A stretch of DNA of 64,000 bases, taken from the NCBI GenBank assembly GCA_963920765.1, contig OY987245.1:18616727-18680726 (forward strand), in the 5' to 3' direction. The translations under genes were made by a program, and so were the position numbers. Positions 1 through 64,000 of this stretch are shown here, in pieces. The DNA is from Ulota crispa. Lineage: Eukaryota; Streptophyta; Bryopsida; Orthotrichales; Orthotrichaceae. Under the pieces are notes generated by a model, which did not search any database, was not told where the DNA came from, and worked only from the letters and a program-made list of their open reading frames with translations. How positions within the stretch are numbered: position 1 is the first letter of the stretch; every line of letters starts with the position of its first letter.

Positions 1-40
1 CTATAGGTACATGCCCAAAATCCTACTTGGCCCTTTAGAG
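1..40 (-). mobile_element. Edge of a TTAA / CCCCTAAAGG element
   Basis: The window opens with TAGGTACATGCCCAAAATCC followed by CCTTTAGAGGTTAA, the conserved terminal 50 bp of the TTAA element family seen intact elsewhere (for example 15100-16044). The rest lies outside the window. Strand is nominal. Confidence 0.6.
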
Positions 41-44
41 GTTA

Positions 45-2091
45 AAACAATAAAGAAGTATCTTTCTTGTAGTTCAAAACTATGACAAGTACCAATAGCT
101 AGATCTTGTGGGCATGATCTTAAAGAATTATGAATACATGTTCTATAATGATTTTAGTGTTCTAATACAAATGTCACTACAAAGATTGCTATATAGGTGT
201 GATTGATTCCATAGTTTTGTGGCATCATACGCAAATTTCATTTTATGAATATCTCCAAAGCTTTACACTTTAATGACTGTGCCACCGTCAGATGGTCGAT
301 TAGCAGTGTTTTCCACATACATGCGGTTGTTAAAGGGTTAATACAAAAGCATCCAGTTTCAATCCATCAAGATGATATTGACACAATTCAAACAAAATGC
401 TATTGCATAATACAGCTTATAATGATATTGTGAATAAAGAAACATAAGTGTGGAAATCAATGTTGTAACACATTTTCACAACATACCAATCACATACACA
501 CAATGGCATTACTATAGATTGCTATGCTCAAATACTTGTAGGCATTTGACATACCATAGATGCTAAATTAGATACAGAATCATAGAATCACTTACAATGG
601 ATTTTTGATTGAAAAACAACTAAAATCGTGTTTGGCAACCCTACCAAGTTGCTGAAATTGTGTGAGATCGTTTTTTTAAGGATCAAGCAATGGTAATTAG
701 TTGCTCTTTACATGTACAGGTAAATTTCTCACAAACCATAAGTTGAATGGAATTGGTGAAAATCATCATTTATAATTTGGTTTCAAAAACTTCTTTGCTT
801 GAGACACTTGTTGGACATGCTCCTTCACTGCATGATGACAATGCACCTTAACTTGTTCATTGGGTTGTTACTTTCTAAGCATCCAGTAACTATATTTGTG
901 ATGTAGGCCACAGAAACTTTACTACGGGAAATTTTTTTGCCAATATTTTGCAGGGTTTATTTCGTTGAGAATTGTGTGGTTGAGAGAGATATATGATTGA
1001 AGTTTTGGTTTGATGACGTTTCTGAAACAGGCTGCAGTGGTAGCAGTAATAACAATATTAACTACAACAATAATAGAAGAGGGCATGGACAATAGAAAGG
1101 CTAGGGGCATTAGTTTCTTCACTCAACTGTGCAACAGTGCGTACACCAGTAAAGGAAACGAAAAGCAAAGGGAAAGGAAATGACATTGATGGCCTTTTAT
1201 TATTCGTATCAAGCACTGTATGGTTGTCAAGCCAAGCCTTGCCAAGGTCTACAGCTACGGGCCATGTATGGAGTTATGACTGTTATTTCCATAAATTAGT
1301 ACATTCCCGGAGGACAAGGATTGTAACCAAATATCAAGGGGGGGATGGGGATGGTTATGTTGGTGGCACTGTAGAATGGGAGACTTCAATTGTGCCATCC
1401 ATGGACGTGACATTACGGGGGTTATGCCATTTTGAGAAAGCCACAGGTGTCCAACACCAGCATATTCCACATGTCAGATGGGGGCTTTTTGGGGTGCCTG
1501 GAGGCATGTACACATGTACAAACAAGTCAGTAATAACAACCCGTGGGTTTTCCTTCAGGGCCAGGCTGGGGAAAGTGCCATACCTTACAAACAGTTTAAG
1601 TTGAAAAAAAGGAATTGCAGTCAATGCCATTGAGAAAGTCTCAAGTGGGAATTATCACATGGGATTGAGGGGGGTGGGGTCCAGGGGTGTGCATTTAAAG
1701 TTACTCTCAATTGTCACACAAGTGCACACTTTGGGAAAGAAATGGACAAAAACAACATGTACGATACAAAGTAACTCCCCCTCCCATAAAAATTTACAAG
1801 GGCAATGATGTGTGTGGAGTAGGGTGCCCTACACGAGGTATTAATCCTCGGAGACAATTTGAAGGCAGGGCATAAGTGAGAGCCATGAATTTGGTACAAA
1901 GTAACTTGAGTTCCAGCCACAACACTAATAATGCAAGCTCATGAACAGTTCCAGACATGGTTTTTGAGCCTAGACCCCCGCCCCCACATTTGGACTCTAA
2001 ATTTGAGCACACACAATCTGTACAAAGTAACTTCCCTGATTTTGCACTCATTTCCCCTGTTGCAATGTAGACCGGTCCTATGGCCAAGCAT
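45..2091. other. No recognisable gene
   Basis: AT-rich up to about 1.1 kb, then more mixed. A 155-codon frame at 1137-1604 and overlapping minus frames at 1255-2087 show no family resemblance, no conserved motifs and no plausible start, so they are not called. No repeat ends were found. Confidence 0.5.
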
Positions 2092-2095
2092 TTAA

Positions 2096-3020
2096 CCCCT
2101 AAAGGACCATTGTCCCTACGCGGACAAATGGGATTTCGGGCATGTACCTATGGCTAAACTACTCTGCGTGATTTTTTGAAACTCTTATTGAAAATGGGGA
2201 ATTCAAAAATTTGCGTGGGCATCTAATTTTTCCTTCATTCTGACAATTATTGAAGAAGTTATGTATGAATTTCTGAAAACATGCAAGATTGGGCAACCAA
2301 AAACTTTTTAAATTTTTTTTTTTCAAAATAAAAATCTAAAATTGGTTCTTTAGATTTATAAATATGTGGGGAGCTTTGAATCATTCAAATTGGATTTATG
2401 AGTGAAAAGTTTTTGTTTGCGGGCAGGTACGGGACTCCTATAATTCCTTTCTTTTGCCTTTGGTACTTTACTTTATTGTGCTCTTTGTGAATTTGTTTTT
2501 GATTTCTTTTTTTCCAAGTTTTAGTAGACTAAGATTCCTTGTTTTTCACCATTTGGATCAGCGTTGTTCATGTTTCTCAATCTTATATAAATCCTCCAAT
2601 CTTACCTAGTGTATATGCAAATTTCATGGCCTTACGGCATTGCAAGATTTTACAAAGTATGGTTCACACCTCCAATTCATATGAAAATTCTCCCACACTT
2701 ACTTGACTTGATCTTCTACATGGAAAAAATAAACCTCAACTTTGCGTAGAGCAATTTTTTTGATTTAGGGGCAATCAAAGGCTTTTGAAATTTTTGGGCA
2801 ATAGGGAAAAATACTTTTTTTTTCACTTCAAATGTCAATATCTCACTCCTCTACATCTAAAATGAGCTGCAATTTCTCCCACAAGTACCTCCCATAGTCT
2901 AGGACAAGATCTTACGGTTGGATTTCCAAAAACAATTGTTTTCCTACCTTTCTACTCATTCCCCCAAAAGTGGCAGTTTTTAATAACTTTCACTAAAAAA
3001 AAGGGCTTGGTCCTTTAGGG
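2096..3020 (-). mobile_element. TTAA-family element, copy A
   Basis: About 925 bp. Left end TTAA then CCCCTAAAGGACC; right end GGGCTTGGTCCTTTAGGG, where the flanking TTAA has degenerated to AATAA. Interior shares blocks with the copies at 9935, 11467, 12397 and 15100 (ACTGCCACTTTT, ACTTGTGGGA, GGAGTGAGATATT in reverse). No reading frame. Orientation is defined by the end carrying CCAAGCCC. Confidence 0.8.
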
Positions 3021-3059
3021 AATAAAGACTCTTTGCCCCCAAGTGGACAAAAACGATCA

Positions 3060-3245
3060 GATGGAGGGATGGATGGATGAACATGTAGGGGGATAGAACA
3101 GATGACATGATGGATGGATGGACGGGTGAAGGGATGATTGGACGGACGGGTGAAGGGATGGTTGGACGGACGGGTGAAGGGATGGTTGGAGGAACGTGTG
3201 AAGGGATGGTTGGATGGACGGGTGAAGGATGGTTGGATGGATGAA
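3060..3245 (+). repeat. ~24-bp minisatellite
   Basis: Six to seven imperfect units with the core GGACGGGTGAAGGGATG, G-rich on the plus strand. The His/Pro/Ser-repeat frames through it are artefacts of the repeat. Confidence 0.85.
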
Positions 3246-5460
3246 CGGAAACACTTGTTTGTGATTAGGCAAAATGTGATGAGATGCCTATCATATGGGC
3301 CCAAGGCACCCTCGGAAAGTGGGATACCTGGGCAAGACTCTGCTTCAATTTTGTAGCTCATACTATTGAGGTATGATTAGATTTTTGAACTTTTAATTCA
3401 TTGACCTTTTTAGCATGCATGGAACTTCATTACTAACCCCTATTGGAAGCAACTCAAAGAAATAGCTTGAAAAATGGGTTGTGTTTCCGCATGTTATTGC
3501 TTATGCAAGGACATCATACCTCAATATGTATTTTTTGAAAGCCCTGTTCTTGAGCGGGATTATTTTACAACAATCAAAACTTTGAAGAAAAGAAGAATGC
3601 AAGCATGTTTTCCAAGGCATTTTTTTCTGGCAAAAGAAAGCCAAACTTGCAAAAAACTGACACATGTGGGCCACTCTCAGTTGGTCCCTCCCTTTATTCT
3701 CAAATGGAGCGTTGACAACTATTTTCTGGCAAACAAAAAAAATGCCTTGATTGTTTTCTAGAGATGATTATGAAATCAGCAAATATGACACATTATTGTA
3801 AAAAGTTCACCCGATAGTAAAAAAATTATACATTAGAAGAAGTTAGTTTGCTATGCTATTCTTTTATAAATCAAGGGTATTTGAAAATTTTAAATATATA
3901 AGTACTATGAAACTTACCATACTTTATAGTATACATTGTCTACTTTAGACTTCTTGCTATTCAATTCAAATCTGACTTTAAAGACTCTTCCAATTGCATT
4001 CATCATCACCTCCAAAATTTTCCAAATTATGTGTAGTTTTTAAAACTAATTAGTATGTTTGTTTCTTCTTAGCTTTCATGGATCAATGATTATTACTATG
4101 CAAGAACTCCCGAATCACCTTATTACCACCATTAAACCTCAAAAGTTCCTTGGATTTGAGAATTGGATGTGTCTTTGTTTAACTTGTTTTTTATTTTCAA
4201 ATGTCCTTTATACGTTTGCCATATTTAAATTACACTAAAAAGGGCAAATACCAAAAATTATATTGTTTGAATCCATTTTGTAAATTCTAGAAACAGTACT
4301 TGCGTTGTAGCAATAGCAGGCTTTATGTATTCAAGTTCCAATGATGCAATATTGCATGTTCTTCATCTGTGATTTATTTTTCATAGGTTTTTAAATTCAA
4401 ATTAGTAATCAACTCATTTCAATTAGTGTGAGATCCATTTGGGGGTTTTTTTTTTTGCCTAATCAATATAATACAATGGCATGCCTCTTGCTTTTATTCT
4501 TCAAAGAGTTTCTAACCAGAGCCTTTCACTGCCCCTCAAGTAGCAACTTTGGAGCTAAGCCTCCATATTGCATCATCCTTCATACACTTTCTAATTGAGT
4601 TAGGTGCTTGCAAAATCTCATTGGAATTTGGCCACTTAAATCACACTATTTGAAATAGTATTTAAGTACCGTGCAATATATTAAACAAGCATAATTTATT
4701 GTACACTATTTTGTAAGATTTGCAATTCACTTGTTTCTTGATTTATTGCAAGTTAGCATTATTAGTGTAAAGCACAATAGGTGAAATTATTGATATTATA
4801 CTCATCTCTCCAAATTTGCATTTTTTGGAAATTTTTGGAGTTTATCAATAATACATGATACAAATGATATTTCTTTTTTTATACATTATGCCTTAATAGT
4901 TAGCTGTTTTTGTTTGTGCTCCAAATTTATGAAATCTTGAACATGCACAAGTAGAAATAAGGTCTTGGAGCACCAAGTTACAACATCAAAACTTGGTGCA
5001 CTAAGCCTATTTGGGCACCAAAACTAGTGCCCATGTGGACATGAGGCACCAAGTTTTGACACTATGGCTTGGTGCCCCAAAATCCTTTTGGTAATACTGA
5101 TGTTAAAATGCAAACACCTAATCTCATATTAAGACCAAATTTTAGTATGATGGTATATTTTTGAGTTCAAATTGAAATAAAATGTATTTAGGATACGAAA
5201 ACTAAAAGTATCCCTAGATAATTTTCAATAGTAGTCTTCATTGCTACATGTTCCTTGCACTTTGAACAAAAGTTTTAATGCAAAAACATTTTATTTGTAT
5301 TGTTTAACAAGAATTATGTAATTTTAAACTAAAATTATAAAAATTACATTACTACCCCCACAAACCCTTGAACTTTATTGCATATGTTGGCAATGCATAG
5401 TCCTCTGCATTAAAAATACAAAGCCGGAATTTGAGTAGAGTTCAAAATGCCAAATTGAAC
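3246..5460. other. AT-rich, no recognisable gene
   Basis: A 95-codon frame at 3474-3761 has no recognisable family. At 4966-5096 a 130-bp cluster of short hairpins repeats GCACCAAGTTTTG and its complement three times. Otherwise nothing supportable. Confidence 0.5.
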
Positions 5461-5466
5461 TTCTCC

Positions 5467-6110
5467 TAAATGCCCAAGGCACCATATTATGGTCTTGACA
5501 ATATTTTGAACTTCTATAAAACCTATCTAAATTACTTTTTTTAGTAATGTTTTTAAAAACTATTCCCTCATGAAGTCTAGTTTAGTATCAAAACCCCGAT
5601 TTTGTAAATGATTGACTATGATTTTTCTATCCAAGGTTTTGAGCAAGGTTGTCCATTGCTATCTTGATTTTTCACTACAAGAAATTGTGTCCTAATTGAC
5701 ATGTCCAAATTGACTAAATATGTCCAAAATGACCCAAAAAAATGTCAAATTGGATAATTTTTGTAGATTTAACCATGTTAATTTGGACATATTTTTGTCA
5801 TTTTGGACACTTTCCCTTGTAGTATTTTTAGTGTTAAGAGCTCTTGGAAATGAGCCATAAATATAGTAGACCTTGGAGAAAAATTTACACTAAAAATTCA
5901 TTTAAAAAAATTGTAAAGGAGATCTTGAAAAGCTGCAAATTGATTGGAATATGTCCTTTAACCCTATATTTGTCATGTGACCATTTTTTAAGATTTTACA
6001 TGTAAAAAGAAGATCGAAATGTGAATCTTTTATCCAGAATTTTCCGAAAACTACTAGAATTTTGTTGTGATGTTGTAAATCTGAATTAAAGATGGCATTA
6101 CATAAAAGCA
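5467..6110 (+). mobile_element. Diverged relative of the 7369-8000 element
   Basis: Starts CTCCTAAATGCCCAAGG. Blocks such as GAGCTCTTGGAAATGAGCC and CTTGGAGAAAA match the 7369-8000 element along most of its length. The right end has decayed and no TTAA is seen. It is interrupted by a 152-bp CACTA-type miniature element at 5673-5824, absent from the relative at the matching place. Confidence 0.6.
5673..5824 (+). mobile_element. CACTA-type MITE with GTCCAAA-rich arms
   Basis: Begins CACTACAAGAAATTG and ends CCCTTGTAGTA, with TTT on both sides as a 3-bp target duplication. The 152 bp fold into a hairpin of repeated ATGTCCAAATTGAC-like motifs. CACTACAAGAAA is the usual plant CACTA (En/Spm) terminus. 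A second copy lies near 23839-23968. Confidence 0.85.
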
Positions 6111-6455
6111 TATGGACTCAAATAAAGACAAAGTCAAAAGTAAAAGTTGGCCGTTTTATTCACTTATGGAGTTATGGTTGCCAAAGTGAGCCTTAGAAAC
6201 TGAAGCTTTGACTAGAGAATTTTAGCTGGCTTGGATCTTGTTTGTGAGCACAACTCAATGTGTTCTCAAATGTGGGCTAAGGTAGGAGGCTCATAAACCG
6301 ACCATCTAAGTGCTGAAACTGAATTTTGGGAGGTGAGATTTCTTCAAATACTTTTCAGTATTTTTTTTTTGAAATACTAGAGAAATTGGCATCTAATACA
6401 AGTTGTTTCATTTTTTTGGAGATTTGTGGAATTAGTTATGAAAATTTGAAGTTAA

Positions 6456-7213
6456 CCCCTAAAGGATCAAAGAGCCCAATATGGTCACAGGAGGTGCTTG
6501 GATGTGTGAAAGTATACAAAAGAGGTATTTTTAGCTCAAATTTTGGTCTGTCACTCAAGTCCAAATGGAGTTGCTAGTTCAATAAAAAAAATTGATTGAA
6601 TTGTTGTACCTTGATGCGCCTCCTTTGCTCTAGGTTCTCCATGGAATATGGAAAATATTCTATTTTTTCAACAATTAGGAGAAGAATGTCTTTGGGGAGC
6701 AACTTAAAGAGCAAATGGAATGGGTGCTCTCATGTCTCATATTGTATAAAGGAGAAGTTTGGTGATGTCACTTTTTTTTTTTTTTCATTTGGATAAGGTT
6801 TTCATAACTCTAAAGTAAGGAGCTAGTGAAATCTAGCTACTTTGAGTGACCATATCTTTTGGGGTTTTTGTCCGTTTGTGGAGTTTTTTTTTCCATCAAG
6901 TACAGCAAGACACAATCTCATGGGATCAACCATTAGGTAAATCTTTTCATAGAGAAAATATTACAGGAAAGTCCAAAATCTATATTTTGAACTATTGCCC
7001 AAATTGGAAAACATGAGATTCTCAACGGTGGGGATTTTGCAGATTTACTTGGATTTGAAATCAAATTGGTTTGAAACATTTGATTTATAGTTGGGTATAG
7101 AATGACCGGTTTGGATTATGTGATTACTTGTTCAACTTTTCAAAAACTAGGGGAATATGTTGAAGGTTTCATGTTGAAGTTATGCTGAATTTTCTTAGCA
7201 AGACGCTTAGGGG
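6456..7213 (+). mobile_element. TTAA-flanked element, short variant (758 bp)
   Basis: TTAA on both sides (6452-6455 and 7214-7217), ends CCCCTAAAGGATC and CTTAGGGG. The interior differs from the ~0.95-kb main copies; the short frames at 6326-6796 are not convincing genes. Confidence 0.6.
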
Positions 7214-7368
7214 TTAAAATGGCATAGGGCTCTAAAACCATCCACTTCCTCAAATGTACACTACTTATACATTATTGAAGATTATGAAAAAAAACATGTA
7301 CAAGTGAAGTACATTTAAGAAGGTGAACGGTTTGACAGCCTAAGTGCTTTTAGAACCTCCTATCTTAA

Positions 7369-8000
7369 CCCCTAAATGCATGCAACACCAAATTTTGGTG
7401 TCGACAATACTTTGAAGTCCAATAAACCTAACTAAGTTGCAATTTTTAATAGTTTATATTTTAAAATATTCTTTTTGAAGTCTAGCTTTAGCATCAAAAA
7501 GCTGATTTTGAAAAGGACTGATTATAAATTTTCTATTCAAGATTTTATGCAAAGGTCTTGACTTTGTGTAGTGTTGAGAGCTCTTGGGAATGAGCCTCAA
7601 ATACACTAGATCTTGGAGAAAATTCTACACTAGAAATTCATTTTTAAAAATTGTATAAGAGCTTTTGGAAAGCCATAAAGTGATTTGAGTTAATTATGTT
7701 ATGCACTTTAACCTCATGTTTTTTTGGTGACCAAACTTTTAGATTCAACGTGTCAAAAGAGGATTGAACGACTTTAATTGTTTTTGCAGTTTAAAACCCT
7801 CATGATCAAACAATATAATCTTTCAATCCATAAGTGATATTGTTGTGTATTCTTTTCCTGTTTGCTCTATGACATATCTAGTTTGAATTTGTACGGTTAC
7901 AATCTTGAAAATTTTGATACAACCTATTAAAATGTTGGATTTTTTTTTAAACTTAGAAAAAATTCCTAGGAGCTCAAAATAGACCTCATGCATTTAGGGG
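7369..8000 (+). mobile_element. TTAA-flanked element with 14-bp perfect ends (632 bp)
   Basis: Flanked by TTAA at 7365-7368 and 8001-8004. Ends are CCCCTAAATGCATG and its exact complement. No reading frame. Related over most of its length to 5467-6110. Confidence 0.8.
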
Positions 8001-8032
8001 TTAAAAGTAGCAAAATTTTCATCGGGAAATAA

Positions 8033-8685
8033 GGGAATTGATATGTGTACCACACCCTTTGAGCTGTTGTACCACACCCTTTGAGCTGTTGTACCACACC
8101 CTTTGAGCTGTTGTACCACACCCTTTGAGCTGTTGTACCACACCCTTTGAGCTGTTGTACCACACCCTTTGAGCTGTTGTACCACACCCTTTGAGCTGTT
8201 GTACCACACCCTTTGAGCTGTTGTACCACACCCTTTGAGCTGTTGTACCACACCCTTTGAGCTGTTGTACCACACCCTTTGAGCTGTTGTACCACACCCT
8301 TTGAGCTATTGTACCACACCCCCGGGGTAAACATTCGATTTCTACCATCAAAAAGCTGAATTTGAGAAATTGGAATTCAGATTTGGACTCGGAGACCATG
8401 TTTTAGTCTAGAATCATACAAAAAGTTGTAATTCAACAACACCCAATGAAAAAGTTTAACTAAGGCAAAAAGTGTTACTTTTATTTTTGTTTGTTAAAAA
8501 AGATAAACTTTTTCATTCGGTGTTGTTGATTTGCAACTTTTTGAATGGTTCTAGACTAAATCATGGTCTCTAATTCCAAATCTGAATTCCAAATTCTCAA
8601 ATTTGCTTTTTGATGGTAGAAATCTAAAGTTTACCCCGGGGTGTGATACACTAGTTCAAAAGGTGTGGTACACATATCAATTCCC
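8033..8685 (+). mobile_element. MULE-type foldback element, copy 1, with expanded left arm
   Basis: Arms begin GGGAATTGATATGTGTACC and end with the complement; both arms then carry CCCCGGGGTAAAC-like and ATTTCTACCATCAAAAAGC-like sequence running to a centre near 8495. Flanks GGGAAATAA (8024-8032) and GGGAATTAA (8686-8694) are a 9-bp duplication with one mismatch, the length typical of Mutator-like elements. The left arm holds a 12-unit tandem array missing from the right arm. Non-coding. Confidence 0.9.
8047..8321 (+). repeat. 22-bp tandem array, 12.5 units
   Basis: Twelve full 22-bp units containing CCACACCCTTTGAGCTGTT, virtually identical, plus a partial one; only the last full unit differs (GCTATT). 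All three frames stay open because 22 bp cycles through frames without a stop, giving false proteins of the WYNSSKGVVQQLKG type. Confidence 0.97.
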
Positions 8686-9011
8686 GGGAATTAAATATTG
8701 CTACAAGACTGGTAAAAGGCCCGGTGTTAAGTTCAAACTTTTAGCACATTTATCTATGTTCTTGGCAATTTGAGCAATCTGTGAAAATCCCATTTATTGG
8801 GACTACCGGTTAGCTTCAAAAAGGTACCGGTAAGTTAGCTGGAGATTACTTCCGGTACAAACCCAGAATTGACCGCGGCACGGTCTTTGAGGCATGGTTT
8901 TCCACAAACCAGACAAAATTCAGTTACCATTTAATACCAAACCAGCCGTTTTATTTTTTCCTGTTTTCTTTATTCGTTTTTAGCTCGGGGTGGCTCCAAG
9001 ATAATGGTTAA

Positions 9012-9863
9012 CCCCTAAAGGACTTGATTCGTTTTGAAATGGTCAAATTTCATGTCTAAGTTCAATTTTGTCTTTTAAAGTGTGTTAAAACAACACTTTT
9101 ATATTTTTATGGCTTGAAACTATGCATGACTTATCACTACAAGAAATTTCAGTTTATTTCATCAAAAATTGTAATTGTTATCATTTTTATTTCAAAAAAT
9201 GAACATAAATAAGTTAAAATTGCAAAAAAAACCCAATTACTTGAATTTTTTTCAAGATGTTCAAGCAGCATTAAAGACTAGTGTGAAAAAATTCAATTGA
9301 TTATTTTATTTTTTACACCCAAAACATTCACAACAAAGAATTTCAAGTTAAATTTAACTATCAAACCAAATTTATCCTTATATTTAATTAATTTATAAAA
9401 TTTTGATTTTTTTGCTAGAAAACACATTCATTTTCTATTTACATTTATTTTTTTGATAAATTTGATGAAAATTTGGAATTACTGAAATTTTTGAAAGCTA
9501 AATGTGGAAATAAAATAATATCAATTAGGATATATGTTAAAAAAATCTATAATTTCTACCATAAATGGATGGTAGAATGAGAAACATAGTTTTGTAGTTT
9601 AAGTTTAAGATGCATTTGAAGAGTAGAAAATATAAATGAAAAACACACCATGTTGTGTTATTTGGATTCTAACACTTGGAGCTTTCAATGGAAATAACTC
9701 TTTCAATTTTTGACATTTTTCAAAAAAATTATATGGAATAGAAAGAAAACTTGTCAAGCTTCATTTTATTGGTTTGAGCCACATATCAAAAATTGATATT
9801 TTGAAAGTTACAATCATGGTTGACCAAGGCGCATCCAAAAAGTGGATGCGCGGACCTTTAAGG
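9012..9863 (+). mobile_element. TTAA-flanked element X
   Basis: Preceded by TTAA (9008-9011), begins CCCCTAAAGGACTTGATTC, ends GGACCTTTAAGGG. About 580 bp of it (9288-9863) recur at 10888-11462 in the same orientation. It contains the unoccupied TTAA site at 9075-9078 used in the neighbouring copy. Confidence 0.65.
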
Positions 9864-9864
9864 G

Positions 9865-11462
9865 TACCCCCTAAAGGACTTGATCCATTTTGAAATGGTC
9901 AAAATTCATGCCTAAGCTCAATTTTGTCTTTTAACCCCTAAAGGACCAAGCCCTTTCTTCTTCAAAAATCATTGAAAACTGCCACTTTTGGAGGATGAGT
10001 AGAAAGGTAGGAAGAAAAGTTTCTTTTGGAAATTCAACCGTATGATCTTGCCCTCGACTATGGGAGGTACTTGTGGGAAAAATTTCAGCTCATTCTAGAA
10101 GTAGAGGAGTGATATATTCACATTTGAAGTGGAGAAAAAAGATTTTTTCCCTCTTGCCCAAAAATTTCAAAAGCCTTTGACCACTCCTATATCAAAAAAA
10201 TTGCTCTATGCAAAAGTTGAGGTTTATTTTTTCCATGTAGAAGACCAAGTTAGGTAAATGTGGGAGAATTTTCATATGAATTGGAGGTGTGAATCATACT
10301 TTGTAAAATCTTGCAATGCCATACGGCCATGAAATTTGCATATACACTAGGCAAGATTGGAGGATTTATATAAAATTGAAAAACATGACTTAATTTGATC
10401 CAAACAGTGAAAACCAAGGAATCTTAGTCTACTACAACTTGGAAAAAGAAAGTAAAAAAAAAAGACACAAAGAGCTCATAAAGGGAAAGGAATAAATTTT
10501 ACAAGAGGCAAAAAGAATGCAGGTGTGGGAGTCCTATACCTACTTGCAAGCTAAAACTTCTCATAACTTTCATCTCATTAATCAAAACTGAATGATTTAA
10601 AGATTCCCACTTTGTATAAATCTAAAGAACCAATTTCTGATTATTATTATTTTTAAATGCAAATTTGATTTTTTTTGGGTTGCCCGCCCTCACCGTTTTT
10701 CAGAAATTCATGCATAAGTTCTTCAAAAAATGTCAAAACGAAAAAAAAAGAAAAGATGAGTACACAAATTTTTGAATTCCCCATCTTCCATAAAAGTTTC
10801 AAAAAATCACACAAAGTAGTTTAGCCATAGGTACTTGCCCAAAATCCCATTTGTCCCCCGAATGGACAGTCAGTCCTTTAGGGGTATGAAAAAATTTCAA
10901 TTGGTTATTTATTTTTTATACCCAAAACATCCACAACAAAGAATTTCAAGTCAAATTTGACTATCAAACCAAATTTATCCTTATAATTAATTAATTTATA
11001 AGATTTTGATATTTTTTGCTAAAAAACACATCCATTTTCTATTTACATTTATTTTTTTGATAAATTTGATGAAAGTTTTGAATTACATAATTTTTGAAAG
11101 CTAAACGTGGAAATAAAATAATAGCAATTAGAGTATATTTTTAAAAAGTCTATAATTTCTATCATAAATGAATGGTAGAATGAGAAACATAGTTTTGTAG
11201 TTTAAGCTTAAAATGCATTTAAAGAGTAGAAAATACAAATGAAAAACACACCATGTTGTGCTTTTTGGATTCTAACTTGTGGAGCTTTCAATGGAAATAA
11301 TTCTTTCAAATTTTGACATTTTTCAAAAAAATTAAACGGAATACACACAGAAAACTTGTCAAGCTTCATTTTATTAGTTTGAATCATGTACCAAAAATCA
11401 ATAATTCAAAAGTCACAATTAGGGTTGACCAAGGTGCATCCAAAAAGTGGATGCATAGACCT
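9865..11462 (+). mobile_element. Second copy of element X, split by nested copy B
   Basis: Begins CCCCCTAAAGGACTTGATCC, matches X for about 70 bp, is interrupted by copy B (9935-10884), then resumes at about 10888 and matches X to its end, TGCATAGACCTTT. About 200 bp present in X are missing at the right side of the insertion. Confidence 0.7.
9935..10884 (+). mobile_element. TTAA-family element, copy B
   Basis: 950 bp, preceded by TTAA at 9931-9934; ends CCCCTAAAGGACCAAGCCC and CAGTCCTTTAGGGG. The right flank is TATG rather than TTAA, consistent with a deletion next to the element. It carries the conserved subterminal sequence GGTACTTGCCCAAAATCCC. Non-coding. Confidence 0.85.
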
Positions 11463-11466
11463 TTAA

Positions 11467-12392
11467 CCCCTAAAGGAATGAGCCTTTTCTTCAAGTTAAA
11501 GTCACTGATAACTGCCACTTCTACAAGAATGAGTAGAAAAGTAAGAAAATTTGTTTAAAAAAAAAATCCAACCGTAGGATCTTGCTCTAGATTGCTAGAG
11601 GAACTTGTAGGAAAAAATAAAGTCAAATTAGATGGAGAGGAGTGAGATATTTACATTTAAAGTGCAATTTTTTTTCTTGCTGCCTAGAAATTTTAGAAGT
11701 CTTTGACCACTCTTATATCAAAATAATTACGCTACTCAAAGTTGAGGTTTATTTTTCCCATGTAGGAGATCAAGTTGGTTATATGTGGGAGAAATTTCAA
11801 ATCAATTGGAACTACACAAAACATGGGAAAAAAATAGTAAGTAAAAAGAAGTAGAGAATGAGTCAAAACACTAAATTGTTAAGAATTTAATTATTGAAAT
11901 GAAAAATACAAATCTCGATGGTTGTAATGTTACAATAAACAATTGACTTCTTTTGGTTTTATTTTTTTTCCAAAATAATGAAAATTGAGTAAAATAAAGG
12001 ACTTCAAAGTTTATTTTTGAGTAGAGAATCCCTAACTACCCGCAAACAAAAAACTCCTCATAACTTTCCTCTCATTGATTGAAATTGAATGATTCAAAGC
12101 TACTCATGTATAAAAAAATCTAAAGAACCAATTTCAAAAAATAAAATTCAAAAAGTGTGATTTTAAAGAAAATTTTTGGGTTGCCCGGATGGGCAATCCT
12201 CTTCAAATTTTCATAAAATCAAGCATAAGTTCTTTGTCAAATGTTGAAATGAAGAAAAATTTAGATGCCTACATAGGTCTTTGAACTCTCCTGCTACAAT
12301 AAAAGTTTCAAAAAATTGCACAAAATAGTTTAACCATAGGTACATGCCCAAAATCTGTTTGTCCCTCAAACAGACAAACAATCTTTTAGGGG
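11467..12392 (+). mobile_element. TTAA-family element, copy C
   Basis: 926 bp between TTAA at 11463-11466 and 12393-12396. Ends CCCCTAAAGGAATGAGCC and CTTTTAGGGG. The right TTAA is shared with copy D. Non-coding; the frames at 11313-11854 run across element edges. Confidence 0.85.
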
Positions 12393-12396
12393 TTAA

Positions 12397-13402
12397 TCCC
12401 TAAAGGACCAAGCCCATTTTTCTGTGAAAATCATTGAAAATTGCCACTTTTGGGAGAATAAGCACAAAAGTAGGAAAAAAAGTTTTTTGAAAATTATCTG
12501 AAGGATCTTGCCCTAGACTATGGGAGGTACTTGTGGGAAAAAAATGAGCTCATTCTAGAAGTAGAGGAGTGAGATTGACATCCAAAGTACAAAAAAAAGA
12601 CTTTTTCCTTGCTGCCCAAAAATTTCAGGAGCCTTTGATTGCTCCAATATCAAAAAGGTTGCTCTACACAAAGTTGGGGTTTATTTTTTCCATGTTGAAG
12701 ATCAAATTAGTTATGTGTGGGAGAATTTTCAAATGAATTGGAGGTGTGGATCATACTTTGTAAAATATTGCAATGCCGTAAGGCCATGAAATTTGCATAT
12801 ACACTAGGCAAGATTGGAGGATTAATGTAAAATTGAGAAATATGAGTTACTTTGATTCAAATGGTGAAAACCAAGGAATCTTAATCTACTACAACGTGGA
12901 AAAAAAAAATAAATAAAAAATTAAAGCACCAAGTTTAACAAGAGGAAAAAGGAATGGAGGTTTGGAAGTTTCATTGAAACAACTGCACTGTAAGAGCTTT
13001 GTGTCACATACGCCTTATTACATGTTTTCTTTCAATTATTGTAATACCTGCCTCCAAACTAAAACTTCTCTCTCATCAATCATAATTGAATGATTCAAAG
13101 CGTTCCACATATATAAAAATTCAAAGAATCAATCTCATATTCATATATATATATATATATATTAAAGCAATTTTTAAAGAATTTTTTTGGGCTGCCCAGA
13201 TTGCCTGCCCTCCCCGATTTTCAGAAATTCATGCATAACTTCTTCAATAATTGTTGGAATGAAATAAAAATTAAATGTGCATGTACATCTTTGAATTCTC
13301 CACCAACCTCAAAAGTTCCAAAAATTTATAAAAATTAGTTTAGTCATAGGTACATGCCCAAGGTCCATTTGTCCCTCAAGGGGACAGTTGGTCCTTTAGG
13401 GG
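12397..13402 (+). mobile_element. TTAA-family element, copy D
   Basis: About 1006 bp, starting TCCCTAAAGGACCAAGCCC immediately after copy C's TTAA and ending GGTCCTTTAGGGG before TTAA at 13403-13406. Contains a short (TA)n tract near 13143-13162. Non-coding. Confidence 0.85.
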
Positions 13403-13411
13403 TTAAGGGTT

Positions 13412-13609
13412 AAGGTATGAGGCTCTAATTTGGACCATGCTCTAGGAAGGGCTGACATTTTAGATGAAATATCTTTTGTTGTCATTGATGAGTTAGGTGA
13501 GCTTAGCAAATTGCCAAGCTCACCTAATTCATCAATAACAGTAATAGATATTTGATCTAAAATGTCAGCCCTTCCTAGAGCATGGTCCAAATTAGAGCCT
13601 CCTACTTTA
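13412..13609 (+). mobile_element. 198-bp near-perfect hairpin element
   Basis: Arms of about 95 bp: GGCTCTAATTTGGACCATGC on the left is exactly complemented on the right, continuing through AGGAAGGGCTGACATTTTAG to a small loop near 13510. It directly abuts copy D. No clear target duplication. Could be a MITE or a small-RNA precursor. Short frames across it are palindrome artefacts. Confidence 0.8.
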
Positions 13610-15095
13610 GTTTGGGAGCTACACTAAATATTGCATTTAGGTTGCTTTGACAATTAGGTTGCTTTACCTTGGTAAATTATCTCATGACCCATCACTTGGT
13701 CACGTGGAGGCAAGGCAGCTTTTTTTCTTCTGGCAACACCAATTCTTGTAGTCCAATCAGGTTTGTCAAAATTTGGAGGGAAGACCTTTGTCTAGACTAC
13801 ATACGTTGGTGTTGCAAGAAAAAAAATGCCTTGCTTGGAGGCACATGCGACTCTCTAAATACTTGAATTCCTCGTGGTTGACAACTTGGATGCAATTAAT
13901 TTGTTTTTTTGCAACTTCATTGTTGTTTTCAAGGACTATAAAAAACAGTTTATTGTAGTGACTTTTGATGAAATTTACTATAGTATGAAATGTTGAGAAA
14001 CTAGTGTGGGGCAACCTAAATGCAATATTAAGTGTAGGATAGAAAGTACGGCAACTCTCAGCGATATTATTTTGGAATCTAGCTAAGTAAGTACATATTC
14101 CTCTTCATATTCTTGAAGACTTTATAGCTAGCAAAAAAATTGTTGTAATTTAATGACGTTTAGCAAAATCAAATAAATAAAAAACGTCGTTCAATTAAAT
14201 AATTTAGATTTCTCTTTACTTTTTTCATTCAAAACAAACAGTAGTAGGAGACCGCTTTCAAGCAAGAGTTTGGTGCAACTTCTCTTATTGCAACAAATTT
14301 ATATACTTTAACATATTGCCTGACTGATCCTATGATTTACAAAATTGAAAACTTTTGTAGAGGCAACACACATTATGTCCTATGCCCCAGTTCAATAAAA
14401 ATATCTATATGGCAAAAACTTTGGCATCAAGAATATGGAACATGGGACTTTGTGTCAAGTTGAGTCTAGCAAAAAGATGGAAACCTCATCCAGATCTCAA
14501 CAAAAAAAATGCAGTATTCAAGCAATTTTTCTTTTCCAAGTGTCTTGTTGCCACTTTAAAAGGGGCTATGGCTTTGAACCAGGGACTGGAGGGGGTGGAA
14601 CATGAGACACAGTGTGAACACCCCCCAAGTTATTCAATGAAAACGGACTTGAGCTGAGCAGCTGCATGAAGCTCTGACAGTTCAAAGGCTTGAGCATGGG
14701 TTCCCTTGCCCTCCATTATGCAATTTGTTCTTCCTTTGGCAATCAGTGCTCCTTGTACTCGTAATCTTCACAATTTGTTTTCCATAATTTGTTTTTGGCA
14801 GTTCTTTCGTCAAGGGCTCGGATAGGCTATGGCATTTGCATGTGCTTACAGTATCTCAACAAATGTTGTCTAGGGATGGAGGAAACAAAGTATTCTCTCA
14901 GAGTCACAGGGCATGTGCTTGAATTCCAAAGTCATTTTGTGGTGTAAGGTAACCTTCACCATACCCGAGCGTTTGAGGGTTGAGGGTACTTCAAGGTCTT
15001 GGAAAATTTGGGGAAAATGTCCGTTGGATTAGCCTTTTAACAAGCTATCATGGAATGTCATTTTTGTGGAAAAAAGTATTGTAGAATATTTTACA
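13610..15095. other. No recognisable gene
   Basis: Frames of 60-90 codons (13669-14014, 14382-14657) carry no recognisable motifs. No repeat ends seen. Confidence 0.5.
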
Positions 15096-15099
15096 TTAA

Positions 15100-16044
15100 C
15101 CCCTAAAGGCCCAAATGTTCCCTTGGGGACAAATGGATTTTGGGCATGTACTTACAGCTAAACAAGTTTGTGTGATTTTTTAAAATTTTTATTGAAGGTG
15201 GGGAGTTCCAAAAACTACGCAGATATCCTTTTTTCTTCTTCATTCTAACATTTGACAAAGAAGTTATGCAAGAATTTCTGCAACTCAAGGGAGGGAGGGC
15301 AATCTAGGTAGCCTGAAAGCTTCTTTAAAAATTGTATTTTTTTTAAATAAAAATCTGAAATTAGTTCCTTAGATTTTTTTTATACGTGGGAAGCTTTTAA
15401 TCATTCAATTTCAATCAATGAGATGAAAATTATGAGATGTTTTAGTTTGTGGGTAGTTACAAATCCTCTACTCTAAAATAAACTTTGAAGTCTTTTATTT
15501 TCCACAATTTTCTATGCTTTGGAAAAAAAACTAAACCAAAAGAAGTAGATTGTTTATTGCAACATTACAACAATTGAGATTTGTATTTTTCATTTTAATA
15601 ATTAAATTCTTAACAATTTAGTATTTTGACTCATTCTCTGCTTCTTTTTACTTACTATTTTTTTCCCATGTGTTGTGTAGTTCCAATTGATTTGAAAATT
15701 CTCCCACATATAACCAACTTGATCTCCTACATGGGAAAAATAAACCTCAACTTTGTGTAGAGCAATTTTTTTGATGTAAGAGTGGTCAAAGGCTTCTAAA
15801 TTTTTTGGGCAACACGGTTTTTTATTTTTTTATTTTTTTATTTCTTTTGCTTCAAATGTAAATATCTCACTCCTCCCCATCTAGAATGAGCTGATTTTTT
15901 CTCACAAGTACTTGTTCTAGTCTAAAGCAAGATCTTATGGTTGGATTTGCAAAAAAAACTTTATTTCCTACTTCTCTACTCATTCTCCCTCAAAGTGGCA
16001 GTTTTCAGTGACTTTCACAGAAAAAGGGCTTGGGCCTTTAGGAG
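15100..16044 (-). mobile_element. TTAA-family element, copy E
   Basis: 945 bp between TTAA at 15096-15099 and 16045-16048. Ends CCCCTAAAGGCCC and GGGCCTTTAGGAG. Contains the conserved CCCTTGGGGACAAATGG palindrome at its left and the ACTCATTCTCCCTCAAAGTG block at its right. Non-coding. Confidence 0.85.
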
Positions 16045-16104
16045 TTAAAGGGCAAAATTACAACTCATTGGGTCCCTAAAAGCAACTCTAGATTACCTTT
16101 AAAA

Positions 16105-16350
16105 TTGCCTAAATGTGTTTCTATACACGTACTTGATGGTCCCAATCCCAACCCTCCCAAGCTAGCTCCTAAACTTACATGTGGCAAGATTGCTTGTGCA
16201 AGTGGCATTCACTGCTCTACCTTAGGTTCAAAAGTGTGTGGAGAACACCTCAAAAGTAGGGATTGGCTTTGGGGACCACTTAGGTATGGGGAAGGTTACC
16301 TTACATGCAAAGTAATCAAAGATGGCAACCTGATGTGTTGTTCTCAATAA
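16105..16350 (+). other. Unidentified 81-codon frame
   Basis: Moderately protein-like composition (DGPNPNPPKLAPKLTCGKIA) between two TTAA elements, with higher GC than neighbours. No family recognised and no splice context visible. May be a gene fragment. Confidence 0.2.
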
Positions 16351-16439
16351 TGCATGTAAGGTTCTCTTTTCAACACTATTTTGGTTTTTGAACTCTCGAC
16401 TTATGCTTTGGGTTTGTATGTATTGTGCCTCTCACCTGA

Positions 16440-17187
16440 CCCCTAAGCGCCCAAGCCATTTTCATCAAAATGAGGGTTTCAAGAGACTTACAACTTTGAT
16501 GCATTGTATTTTGATCAATTGGATGATCCACAATAAGCTACCATTGAAAAAGTGAAACACCTACTCAGAAAAAATCGCTTGCAAATTTTGGGAACAATTG
16601 ACCTTGAAAGATTGGAGGTTATAACATCTTATCAAACAACAAATGAATGACAAAATTTCAGTTTTTGGCAAGTAGTTGTTGTTTATTGATTTTTACAAAA
16701 TCCTATAAGCCCTTGGTTTGTCTCAAATTTTGTGAGTAACAAGACTAAATGTGAATGCACACACTAGTAAATTATTGGAGATTATAGTTCTTTGTGTGTT
16801 AAGTTTTAGGGCTTCAAACTGCTATTGCATAGAAAACAATGACCAACATAGTTGGTGAGGGTTGCCACAATAAGGGTTTAAAACATGCTTGAACTCTTGC
16901 CAGTGAATTTCCCCCTACCACAAAACTTTTGCAAGGAAGCTTGCAAAGGGTATTGACCAATTGCAACTTGTAAGACGTTGCTTGCCACCTTGTCATGTAT
17001 GATGTTTTACTCAATTGAGGCTCTATATGCACTTATAAGTTGACACTACCATTACTTCACTTGCATGAACCACTTGAATGTATTGATGATTAAAATTTAT
17101 AGCTAGGTCAAAAAAATTAAATCTGGTATCTCAAACTGACTTTGAGGTAAAATGAGGATACTTTTAGGCCTATGGGCCATTCAGGGG
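16440..17187. mobile_element. TTAA-flanked element, short variant (748 bp), probable
   Basis: Left end CCCCTAAGCGCCC preceded by CTGA (a decayed TTAA); right end CCATTCAGGGG followed by TTAA at 17188-17191. Interior not matched to the main copies. Non-coding. Confidence 0.4.
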
Positions 17188-17440
17188 TTAACTAATGCCA
17201 TGCTCCTTTTTCCCCAAGTGGGGTTTTGGAATGTCATGTTCCATCGACCAAACTCAATTAATATTCATTCAAAATTGGGTCTTGATCCTAGGGCGCATCC
17301 ATTCATCTTTATTGTGAAGCATTTGGTGAACGTCAATCACGTGAAATTTGAAATTCTCAAAGGAAGGAGGAAGAGGAAAAGGCAAAGAAAAGGAAGGTAC
17401 TAATTTATATGAGATGCAAGTTTGCCATATGTCAAATTAA

Positions 17441-18348
17441 CCCCTAAACGATCAAGCAATGTTTTCACCAAAAAACTCTTCAAAATTGGTATTTTTAGAG
17501 CATCAACCAAATTTGAAAATAAAAACATTTTTGTTCATGTGTAGTTGTAGGATCTTGTACTAGGATAATTTTAAAAGATTTGGAAAAATTCAGAAATTTT
17601 CCATTGCGTGGATTGGAAGATACAACAATTTGAATATGCAAATACATCGTGTGAAAAATTAGACATCTACCCTTTAGAAGGTGAAATTCCTAAGGGAAAA
17701 ATGCCGTTTGGGTGGTGTTTCTCTAAATTCCTTATTCCATTTAAGTAAAGTACATGTCAAAAAAGTTTCAAATCATTTGGAGCTGTATAACATATGGAAA
17801 AAAATAGTGAGTAAAAAGAAGCAAAGAACAATTTAAAACACTACATTGTTGAGAATTTAATTATGGAAATGAAAAATGCCAATCCCAATGGTTGTAATGT
17901 TGCAATTAACAATCTACATCCTTTACTCTTGTTTTTTTTCCAAAATGTTGAAATTTGAGTAAAATAAAGGACTTCAAAGTTTATTTTAGAATAGAGAATC
18001 CGTAATTGCTTGCAAACAAAAACTCCTCATAACTTTCATTTCATTGATAAAAACAGAATGATTAAAAGCATTACACATTCACATAAATCTCCTTAACCAA
18101 TTTCAAAATTTTGTTCTTGAAAAAAGCATTTTTTTAAAATCTGCCTAGGCCGCCGAGTGAAATAAAAAAACATATTGGGCCATATCTTATTACTCATATT
18201 TTCAAATGTCATGAAATTTAGTGCATATGAAAGATAAACCTTGTTCCCACATTCAACTAAAATTTCAACCTAAAATATGAAGATCTTCAATCACGTGTAC
18301 CTGCCCAAATTTGCTATGTTGCTAAAAAAGGGTTTGGTCCTTTAGGGG
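17441..18348 (+). mobile_element. TTAA-family element, copy F (second subfamily)
   Basis: 908 bp between TTAA at 17437-17440 and 18349-18352. Ends CCCCTAAACGATCAAGC and TTTGGTCCTTTAGGGG. Interior blocks (GTAGGATCTTGTACTAG, GCTATGTTGC) are closest to copies G, I and J. Non-coding. Confidence 0.85.
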
Positions 18349-18459
18349 TTAAAATGAAGTCAAATGGTAAACGAATTCTCCATAATGATAGTTTTTTGTC
18401 CTAGGAATCCACACCTATCAAATTGTTTTTTAAATTCTTAAACTTAATTCAAAACAATA

Positions 18460-19377
18460 TGTGCTAAAGCCCTGGGGCCTTTATTTTGTTAAAAGACACT
18501 CAAAATTGCACATTCTATTGCAAAGAGTAAAAAAGTTTGAAAATTGGTCTTTTTGCATATATAACCATAGGGTCTTGTACTAGACTAGTATAAGAATGTG
18601 GATGAAAAAATTTCGAAAACTTTGATTGCATAGATTGCAAGATATTTGCTTTTAAAGTGTAAAAAACAAACTTTTTTGCACCTTGCATGATTAGATTATT
18701 TGACTTTGAATTTTTTTAACTTAAAACTTTTGCACCACAAAGTTCAAAGTTTTATGTTTTTACAGTGGAAAATTGAGTTGAAAATCTTTAGAAAAAAACC
18801 AAAACAAAAAATACTTAATTTTCATTCTTAAAAAAACATCAGGTAGAAGAAGGTCTCAGATTGAACAAAAACTTAGATTGTTAATAACCCTACAATGGAA
18901 ATGAAATGCAATAATTCCAATGGTGAGATTGTTCTAGAAAGCAAACTTCACTAGTTTCAACAATTTGTTTAGAAAAAATGTTATACTTGCATTCAAAATG
19001 AAGTTTATAAGTTTTTTTTTAAGAAGATGCTTAAATTGCTCAAAAAACAAGATTGTCCATAACTTTCTCATAACTAGTCCAAATGGAATGAATCAAAGCC
19101 CCAAATGTAAACAAATATTTAATCTATGAGAGAAAAAAAAAAAAAAAACAAATTCAAGTTTCTGTAAAAAAATTTGCTACCCCACCTCCCCATATTTGTG
19201 CTTATGTAGGCATAACTTTGCTCCTGAACATAAATTGAAATAAAAGTTATGTTTCACAAAAACTAATATGCTTACCTATTTTTGAAAAATGTTTCAAAAA
19301 ATCTGAACAAAAATTGAGGCCGTAGGTACCTGCCCAAATTCCCATTTGTCCCAAAGGGAATAACAGGACTTTAGGGG
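18460..19377 (+). mobile_element. TTAA-family element, copy G
   Basis: Right end ACTTTAGGGG followed by TTAA at 19378-19381; left end is decayed (CTAAAGCCCTGGGGCC). Interior block ATAGGGTCTTGTACTAG matches copy F. Left boundary approximate. Confidence 0.7.
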
Positions 19378-19381
19378 TTAA

Positions 19382-20344
19382 GACAATTTGCATAAACACG
19401 CTCAAAACTCTAAAAGTCAAGTTGATTGATGAAGATCGCTGAGTTGGTGTTTTTCATTGTTATCCATCCAAAATTAAGAATTTCTATACACAGTAAATTA
19501 ATTAGGTAGTTTGAGATGCCACAATCACAAAAAAGGCTTGTAACTAATACAGCGTTTTTGAAATGTATCACATTAAGATTATGTTCTCTCCAAGGACTTT
19601 GTATATGATTTTCATTTCAAGAAAACAAAAAGTAAAACTAATAAGATGGCCGAGATGGTGCTTCTTGAACTAATGAATCTTTTTAGATCAACCAATTAAT
19701 GAGTATAAATGAGATAGTGTCTTCCAATCACTATCCACCCAAAAGATCAGTATCCATGTTCGTCTTCAAAATATCATATAGCATATTAAAATTTCATAAG
19801 TAAATTTCTGCAAGATCAAGAAAACCTAATTACAAAATGTAGTGCATTAGGTAGATTGAAGATTACATTTACATTAAAGTTATACATCAGTGTAAACAAT
19901 AAGATTTTTGTGCACATTTACAACCAAACTCATTCTCTACATGATTAAATTTGAAGTGCCTTCTTTAAAATAGAAAGCACATTTAGATGTGAAGTTTTCA
20001 TGAATGCAGTATTATGAACCTTTTGAGGAAGCACAATTGATGTTAGCAGCAAAATCCATAAATAAGCAATGCCCTTTTAGAGCTTTTATTTGAAGCACTA
20101 CTGCATGCTCTCAAGAATTTATAGAAAAGAAAAAGAGTATATATATATATAAGAATTTCAAGACCCCATTTTGGATGAAAAGTAAAGAATTTGAATGCAA
20201 CTATGAGTTGCATTCCATGTATGTAAGTTGCGCCTTTTACATTTTCTTTATTTAACAAGTTGCACCTTTTACGTTTTCTATTGTTGCACCTTTTACGTTT
20301 TCTATTATTGCAAGGATCTTTTTGTTGCCTCCATTCGTACCATG
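19382..20344. other. AT-rich, no recognisable gene
   Basis: Contains a short tandem of a ~27-bp unit (GTTGCACCTTTTACGTTTTC) at about 20226-20316. Nothing else supportable. Confidence 0.5.
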
Positions 20345-20359
20345 GGTACATAAACTATA

Positions 20360-20650
20360 TATATACTAGTTTACTCACCCATTGTACCTACGGGTTGATC
20401 ATTGTGCCTCCTATTCCCGTGCCCCCTATCCCCGTGCCCCTATCTCCATGCCCCTTAAATTTACTTTATTTCATTTGTAACATTCGTTCACTAGTAGAAT
20501 ACTACGTTAAATCAACATAAACTACATGATGTTACTTTGTTCCTAAAGCAAACTTTTGCATTAGGAACAATGAAACATCATGTAGTTTATGTTGACTTTT
20601 ACGCAATTTTCTACTAGTGGTTAAACGTGTATTCTACTCTATTTTAAAGT
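20360..20650 (+). repeat. Short relative of the 21560-22060 minisatellite unit
   Basis: Has only about four C-rich units (TATCCCCGTGCCCC, 20398-20459), then AATTTACTTTATTTCATTTG and later GTATTCTACTC, the same flanking order as 21985-22045. It is split by a CACTA-type MITE at 20489-20619. Confidence 0.7.
20489..20619 (+). mobile_element. CACTAGTAGAAA MITE, copy 1
   Basis: 131-bp hairpin, ends CACTAGTAGAA and TTTTCTACTAGTG, with a perfect 3-bp duplication GTT (20486-20488 and 20620-20622). The related locus near 22020 has a single GTT and no element. Arms contain ACTACATGATGTT. CACTA superfamily, non-autonomous. Confidence 0.9.
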
Positions 20651-20725
20651 GGAACTAAAGATGAACTTTGCAGAATCGTCCTCCTCACCATTGGAACTGT
20701 CGAGTGTGATTGCTTGATATTCTTT

Positions 20726-20730
<5 letters not shown>

Positions 20731-20810
<80 letters not shown>

Positions 20811-20820
20811 CACATACACA
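20731..20820. repeat. (TA)n microsatellite
   Basis: About 34 pure TA dinucleotides, then GTATATATATACACATACACA. Frames through it (Ile-Tyr runs) are artefacts. Confidence 0.98.
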
Positions 20821-21598
20821 AAAGAACTAGTATACACACCCGTTGGTACAACAGGTGCAATAGCAATTGTATCACAAAATGTGGCCAATTAAGAAAAGAT
20901 GCAATCTAGTTAACCCACAAATGCTAGCATGTCCAAATTCTATGCTTTGGTTAAACTTATACTCTACCCATTATACCAATGGGCACAGGGGTGCACTCCC
21001 CATTTTTTGTGATACACGTACGATCAAAATCTTTGACCCCTATCTTTACATTATTAGAAATCAATTAAATAGTTTGAAAAAATTATGGTGTGTTCTTCTA
21101 TATTGATAGTTTACATTGTGAATTATCAAAAAAAACTTTATTCTAAATAATACTTACAAAATTTGGAAGAAAATAACTCCATTGTATAGCTTGAAATTTT
21201 TTTGACCTCCTACATCATGTGGTAAAAAATACTTTTAAAAATATTTCTAAATTGCCAATAAATGAAAGTTGGGTTATAGTTTGTGTATACTAAAATTGGA
21301 TACAGTTGTCATTCAAATGCAATCTTGATAAATATTTGAAGTGAAAATTCAACCATTTTAGTGCAATTTTTTTGAGCATTTGGATATCTTGTTTAATTCA
21401 TTTGAATCCAATTTTTTTCACATAAAAGATGTAATAATTTTTTGAGACCACCCAAAATTTTGGAGCTAAATAAAATTTTATTAAAAAGTAAATAAACAGT
21501 GGGATATTTACTTGATTGCATGTGACCTCCAAAGAATACATTGAGTGACCTCCCCTTGCCAACGGGTCAACTGGGTGATGCATCAATTCTATGCCACA

Positions 21599-21988
21599 TC
21601 ACCCCTATCCATGTGCCCCCTATTTTTGTGCCCCTTATTTTTGTGCCCCCTATCTCTATGCCCCCTATCCTTATGCTTGCTATCCCTATGCCCCTATCCT
21701 TATGCCCCCTATCCTTATGCCCCCTATCCTTATGCCCCCTATCCATGTGCCCCTATACTTGTGCCCCCTATCCCATGCCCCTATTCCCATATCTCCTATC
21801 CTTGTGCCCCTATTCCCATATCTCCTATCCTTGTGCCCCTATCCCCATGCCCCCTATCCCCATGCTTCCTATCCCCATGCCCCATATCCCCATGCTCCCT
21901 ATCCCCATGTCTCCTATCCCCATGCCCCTATCCCCATGCCCCCTATCCCCGTCCTCCCCTATCCCATGTCTCCTATCCTTGAGCCCCC
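21599..21988 (+). repeat. C-rich ~14-bp minisatellite
   Basis: About 27 variants of TATCCCCATGCCCC. The minus strand has regular GGGG runs separated by about 3 bases, so it could form G-quadruplexes. Three overlapping open frames (Pro/Cys/Leu or His/Ala/Pro-rich) result from the repeat and are not genes. Confidence 0.95.
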
Positions 21989-22149
21989 AAATTTTACTTA
22001 ATTTATTCCATTTATATATTTAGTTAAAATTATACTCTACTCAATTTTACTTTACATCCAATATGCAATTCTTTTATATACATGAAGATGAGATATAAAA
22101 AAAGGCCGTATTCCATTCTTGGTTGTGATCTCCTGTATATAGAAATGGT

Positions 22150-23260
22150 TTTGTTCTATTATTTATAAAGAACGATTGGGTGCGTGTGTGTGTTGGTTTG
22201 ATGAATCCATTTTTAGTTTGATTTCCATCTAAAAGTAGAATAGAGGAAGAGTTCAACTAAAGTAGAAAAAATTGAACATAAAGTGGAGTACAAGTGTGGA
22301 CAAATGTAAAAGTGCAAAAGCTATAAATGGAAAGAGTTAGTAAACTAATTTAGCTTTAGCTAAATGGGTTTACAAACTTGTCTAATAGTACAAAAAAATT
22401 GGGTGTGTGTGTGCGTGCGTGTGTGTGTGTCGGTTTGATGAATCCATGTATAGCTTGCTTTCTGCCTAAAAGTAGCAGTAGAGCACAAGTTTGACTGAAG
22501 TTGAAATTGGACAAAAGTAAAATTTATAGATTTTGCACTTTTACTTTTGTCCAATTTCAACTTAAATGGAATTGGTGCTTGACTCCCACTTTTAGGCGGA
22601 AAGTGAGCTAAACATGGATTCATCAAATTGACACACACACACATGCACGCACCCAATTCTTTTGTACTATTACGAGTTTGTAAACCCATTTTGCTATAGC
22701 AAAATGAGTTCAAAAACTCGTTCCATTTATAGCTTTTGCTTGTTTGTGAACTCATTTTGCTATCGCAAAATGAGTTCACAAACTTGTTCTTTACTTTTGG
22801 CGAAACTCGTTCTATTTATAGCTTTTGCACTTTTACTTTTGTCCAATTTCAACTTGGGTTGAACTGGTGCTCAACTCCTACTTTTAGGCAGAAAGCAAAC
22901 TAAAAGTGGATTCATCAAACCGACACACACACGCACCCAGTTCTTTTGTATATATAGACTAGTTTGTAAACCCATTTTGCGATAGCAAAATGGGTTTACA
23001 AACTAGTTCCACTCATACTCGTTTGTGAACCCATTTTGCTAATGCAAAATGAATTCACAAACTCGTTCCATTTATAGCTTTTGAACTTTTACTTTTGTCC
23101 AACTTCAACTCGACTCCTACTTTTAGGCGGAAAGTGAGCTAAAAATGGAATCATCAAACAGACACACACGCGCACACACATACGCACCCAATTCTTTTGT
23201 ACTATTAGAAGACAAGTTTGTAAAACTCATTTTGCGATAGCAAAATGGGTTCACAACTCA
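22150..23260. repeat. Compound array of ~40-bp palindromes and inverted ~250-bp units
   Basis: Alternating direct and inverted copies of a unit made of (GT)n-rich sequence, TCGGTTTGATGAATCCAT, CTAAAAGTAG and TTTTGTCCAATTTCAAC. The units are separated by short perfect palindromes such as AACCCATTTTGCTATAGCAA within longer arms, at about 22676, 22745, 22967, 23025 and 23217. A further related unit lies at 24395-24660. No coding capacity. Confidence 0.85.
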
Positions 23261-23490
23261 CGGAGGTCACTTGCAAAAAAAGTAGAAACTACGTGCAATT
23301 AAATATAGGGTCCATTATATTAATTCTGGATAAAATTTGTAAAAAAAATTGCATATGATATAGGGTGGTCTAGCAGTAAGTGGAAAACATGATTATATAT
23401 AATATAGGGTAGACAAAAAATGATAGAATTATGTAAGCCGTAAATGTAAAATAGCATAGAGAAAAAATGTTAGTAGTGACTAGTGAGTAC

Positions 23491-23523
23491 TTAGGGTATA
23501 GGGTGTAGGGTATAGGGTTTGGG
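23491..23523 (+). repeat. Short degenerate telomere-like tract
   Basis: Four to five 7-mers of the form TAGGGTA, TAGGGTG, TAGGGTT follow one another. Plant telomeres are TTTAGGG; this is a short variant, possibly a repaired-break scar or chance. Confidence 0.4.
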
Positions 23524-23526
23524 GCC

Positions 23527-23865
23527 ATGGGCTTTACGGTTCATTCGACAAGAATAGAAAGTACATTTTATTGTCCAAATTTTGTGGATGGATGGTTGTC
23601 TCCAACCACTAGGTCATCACTGGAGGAGTGGGTATCCAATGGTTTTAGTATTACTTTTTGGACTTGCCTTCATTGCTGTGGAGACACTAATAGAAGTCAG
23701 AGTTGTTTGAAAAAAAATCCCACTTGTGTGCTACATAATCCTAGGCAAGCTTCAAATAACAAATGTACAGCAACAGAAGGCACATGTTCCCATCCTTCAT
23801 TGTGTTTCTCAACAGAAATTCTACTCTTCTACTGTTTCAACTACAAGGAAAATTGTCCAAAATGA
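23527..23865 (+). other. Unidentified 112-codon frame
   Basis: Cys-rich frame (WTCLHCCGDTNRSQSCLKKN) running into a MITE at its end. No family recognised; probably not a gene. Confidence 0.15.
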
Positions 23866-23968
23866 CAAAAATATGTCCAAATCAACATGGCTAAATCTAT
23901 AAAAATTGTCCAATTTGACAGTTTTTTTGTCATTTTGGACATGTCAATTAGGACACAATTTCATAAGA
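23839..23968 (-). mobile_element. CACTA-type MITE with GTCCAAA arms, copy 2
   Basis: Reverse copy of 5673-5824: starts ACTACAAGGAAAATTGTCC and ends TTAGGACACAATTTC followed by a decayed end. Terminal bases of the right end are lost, so the boundary is approximate. Confidence 0.75.
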
Positions 23969-24659
23969 ATTTTTATGTTACCATATGTATTACCAAGGCT
24001 TCCACCTGCTCTTTTTTTGCATTTGGTTTCTTATGTTGAAATTGTGTATATGTCATTGCACAATGGCTCATAATACTAGACACTTTCAAGATAGTGCTAA
24101 ACTTAGGTAACAAAATTTATATAACAAATAGAATGATTTACAAGGAATAAATGTGGTATAAGGAAAATAAAGGATTGCAAGTAATATAGGATAGCCTAGA
24201 ATTAGCCCCTAGAAAAATTATAAGTACCAATGCAGTGCACTTAATCACTAACATTTACCTTTATTTTAAAAAATACCATGTTTTATAATCTTTTTGACAA
24301 GGTAAATAGCCCCCACTTAAGTAGGTCATCATTGTAGGTGCATGCAAAATGTAAGAGGGAGTGATCTCCCCGAGGTTCACAAACGAGTACAATTGGAACA
24401 AGTTTGTAAATTCATTTTGCTATAGCAAATTGGGTTTACAAACTTGTATATGATAAAAAGATTGTGTGTGTGTGTGTGTGCATGCGTGTGTTAGTTTGTT
24501 AAATCCATTTTTAGTTCAATCTCCACCTAAAAATAGAGTACAGTACAAGTTTAACCAAAGTAAAAAAATTAAAAAAAGATTACAATACACGTTTAATCAA
24601 AGTAGAACATGGAGTAAAAAGTAAATTTGGACAAGTCATAAATGGAAATTTTTCACTAT

Positions 24660-24835
24660 AAATCTCTAAATGGATGCTAAATGGATTTACCTAAGCTAAA
24701 TGGATGCTAAATGGAGTTATCTATGCTAAATGGATGCTAAAGGGATGCTAAAGAGATGCTAAATGGATTGAGCTATGCTAAAGGGATACTAAATGGATTT
24801 TTTCTTATACAAATTTTATCCTATGCTAAATGATT
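24660..24835 (+). repeat. GCTAAATGGAT minisatellite
   Basis: About twelve irregular copies of ATGCTAAATGGAT-like motifs. They resemble the half-palindrome AGCTAAATGGGTTTAC of the nearby array. Confidence 0.8.
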
Positions 24836-24849
24836 TAAAAAAAAATACA

Positions 24850-25905
24850 AACCCTAACCTATGCTAAATGGAGGCACCATTACTCATTTAGTTTAGCTAA
24901 ATAGGTTTACCAACTAGTACATATGTAGGAATATTATTTTATTATTTGTTCATGAAATTACAATATAGATCTTTAATGGACTAAGCTATTTTGTGAGCAT
25001 ACAACACTGAGCCCATGAGCAGTGAGGCAAAATCTTGTGATTGAAACCAATTTAAGCTCAAAATCAATGGAAAATTTTAAAAAACATAAAATTTGTAAAA
25101 CAATAAAATTTTCAAGAGATGAACATTTATAATGCACAATTATAAGGCCCTATGTACACTTTTTTAGGTGAAATTTAATATTTTGACAAAAAAATTAAAC
25201 TCATGCCTCACTCATGGATCCCCACTTACAATTTAGTAATCCCCTAACCTAAACATGTTTTCTTTGGGGAGTGAGCTAATGCACCCATAACCGTCTAATT
25301 AAGGGTTTTGAACATGATGGTTAATAATAAACATGTAGCAAATTATAGGATCCTATTAGCAAAAGAAAAATGATTAGTTTGCACTTTTGAATGTATTATT
25401 TGTGAATTTTTAAAGAGCAGATTGCAATCGCACCTAATACCAACATTGAGGTTTCATGTTCACACGTTGTACATACTTGTAATTACATCTATTCACTTCC
25501 ATAAAATTTCCAAGAGTTTAGAGGCAATAGGTATGGGTACAATGATGGTTATGGGTGTGGCTACCTTATCCCATGTTGCAAAATAGGAACAGCACTCAAA
25601 TTTGGCATTTTCAACAATCAATGTAACTATCTCAATCTTTTGATTAAATCGCCGAAATTGAGTAATTATGGGACATTCCCCTATCCTAAGCCTATAAAAA
25701 GGCATCCGCCTAAAAAGTTGATAACTCTTAATTCCATGTACTGGCTTGTTTATAAATTTTAGGCACAATTCAAAAACAATTATAAATCTGGTGATATTTT
25801 TTTACTTCCTTTTTCCATAAGTCTCTATTGACTTGAATAATTTCTCTTAAAGAGGTATACATGTTAGTTGCTCCTTGCATGCGTTGCTCAATTTTCAAAC
25901 TCAGA
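24850..25905. other. AT-rich, no recognisable gene
   Basis: A 91-codon minus frame at 25493-25768 shows no recognisable motif. Nothing else supportable. Confidence 0.5.
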
Positions 25906-25914
25906 TTTATGTAA

Positions 25915-26548
25915 CGGAAACTATCAAAAATATGCATGACAATTAAAGTTTACCAAAAATAGGTTTGACAATTAAAAATTTCCAAAAATAGGCCTCATCA
26001 TATATCAAAAGTAGGCCTAGTAACCATGGTGACCAAAATTTTGTGCATGTTTATTTATAGGGTTTGATATATGCACATTGGGGGGGTAAATTTTAGATGT
26101 TTATCATCAAAAATCTAAATTTGAAAATTTTGAATTTAGACTTAGATTTAGAGACCTTGGTTTTATCAAGAACCACAATGGAGGTTACAATTGCACAATG
26201 CCCAATGGAAAAACTTAGCTAGGGGGCAAATGATTACTTTTACCTTTGTTTGTCAAAAGAACTAAACTTTTCCATTGGGCATTGTTCAATTGTAACCTCC
26301 ATTGTGGTTCTAGAAAAAACCAAGGTCTCTAAATCTAAGTCTAAATTCAAAATTTTCAAATTTAGGTTTTTGATGATAAACATCTAAAATTTACCCCCCC
26401 CCCCCAATGTGCATATATCAAACCCTACAAATAAGCATGCACAAAATTTTGATCACCATGGTTGCAAGGCCTACTTTTGGAATTTTTTAATTGTCAAACC
26501 TATTTTTGAAATATGGCCAATTGTCAAATTTATTTTCTATAATTTTCC
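25915..26548 (+). mobile_element. MULE-type foldback element, copy 2
   Basis: 634 bp with perfect 9-bp duplication TTTATGTAA (25906-25914 and 26549-26557). Arms run from GGAAACTAT-like ends through AAATTTTGTGCATGTTTAT, a homopolymer G/C tract and AAATTTACCCCCC to a centre near 26245. Core arms match copies 1, 3 and 4. Confidence 0.92.
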
Positions 26549-26557
26549 TTTATGTAA

Positions 26558-26673
26558 AACACCATATTCATTAAATTGAAAATTTTGTAACATTTTAAGT
26601 TTTGACTACCTTAAACCAAGCATTAGGATACAAATTGTGAATCTGGTTTTCCCAATTTAATGAATATGGCGTT
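26558..26673 (+). mobile_element. AACACC-ended MITE, copy 1 (4-bp TSD)
   Basis: 116 bp with inverted ends AACACCATATTCATTAAATTG and complement (one mismatch, GGCGTT). Flanked by GTAA on both sides. The left GTAA is also the end of the foldback's target duplication, so the foldback inserted exactly at this element's edge. Confidence 0.75.
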
Positions 26674-28184
26674 GTAATCGTGTACAGCCTATGATAATTC
26701 TGATGCGGAGGTTTTTGTTTTATAAAGCGCACAAAAATATAATTTTTTTTACAGCTCTTTCCTATAAATTTCACTTCAATGACTTAAGAAATTAAATCCA
26801 AGAACTTGTATTGAGGTTAGAAATATATGGAGTTAGGTTTCATTTGGAACCCCTACTTAGACTTTTTATTTTGGAAAACCAGAATCTGAAATGCTCTGTG
26901 TGTTGTAGAACCTCCCACAAAATATTATAATAAACGAGCTTTCAGCCCATTCTGTGAATTTTTTTCCTTTAGCACATCCGGCTTTAAAAATTAAAAGATC
27001 TGGCGTTGCAAAAATGATGAGAGAAAGATCGATAAATTGTAAATAAAAAAATAGCACAATGATTTATTCTGCCAAGACTCTGTAGAAAACAGCTCGGACT
27101 GATGTCAGGTTTGAAAGATATTTTATAGCTTTTAAATACATGAGATCTTTTTGAAATATTTATTAGAACCGGAGTTTTGATTTTATCTTTTAATGATTTT
27201 TGATATTGATATATGTTTCACCTTTTACTTTTCAGTATAAGTTCTTTCTCCTTAAAGTGCTTTAAAGTGTTATTTTTCATAATTTAGAATTATGAGCAAT
27301 TTTGTTGATATTCTACATATTTTTATTTTCTTAGTTTGTCAAGAAACTATATTAAAACTATTAAATTCCAATTGCATGACTAAGTGGATATTCTAATTGT
27401 ACTTCTTTGCACCATAGTGTAGTCAACAAAGTTTAAAATGATACAAATTCTCATGACATGATAGAAAACAAAAGTATGAATGGCAAGCTTTAAATGAAGA
27501 ATGCTATATCATGAATGGAGATTTGTGAGTGTGAGCTTGAATCTTTCGTGAGAGTACTAGAATTCACCTATAATTATAGAATATGGCCCTATAATTGTGT
27601 ATATAATGTCATCCCTTGAAAAGCTTATTGCTTTTTTAGTTGTTAATGGATTTTGAGCTCAAATTGGTTCTTGCTCACAAAATCTTGACTCACCACTCAT
27701 GGCTCACTATTTTAAACTCACAAAATAGTGTTGTCTTCTTTGGTGGGCAATTTTTGTTCCTTCTAATGAAGTTTTACTTCTCCAATAGGATAATTTGATT
27801 TAATGGAAAGTTGGATTACCTACTTCCAATTATAAAAACACAATCAAAGGGATTTTATTGGATAAAAACAAATACATCTATTAATTTGTTTGATCTTTTT
27901 GCTTCTTCTTATATTTCCTCGAGAGAGATTTATTTTTTAAAAGTCCAAAACTTTGCAAATACATAGCATAACAAAAATTCTAAGTTTGTTTTGACCTTTT
28001 ATTTATTTTTATTTTTGAGAAAGGATTTTTTGAATGCAAACAAACAAAAACCACTATCCCAAAAAATAATCAAAATGGACAGAACTTATACAAAGTAAGA
28101 CTAAAAGGCAAAAAGAAAATATAAAAAAAGGAGGTAGAGATGAATATATGATTTGTAAAACAAAAATATTAAAACAAGTGTCCA
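26674..28184. other. AT-rich, no recognisable gene
   Basis: Short minus frame at 26866-27057 has no family resemblance. No repeat ends found. Confidence 0.5.
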
Positions 28185-28188
28185 TTAA

Positions 28189-29112
28189 CCCCTAAAGGAC
28201 AAAGGGAAATTTCAAGAAACATTGAAAAACTGCATTTTTTTGGTATGTTGATAAAAACACAAACCAAAATGTTTTTGGAATCTTTGACGGTACAAAAATA
28301 TAGTAAAATGTTTCTCCAATGTGTGATAAGAATCTCAGCTCATTTGATCTTGTAGATTGTAAGATTATAATGTTTGAAGTGAGAAAAACATCTTTTTTTC
28401 ATTCTTGCAAAACAAGGTCAACAAAATTTAAGCCTTTTTATAGTTAATTTTTTGCTCTACTCAAAAATGAGGTTTTTGACAATTTATATGTATATGATGT
28501 TAGGTTCACTCATGAAAAGGTCCAAAAGCAAATATAGAATTTAGCTTATTCTAAATCACCTTGTAATGTAAGGAGGTTAAGTAAATTGGCCATACAATAG
28601 TCATTTTTTCATGATTTTTTGTGCAATGAAGAAGTCTTTTATTTGAAATATGAATGATGAAAAGTTAGAGGCAAACATCCAAAATATGTTAAAAAAGTTT
28701 CAAGAACTTTGAATTTATGAGTTGCAAGATAATAGGCCATGAAGTTAGAAGATTTTTTTTCTCTTGAAACCACCCAGATATAGTTAATAAAGTTTGACTC
28801 CTCTTAGACTATGATTTGTGAGCTCATTTTTTTCATAACAATTGTATATCATATTTTATTAGTTACATACATGCCAAGTTTCAGAAGTTGATGAGAGTTT
28901 AACATAAGATTCTCAAAAATACCCAAACCGTCCAATGTGCCCAAATTTTTTTGGAAAACAATTTTTTTTACTCCAACATCTAATCAAAAGTCTTTTTTTT
29001 TCACACAAAGAAGTTCAATGTGTGCACCTTTCAGAAACATCTACCAAGAATCGACTTCATAGGAACCTCAAACTTTCAACTGGCTGTTGAACATACAATT
29101 ATGGTTTAGGGG
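28189..29112 (+). mobile_element. TTAA-family element, copy H
   Basis: 924 bp preceded by TTAA (28185-28188). Left end CCCCTAAAGGACAAAGG; right end GGTTTAGGGG, decayed, with CTGA flank. Interior CTCATTTGATCTTGTAGATTG shows it is a diverged member. Non-coding. Confidence 0.7.
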
Positions 29113-29461
29113 CTGAGTCTATTTTACTATTGATGATTCAGAATAAAGTTAAACAAAAATGAAGCAATTTTTATTCATTTTTTCCTTGATTCAATGTTTG
29201 GCGTACTACATGTTAAAGTCCATGCAAATTTGGGGTTTTTCTCCAACATGGTGCATCAATTGATTAGTTTGAGCTGCAAAAGAGTCAACTGTCAAACTTC
29301 AGTGACAATAACTTTTTGAAATAAAGTCCACAAGAATTGACCTTTGCAATGGGACTTCATAGTTGTTATAAAATAAAAATGACAAAACAATCTCATGGTC
29401 ATTGAAGTGAGGTCACTTAGACCCGCGATATCTTGAACATTAATAAGCTAAGTAAGATAAA

Positions 29462-30705
29462 GGGAAAATATCGGAAATGACCCTGACAATTGGCTATATA
29501 TTGAAAGTAACCATGAGAATTCAAAAAAATAGAAAATAGGCCTCAGCCATAAAATTTCTGTTTTTTCCCTGGTCGCACGACATGCACCCAACAATGTCAA
29601 GAGGCAAGGCAAAATTGGATGAAAATGGGTAGAATCAACAAAAAGCACACATTCATCCATATAATGTACTAATATTTGTGTCTTTCATTCATATTTTGGC
29701 AAATCTATTGCATGTTTAGGCAGGCACTTGGCAAATTCATCCAATTTCTCACCCAAAATTTCTAGTGTTATGGTTGCCAAGCACAAACTCAAGTAAGATT
29801 TTGGCAAAAATTTGCCAAGAATTTAAATGCTACTCATCATATATCATAAGGAGGCCTTGCAACTAAGGTGACCAAAATTTTGTGCATGTTTATTTATGGG
29901 AATTAATATATGCACACAAGGAGGGGGGGTAAATTTTAGATATAAACCATCAAAAAGCTGAATTTGAAAAATGTGAATTCAAATTTGGATTTAGAGATCT
30001 AGATTTAGCCTAGAACCGCAAAGGAGATTACAATTGAACAATGCCAAATGGAAAAGCTTAGCTAGGGGACAAATTATTACTTTTACCCTTGTTTGTAAGA
30101 AAAAGCCAAGCATTTTCATTTGGCATTGTTCAATTGTAATCTCCTTTGCGGTTCTAGGCTAAATCTAGATCTCTAAATCCAAATTTGAATTCACATTTTT
30201 CAAATTCAGCTTTTTGATGGTTTATATCTAAAATTTACCCCCCCTCCTTGTGTGCATATATTAATTCCCATAAATAAACATGCACAAAATTTTGGTCACC
30301 TTAGTTGCAAGGCCTCCTTATGATATATGATGAGTAGCATTTAAATTCTTGGCAAATTTTTGCCAAAATCTTACTTGAGTTTGTGCTTGGCAGCCATAAC
30401 ACTAGAAATTTTGGGTGAGAAATTGGATGAATTTGCCAAGTGCCTGCCTAAACATGCAATAGATTTGCCAAAATATGAATGAAAGACACAAATATTAGTA
30501 CATTATATGGATGAATGTGTGCTTTTTGTTGATTCTACCCATTTTCATCCAATTTTGCCTTGCCTCTTGACATTGTTGGGTGCATGTCGTGCGACCAGGG
30601 AAAAAACAGAAATTTTATGGCTGAGGCCTATTTTCTATTTTTTTGAATTCTCAGGGTTATTTTCAATATATAGCCAATTGTCAGGATCATTTCCGATATT
30701 TTCCC
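29462..30705 (+). mobile_element. MULE-type foldback element, copy 3 (1244 bp)
   Basis: Flanked by the perfect 9-bp duplication TAAGATAAA (29453-29461 and 30706-30714). Ends GGGAAAATATCGGAAATGA and complement. Arms of about 610 bp are almost identical. The outer ~400 bp, absent from the other copies, hold a mirrored 68-70-codon frame (MDECVLFVDSTHF) in both arms; inner parts match copies 1, 2 and 4. Centre near 30083. Confidence 0.95.
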
Positions 30706-31293
30706 TAAGATAAATGAGACAATATCCATAAAGTGTTATGACAAATACATGTAATAATTAGAAGATAAGCTATCCATGCCTCAAATAGAGTATCTTGTTA
30801 TCTATAACACTATTCCTTAATATTTAATAACAAATAGAAATTAGACGATCAAATCATTTTATGTTTTTCTTTTCATAAGTCTTGTTTAGTGTATATCCAT
30901 TTTAGCACATGTGAACACTTTTTCTTGTGAGTTAAAATAAATAAATAAATAAATAAAAGGTTTTGCACGACATGTGTTTTTTGTAAAATACGTTTTTTGT
31001 AATTTGCCTTTTTGTAACTCATGTTAAATTTCAAAATTAAAATTATATAAGATTTAACAAATAAATAAAAAATCTTTAAAATTAAACCTTGAACCTTGCA
31101 TGCAAACAGCAAACACCTAAAACATTTGACCTAAATAATATTGCTCAAGTCAAAGTTAAGCCTAGATACTCTAAGTTTTGGCATGTAAAGCTTGTAACTA
31201 CAAAGATGTGGTTGAATAATTTGTTGAATTTAGTATATAAAATAAAATTAAATGAAATTGACAAGATTTATTACAAATTTTGAATCAACATGT

Positions 31294-31422
31294 TTAGGGT
31301 ATGTTCACACTTGATGTAAAGAGGAATATTAGCAATATGAATGTAGTTTAAAGGTGTGTCTAAATGTGTCTAATTTTCTTTTGCTACTACCCCTCTTAAG
31401 ACCAAGTGTGAACATACCCTAA
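31294..31422. mobile_element. 129-bp MITE, TTAGGGTATGTTCACACTTG ends
   Basis: Perfect 20-bp inverted ends. If the outer TTA/TAA is the target, the GGGTATGTT end is PIF/Harbinger-like; no unambiguous duplication is visible. Non-coding. Confidence 0.8.
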
Positions 31423-32512
31423 GGGTTGGATAAAAAGTCCTTAGGACTTTAGTTTAAGCTTTGGATGCTTGTATTATTAAAAGTTGGCTTCACCAATTTG
31501 ACATTTAAAATCATTGTAAATTCAAAATTAGTATAAGTCAAAGTATCAATAATTTACGATATGTACCCATTCTGTCTGTAAAATTACTGATTTGTTTTAT
31601 AAATGGAAATATCATGAATGTTAAAATCCACAATTAATGATCTGGTACTTTGGATGTTTGAGTGAATTCCATATTATAATCAACTAATTTTGAATATTAT
31701 GCTCATACACTTGTATTGTGGTGAACGTTCAAGGTTGGCACCCAATACCCACCTATTATACACAAATTGGGTATGTTAAATTCAAAACCACATCTCGTAT
31801 ATTAGTAATAAATCCAAATTTGTATAGGGCTTCTTGTTTCGAGGTTAAGGCATTTACCAATATTACCTCTTTATTAATTTATATAAAATAATATGTAATT
31901 AAAATATAGTCTAGAACATTCATACTTGCGTTCATGTTGACATTTTCACTTAACTCCTATTTGCCTTTACTCATTTCTTCATTTAACTTTTAGTAATTTT
32001 CTAGTATTTAATAAAAATTAGATCCAAATAACAGATATTTGAATAAAACTATGGACTTTGAAGATTGAAAATACAACTCTATATTGAGATTCCTTGTTAT
32101 TATTCGAAGAATAAAATTAAACATTTACTCTAAAAAAACTTGTATCCCAACTCAGCATATGTAAAAGTTAAATTAATTACAATGGATTCTTAATCTCAAA
32201 GTCTAAAAAATATTGATTCTCCAACAAATTAGAGAAAAAAATTTGAATAGCATATTATTTCGAGATTCTTTTTGATATACACGAGACAGGTTCTTTTTTA
32301 CTAAAAATCATTTCTACTTGTGCTTTATGAATATGGGTAAAAACAATTTTGAGAATTCCCAATTACTCATGTAGCACACAAACTGAAGAATATTTTGATG
32401 GATGATTAATGCGTTGTTTGGAAACCATGGGAAATTGTTCAATGAGTTAAAATTCAAGGCAATTGGAGTTGCTGTCTCTCAATACCTTTAGAAAACTAAA
32501 AAATACAAGTAG
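31423..32512. other. AT-rich, no recognisable gene
   Basis: No frames above 60 codons with recognisable content and no repeat ends seen. Confidence 0.5.
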
Positions 32513-32516
32513 TTAA

Positions 32517-33433
32517 CCCCTAAAGGCTCAGACATCGTTTTTTGGCAACACATCAATTTTGGGCAGCTCACTACAAATGGAATATTTGTTATTTAAAAAA
32601 AAAAAAAATTAGACACGATGTGCCCAAGGAGTAGTTTTAAGGCCCAACAACTTTCATGATAGCTTTTGACTACTTGCTTCAAAAGTTATTGCATGATATG
32701 TAGTTTTCTTTGTTCACTGGGCTACCCAAGCATATCAAAAAACTTTAAAAATTTGTATATTTATGAAAAAAAATTGGGATTGGTTCTTTAGATCTCTATA
32801 TATGTGGGATGCTTTAAATCTTCCATTTTAGTCAATGAGATGAAAAATATAAGGAGGTTTTGATTGCAGACAATTATGGGTTCTCTACTAAAAAATAATC
32901 TTTGAAGTCCTTTATTTGACTCAATATTTTGGAAACAAAATAAAGCCAAAGAATGTGAATCTTTAATTGCAACATTACAACTATTGGGATTGAAAATTTT
33001 CATTTTAATAATTAAGTTCTTAACAATTTAGTGTTTTGAATCATTCCCTACTTCTTTTTACTTATTATTTTTTTCCCCATGCATTGTACATTTCCAAATG
33101 ATTTGGAAATTTTCAAGTGTGTACCCAACTTGTGTTGAAGAATGAATCCAAAGAATTACAACCATTTTGGAAATTCATACAAATATGACCTTGTGAAGTG
33201 CAGCTACCCAGGTTTTTGCATGAACAAAAATTGGCTTTTTGTCAATTCAAACTCAAATATCTAACAATATAGAAATTTCTGAATTTTTTTCCATGTCTTT
33301 CAATACTAGTGTAGTACAAAATCTTATGGTTACATGTGTCCAAAAATGACTCTTGTCTAAAATTTGGTACTTGTATTAGAAACGGCAATTTTGGAACAGT
33401 TTTGGTGAAAACTTAATCAAAAGCCTTTAGGGG
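32517..33433 (-). mobile_element. TTAA-family element, copy I
   Basis: 917 bp between TTAA at 32513-32516 and 33434-33437. Ends CCCCTAAAGGCTCAGAC and AAAGCCTTTAGGGG. Closest to copy J in reverse (GTTTTTTGGCAACA, TGGGCAGCTCACTAC). Non-coding. Confidence 0.88.
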
Positions 33434-33667
33434 TTAAGCACTTCAAAAACATCTTAATATGAAAACAATGAACGTCTTTTACACGCATGTATTTATACAT
33501 GTATGTGCAAAAATGTGAACAACTTGCTAACAATTAGACGTTCTAGCTTGAGATTTACAATGGAAAATAATATATAGAATGTGTGCTCAAGGTGCTTAGA
33601 AATAAACCTATGCCAACAATGCTTTTATACCAAGTGAACTTGTCTACATATCTTTAAGTTTAGTAAA

Positions 33668-34104
33668 AGGAGAAATTAAAAAAGGGGCATGCAAACGTAA
33701 AATATTGTAGATAGGGGCGCAGTTTCAAAATAATTACAAATAGGGGCACAACTTCAAAAAAAGTTGTAAATATTTGTAATTTTTTTGGTTTGGATACTGG
33801 TTGATTTAAACACATTGCATTAAATGTTAGCTAATTTCTAAAAAACTTAAAGGTCTCTCCCAATCAAGCTTGAGTAAAGAAATTTTAGTAAAGGGATGAC
33901 TATTTTTGGAAACTTTCCATTTTTTAAAAAGTTAGCTAACATTTAATGTGATGTGCCTAACTCAATCAATGTCCAAACCAAAAAAAATCTACAAAAAATT
34001 ACATTTTTTTGGAAATCATGCTGTATTTGTAATTATTTTGAAACTGCGCCCATATTTGAATATTTAATATTTAATGTTTTCAAGCCCCTATTTGTAATTT
34101 CCCC
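33668..34104 (+). mobile_element. 437-bp inverted-repeat element with 9-bp duplication
   Basis: Perfect TTTAGTAAA on both sides (33659-33667 and 34105-34113). Ends AGGAGAAATTA and AATTTCCCC, inner arms share TAGGGGC, CAAACC and AACATTTAATG motifs. The 9-bp target points to a Mutator-like mover, but the sequence is unrelated to the four foldbacks. The frame at 33953-34153 is not a gene. Confidence 0.85.
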
Positions 34105-34469
34105 TTTAGTAAATCTTAGAGATTCCCAAATGAACATGTTAATTGTTTTTTGAAGATGTTAGCTCAAAGAGTTTATATGACTCAGTTCATTATATAAGTC
34201 ATTGCATCTAATTATTTAGTCATACAATGATACAACGTCATTGTTTAATGTTATGAAAATAATATGACCTATTATGTTGAGGAATACCAACTTCAAAGTA
34301 CCCTCTAGTTCCAATTGCACCCACCTATGGTGGTCACTTCTTGCTCACCTCAAGATAGATCACAGTAAGTTGAAATTGTCTTTAAAAAAAGTGGTGAATG
34401 TGATCCATTATTGATGAATTTAAAAAATCGTAGAAGAAGTTTTGGTGAAGAAGAGTGATTGTTTCCTAA

Positions 34470-35377
34470 CCCTTCAGAGACCACCAAACCATATTTTGGT
34501 TTGGGAGAGTAGTTTTTGGCCTATACAATAAAATCGCTTAACAATTTGGAAATTGATCTTGAAGAACGCTTGTTATCACAAGAATTTTGCATCCAACCTA
34601 AGAAACAACAATGGAATCAGATATGTGAGTTGATAAACAATGGTGTTTATACATCATGGCCTCAAACTACATATCCATATTTAGTCAAAAATGGGTCAAA
34701 GTAACAACATAATACATCAAACATCCAAGAAAAATGCCACATTTCAATTGTGCAATCTTAAAAAAAATTTAAATTGATTAAGGAATACGCTTGTATTGTT
34801 TCTCTATATGGTAGTAGTACAATTGTAGTATTTGAGAATGCATTGAAATGATACTATCATTTTATTTAAAAAAAAATTCATCCTTCATTTAAGGTCAATT
34901 CTTGATTGCTTTCACCAATTGGATTTTCCATAACAATTATCACATTTCTTGTAGAATTGTTTTAGGATAGCAAAGAAAGTGGGATTTTTGACCCTTTTTG
35001 TCCGCTTAGCTACACCTTGTGATTGTTATTTTTGTCTATGTTGTGTGAAACTAGTCTTATTGGAAAGGTGGGAAACCTTGCTTTCTAGAAATGTAAGGCT
35101 CTTCTCAACCAAAACTTGCATGAAGCGTTAACATTCAAAGCCACACAAGCATGAAAAACTAAAGATTTTCCATATACGGCTCACTTAATCATTGTAATAT
35201 TTCACCTCCAACAGTAGATCAAGTTGAAATTTTGATATGTTACAACACACAAGACATCCTTCACATTTGTATGGTTGAATTATTCAAATTGGGTCCATAT
35301 TTGATTCAAATGCACATCTAATTTTATTGCCCCAATTTCCCGTAGATTTTGGGAAAATGTGTGTGATCTTTAAAGGG
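34470..35377. mobile_element. Possible decayed TTAA-type element
   Basis: Left CTAA then CCCTTCAGAGACC, right GATCTTTAAAGGG then TTAA. Size fits the family, but interior blocks of the other copies are not evident. Weak call. Confidence 0.25.
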
Positions 35378-35859
35378 TTAAAGTTGAAACTTTTGCTAGA
35401 GATGGAATAACCAAGATTTCAAAAGTAGGTTTGCAATTTACAATAACTCAACTACGTCTTTGACTAGTCTATCTTGTGGGCTGTTTGAGTAACCAAGGGG
35501 AGGGATAAGATTTTGAGAATGTTTTCTGGTTTTTGGAATCATTCTTGTTGAGCTTTTCCCCTTGTCACGAAACTATAACACACTTGTATGTAACTAAAGG
35601 GGTGTCAAAAACTATTTTCTAGGTTTCTTTATAGATGTGCAAGTGTATCACCCAAGTGTTCTATCCCTGTGCAGAAGTTTCCAATTCTAACGTCCATTGT
35701 TACTAGCTTGCAATGTTGGTTACCATTGGTTTTTCTGATAATAGTATTGATGCATAGTGTTAGTGTTATTTTATTTGTTGGTATACTTCTCCCTGAGATT
35801 TTAGGAAGCCAAACCACTTGCTTCCCAAAGAACATTTAACGTGGGGAATGAATATAAAA

Positions 35860-36180
35860 TCTGCTCCAAAATGGGAAATGGTGATACGGTGTGGAGTTGG
35901 GATGTTGCCAAGGGGAAGGTCATTGGGCCGCACTACACTAGTGTTATACCATATTGATGTAAGCGGCGATACCAGTGGCTGGCGGCAGCACTATGCAGGC
36001 ATCCACATCGACACATGTCCTCTAAGCTCTAGGCCTCCATTACTTCCACTTACCAAACGGTCAAAGTGGTAAGCGAGGGCCATCCACAAGGGCCTTGCGG
36101 AACTAGACTGGAGCGGTAGAGTGGAGCTCGGAGGAATGCACTAATGAAGTGGAGGCCGCGCAATCCCTAATTACTTGAGG
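35860..36180 (+). other. GC-rich patch with decayed frame
   Basis: Distinctly GC-rich against AT-rich flanks. One frame reads protein-like segments (VWSWDVAKGKVIGPHYTSVI, QWLAAALCRHPHRHMSSKL, VVSEGHPQGPCGTRLER, ARRNALMKWRPRNP) separated by several stops. No family recognised; possibly a fragment of a mobile element or host gene. Confidence 0.3.
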
Positions 36181-36363
36181 AATTAAGGTAGCAGCACCCA
36201 TGCTCACAAGGGTCCCCATGAGCGTTACCTACTCCTGTGTCAAATTGTCAAGGAATGACAAATATAACAAAACTAGTTATGGGTGACTAGCATGACAATT
36301 TTGAGTGCCCCATCTCATTATTTAAGCACTCGAGTTAGTATTATGAGCTTATGAGCGCACTAA

Positions 36364-37422
36364 CCTCTAAAGCACTAAGCTCAAAATTTCATCAAAATTG
36401 CTCCAAAATTGCCATTTCTAGTACAAGTACCAAATTTTTGAAAAAAACATTTTTTGACAAATATAGTCGTAAGATCTTGTATTACACTAGTATCAAAAGA
36501 TGCGGAAAAAACTTCAGGAGTTTTCACCATGTAGATTGTAAGATATTTGAGTTTGAATTGACAAAAAGCTATTTTTTGTCCCTGCAGAAATCCGGGTAGC
36601 TGCACTTCACAAGGTCATATTTGTATGATTTTTTTTTTGAAAATGATTGTACTTTTTTGGATGTGTTCTTCAAAGCAAGTTGGGTACACACTTGAAAAAA
36701 TTCAAATCATTTGGAATTGTACAACACATGGAAGACAAATAGTAAGTAAAAAGAAGTAGAGAATGCACTAGTAGAAAACTGTGTTGAAGTCAACATTGAC
36801 TACATGATGTTTTCATGCTCCTAACACAAATTTTTGCGTTAGGAGCATGAAAACAGCATGTAGTCAATGTTGACTTCAACATAGTTTTCTACTAGTGATG
36901 AGTCAAACCACTAAATTGTTAAGAACTTAAATATGGAAATGAAAAACTCCAATTTCAATGGTTGTAATGTTGTAATAAACAATCTACATCAGTTGGTTTT
37001 GTTTTTTTCTACAATACTGAAAATTGAGTAAATTAATGGACTTCAAAGTTTATTTTAGAGTAGAGGACCAATAACTACCCGCAAACAAAAGCTCCTCATA
37101 ACTTTCACCTCATTGATAAGAATTAAATGATTCAAAGCTTTCCATGTACATATAAATCTAAAGAACCAATTTCAAAAAACAAAATTCAAAAAATGTAATT
37201 TTTAAAGAAGTTTTTTGGCTGCTTGATGAGCAAAGAAAACTACATATCATGCAATTACTTTTGAACCATGTAGTCAAAAACTATGAAAATTGTTGGGCCT
37301 TAAAGCTACTCTTTGGACACATCATGTGTGAAAATTCCAAAGAAAAAAAATGAAAACTCCATTGGTAGTGAGCTGCCCAAAATTGCTATGTTGCCAAAAA
37401 TGGGTGTTGAGGGCTTTAGGGG
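36364..37422 (+). mobile_element. TTAA-family element, copy J, with nested MITE
   Basis: Left end CCTCTAAAGCACTAAGC after CTAA (decayed TTAA); right end GGGCTTTAGGGG before TTAA at 37423-37426. Without the nested 132-bp MITE and its 3-bp duplication it is about 924 bp, the family norm. Non-coding. Confidence 0.85.
36766..36897 (+). mobile_element. CACTAGTAGAAA MITE, copy 2
   Basis: 132-bp almost perfect palindrome, ends CACTAGTAGAAAACT and complement, perfect 3-bp duplication ATG (36763-36765 and 36898-36900). Inserted in copy J. Confidence 0.93.
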
Positions 37423-37604
37423 TTAAAATTATCTCCTACACACAACTTCACATTTTCAATGATTTTGGACTTTGAAAAATATTTGTGAACAAATGCTTGC
37501 GATTAGAACTTTGAAATTAATGTCAAGATTTGTGATTTCCTCTTGCTAGCTTGACAATTTTTTTCTCAAAGTTTATCATGATTTCCCTACTCCAAAATCC
37601 TTAA

Positions 37605-38028
37605 GGGGATTGATATGTCTACCACACCCTTTTAGCTATTCTACCACAACCCTGGGTAAATTTTAGATTTCTACCATCAAATAGTTGAATTTGAGAATTT
37701 GGAATTCAAATTTTGGACTTAGAGACCTTGATTTTGTCTAGAACCACAATAAAAGGTTGTAATTGAACAACACCCAATGAAAAAGCTTAGCTTGGGGGAA
37801 AATTATTACTTTTACTTTTGTTTATAAAAAAGATTAGCTTCTTCATTGGGTGTCTATCAGTTGGAACCTTTTTGTGATTCTAGAATAAATCACAGTCACT
37901 AAGTCCAAATCTAAGTCCAAATCTGAATTCCAAATTTTCAAATTCAGCTTTTCGATGGTTGAAATCTAAAATTTACCCATGGGGTGTGGTAGAATAGCTG
38001 AAAGTGTGTGGTAGACATATCAATCCCC
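37605..38028 (+). mobile_element. MULE-type foldback element, copy 4, in the RSS3-like promoter
   Basis: Perfect 9-bp duplication AATCCTTAA (37596-37604 and 38029-38037). Ends GGGGATTGATATGTCTACC and complement. Each arm has about one and a half copies of the 22-bp motif that is expanded in copy 1. Ends about 100 bp before the TATA-like box of the gene. Confidence 0.95.
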
Positions 38029-38125
38029 AATCCTTAATTTCACGCTTATGGGTGCTGGACTGCTGGTACCTTACTACCGAGGAAGAAAGCGCGGGTGGGC
38101 GCGCCACCTCCTCACCAGTCGGCGT

Positions 38126-38133
38126 CTTATAAG
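38126..38133 (+). promoter_or_regulatory. TATA-like box of the RSS3-like gene
   Basis: CTTATAAG lies at the abrupt change from AT-rich repeat DNA to GC-rich DNA and is followed by a C/T-rich stretch suitable for initiation. It is the best core promoter candidate upstream of the coding start, implying a leader of about 1.25 kb unless leader introns exist. The foldback element ending at 38028 lies about 100 bp upstream. Position of transcription start is inferred. Confidence 0.4.
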
Positions 38134-39431
38134 CCGCTCCCGTCCGCTTGGCTCTCCTGCTCCGAGCTTCCGTAGCGGCACCCCCACGCCCCCCCGCCGT
38201 GCCCGTGTTCGTCGTCGTCGGAGTCGCCGTCGGCCTCCGTGATCCTAATATTCTAGATTCAGCATGTCTCTTGCCATGTGCAGTCATCTCGTCTCGATTG
38301 CGTTGCGTCTCCGTTCCTGGTAGCAAGGTTGTGGGACGGTGGAGTTACGAAGAATCAAGAATTTTTTTATTTGCGAGCAGCAGCAGGAGGTCAAGAGAGG
38401 ACATTCAATTGGGTTCTTGTAACTTATGTGCAGTTTGGTGAAGTCAAGGCAGGTGGCATTCTCCCATCCGTCTGAGAAACCTCTTTCTGAATCGAAGGAA
38501 CTAGTAGCCGGTGCAGGGCGATCGACACTCCTCCAATTCTCTGTCAGCTGCCACGTTGAATGATGATCTCCTGGCCGTCTGAGAAACCTCCTTCGGAGCT
38601 GAAGGGTCTAGTAGCAAGCAAGCGCAGGGGGATCGACACTGCTCCATTTCTTTATCTGCCACGTTGAGAGACGATCTCCCTGCCGTCTGAGAAATCTCCT
38701 TCGGAGGAGCCGAAGGGTTTAGCTTAGTAGCAAGCGCAAGGGGATCGGCACTTGTCCATTTCTTTATCAAGCTGCCTGCCACTTGAAGTGCAGGTTTTGG
38801 AGCCACCAATGGTGAGTTGGCACTTGGCAAGGGGTAACGAGGGTTTTCAGAGTGGAGCACCACGAAGTTGCTATGGAACGGTTGAATTTGCAGGCGCGCA
38901 TTGGTTGATTTGAGGCGGGATTCCGATCTCCCGGCAGCTTCGGACGCCTGCTTCGGAGACGAAGGGTGCACCTGTGCAGCTGCCGGTACAAGGGCATTGG
39001 AGATTCTCGTTTTTTTTTGCCTCTCTGGTAGATTAATGCATCATTCAAGGGTAGTAGGGCACCTTCTGCCTAGGCTGCAAGATCCTGGTCGTGGATAGGA
39101 AGAAGCAGTCTGGAGTTTGTGAGGAGGTGCCACGAGGTCGTGAGAGAAATGTCAGTCTGCTTTTTTAGGATTAGGCGCAGTGATGTGGGGGGGAGGAGGC
39201 AGGTCAACAATCTCCCAGCTGCGGGTAAAGCCTGCTTCGGAGACGATAGGCGGGGCTGCCGGCGCCAAGAGGCAGCTTGCTTCCACTGAAGCTTCATCTT
39301 GATGGCATTGTGATTGTTGCTCGATTTGCAATTTTGATTCATCTTCAGGGGAGCGGAGCAAGCAAGGGTGCCTACTAGCTAGCGACGGTGAAACGAACTG
39401 TTGAAGCAGCTGCAAGCTTGGGAGCATCACG
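38134..39431 (+). other. Long GC-rich 5' leader of the RSS3-like gene
   Basis: This stretch is GC-rich, has no convincing protein frame, and contains several short upstream ATGs (for example near 38278 and 38901). It probably is the 5' untranslated region, possibly with unrecognised introns; long leaders are common for bryophyte regulators. Open frames on either strand here are short and low-complexity, so I do not call them genes. Upstream ATGs may limit translation of the main frame. Confidence 0.5.
38470..38775 (+). repeat. Three ~108-bp tandem repeats in the 5' leader
   Basis: Units start at about 38470, 38577 and 38685. Each opens with GTCTGAGAAACCTC, then TTCGGAGC-GAAGGG, a CTAGTAGCAAG stretch, GATCGACACT, CCATTTCTTTAT and TGCCACGTTGA. 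The third unit is the most diverged at its end. Shorter echoes of the core CTGCTTCGGAGACGA occur near 38952 and 39232, so the leader has expanded from a common module. Confidence 0.8.
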
Positions 39432-42400
39432 ATGGACGTGACGAGGCAGGGATTGCCGAGGCTGAATCATCTGCTGCAGCACACGCTGCGCAGGCTGTGC
39501 ACGGAGTCACAGTGGGTTTATGCTGTGTTCTGGCGCATCCTGCCTCGGAATTACCCTCCCCCACAGTGCGTTCCTTCCACTCCTTTCTCCAACTCAGTCA
39601 CTCTCACTGCTTTCAAGGAGTACTCACTCAGATGATTGTCTTTTAGCAATGTCATGTTTTCTGTAGACCATCTAAACCTCTCACTGACAGATTCTCCACC
39701 AGTGTCCTCAATTGGCATGACACAGCCAGCAGTGACCTGGAGTGCTCAATAAACACTATTGCGCGGCGCATATTGTTCTCTGGTCGAGCTAGCTAGCTGT
39801 CCATTGTTTAAGCTCTCTGTTCCAATGCTCACTAAAAAATTTGAGCCTTTGCCTTGTTTAATAATATTTCTGTTGGTCGAATCTGGAACCTCTGTGACCA
39901 CTAGCTTCAGGAGCTCCAGCATGATTTCAGAGAGAATCTGAGATTCCGATCTTCCCTGTCATTGTACTCGCCATGCGACCTTCGATCACTGGGCCTCTGT
40001 TGAAATCGGAACTAGCTCTTTCGGAAGTTGCGAACCACGTGCCAGCCGATTCGGGTGATCTCGAATTGTCAATCAGTTTTGTCGCGTGCGTTGGGGTGCA
40101 CTGATCGCTCGCACGCTTAGAGTTTCTTTGTTTTCATATTAGTCAACGTGGTGCTAGCTGCCACTGTTCCTGGTAGTATCTAGACTGAGTGGGTCGACCA
40201 TGTACGGCTAGAAATGTTTTCTTTAAGCAATTACACGACACGACCGTTTTACTTATACAGCCGCGGGTTGCTTGCAAGCAGATGGGACACCGAAGGCGGC
40301 ATGATGGACAGATCCAAGGGCAACAAGCGCAACTGGTATGTACACTTACTTACTTGCACCGAGTATTCCTGAGGCTTGTCAATCCAAAGGGAACGTGGTT
40401 GTTGCCAGACTGGAGTGATCTTGGTTGCTGAGAGAAAACTAAGCGAGAGAGAGAGAGCGGTTGTGATCGACGTGCAGGATTCTGGTGTGGGAAGACGGCT
40501 TTTGCAACTTCTCCGCATGCGCTGCAGGCGCCGCAAAGGACACCAGGGGAGGAGCACCATTCTTCCAAGGCGCTCAGCAAGCATCCCCATCCCATCGCTG
40601 TACGAGCAGTGATGACGAACCGGATGCCATGAGTCCCGAGCTGTTCTTCAAAATGTCTCACGAAGTGTACAACTACGGAGAAGGGTACGTGCTAGCTACT
40701 CCTGCAATTAAACTCCTACGACTCCATCTGAGAGCTCTCAGTTTGACAAATGCAATGTCGTTCGGTGTTATATGATTTTGGGTACTACATGTCAGAGGGT
40801 GAAAATCAACAGAGCGTTTTTTCTGGATTTATTGCTGCCGCAGCTTGATGGGTAAAGTCGCGGCGGACAGCAGTCACAAGTGGGTATATCGAGAGCCGGT
40901 GGAGCACGAGATTAGCTTCCTGTCACCGTGGCAAGGCTCCCTTGATCCTGTAAGTATCTTTGTTTTCTCTTTGCAAACTTTCGAAGTTTCATGCCATGGC
41001 TATGGCCACCGAGATGATCTCGTGTGCTCTTAAACCGTAGCGTGCGCTGATTTAGGGTTTGACGTTGAAGGATCGGATGTGGGTTGTTGCAGCATCCACG
41101 CACATGGGAGGCACAGTTTAAGTCGGGGATCCAGACCATCGCGGTGGTAGCAGTGCAGGAAGGCGTGCTTCAGCTGGGATCCACCAAAAAGGTAAGTAAC
41201 TCAGTTGGTCATTTTAGCGGTGCTGGTAATTCTTCCGTCCTTATCACAACCTCGAGCAGGTGTTTAGAGCGACTGGGTTTTGAAGGTGTTACTACAGAAT
41301 TCGTTGTCCAGAACGGCATGCTTATGTGTTTTGTCACTGAGCGATTAAAGTCAGTTATTTGCAACCGCACTGGATCATTTGATATTGCAATGTGTCCCTC
41401 CGAATGTGGTAAGTTGCTTTCCCTACTTAGTTACTAGTAAGTGTGAGTTTCTGCTGAAGCTCACGAGTGTGCCGGTTGGATTGTGGAGCAGATAATGGAG
41501 GACCTGAACTTCGTCCTGCACATGCAAAGACGGTTCAACTACCTGCAATCCATCCCGGGCGTGTTCGTCCCGCACCCAATGTCGTGCGCGGGGAAGAAGC
41601 GCGGCGATGGCAGCTCCCCGCTCACAGACCGCGGCCTCTGGATGGCATTGCTCGACGACGACAACAACAACAGCCGAGGCTTGTGCAACCCGCACTTGAC
41701 CGCGCGCTCCATCGACCAGTTCCTGTCGCCGCACATTGGCCCGCAGCTCTGGCGGTCTTCTTCGAGCGACACGAGCGTGCGCGGGGTGAAGCGGCCCTCG
41801 GACTCGGAGCCGCTGTCGCTGAGCTTCAGCACCTACATGAGCAGCAGCAGTGGCGATGCCGGGGGCTTCTACCATCGGCCGGAGTGCCCCTCGCCGCCGA
41901 AATCGCTTAACACGGGACACAACACCAGCCTGCAAGGCGGCATCTCTTCGAGCCCCACTATGCCGCCCAACTTGATTCCCTCCATGTCGAGCCTCCAGGC
42001 GCTCTTGTCCAAGCTGCCGAGCGTGACCCCCACGGAGCGCGAGACCGGCTTCGATTCCGGAGCTCCCGCCACATTCGTGAGCAAAAACCGGCCTCCCGTC
42101 AGCCGACCGGTCGACAACGTCCTGAACGACAGAACGTCCCCGAAAGACGACGTCTCCATCGAGAGCGGTAGCTGCCATATGCCACAACTGCTGAGCGCCA
42201 TTGCCACCAAGACGGAGACAGAGCCATTGCAGGGTACTCTCGGCGTAACAGTGGCTACAACATCATCCAGCTCGCCTAGCTCGGGGAACTCGGACGTGGC
42301 CTCAGCAAAACACACCTCCGACGACACCACCACTGAGGGACATCATACCGGCACGTCCCAATGCAAGGACTCATCAAGCCAGAAATTCTCCTTCCTGGAA

Positions 42401-42496
42401 TCGTTTGATAACCTTGCGGACTTCGGCGCGCTTCACGACTCTCTGGGTGAGAATGGCGATTCCTACAACTCGTTTTTGAGCGAGATTTACAGCTGA
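39432..42496 (+). CDS. RSS3/LHW-like transcriptional regulator, bHLH-MYC N-terminal domain protein (6 exons)
   Basis: Coding exons read as 39432-39565, 40282-40335, 40478-40684, 40844-40949, 41093-41191 and 41492-42496. All junctions are GT-AG and all phases fit, giving 1605 nt and 534 residues ending in TGA. The start is the first ATG after an in-frame stop at 39402. Residues ~8-215 form the MYC-type N-terminal domain: QWVYAVFWRI (27-36), WILVWEDGFC (63-72), YNYGEGLMGKVA (127-138), HKWVYREP, SGIQTIAVV (178-186), LQLGSTKKIMEDLNFVL. This order matches rice RSS3 and the plant proteins often labelled WNK-related. In rice, RSS3 is nuclear and links JAZ repressors to bHLH factors in jasmonate signalling; that role is inferred here, not shown. 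The C-terminal 300 residues are Ser-rich with no bHLH helices visible, as in RSS3. The tail 500-534 is acidic and aromatic. Codons are GC-rich compared with the surroundings. Confidence 0.92.
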
Positions 42497-44200
42497 TGAA
42501 GATGTCTTGCTGCCAATGTTGCTGCACTGCAGAACCTGTACAATCCACACAGATATGGTGCAGATCGACTCTCTGTCTCTGTCTCTGTCTCTGTTTCTGT
42601 TTCTGTTTCTGTTTTTGTCTCTCTTTCTCTCTCCAGGGCGTACACCAAAGCTCACGTGATGTTTTCCAAGGCTCCTTTCCCTGTTTCATGTAAGAAAATC
42701 GTCCTATCCAATTGATGCGCTACAGTCTCGGATACTTGGATGAATCAACCGCTAAGCTTTTCCGTTAAGATCGGTACTTGGTATTGCGATCGACACTTGG
42801 TGTTACGATCGACAGTGTTCGACTTCGATCCGGGGTTATTGCAAGGGGAGCCTCACGGATCATAGACAGTCGACTCGGGATTTTATTGTACAGCTCTTTT
42901 TCTTAATCTAGTTCGGTAGTGGGACCGCATTGACTGGTTTCCTTCCCTCCTTTTTCACCCCTACTCTGACGTGTGGCGTGCTTACGAATTTAGACGATTG
43001 AAAATAGGTCTTTTGTGCCGAAGGCAGACAGAGCGTATTTCCACTTTAAATCATTAATTAATTTCCTTCTCCAACTCTCTCTGATCTGATGTTCTAGTGG
43101 TGGGTTGGTTTTCACTTTGAACCTTCCGCGCCTCAAATTGAATGTTGGTGCCACTCTGACACACAAGTGTTGATGATCTGCAACTGACCATGCCGTACTC
43201 TGAGGTTCGGGAGCATGGCGGTCGCGCCATGGCAGTGCACGCATGTGGCGGTCTCCTAAAGCTTCAGTCTCTTCAGTCTCTTGTCTGGGTCTTTTCTTAT
43301 ATTCCAGGCATGGTTGGTCTGCGTCATGGAACTCACTAGCCAACAATACGTATTCTGTGTGATTCGACTTTTTCCTGACGATACGCTACTTCTCGACCAA
43401 TCTCTGCTTCGCCAGCACCGCCGTTGCGGGTGCGGCACCTTGGGAACGGCGGAACCAACTGGGCCAGCAGCGGTCGTTGGATTGCGTCGCAGTGAACACG
43501 AGGCGGTCGTCGATGAGATTCCTAGTAACTTAGACTTGAAAGAGTTGTGAGTCACTTGTCAGTAGTAACTTACTGGGAATATGAAATACAGTGCAGACCG
43601 GCTCTGTAACAGTCGGCAAATTAAAGAAGCTTTCAGCTCATCTCTCTGTAGTACTAGGCTGAGTGTGGGTTTCACGCAACCAAGCGGAATCCACAGCTAC
43701 TTGAGCTTATGTAGCAAAAGAGTCGGTCCAGGTCGTTTCTGCAGGGGAGCAACTGTACAGTTCTGTACTGTACACTGATTGCCTGCACAACAGTCGAATA
43801 CAATAGGAAAATGGAAAAGGAAGAACTAAGCTAGGGAACCGTAGGAACTGTAGGAGCTGTAGAGCTTGCAGTGCAAACGCAGTGGGTGGCCATGGAGAAA
43901 GAGCAGGGAGAGAAGACAAAAGCCCCTCGCCACTCCACGAATGACTGGCCAGCTGAACTGCGCCCGAGTCCGAAATTACAGCTGCTCTGAGATTTTTTTC
44001 CTTTTGAGCTTTCTGCATCATCATCATTGGTTCCCCAAAAGTTTCTGAGTGTAGAAAAGAAAAAAAAGAGTCCTCCCCCCCACACGGCCCCACCCCCTAA
44101 AGTTCCGCCATGTCCAGTAAGATTTGTAACTAACTTTCTCTTTAAATACGCCACTGTACTGTACTGAAATACTCTGAACAGGGCAACTGCAATGGGGTTC
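42497..44200 (+). other. 3' flank / presumed 3' UTR of the RSS3-like gene
   Basis: GC content stays high until about 44.1 kb and then falls sharply. The stretch contains a CTGTCT/CTGTTT hexamer microsatellite at about 42570-42634. Open frames on both strands (for example 42990-43555 and 43707-44154) overlap each other and show no family resemblance, so I read the region as untranslated or intergenic. No poly(A) site could be fixed. Confidence 0.4.
42570..42634 (+). repeat. CTGTCT / CTGTTT microsatellite
   Basis: About ten imperfect pyrimidine-rich hexamers follow 75 bp after the stop codon of the RSS3-like gene, probably inside its 3' UTR. The frames read through this tract on the minus strand (runs of Arg, Asn, Gln, Lys) are artefacts. 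Confidence 0.9.
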
Positions 44201-44206
44201 CATCTC

Positions 44207-46739
44207 TCACTATAACAGCATAACTCCTTGACAACTGGAGGGTCCTTTCCACATCATGTTCTGCGTCCCAACTTGCCATGTCCCAATCACATCCTCATTG
44301 TGTTGGGGTTGTAAAGGAGAACACTCTAAACTGAAAAAAAAACAGGTACTTGAATGATTAATGCAAAAAAAAATATATATTTGGGAACTTTGATCTATAG
44401 TTGGTTTGTGTTTTTACTACACCCGATTCGTGAAGCAAAGTTTTGCTTTATAAAAATGATATATTTCAAAGATTCTAATTGTATTGTGATTTAGGACTTA
44501 AGAGTATTGTGTAGCTACAGGTCTCATTTTCCAACCTTTGAACCAACTAAATTTCCAACATTTAGTGGATCTTGGGCACGAGAGCTCGGAACTTAATGTA
44601 AACTGCAACATCCGACCTTGATTTTATATATATATATATATATGTGGGAGTTACGGGGACACTTCTCTAGTCCAACCTATTAAACTTGAGATTGAACGGC
44701 CACTTAGTCCTTTAAGGGTTAAATGGGTCACATTTTCTATGTTCAGATATTGTACTTGTGCATGCACGGTTTTAGAATCTCAAGAGAGTGACGTGAGCTA
44801 CCATTAAGTGTGCTTATTGGTCATAATTGTGTTAAGATTTGTTTTTCACTAAAATAAAGATATATGTCATATGAAAAGACATTTTCAATCATGATTTGAT
44901 TATGTGAATATGGAATGGGTACTTGCACGCTTTAAGAGCCTTATTGGAACATTCTTGGCTTTGTAGTGGTTGATTTTAGGACTCATGTGCACCATTTACA
45001 AGTTGCTACCACCTATGATCAAGAATAGCTACCTATGCATCTTTTGCTTTAATAAATTGTAGTTAATTCATACTAACTCAAAAAAATTCAATTTAAACAA
45101 CCACAAAATTGTCTCTTCTTTGACTTTCTACTAAAAATATTTCCATTTTGCCAAGCTACCCTAATTTTTCCACAGAAGCGCACTTTCCCTTAGATGGCCA
45201 GTTTAGGAGCCTCCTACCTTACATTGAGTTGTGACGTATTCATAGTGGAAATGAACTTAAAATGAGGCAATTCCAAAAAACAAAACTGTCAAATCAGATT
45301 TAGAGGACCAAACCTATTATCAGCAATTATTAATCACCAAATAAGCAAAATAGCTGCCTGCTGTTTGTTCTTCAAAGTTCATGAACGGTAAGCCTGCACC
45401 AAGAACAAGACCTCAAAAAAAGTGTGTTCTAATGGGATGAGGTTGCAGGAGTATACAAATGTGAACGCTGATATGATTTTTGAAACATAACACAACTATT
45501 GGATTATAGTAAGATGCTAGATTTTTCAAAAATATTTTCAAGAATACCTCACTCCTCTCTTGATGGGTATGGAACGGCAGTGGCGATCGTCTAGCAACCA
45601 CATCTCTCATGGTTTGTTGTTTTGAAGACTCCAAGGTATGTTTAGCTTGCTCTTCCGGCTGCTTTATTTGAACTTTATTCAAATTTGGTGGCGTGTGAAT
45701 CTATTAGGTGATGCAAGTATTTTGCAAAATGAAGACGAAGACCTTCTACGATTTAAACAAGTTTGACATGGAGTTTTAGGAGATGACAAATGACCCATTC
45801 TACCACAAATGAGAGCTTGCAAAATGCAAAATTAACATGTTTTTTTTGCTAAGTTACAATAATCACAAACTCTATTTCTCTCCCCATTCCATGCCCTTGT
45901 ATGAATATAGCATCTGAAGCACTCAACATTTTTGTATGCCTACTCTATTTTCTTACACCTCAAAGCAGTAATGTATAAGGTACTTCATGTGGTTAGGTAC
46001 TTCCTATTAACAAGCATGGAATCAATCGAACTTTTAATTGATGCATTTACAATTTAAATTTCATACTTATTGAGTGGACATACTAGCTGAAGCAGATGTT
46101 TCACGGATTGTCTTTTTACAAGTGTCTTCTGCTGGTCTTGGTTGCAAGGAGGATTGTTAAACTCTAAACTTACCCTATTGCTCCCTTCATCTGGAGGGCT
46201 ACTCAAGTTTGTTTGCAACAATAGGGATTCCAAGAGATTCTTTCCCGCTTGACTAAGTTCATTCTTAACACCATATTTGTTATAATGAGAGATTGGGCAC
46301 CTCTCAAAATAACATTTTGCGTTTTTTGAGATAAGGACTTTAGAAAATGGGTTGTTGTTTAGCTCATAGTTTAGTAATTAAAGTAATTTAAAATAGCAAT
46401 TTCCATTAATTTGAGAGGTAAGCACACACTAAACATTGCCCAACAAAAGGTCGCATAATGTTATATCAATGATTTAGTGTGTTAAATCAACAAATTGGAA
46501 CATAATATAATATGTACATCTTGTCAAGATTACAATTGCAATGGTAATATCATAAACTCATTATAAATATATGTATATTGAGTACATATTAAATAAATAA
46601 TCAACCTTCCAATCTATTATTAGAATCGAGAGAAAACATACATACTTTTGTTCTACTTGAAACTAACCAACATACTTACCCTCACTATGACCAATATTAC
46701 GTTGCTACATTATACAAGCCAAGCTTTCATTAATGACTT
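44207..46739. other. AT-rich, mostly without recognisable content
   Basis: GTCCTTTAAGGGTTAA at about 44695-44710 is a lone right end of the TTAA family, without a matching left end. A short TA tract lies at 44625-44644. The minus frame at 45413-45682 and plus frame at 46648-46869 show no family resemblance. Confidence 0.45.
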
Positions 46740-48990
46740 GAAATTGAGCACTAGGGATTTTAATCATGCATTCAACTGTGCCTTGTTTGATTTTGGACTT
46801 CCATGCCGTCACCAATGTAGACGTCTCTTTCCACAAAGGCATTTCACTATCATCAACCTGCCATCGTAGACCTCTAGTACCATCCCATCCAGTGTAGTTC
46901 TCTTGAATATCTTAATTTTTTAATGTTGGATGGAAATATTGAATTATAATGCAATTTGGTTTCTCCGGATTTGAGTTGGGATTAGACAACGCCCTTGCAA
47001 TCCACATTGGTTGAGTGTCACCATCACTAGGTCAAACTACAACAAAGTAACCTTCATACAAATCTCAATCCACCCTAAATGACGGAAGTGGGCGACCATG
47101 TCTAGGGCCTACGTATGCGTCATCCTCTCCAAAGTCTTTAAGGTCATCACTATTGTCTCCAATTTGATCTGCTAGTACCGCCTCAACTCAAGTAGATGGC
47201 CAAAACCCATCTTTCAAAACATTTGAAATAGGTAGAGGCTCTTGCAACGCTATTTCCACCGCTCGCCAGTACTGCACTAAATGCTCGTGCCGTCTTCTAA
47301 ATTCTCCAGTGCCATCATCATTGCACATGCTTTTCCAATATTTTTGAAACCCAGATAAACCTTTTTGGATGTCATCCACGACTTTCATTGGATTTTGAGT
47401 AATTGCTTGCAGTACTCCACGAGGCTACAAACTTTGTCCCTCTGAGTCTTCCTTCTAAAACTTAATGCTTCATTCAACCTCTCCTAACCACTCAGGATCA
47501 ATGCAGAGAAGTTTATACTTCATGACTAGACAACCACTTGAGTCTAGGTAGAAATTCACTTGTTGTGGCTTTGTGTGTCCAACAGAGGTTTCATCACCAT
47601 CATGAAATTTACCTGCAATGAAATTCTTAAAATCGGGAACTTCCTCTATGAGGTGAGGGATATGAGGTAAAGATTCTAGGTCCATGAAGGATTTCATAAG
47701 CGCAAGAATAGTGGGGTAATTTTCCTTCTTCAAGAGCATGCTCCATCTTCTAAATAATGCAATGATGCCATTGTGCGTATGACCCACTATCATGAAGTTC
47801 ACAAATACCTCATGAAATATTTTTTGCAATAACTAGAGACTAGAAACAGAAAACATATCTATTCTTATTGTTCTTCGTGGCATTATCCATATGCACTTGA
47901 AGAATGGGTGGCAAAGCTGTTGCTAGAGCTAAATTCTCTGGCCATGGCGGTAACAATCCTTTGCACATTTCTGCACCAGCCAATACCGCATCAAACAAAG
48001 GTGTTGATTTGGACCCCACAAACAATTTCCTAAAAGAAGATTTTGGTGGCAATTTCAAATCTTGTAATAGTTTTGCCATGGAACCAATGGTGTAATTTGA
48101 ATTGTGAGAAAATAAATCCAAGCCGTAATGTGCGTAGTGAACATCACCAAAACCATGTGCAATCATGCTGGTTTTAGATACGTGCAACTTCATTAAACCA
48201 TCAAGGTCTTTACTCTTGTGGGAGAAAACCGGAGAAGCTGTTTTTGCATGGTCCATCTTGTCATGCATGACTGTCAATATCTCATGAGGATTAGTATGAG
48301 AGCAATATTGAGTAGCATAATAAAGCTCCCTATATACACAAGCATTGGCTAGATGTTTTTGCAATTTTTTGGCACACTTCATTGCTTGTTGAAATGTAGC
48401 TATAGCACATTTCACAAGTGAATTAAGCTTATCACAAGTAGAACACCTAGCAATATTATCCTTGGGCCATTTTTTGTCAAACTCAGCAAAGTTAATTGAT
48501 TGAATCTTGCTCAAGTTTGATGTAGGAACTTTTCTCAATTCAAAAGCATTTGTTTTGTTGATATCTAGAATGACACTATTCCAATTGAATGAAGCTAATA
48601 AAATATTGGAGACAAATTTCTCCTCTGACTTCAAAGTCCTAGAATAATGTGGCATGTGATTCAATGTGCTTTCAAGAATGCACTTCAAAATAGCAGTCAC
48701 TTGGACGATGTGTTTCCTTATTTTAACCAATCTGGTGTTTCCATGAGCCAATGCTTGCTTGCCTTTATTTGCATAGCCTTAATAACGATAAAATTTGGCT
48801 TTTGGGACACTAGCAACGTACATCCATGCTCGCATGCACACATCTATCCTTTCAATTGTGTTAACTTTTCTTCTTTGCCAATCTCGACAAACCTGCTTGT
48901 GAACAACTGTTTTATTAAAAGCCCTAAACTTGAACGTAGTATCCTGATACATGCGTTCACAAAAAGCCCTAATTTTCTCTTTTGGAAACT
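46740..48990 (-). pseudogene. DUF7869-like gene, transposase-like, decayed
   Basis: Reading from 48990 downwards, a long minus frame carries KIRAFCERMYQ, then NKGKQALAHGNTRLVK, ILESTLNHMPHYSRTLKS, CSTCDKLNSLVKCA, MHDKMDHAKTASPVFSHK, HGFGDVHYAHYGLDLF, LQVHMDNATKNNKNRYVF, VNFMIVGHTHN, RRWSMLLKKENYPTI and GDTQPMWIARALS. This order matches, from memory, DUF7869 proteins that are multicopy in seed-free plants and have an RNase H-like look with acidic residues in HDKMDH, MDNAT and HTHDDID. Here the last motif reads HTHNGII, so an expected acidic pair is missing. The frame is interrupted by a stop near the N-terminal part, a stop plus frame change close to 47830, and several stops in the C-terminal part below 47200. 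I regard it as a dead copy, probably of a DNA transposon gene; the function of the family is not firmly known. Confidence 0.7.
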
Positions 48991-48999
48991 ACAGGATGC

Positions 49000-51420
49000 A
49001 ACTCTAGTAGCATCATACTTTGCTATTACAAGAGTTAATGGACTCTTGGATTAATAAGCGGTTAGATTTGATGGAAGATTGATGTGGAGGATTTCTAAGA
49101 GTGCTTGAATACGATTGAGAAGATCTTGTGAAAGTAGAATTGAGAATATTGGCATATATACGGTTGTAGTTATCACGTGCTTCATGGTCATAGAGGCTAG
49201 CTCTACGACAATGGACTTGGTAAATTTGTCAGACAAGAAGGGAGTAAATTGCTTCATTGGAGACTTTGTTTTGAAAGAGATCTCTTTATCATGTAAATAC
49301 TTGTTATCTATTTATGTTTGTATTGATTTCAATAAATCAACGGTTGTGGCAAAAAGGATGGTCGTGGTGAGAACCACGGTTTAGTGACAACGCAACGGCC
49401 ATAGATTCCAATGCGCTGCTCCGTCCTGTCTCATATACAGCTCAAAGGGGTAGGTAGCGGGTTGATTGGGCCAATTTTTTACCTCACTAGCTGTCAAATT
49501 GTGGATTGTCATCACCGCTCAACAAGTCCGATGGGGTTCAAATTCGGACCGGCGGACAGCAAAAAACAACCGTTTCTCCAATCAACCAAGTTCACGACTT
49601 GGCAATTGAAAACAAGCGTTTGACGCTATTATATATTTGCAAGGGCATGTGGCTACTTTACGGTGATATTTATTTTGTAATTTAATCATTTTTATATGTT
49701 TATTTAGATGTTTTGGAAGGCTCATATATTTTGCCTTTGTTTAAATAAAAATACTAAAAGTTTAGAAGTTAATGGGGAAGGTGTGAAAAGAAAAGAGATT
49801 TGGCATCTATGGTGGAATTAGGATAGAGAAGAGTATGAGCCGATGTGCCTCACCTCCCTACCTTAGATAGAGTCAAAATTAAGGATGAGAGATTCTTTAA
49901 TTGTTAGAAGTTAGTGTATGAGTGTTGGTGGGAAGAAATGAAGAAATCCCGAAACTTTGATGTGAAAGAACATTCTGTGTATACATGATTTTGAATTGTT
50001 ATTTCATGTGTGATTACTTTTTCAAAATGAGTTTGCAAGTTTGATTTGAAGTTGTGATACAAAAGTTATAAGTGTTTGAATTTTGGAGTCAAAAAGCCAA
50101 ACTATGAAGAAAGGTTGAGACTTTGACAAGCCATAGCTTATGATTTGTATATCATTTTGCAACAATATTTTGAGCAAATGTTTACCTTAGTCTTAGTTTT
50201 CTAGAAAGTCCTTAAACTTGAGATTTGAAGCTTGGAAGAAAAAATTATAGAGGTGTGAAGGATTGGAGGTGGCTGCCTTTTTATTATGAGAAAGCCAAAA
50301 CTTTGAAGAGTTGCAACTTTTGGACTGTATGAAATTTTCTTTTGGAAATTTTAGAATTGATATTTTGTTGTTATAGCTTTTCAAATTGTTTTCAATCATT
50401 TTATTTGGAATCTTATTGAAGAAGTTATAATGTGTAGAAGTTGGAGGGTTTGGGTGCTTTTTAAAAAATTGAGACCCACACTTTGATTGACTAGAACTTT
50501 CAGAAAAAGTTTTATTTTAAAGTGAAAATTTTAGGAGTTGTAGTCAATGGTATCATCTTTTCAAATTGATATCACTTATTTATAGTTGATATATAGAACA
50601 AAAATTATAGAGGTTCAAAGAGGCAATGTTTAGTTTGCAAGGAGGAAGAAGAGCCTCTACTTTGAACTCGCATAACTTTTGAACAATAGCTTAGATTGAG
50701 TTGAAGTTTAGAAAAATGTAAGAAGGTTAGAAGAACTTTTTAAATTGCTATTATTTTTAGCATTTGGAACTTTGAACCATTTGTGGCACTAGATAGAAGG
50801 TCGTAGCCTTTCTAGGACTTGTTATTTGTGATTTTTTCTATTGTTTTTTATTAAAACATGAAGACTTAAAGATTTGAAAACTTGAAGATTTGAAGATATG
50901 AAAAATTCAAGAGGAATGTTTTGGGTTTATTTTTTATGTGTGCGTAGGATGTTGCTTTGTTATTCCTAGCCAATTTTGAAGGCTCGTTTGTCAATTCATT
51001 TCCATTCTATTTTGTATATCTTGTTGTGGGCAGTTTGTGTTAAACCAAACTTAACTTCATTTGTTGTTGTGGTGACAAAGTGGGATTGATCACCTACATG
51101 GTTGAGACTTGCTCTGTTTTTACGATCTAGAGTTTTGGCCAGCAGATCATGAATTTTAATTTAGGATCCTGTCATACGGATGGCAGCTCTTGTTTATTGT
51201 CCCGATCTATCTGTCTTGTATCCAGTGGGTTTTTATTCCTACCTTGACCCTCATACTTTCACAGTTAGTCACAAAATAGACCAACGGAAGATTGAAAATT
51301 GAAGATTTGAAAAGTGAAGATCAAGACCGACGACAATTTTAGTCAGCGACGCACGATTACAGCGAGACACCCTGCATGTTCCCAATGCGTGCTCTTCTCA
51401 ATCCGACAGGGTTATCACCT
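49000..51420. other. No recognisable gene
   Basis: AT-rich with long runs of GAA/TTG-type sequence at 49.9-51.0 kb. Frames at 49051-49623 overlap on both strands without family resemblance. A GGTTCAAATTC near 49536 was checked as a possible tRNA arm and rejected. Confidence 0.5.
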
Positions 51421-51424
51421 TTAG

Positions 51425-51723
51425 AACACGATATTCATTAAAATGCGAGATTTAGAGCCTTTTAAATTAATCATGTTGATCTTGGTTTAAATTTGCAATT
51501 ACCATTAAATTGAGAGTTTCAAGTTGAATTGACATAAAAATCTTCAAATTTTGGTCAAAATTGAAAGGTTTTATATCACGATTTGAATTAAATTGACATA
51601 AAACTTTTCAACTTTAGCTAAATTGATAAAAAAAAATTGTTGAATTTTCTTTAAATTACCTCTCATTTGAAATAGAAAACTCTCATTTCAATGGAAAAAT
51701 CTCATATTAATGAATATGGTGTT
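51425..51723 (+). mobile_element. AACACC-ended element, copy 2 (4-bp TSD)
   Basis: 299 bp, ends AACACGATATTCATTAA and TTAATGAATATGGTGTT, with TTAG on both sides. Same ends as 26558-26673 but a longer interior. Non-coding. Confidence 0.8.
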
Positions 51724-51959
51724 TTAGCATCGTTGAATACTTATTTGTACTGACATTTAGGTTAATTTGACCTAAACTAAATTGACTAATTCCTATTTGC
51801 CTTGTATATGTCCAATATAAATTCTTGGATGCCATAAACACGTGATTCTCTCAATTAGACGTCGTGAACACGTAAAAGACTGCAAAGTCTAGGAACGCCA
51901 ACGAGACGGTGAAGATCCATAATGAGCTAAAGATAATCATTGCCTCCAAGAACATGTTT

Positions 51960-54170
51960 GATATCTGAGCAAAGTCATCAGCACTGCAACACAAGGCGAG
52001 CGGATAGACTTGGACACTCTGGCCAAATTTAATGAAAAGAAGGGTTGGAGACCGGACGCCAAGATGTTGAATCAAGAGTTCTTCAAGTGGCTTGGCAATC
52101 TCTCTAGCAAAGACCTCACCAAACTCGCCAAGCACATACTCAATATGGACAGGGAGAAGCAGCAATGGCCTTATCTAGAGGTGACTATCAGAGCAACTTC
52201 TAGTATCATAAGAGCTACTACACCTTCAAAAAATGGTGTGAAAAGAAGAAGAGGAAGTAGCTCATGAAGAGGGAGCTTGACAAGCTCAATAAGAGCCTCG
52301 GGTTGCTCAATGGGATAGGGGAGGTGAATTCGGATAAGTAGAGGGAGTTCAAGGACAGTCGTAATGTCACCAGTGCGACAATGAACACGCTTCTTCAACT
52401 TCCGGGTGTGGAATACTTCTCCAAAGCTAAGCAGTCCAAGGTCAAGAACAAGAAGGCCGCCGAGATCTCTCCATACGCAACTGAGTTTTTTTGACTTTTC
52501 TTGGAGCAAAAGTTGAATTTCATCTTGACAACATCATACGCATTCTACCGGCCATATGATATCCTCCAGAGCAGACATTCGGATTGGCCAAAGGACTCGT
52601 GGACACCTACCATGGCGAAGGACTTCCAATTTGGAGTCATTGACTTTCGGTACGTTCCTAGTGTAGTGAAGAAGGAAGAGTACACTTTGGCATCACCCTT
52701 CTTCCAAAAAGTGATGAAGAGATTCCAGGAGAAGAAATAGCCTAGAATGGAAGACATTCCGAAGTGGCTGTTCATCTGCGCGGATGTGATCAAATAGACG
52801 GCGGCAATGAACTTCAAAGACAACAACGACATCGTGAGGACTTACAAGCTGGACATTGTTGAGTATTGGCCAGCGGATAATGAACATCTTGAAGACTTCT
52901 CGGTGAACAACGTGAAGGCCAAACAAAAGGTGATCCTTCTGTTCTTGCAGACCCTAAAGAGCACGGTCTTCCAAACTCCAAAGAAGACGAATTACACTTC
53001 AAACTCGTCCATATACACAAAGCAGGGTGCGTACAAGGAGGTGGAGTTCATGATCTACAACACAAAATTTTGGAAGGAGTTCTACTTGGGCATATTGGAA
53101 AGATTTTGCAAACCCGGGACAAATGTCCTATCAGTATTTGCCAGTTCAAAGCTGACATGTGCCTTGCTAGTAAGTCCCATTCAAGTCAATTTGAGCTGAT
53201 TTGTATTGGGTGCAATTAGACCAATATTGTTGCATTACAATTAGTTTGTCATAGCAATTCAATTCAACTTGAGCTAATTTGTAGTAGGTGCACTAAGACC
53301 AATATCAACGCATGGTGTTTAGTCCGGCGTAGCAATTCAAGTTGACTCAACCTGAACTGCGAAGTACTCCTCTATACTAATTTGTGTGTGAGTTTGATGT
53401 GCTCTAGATGAGATGATTGAATTGCTTCAACATGGGAGTGAAAGAAGAAGGGAGGCATTGGACGGACATAGCAGCCATGGTAGTGCGACTAGACAAGCAA
53501 GACTTCCTGCACATGGACTACATAGTGGACAAGGAGCTATTCCAGAAGAAAGTGGGCGGTCGCTCTAGACCATCAACCACCAAGAAATTCACGAAGTCAA
53601 CCTAGGATAAAGATTACATGCCTCCCAGCAGAGGTCGCGCTTCCACATCTCAAACTCCCAATCCAAAGTATGTGGAAGTCGACTCTAGTTCAAACAACAA
53701 AGACATTGAGGACTTAAATAGGATTGACAATATAGAGGGCCTTGACATGCCGGCTGGAAATCTATCGTAGGAGCTTTTGACTCCTTAGAAACGCTTGTTA
53801 TAGAGGAATGCTGTGCTGCCCTAGTTTTCCAGCTAGCCGCAACCGAGGGACCTGTCTGATTCTCCGCCTCGTGCATTGTGTTTGACAAGGAAAAAGAAGG
53901 AGACTGAGTTGGAATTGGAAGTGGCGGTCAAGAAGATGCAAGAACAAAGGCAGACTGATGTGGAGAAAGTGGAAGTGGAGCAACTCAAATATTGCGAGTC
54001 ATAGCTATTGCATCAGCAAAACATGGTGGCAAGACTAAACCAACTGTCCAAATTCAATTTGGTGGAGTTCTAGAGATTGGTGAAGAGGTTTGATGATAAT
54101 GCGAGGTTGATCAAGGCATTGCTGCTGAGACAGAAGGAGCAATTCTTATCCAATTCTACCTGCCCGCTCC
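51960..54170 (+). pseudogene. Unknown multi-exon gene, possible methyltransferase-like segment, decayed
   Basis: A long reading frame with protein-like composition (Lys/Glu/Trp-rich, FGVIDFRYVPS, WLFICADVIK, YKLDIVEYWPA, FWKEFYLGILERFCKPGTN) runs for about 400 codons to a donor-like GTAAGT at 53167; it resumes after an acceptor-like site near 53408 and ends in a charged, coiled-coil-prone tail (TRKKKETELELEVAVKKM). The stretch FCKPGTNVLSVFASSKLTCA resembles the glycine-poor remnant of motif I of DNA amino-methyltransferases (a D-P-F-G-G-S-G-T type loop); this is only suggestive. About a dozen in-frame stops, nearly all TAG, and at least one frame change break it. I do not recognise the family. 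Its GC content and codon use are higher than in the surrounding repeats. Confidence 0.5.
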
Positions 54171-55189
54171 CATCCAAGCTCTGCTGAAGATCGCAAACAC
54201 AGCTTGTCCCGCAGTCGTTGCCATTCCAACCCTGTCGCAAGCTCTAGCAACAATTCAACGGATCATTCTTGGAGTTCAAGTTATACCTCCCCAGCTAGAG
54301 GAGGTGGTGGCAGCAACTGGTATTCCTCCCGTGCAGGCTGTTGTCTTCTAGGAACGTCATGCGTCTCCTAAAGGGGTTGTTCCACCAGAAGACAATGACA
54401 CTTACGCCGTTGTTCACCGGTCTCCCGCGCCCGCTTCAATGTCTCCACCTACACGCTGCTCTCTTTGTGCACGGCTCGTCAAGGTTGCTGTTGCTTAGAC
54501 CAATTCTAGAGGCAGCCCCACAACGTCTAGTGCTGTTGCACTAGATGCAGATTTGATGGCCATGGGCAATGATCCCAGCACGACTGAGTTCAAAAATCAA
54601 ATTGTGGGCAATCCGCATTCCCCCTCAAGTTAATTCCAAAAATCACCCAATGTCAATTTTGTAGTTTCAGCTTGACTTGAGCTGATTTGTATCATCCTTA
54701 GTACAAAGCTATACATAGATTATTTACGGAACAAATAGGGTGTAGTATACTGAACCAAAGAATTTGGAGTTTTCAAACCCAATTTTGTATTCATTTCACA
54801 TTACGTAAAACATTAATAAATGATTACCTTACAGACCACATTTTTGTGCGATCATGACTGGCAAGCTTTTTGGATTTTGAGTGTGTACCGTCATCCCCTT
54901 GTTACCCAATTGTGAGAAGTCTTCCGTTGTCGCCTACCCCAATGTTTGTTGATGTGATCCCACCAATGCGTGTTGTGCATTCAGCTAAGCCATCAATTGA
55001 AACGTCGGAGCATCGGGTAAGAGTTGCTTCCTAATTGGTCATGCTTTCCTTTGTAACCCCTTCTATGGTCTTTGTGAATCCAATTGTATCTCTGCAGACT
55101 TCTATTTTGGCTGTGCTGCGGTGTTTAGATTGAGAGTTTGTGTGAAATGTGTCAGTGCAGAAATGTAACCGTTTGCACATTTGTACTTT

Positions 55190-55999
55190 TGGTAGCAAAA
55201 ATCTGACCCTCCATACACGCATGGAGGAAAGTTGGAGGCCTTTGATTTCCCACTCATTGATTGCCCACTCATTGATTGCCCATTGAGGTCCAAGGTTACA
55301 AAAATTTGGCTAACTGTTGTCTTGGACCTGAATGGGATATTATGTGTGACCAAAGATGCAAAGTCAAAGGGTTGGTTGAATAAATATGGCAGCTTTGTGC
55401 ATCCACACGCTGTTGCTCCAAACCACATAGCAGGATCAAAGGCGGTGTTTTTGCATCTGAATTGCAAAGAATTCCTAAAAATGCTAGGAAGAATAGCCTA
55501 CATCAGTGTGTGGAGCTCCATGACAATATTGAATACTAGAAAGGTTTGTGACTCTTTTTTTTGAGGTGAACAGAAGCCTATGCTCATTCTCGGACAAGAT
55601 TCTTGCACGAAGCTAAAATGCATAGATTCTTCAAACATGGTGACGACGTATAAAGTACTAGAAATAGAGAAGGATTTGTTTCTAAAGAATCTAGATATGT
55701 TGTTTGGAAAGTACGTGCAATTGTTGCACTTGTCTAATACAATTGTAGTAGACAACATCCCAATGAAGCACATCATGAACCCACTAGAGAATGTCATCAT
55801 TGCAAATACATGGACGTACATAGGAGACGATCAAAAGGACACGTATCTAATCGACGTCTTGCTTTCTTACATTAGGAACCTGCACAAAGTTGGACAAAGT
55901 GGGTTCATAACCTTCCGGAGAAGCTCTTTGGAAAACATTAGGCATAACTATGTAAGATGCTTTGCAGTGAAAAAGGCCGTCAAGATTACAACAAGATGA
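55190..55999 (+). pseudogene. HAD-superfamily, FCP1/NLI-interacting-like phosphatase domain
   Basis: A single frame of about 270 codons, with one internal stop, shows the FCP1-homology order: nucleophile motif VVLDLNGILC near 55315-55345, IAYISVWSSMT near 55492-55522, FLKNLDMLFGKY, NTIVVDNIPMKHIMNPLENV and KDTYLIDVLLSYIRNLH. FCP1-like enzymes dephosphorylate Ser/Thr (RNA polymerase II tail and others) using D-x-D; here, as in a plant subfamily with DLNG, the second Asp is Asn, so activity is doubtful. The internal stop follows a run of T residues near 55560. It follows the unknown gene at 51.9-54.2 kb on the same strand, and a further open segment at 56451-56805 may be its last exon. Either a lightly damaged gene or a mispredicted exon boundary. 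Confidence 0.65.
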
Positions 56000-56450
56000 T
56001 GGAGGTTGTACGGTTGTCTAAAGAGCTTGGACGGAACATGGTAGTTAAGGTCAACTCAAGTTGTTTGGCACAACTTTGAATGGAAGGCTGCTTTCACCCT
56101 TTGTAGAATGCAGCAGCTAGTTGAGCTAGAATGTAATTTAGGTCAACTTGAGTTGATCAACACTTATATTAGTCATGCGGATTTTTTGAGCGTTATAGCT
56201 TGCATCCGCGGATATAGTAATACCATTTTGAAAATTTTATTGATTTTTTTTGTCAGGAACACTAAATATTAATTTAGATACCACAATTCTCCATATAAAT
56301 TGGCAATTGCATTTGTGATGTAATATACTTTGTTGCAGAATGTATGCTTTTGCGTCTGCTTTTGGATTGTTATAGTTTTGACTCCCTTCTCTACTTCCTT
56401 GTCTAAATTTGTGTATTATCAACTTCATATCAGATACTCTTGACATTGTA

Positions 56451-56805
56451 GTCTTCTATTTGCAAATCTACCCTCCCCTCTGAAGCATCCGTTGATTCCA
56501 TCTTAGACTACGGACAATATGATATCCTAAGTATTGGAAACTTCCTTTACTCGGTTGTCACGGCAAATTCCACCTTGGAGTTCTCCAAGGAGCCCATGGA
56601 TGACGGCGAGGTTGATAGTCCTGCATATGGAAGACAAGGGCTACTTGACCTTTGCTCATCTTCCCCTTTACTATCAAAAGTTCTTCTCCCTTCAAGGATG
56701 TCTTTGTCTATCTTTGACAATCTGATCCAGGAGAGGCTGTACAAAGAAATAGAAGATGCAACTCACTCAATGGCAAAGAACTCCACGGTGACAATTGGCG
56801 AGTGA
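56451..56805 (+). CDS. Possible terminal exon of an unidentified gene
   Basis: An acceptor-like TTGTAG precedes an uninterrupted frame ending in TGA at 56803-56805. It reads SVDSILDYGQYDILSIGNFL, then VDSPAYGRQGLLDLCSSSPL, MSLSIFDNLIQERLYKEIED and a short Ser/Thr tail. The composition looks protein-like but I do not recognise it. It could belong to the HAD-like gene just upstream or be a separate remnant; spacing and strand allow either. Confidence 0.35.
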
Positions 56806-57591
56806 GAACCAATGTCTAGTGGTCATCCTCTCTTGACTTCACCACCAACCAAACATGCCTTGCCTCACGGTGGGCGAATGGAAACTCATAATACAAAACC
56901 ATGTATTATACGTGGAGCTCAAAATACGAAGGCGTGCAAATAGAAGTGTAAGGAGCTGCAACGGCTGAAGATGTAAAGAAATCTACTAATTTGGAAGGCA
57001 ATGAAGATTCTCAAGCGCATATTGCACATTTGACACCTATTCATATTTAGAAAGAATCACTTTCAAGATATCTTAGTCTATACTTTATAGATAGGATACG
57101 CGTCCATTGAAAGACTATTGTCTATAAATAGCAAAGTTTGTTGAAAAAAAACAACACTTCTTCATTACTATCAATGTCAAAATGGTTATTTGTGTAATTG
57201 CATTCAATCCCATTTAGCTATACCATCAGAATCCTCATCAAATTATGCTTTTGAAACTCTTATTTCACTAGAAAACTCTCATTATAACATATATGATGTT
57301 TCTTGTGCTTCATAGCCATCTCTTCAAGTTGCACCATTCTCTCCGGCACTTGCTAGACAACACAAATCAAAGAATTGATCCAAAATATAATTCAATTGAG
57401 ATATCAAATAATTGCTGAAATTTGTACATAACCTTCGTGACCTTTGACTACATGATAATTGAATATGCCAAAGGAATAAAGCTAAAAGGGTCAAGAAGCT
57501 TCCTATACACCGTAGGTGTATGCAAGCAGATCCAAGTGAGTGGATGGAATTCTTCATTAATCTTCTCTACCTAAGGCGTTCCGCAGCTTAC

Positions 57592-57736
57592 CACAGGTAA
57601 AAAAATAGGTCTACAATGACTAAGTGACAATGACAAAACCATGACTGTACAATCATTTTACAGTCATTTTGTAGTTGTTGTTTAGTTATTGCAATCATTG
57701 TCACTTAGTCATTGTGGACCCATTTTTTTACCTGTG
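57592..57736 (+). mobile_element. CACAGGTAAAA MITE
   Basis: 145-bp hairpin, ends CACAGGTAAAAAAAT and complement, perfect 3-bp duplication TAC (57589-57591 and 57737-57739). Arms contain ACTAAGTGACAATGA. The 3-bp target and CA...TG ends suggest the CACTA superfamily. Confidence 0.85.
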
Positions 57737-57854
57737 TACAACATTAAAAATTGTGATGTTTTAAAATCACTTATACTTTGCGATTAGCATTTATGCATGG
57801 CTGATGGAATTCTAAACCTGATGGCTAGTATAGAGCATCCTAGTGCTTCCTGAC

Positions 57855-59400
57855 TCAACCAGTTCCAATGCTTTCTGAATAGCTTTTCCACAAAACTGCT
57901 TCATTTTTGCTAAATGTTGCAAAGAAACTGCAAAGCTTTGCTATGTACATGGCTGCTCTTGCAACATATATCAAGCGAAGAATCTCCTGTTTTGCAGCGA
58001 TGGTTCTCAAAACTCCAATATGAACACTCTGGAGATCCTCCATTTTCTCCACTTTGAGCATCAAACTCACTAATTTTTGATCTGATGCGGCCTATTTTCC
58101 CAAAAAAATATATATATCAGTTCGCGAGAAAGGTACTGGGTGGGACGATTCTCCAAGACCATGCAAGGAATGGCACTACATAAACCATAGTCCATCGCTG
58201 ACGCTACTGTATCTTTCTTGCAAATGTCAATATTGATGTCCTTCACGTTTGAATAACATTTAGAGTGTAGTCAAAACCTTCAAAATTCGCAAATAAATGA
58301 CTCCATAAAACAAGTACTTTGAACAAAAGAGTAGGCAAACTCTTTAAAAGGCCACAACCCAAGATCCTACAAATATAGGTCAGTGAAGCTTACTTGATAC
58401 CTTTGCACATTAGATGTTAGAGCTTGCATGTTGTGGACAGCCTCAACTTTGAATGCCTCTGCATAATTTGAACTGCCTTTGTTAATCCCTCAAATGCAGA
58501 ATCTAGCACTACTTGCTATTTTCTCTCAAGTTTTTCTCTTCTAACAAATCAAACAAATAGGCTATAATAATCCATTGATGAGCAGTGAAAACACCAATTT
58601 CCATAAATTGGCGATATGCCATTATATTGGCGCAGTTTGGCGCGGTTCAGGCCGCATAGTTTATACCAATAATCTATACCGGTCTTAGGTCGTGGACCAA
58701 AATTAGACCTTTGTGAAGATAAATATTACGATATTTGGCACATGAACATTGCCAACTCAACAAAATTGGTGTTTAATTATTAAGGAGTCAAAACAAGGAT
58801 ACCTGTGACACGCTAAGATAGTACTAACCTCTCTCTGGCTTCTTATATGCATGACTATTTGACAACCTATGTCGAAGCTGAAATGAGGATCACCTCTTTG
58901 CAGCATAATTCCAGTTTCTTTTCAGTCACTTAGCAAATCAACAGTCTAAACGGCCTTCAATGGAAAAATTGATGCTCCAGCGGTAAGCCAACTTAGGAGT
59001 CTAGCAAATCAAGAGCCAAGCTTCACATTTAGAAATGATCATTATGCTAAAGATGTACATTCACTGCTCACTTCAAGCTTTGCATTAAGTTCAAGGGCTT
59101 CTCATAAGCAAGCTTCCATTGCTTTCAGCTTTGATGCTGTCTTATTCCAAAGGTTTTCCTTCAATAGGTTCTAGTTGTAGACAAATTGCCCGAGTGATAT
59201 ATTTCCAAAAGCTTGATTCAACTTTTCAGTTGCTGAATCTCCCCATCCTTGTGAACAATCTCCTTCTAAAGGCCTTGCAAACTTGATAGTGGGCTTGATA
59301 GTGCCTTTAAGAGCATTTCTTTCCATGAGCTTTTTGCTTCAATTTCTCTCATTGTTTCTCATTCCAATTTTAGCTTAACTGTCACTGGCACGTCCTTGTT
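57855..59400 (-). pseudogene. Coiled-coil protein gene remnant
   Basis: Several minus-strand segments have heptad-like, Lys/Glu/Leu-rich sequence: KEIVHKDGEIQQLKS and ENLWNKTASKLKAMEACL (59.1-59.3 kb), QVVLDSAFEGLTKAV followed in another frame by NYAEAFKVEAVHNMQALTSN and a donor-like GTAAGC near 58395, and EILRLIYVARAAMYIAKL near 57950. Frames change between and within segments, with several stops, so I read this as a decayed host-type gene with introns. Kinesin- or golgin-like coiled coils are possible but no motor or other signature domain is present. Confidence 0.4.
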
Positions 59401-60631
59401 GACAATAACATAGCAATGAACAACTAATGAGCAGTAAAAATATATTTTCAAAATGTTTTGCATTAACCTACTAAGAGATTCAAAACTCAGAGGAACATGA
59501 AATCAAGGATTACTCCTCATCTCATAACAAAACGGAGAAGCACAATCCTTTGAACATTTCTCTTGATTAAACAAGCTGAACAAAAAACTCACTGACAATC
59601 CGGTAGCCATCATTTCACTTAACAAAGTCATAGAAAAAGCAATAAACCTATAATAGATCATTACATTCCATTGAATGCACAAATTCCATAAGCCACAAGG
59701 AAAGAACAACCTAGAATCTTTCAAATGTATAAGATTATAGACGAAGCAAATATTCTCCCTAATTTCAAGCCGACTAAATTTAGTACAAAAAAATAATCTT
59801 TGAATGCACATTCAAAAAAGATGTGTTCATCATTGGTACATGTCTGTTTGATCACAAACAAAGAATACAAAAGTAGCAATTGGAAATACAATTGAAGCGG
59901 TTGAGAAGTACCATCCAATCTTTTCCTTTCAAGCCTAAAACTTAAGAATCAATGGCATTAATACCAAATTTCATTTCGAATGCATCTCAAGTGGCACTCG
60001 CCGTAAATATGATAGCTCTTTTTTTCAAAAAAATGCATTAGAATTCAAAAATCTCTTTTAAGATTGTGTGGAATTTGAAAACTCTGAAGTCGACACTGTA
60101 ATGCCTTCTTCTCAGTGTCTAAGGAACTAGAGCGTTTCTTGGAGAGGGAAGGCCAAGAAGCAAGAGACGATCATAGACTAAGCTCATAGTCACGGGCTTT
60201 ATTTCTCTAAGGTTGTAGAGCTGATTCTGTACTACGCGCTCCCCCCATTTGCCTCCAGAATTATCAGACGGTTACAAATGAGGGAAGCAAGTGCACCGCC
60301 TTGGTTGTGGATTGGGCCCAATTATACGCGCTCTAGTACTTGATGATCCTCATCCATAAACTGCATGAACTATTCTAATGGAAACCATTTTCTATTAGAT
60401 AGGGTAGAGTTTAAGGCGGTCTGCTATGTTCCTTCTGCTGGCACCCGTCGCTGACTGAACAGTTTTTGTGCAAATTGTTGTGTTTTTTGTGAAATCTGTT
60501 GCTGGTGATGTGTAGCGTTTCCAATTTGAGGTTTTTGTTGAGCTTTGCTAATTTAGAAGCGTCTCATTTAGAGAAAGTTAGCTTGTGAGAATCGTCTCTC
60601 TCATGCACACGGAGGAGAAGCAGCAGCAGCA

Positions 60632-60955
60632 ATGGCGCTGGTGAGCTCGCATTGCAGGTGCATTTTTTGTCATCCTCAAGTCGGTGTGGGGAAGAATTTT
60701 GATTTGCACGAGCAAAACACAACCGGGACAACGGTGTGGGGCTCAAATGGCCTTAGCTCCTGCTGTAGAGCAGCTTTTTCTACGATGACAGCGGAGCGCA
60801 GGAGAGCTTGCATTCTAAGGCGGGAGCGGAGACCAGCGAGTCTATCTCAAAGCAGGGTGGAAACTAGGGCTAGAAATATTTTTGTGCCTAGTGCTACTTT
60901 AACAGGAAGGATCTTGATTGCGCTAGAAATCAAGGATTATTTGATAAGTTTCTAG
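60632..60955 (+). CDS. Possible first exon of a chloroplast-targeted protein, or remnant
   Basis: ATG at 60632 lies in a strong plant start context (AGCAATGGCG). The 107-residue frame begins MALVSSHCRC and is rich in Ser, Arg and Thr with few acidic residues, as in plastid transit peptides, ending near ETRARNIFVPSATLT. Just beyond, another frame (GLFDKFLDHAA, AVAQRKDVFPLPCQ, to a GT at 61012) looks coding, so the true gene may be frame-broken. Further coding-like sequence (EIPLLFELTRRYHLRPIGYV) occurs near 61235-61300. The protein is not recognised. Confidence 0.35.
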   Translation: MALVSSHCRCIFCHPQVGVGKNFDLHEQNTTGTTVWGSNGLSSCCRAAFSTMTAERRRACILRRERRPASLSQSRVETRARNIFVPSATLTGRILIALEIKDYLISF

Positions 60956-62155
60956 ATCACGCTGCTTAGGCGGTGGCACAACGCAAAGATGTCTTCCCGC
61001 TCCCTTGTCAGGTACATCATTTTTGTAATGTATCTCCTTCTGGTCGAGGCGTAATGCTTTTTTAGAGATTAAGATTTCAAAGTAATTAGCTAGAACTATC
61101 CACTTTCATGAGACGTTCGTGTGATGGGAGTTCCAAGGAGCCTCTTGACTGAATATGTCAAGGATTTATATTCTGTGCCACGCAACTTTTTAGAAAAACT
61201 GGCACTAGAAGGGATGAATTTGAAATTGAGCGAGCGGAGATTCCACTATTATTTGAGCTTACAAGGAGATATCATCTGAGACCAATTGGTTATGTTTCAG
61301 GCTTCACACTAAGGCTCAACTTCAAATCCCTCAGAATATTATTGGCCAAATTAATTGGACGATTGTTGTGAGTGCTCAAACCTCCCCCTTGAGAAGTAAG
61401 TACAAGCACAACCGGGTTCTAACAAAACTGGGGAATGAACTAACCATGAAGTAATAGCAAGAAGGTGGATTTGGTTGTAGATTTCCAACTAAAAGATGCC
61501 TTCCAAGCAATGGATCTTTCTAATATGTCTACAGCATACAACAATGAACAAAATATGACTAATTACCTAAGGAACCACGTCGTGGGTCAAATTGAATGAA
61601 GGGCAAAAGTAATCATACCTTGTCATAGGGCCCAGCATATCCTACCGCTTCGCTGCCGAGGGCTTCCATACTCCTTGGAGGCTGAATTGGGTGTGAGGTG
61701 GCTCCACAGATATGCTCCCTCCAAATTGCTGACAAATAATCACAACGCACTAATAGGTTGTTGGAGTCACCCCCTTTAATGGAGTGTATCACACAGCGGG
61801 CTTGTGACAAATAATCGCAATGTCGGGTGCATGTCTAAAAGGAAGTTAGAGTGGCCTTCACCCCCTTTTGTAATTGCAATGATATCCAAAATGACGCAAT
61901 TGGACTTCTTGCCTAGTTCTCAAGCAAAGTATGACGACAGGCTACTCCAAATGTCGGGTGATGACACAAAATAGAGAAACTCTAAGAAAATAACCCGCGG
62001 TTCAAGAAACTCTAGGAGATAAATAGCAATTCCCTACCTTTGATACCCTTAGTTGGGGCTTTTCCTTAAGGCCAAAAGAGATGGTTAGCAATTAAAACCA
62101 AACTCTTGTCCCCTTCCCTTTTAATATGAATTTTGAGCTTAGGGGAGGGATTTGG

Positions 62156-62298
62156 CACTAGAAAAAATCTTGTCCTAAACGACTGGTTCACGATGACTAC
62201 AAATAAACTAAACAACTGAAATTGAGTCATTGTATAGTCGTTTAGGACATTTGAGTCGTTGTGAACCAATTGTTTAAAACAATTTTTTCTTTTAGTGT
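62156..62298 (+). mobile_element. CACTAGAAAAAA MITE
   Basis: 143-bp hairpin with ends CACTAGAAAAAAT and ATTTTTTCTTTTAGTG-like; flanks TGG and TAG (one mismatch). Arms contain GTCGTTTAGGACA. CACTA-type, non-autonomous. Confidence 0.75.
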
Positions 62299-62469
62299 AG
62301 GATGACTTACAACCTCTGATCATTGAGACTTTGGGAGCCGAGACCGGTCACCAAGGTTGGCCACTGCGGTTGGCTGCCGTGGCTGGAGGGGCTCCAATAT
62401 CCGGATGGCTGCTGGTACTCGAACGGCGGTTAGTACCCTGACGGTCGCTGGTACCCAGATGGCTGCTGG

Positions 62470-62545
62470 TCGCGGGGGGTGAAGCCGCAACGTTGGGAGG
62501 TGAAGCCGCAGCATTGGGAGGTGAAGCCGCAGCGTTGGGCATGAG
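62470..62545 (+). repeat. 21-bp tandem, about 3 units
   Basis: Units containing GTGAAGCCGCAGCGTTGGGAG. GC-rich. Overlapping frames on both strands are repeat-driven. Confidence 0.85.
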
Positions 62546-62589
62546 CCTCCAAGTAGAGCCGCTGCAGCTCTTCGACTGCTGGCCGGAAG

Positions 62590-63335
62590 GATTAGTGAGC
62601 AATGCTGAGGTTACTAGTTGCCGATTGCTAGGGTCAAGTGAGCAATGACTGGGTGCTGGCTGCTAGAATCAATGAGCAAGAATTGAGCTCTCGGCTGCTA
62701 ATTGCTAGAATCAATGGGCGATGCTAAGTGCTTGGCTACAAAATACTAGGATCAGTGAGCTATGACTGGGCTCTTGTCTGCTGGCTGCTAGGATCAGCAA
62801 GCAAGTATTGAGCTCTCAGCTGCTAAGTGCTAGGATCGTGTGAGCTGCAACTGGATTCTTGGCTGCTAATTACTAGGATTGGCAAGCAATGACTAGGTTC
62901 TTGGCTGCTACTTGAGGCAATTAGTGAGCTATGACTGGGCTTCTTGGCTGCTAATTGCTAGGATTAGTGAGCAAATACAGAGGCTCCTAGCTGCTGTGGT
63001 CAACAAGCAATGATTGGGTTCTGGCTGCTAATTACTAGGATCAGTGAGCAAATACTAAGGCTCGCCTGCTAATTGCTAGGATCAGTGAGCTATGAGTGGG
63101 CTTCTAGCTGCTAATTGAGGGGATTAGTGAGAGTTATGACTGGGCTTCTCAACTCCTAGTTGAGGAGATCAGTGAGCTATATATGACTGGACTTCTTGGC
63201 TGCTAAGTGCTAGGATCAGTTAGCAAAGACTGAGGCCACTGGCTGCTAATTGCTAGGATCAATGAGCAATGACTAGGTTAGGATTAGTGAGCAAAGACTG
63301 AGGCTCGGCTGCTAATCACTAGGATCAATGAAGTG
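62590..63335 (+). repeat. ~47-bp degenerate minisatellite
   Basis: About fifteen diverged units with the order GGCTGCTAATTGCTAGGATC, AGTGAGCAATGACT, GGGCTTCTT. No frame runs through it. Confidence 0.85.
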
Positions 63336-63599
63336 AGGGGCAGCTCGAAGAGCAAGGACAGAGAGCCATAGTATCGATGGGCTCAGCTTGAAGAGCGAGG
63401 ACAAAGGGCCAAAGTATCAAGGGGCGAGCTCAAGAGTGAAGCCGGAGTGATCACAAGCCAGGAAAAATCCGTGAGCAAGGCAAGGCCACCTACTGAGGGA
63501 GATGATTGGCATGTGTCTTTTCAGAGAGTCCTAGGGGAATTAAGAGAGCTAGCCGAAGCTAAGCTTAAAGGATTCTACTAGGGCTACTAGGAGGGCTTG

Positions 63600-64000
63600 T
63601 GATGGTTGGCGGTGAAGTTTTGATAACGTTGCTGATAAACTGTCTATCAAAATATGGACTTTTCTAACTAAGGACATTTTAGTATACAACTAAGCTAGGA
63701 CTCCTAAAAAAATTGGAAGAGCAGCATTGCCAAGTCTTAATCCAATTTTGTAGGGGTTAGTAAGACCAAAAAGAATGACAAGGTGGTACACGTGACGAGA
63801 GAGGAGTTGCAAGTGATAGTGACCAAAGAGGGGATAGAGAGAGAGAGAGCTAAATAAAGGAAAGTGATGACAAGTGGTACAAGTGATGACAAGTGGTACA
63901 AGTGATGAGAGATGGGATTACAAGTAATAAGTGATAAGAGGTAACAAGTGGTACAAGTCATGTTTTTGGGAGGAGGTGGACCTCCCTTTATACATTTGGG
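63600..64000 (+). other. Possible edge of a repetitive element, cut by the window
   Basis: Holds a GA tract, short tandem copies of AAGTGATGACAAGTGGTAC (63865-63905), then a palindrome AGGAGGTGGACCTCC and CTTTATACATTTGGG. Together with the minisatellites upstream this could be an LTR-type end, but no partner repeat or internal coding region is in the window, so the family stays open. Confidence 0.2.

Follow-up and report, generated by a model that had tools for sequence, protein, structure and literature searches.

Miniature elements of probable piggyBac origin, and transposase-bearing elements with the same ends, in the genome of a plant that is very probably a moss

Tourist and Stowaway are abundant short non-autonomous MITEs of plants with inverted ends, whose duplications are TTA or TA and whose transposases are of the Harbinger or mariner type. 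The miniature elements described here are similar to them in abundance, shortness and inverted ends, but differ in the duplication as well as in the transposase. In both respects they are closer to piggyBac of T. ni (6x67) and to piggyBat (9c0f), which share with the elements of this genome the DDE_Tnp_1_7 domain with aligned aspartates, the TTAA duplication and the C-rich inverted ends, whereas the host here is a plant. As far as the consulted parts of the literature go, piggyBac is described mainly from animal hosts and rarely from plants. For beetles, the consulted part of one study gives 2074-3465 bp for intact piggyBac elements (PMC12732532), compared to about 5-9 kb here, nested repeats included. 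The terminal motif of piggyBac is given as CC[C/T]T in the part consulted of another paper (PMC2872659), whereas the miniature family starts with CCCCT and other elements of the same genome with CCCCTCAT and CCCTTCAT. The coral CMITEs, as described in that same part (PMC2872659), are alike in being non-autonomous, in having a TTAA duplication and in being tied to piggyBac-like elements within their host genome. However, they are about 100 bp long, in contrast to about 930 bp here, of which ~750 bp are recognisable as ends of long elements, and the genome analysed here contains many thousands of such ends (PMC2872659 for the corals). Plants do appear in the consulted passages of four further sources, being named among the sources of piggyBac (PMC10813416), with PiggyBac among the plant class II superfamilies (PMC10794571), with 1230 PiggyBac hits in a repeat table of a fern (PMC6890710) and with a single hit in that of a grass (PMC8319324), and total novelty can therefore not be claimed. 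A moss paper (PMC10619864) contains the word solely as "piggybacking", and our searches of the openly licensed PubMed Central literature brought up no description of piggyBac elements or their miniatures in a moss. The transposon itself is of a known kind; the surprise lies in the organism that carries it, in how long the elements are and in how many copies occur.

The window, i.e., the whole stretch of 64,000 nucleotides that was analysed, is located on a 25.7 Mb contig of an assembly of 274.8 Mb. All ten copies of ~0.9-1.0 kb that a preliminary description had listed in both orientations proved to be real and interrelated in end scans and BLAST searches, with lengths of 908-1059 bp (Table 1). 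The wording that most of them are bounded by TTAA on both sides was generous, as this holds for five of the ten (11467, 12397, 15100, 17441, and 32517), while the remaining five have it at one flank only, opposite ATAA, TATG, CTAA, CTGA or a decayed end. Using a library of 19 copies at E <= 1e-5, family members occupy 9822 bp (26%) of positions 1 to 37,426, so that calling the family the "main builder" of this part was an overstatement; to the right of 37,426, the same library gave no match in the window at this threshold. The family falls into several subfamilies, with best full-length identities of 69%-92% among the 19 sampled copies, four of which have no partner across 80% of their own length. 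With 0.9-1.06 kb, no ORF of at least 150 aa inside the copies in the ORF list of the window, the ends of the C5 and C9 elements introduced below and a high copy number, the copies have the properties of MITEs.

Table 1. Family members in the window (positions within the window) and transposase-bearing or candidate elements elsewhere in the genome (contig:positions).
Position	Strand	Feature	Relation or remark	Flanks or ends
2096-3021	+	non-autonomous piggyBac copy	groups with 9935 and 12397 in a subfamily	TTAA / ATAA
9935-10884	-	non-autonomous copy	82% identity to 2096-3021, opposite orientation	TTAA / TATG
11467-12392	-	non-autonomous mosaic copy	middle 17441/32517-like, outer parts 9935-like	TTAA both flanks
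12397-13402	-	non-autonomous copy	adjoins TTAA (12393-12396) of copy 11467-12392	TTAA both flanks
15100-16044	+	non-autonomous copy	source of the joined flanks for the empty-site test	TTAA both flanks
17441-18348		non-autonomous copy, other subfamily	69% to L001, 70% to 32517	TTAA both flanks
18458-19377		non-autonomous copy	82% to L008 and L042	left end decayed, TTAA right
28189-29113		non-autonomous copy	L002/L004/L046 type	TTAA / CTGA
32517-33433		non-autonomous copy	kin of 17441 and 36364	TTAA both flanks
36364-37422		non-autonomous copy		CTAA / TTAA
20488-20619		miniature-family fragment	BLAST against 19-copy library	
26558-26673		miniature-family fragment	BLAST against 19-copy library	
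6456-6468	+	family end without partner	end scan, 1 mismatch	preceded by TTAA
C5:24506226-24515054		PF13843 transposase	8821 bp between TTAAs	miniature-family ends
C9:12449389-12440860		PF13843 transposase	8522 bp between TTAAs	miniature-family ends
C7:11814404-11822436		PF13843 transposase	8025 bp between TTAAs	miniature-family ends
C3:13130262-13135288		transposase-bearing	about 5.0 kb	CCCCTCAT/CCCTTCAT
C10:11524996-11530021		transposase-bearing	about 5.0 kb	CCCCTCAT/CCCTTCAT
C4:14100870-14106325		transposase-bearing	paired ends	CCCCTAAATGCC
C5:10873011-10867266		transposase-bearing	paired ends	CCCCTAAATGCC
C4 near 3.59 Mb		candidate end pair		CCCTT-type
C1 near 1.18 Mb		candidate end pair		CCCTT-type

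The outermost ~13 bp are common to both ends of the miniatures, and the following stretch is of a left type, TTTTGGGCATGTACC, or a right type, AAGCCCTTTTT, which means that short inverted ends are combined with asymmetric subterminal parts. The subterminal motif GGTACATGCCCAAAATCC occurs seven times in the window with up to two mismatches and is confined to one end type, so the two ends are unlike past about 13 bp. Genome-wide, CCCCTAAAGGACC is found 9597 times as an exact match, compared to three times for the reversed control, and TTAACCCCTAAAGGACC 8154 times, compared to zero for the reversed pattern; TTAA thus directly precedes 8154 of the 9597 exact 13-mer ends (85%). When up to two mismatches are allowed, TTAA plus the 13-mer occurs 38,725 times, versus 40 for the reversed sequence. 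As a rough estimate, which assumes paired ends and an average of 0.93 kb and is not a count of copies, this would correspond to about 19,000 copies, 18 Mb and 6-7% of the genome.

The genome also contains at least 120 matches to PF13843 (DDE_Tnp_1_7), with a best E-value of 1.3e-73, and none were found in 14 control genomes. Ten among the 120 matches listed are free of stops, and two of these resemble intron-split genes (C1:1180709-1181995 and C8:19570986-19572215). Flanks were read at 23 of the transposase loci. At 20 loci, no family ends were found within flanks of 1.5 kb (17 bases, up to four mismatches), and a scan of the same flanks gave paired TTAA-flanked inverted ends at none of the 20, because the elements exceed those stretches. 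In wider flanks, a right end of the family type was present at three loci, on C7, C5, and C9, and the left end was then present at all three. A DDE_Tnp_1_7 gene between the same ends had been proposed as something to look for, and these three loci provide it. The left end of the C5 element, CCCCTAAAGGACCATTG...GGATTTTGGGCATGTA, comprises the exact 13-mer and the subterminal motif of the miniatures. The lengths of the three elements include nested repeats, e.g., a miniature within C7 (stitched 2617-3542). Two other configurations were rejected as partners, namely an end in L046 beside a transposase on C8, which belongs to a nested miniature (85% to L004), and a 3.4 kb end pair on C1 (L042), which consists of a miniature and a separate solitary end and lacks a transposase.

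The C7 domain, read through with X for stops, matches PF13843 with an E-value of 3.5e-71 and T. ni piggyBac (6x67) with 2e-21, the aspartates of IDE, LDN, and GVD..DQ being aligned; we take positions 268, 346, 447, and 450 to be the catalytic aspartates of the piggyBac superfamily. The same motifs were read in C5 and C9, except that part of the IDE stretch of C9 differs downstream. The stop-free copy L020 matches piggyBat (9c0f) with an E-value of 1.2e-21. A cysteine-rich zinc domain at the C-terminus is a feature of the piggyBac superfamily; following the DDE_Tnp_1_7 domain here, a pattern C-x2-C ... C-x2-C ... C-x4-CF is visible by eye in L020 and L013 and more weakly in L012, and the Pfam zinc-ribbon was found in none of the three pieces. 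The domain contains two stops in C7, three in C5 and two in C9, and no intact transposase-bearing element with family ends was seen at the 23 loci. A transposase-bearing partner of the miniatures is thus present in the same genome, with stops in all three copies, which supports the earlier idea of a plant piggyBac-like lineage with an autonomous partner elsewhere.

Family ends occur at a density of 0.14 per kb, at which a transposase would be flanked by a correctly oriented pair in about 6% of cases through chance alone, and the three loci were chosen for their matching right end. Therefore, the main argument is a half-by-half match at two of them. Positions 1-174 of copy 2096-3021 correspond to positions 1-175 of the C5 element with 87% identity, and its positions 377-925 to C5 8273-8820 with 76% over 554 aligned columns. 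Likewise, positions 1-183 are 80% identical to C9 1-183, and positions 407-842 are 74% identical to C9 8009-8438. From a BLAST search with a loose E-value, whose matches were mostly noise, only those repeated at strict E-values were used. In both C5 and C9, the sequence next to an end matches just that half of the miniature which corresponds to this end, so these are not nested miniatures. As the two halves of copy 2096-3021 match the ends of C5, the miniatures are best interpreted as having arisen from a piggyBac element by internal deletion; no counterpart of the central ~200 bp of the miniature was found in C5. It might be argued that the ends are convergent only, and that the three transposase genes just happen to be located between miniature fragments that are unrelated and were inserted independently. 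Besides the density of the ends and the way the loci were picked, this could appeal to C7, where the likeness to the miniatures is limited to the outer ~48-54 bp per end plus a stretch of 66 bp, and where the two-half test gave no match. However, C5 and C9, whose transposase regions are just 65% identical, follow a common plan with the left half only on the left and the right half only on the right, they also have blocks between the ends in common (76% for the upstream block), and the same end pair is found at the same distances at both loci, in addition to the left end that accompanies the right end at all three. We therefore regard convergence as very unlikely.

That TTAA represents the target duplication, as initially proposed, was addressed with the flanks of copy 15100-16044, which were joined with a single TTAA and searched against the genome. 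Of 41 matches, 40 cross the junction with 85-90% identity (40 of 2103 candidates scored). Six of these sites were read and are all ungapped with one tetramer each, TTAA in five and TTAG in one; three further paralogous empty sites (L053, L041, and L058) span the junction with the tetramers TAAA, TCAA, and TTGA. At this insertion, TTAA is hence present twice at the filled site and once at the empty sites and nothing else is duplicated, and a different duplication outside of TTAA was seen at none of the empty sites examined. The same search with the flanks of 17441-18348 retrieved its own two flanks only and no paralogous site in the genome. The assignment of TTAA as target duplication is supported by the empty sites of one insertion, with the caveat that the tetramer is palindromic. 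TWA duplications are a known plant pattern, and a PIF/Harbinger-type family with a TTA/TAA duplication, whose target happens to reach TTAA, could be considered, since the Harbinger domain PF13359 is abundant as well, with at least 150 matches in the genome. This is extremely unlikely, as TTAA is symmetric on both sides with one tetramer at the empty sites, as no Harbinger transposase lies between paired family ends at the 12 loci inspected of these at least 150 matches (1.5 kb flanks), Harbinger being the only other superfamily searched for a partner, and as piggyBac elements bear the family ends. At one Harbinger locus, L040, a family end with two mismatches was observed near the edge. A Tc1/mariner-like family with a TA duplication, element ends ACCCC...GGGGT and a preference for TTAA, with which the empty sites are formally and equally compatible because TTAA is palindromic, has a close to negligible probability, since elements with the family ends encode PF13843.

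It is thus very likely that the ~0.93 kb blocks are MITE-like non-autonomous members of the piggyBac superfamily, which are derived from long elements and moved by a transposase supplied in trans. Long piggyBac elements (~8-9 kb) of the same plant genome would have lost their interior, leaving miniatures in which about 0.2 kb remains from the left end and about 0.55 kb from the right. These would be cut by a piggyBac transposase acting in trans at CCCC...GGGG, and the cut miniatures would insert into TTAA, which is thereby duplicated; repeated rounds would then have led to the subfamilies. Presumably, a transposase of the C5/C9/C7 type moved the miniatures by cut-and-paste, and the three partners, now broken by stops, may act in trans or may have done so formerly.

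Besides these, the genome has four further transposase-bearing elements whose ends are paired (Table 1), among which those on C3 and C10 are 90% identical to each other. Therefore, several end types combining CCC and TTAA coexist in this genome. The host had been assumed to be a plant, in agreement with arrays of the plant telomere repeat TTTAGGG that lie close to the end of contig C1 and with the LEAFY domains PF01698 (six genome matches, best 1.2e-27) and PF17538 (two exons on C4, best 8.4e-51). The LEAFY motif in the genome reads PKMRDYVHCYALHCLD, and the D at this position is presumably a moss mark. Moreover, there are ten contigs of 15.8-41.4 Mb, as would fit the karyotype of a moss, and the host is very probably a moss.

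We lean slightly towards the broader view that a diverse piggyBac lineage, unremarked until now, has colonised this moss, with elements of 5-9 kb, several types of ends and some 19,000 miniatures (roughly 6-7% of the genome), in which some transposases may be intact or may be host genes. Genome engineering makes wide use of piggyBac, and such elements would provide transposases and ends that are adapted to plants. With its at least 120 transposase matches and its miniature ends in the tens of thousands, this moss would extend the natural hosts to land plants, and raises the question of vertical descent versus horizontal transfer. Furthermore, TTAA-flanked repeats in plants should not be assigned to the Harbinger or mariner class by default.

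PF13843 (piggyBac transposase) profile matches in the whole genome assembly include pairs in opposite orientation with equal or nearly equal scores, the members of which lie 14-109 kb apart; these pairs may represent segmental duplications in inverted orientation, or else copies of recent origin. PIF/Harbinger transposases (PF13359) are likewise abundant, with at least 150 matches in the assembly. The transposase-bearing C7 element, which has miniature-type ends, contains an array of 52-bp units downstream of its transposase domain, and one frame of this array reads as a repeated THIY-like peptide.

The window itself harbors a near-perfect large hairpin and, at three other places, related inverted repeats, and sequence similar to the hairpin is also present near several transposase loci (L013, L023). 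Furthermore, the window contains an open frame whose C-terminal part matches DUF7869 (PF25273, E 1.3e-9).

Features and their coordinates (window positions unless a contig or fetched stretch is named)
Feature	Position	Strand	Details
Mosaic-looking miniature	11467-12392		
TTAA	12393-12396		common to two window copies
Miniature junction	L046 1647-1650		at probable right end of C8 piggyBac element
Hairpin	29461-30706		arms 603 nt, 99% complementary; spacer 40 nt
Related inverted repeats	26080-26400; 8324-8603; ~37601-38029		
Open frame	47840-48751	-	303 aa
52-bp array	C7:11820871-11821470		7072-7671 in assembled stretch
PF13843 pair	C2:36765124 and 36779670		
PF13843 pair	C7:18203169 and 18223004		
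PF13843 pair	C10:676128 and 785346		

At two sites, one in the window and one in L046, the stretch beside the C8 piggyBac transposase, miniatures stand directly at a TTAA (or TCAA) adjoining the end of another element. One miniature looks mosaic, since its outer thirds resemble the copy at 9935-10884 and its middle resembles those at 17441 and 32517, and this likeness to different copies suggests that recombination or template switching took place between miniature subfamilies.
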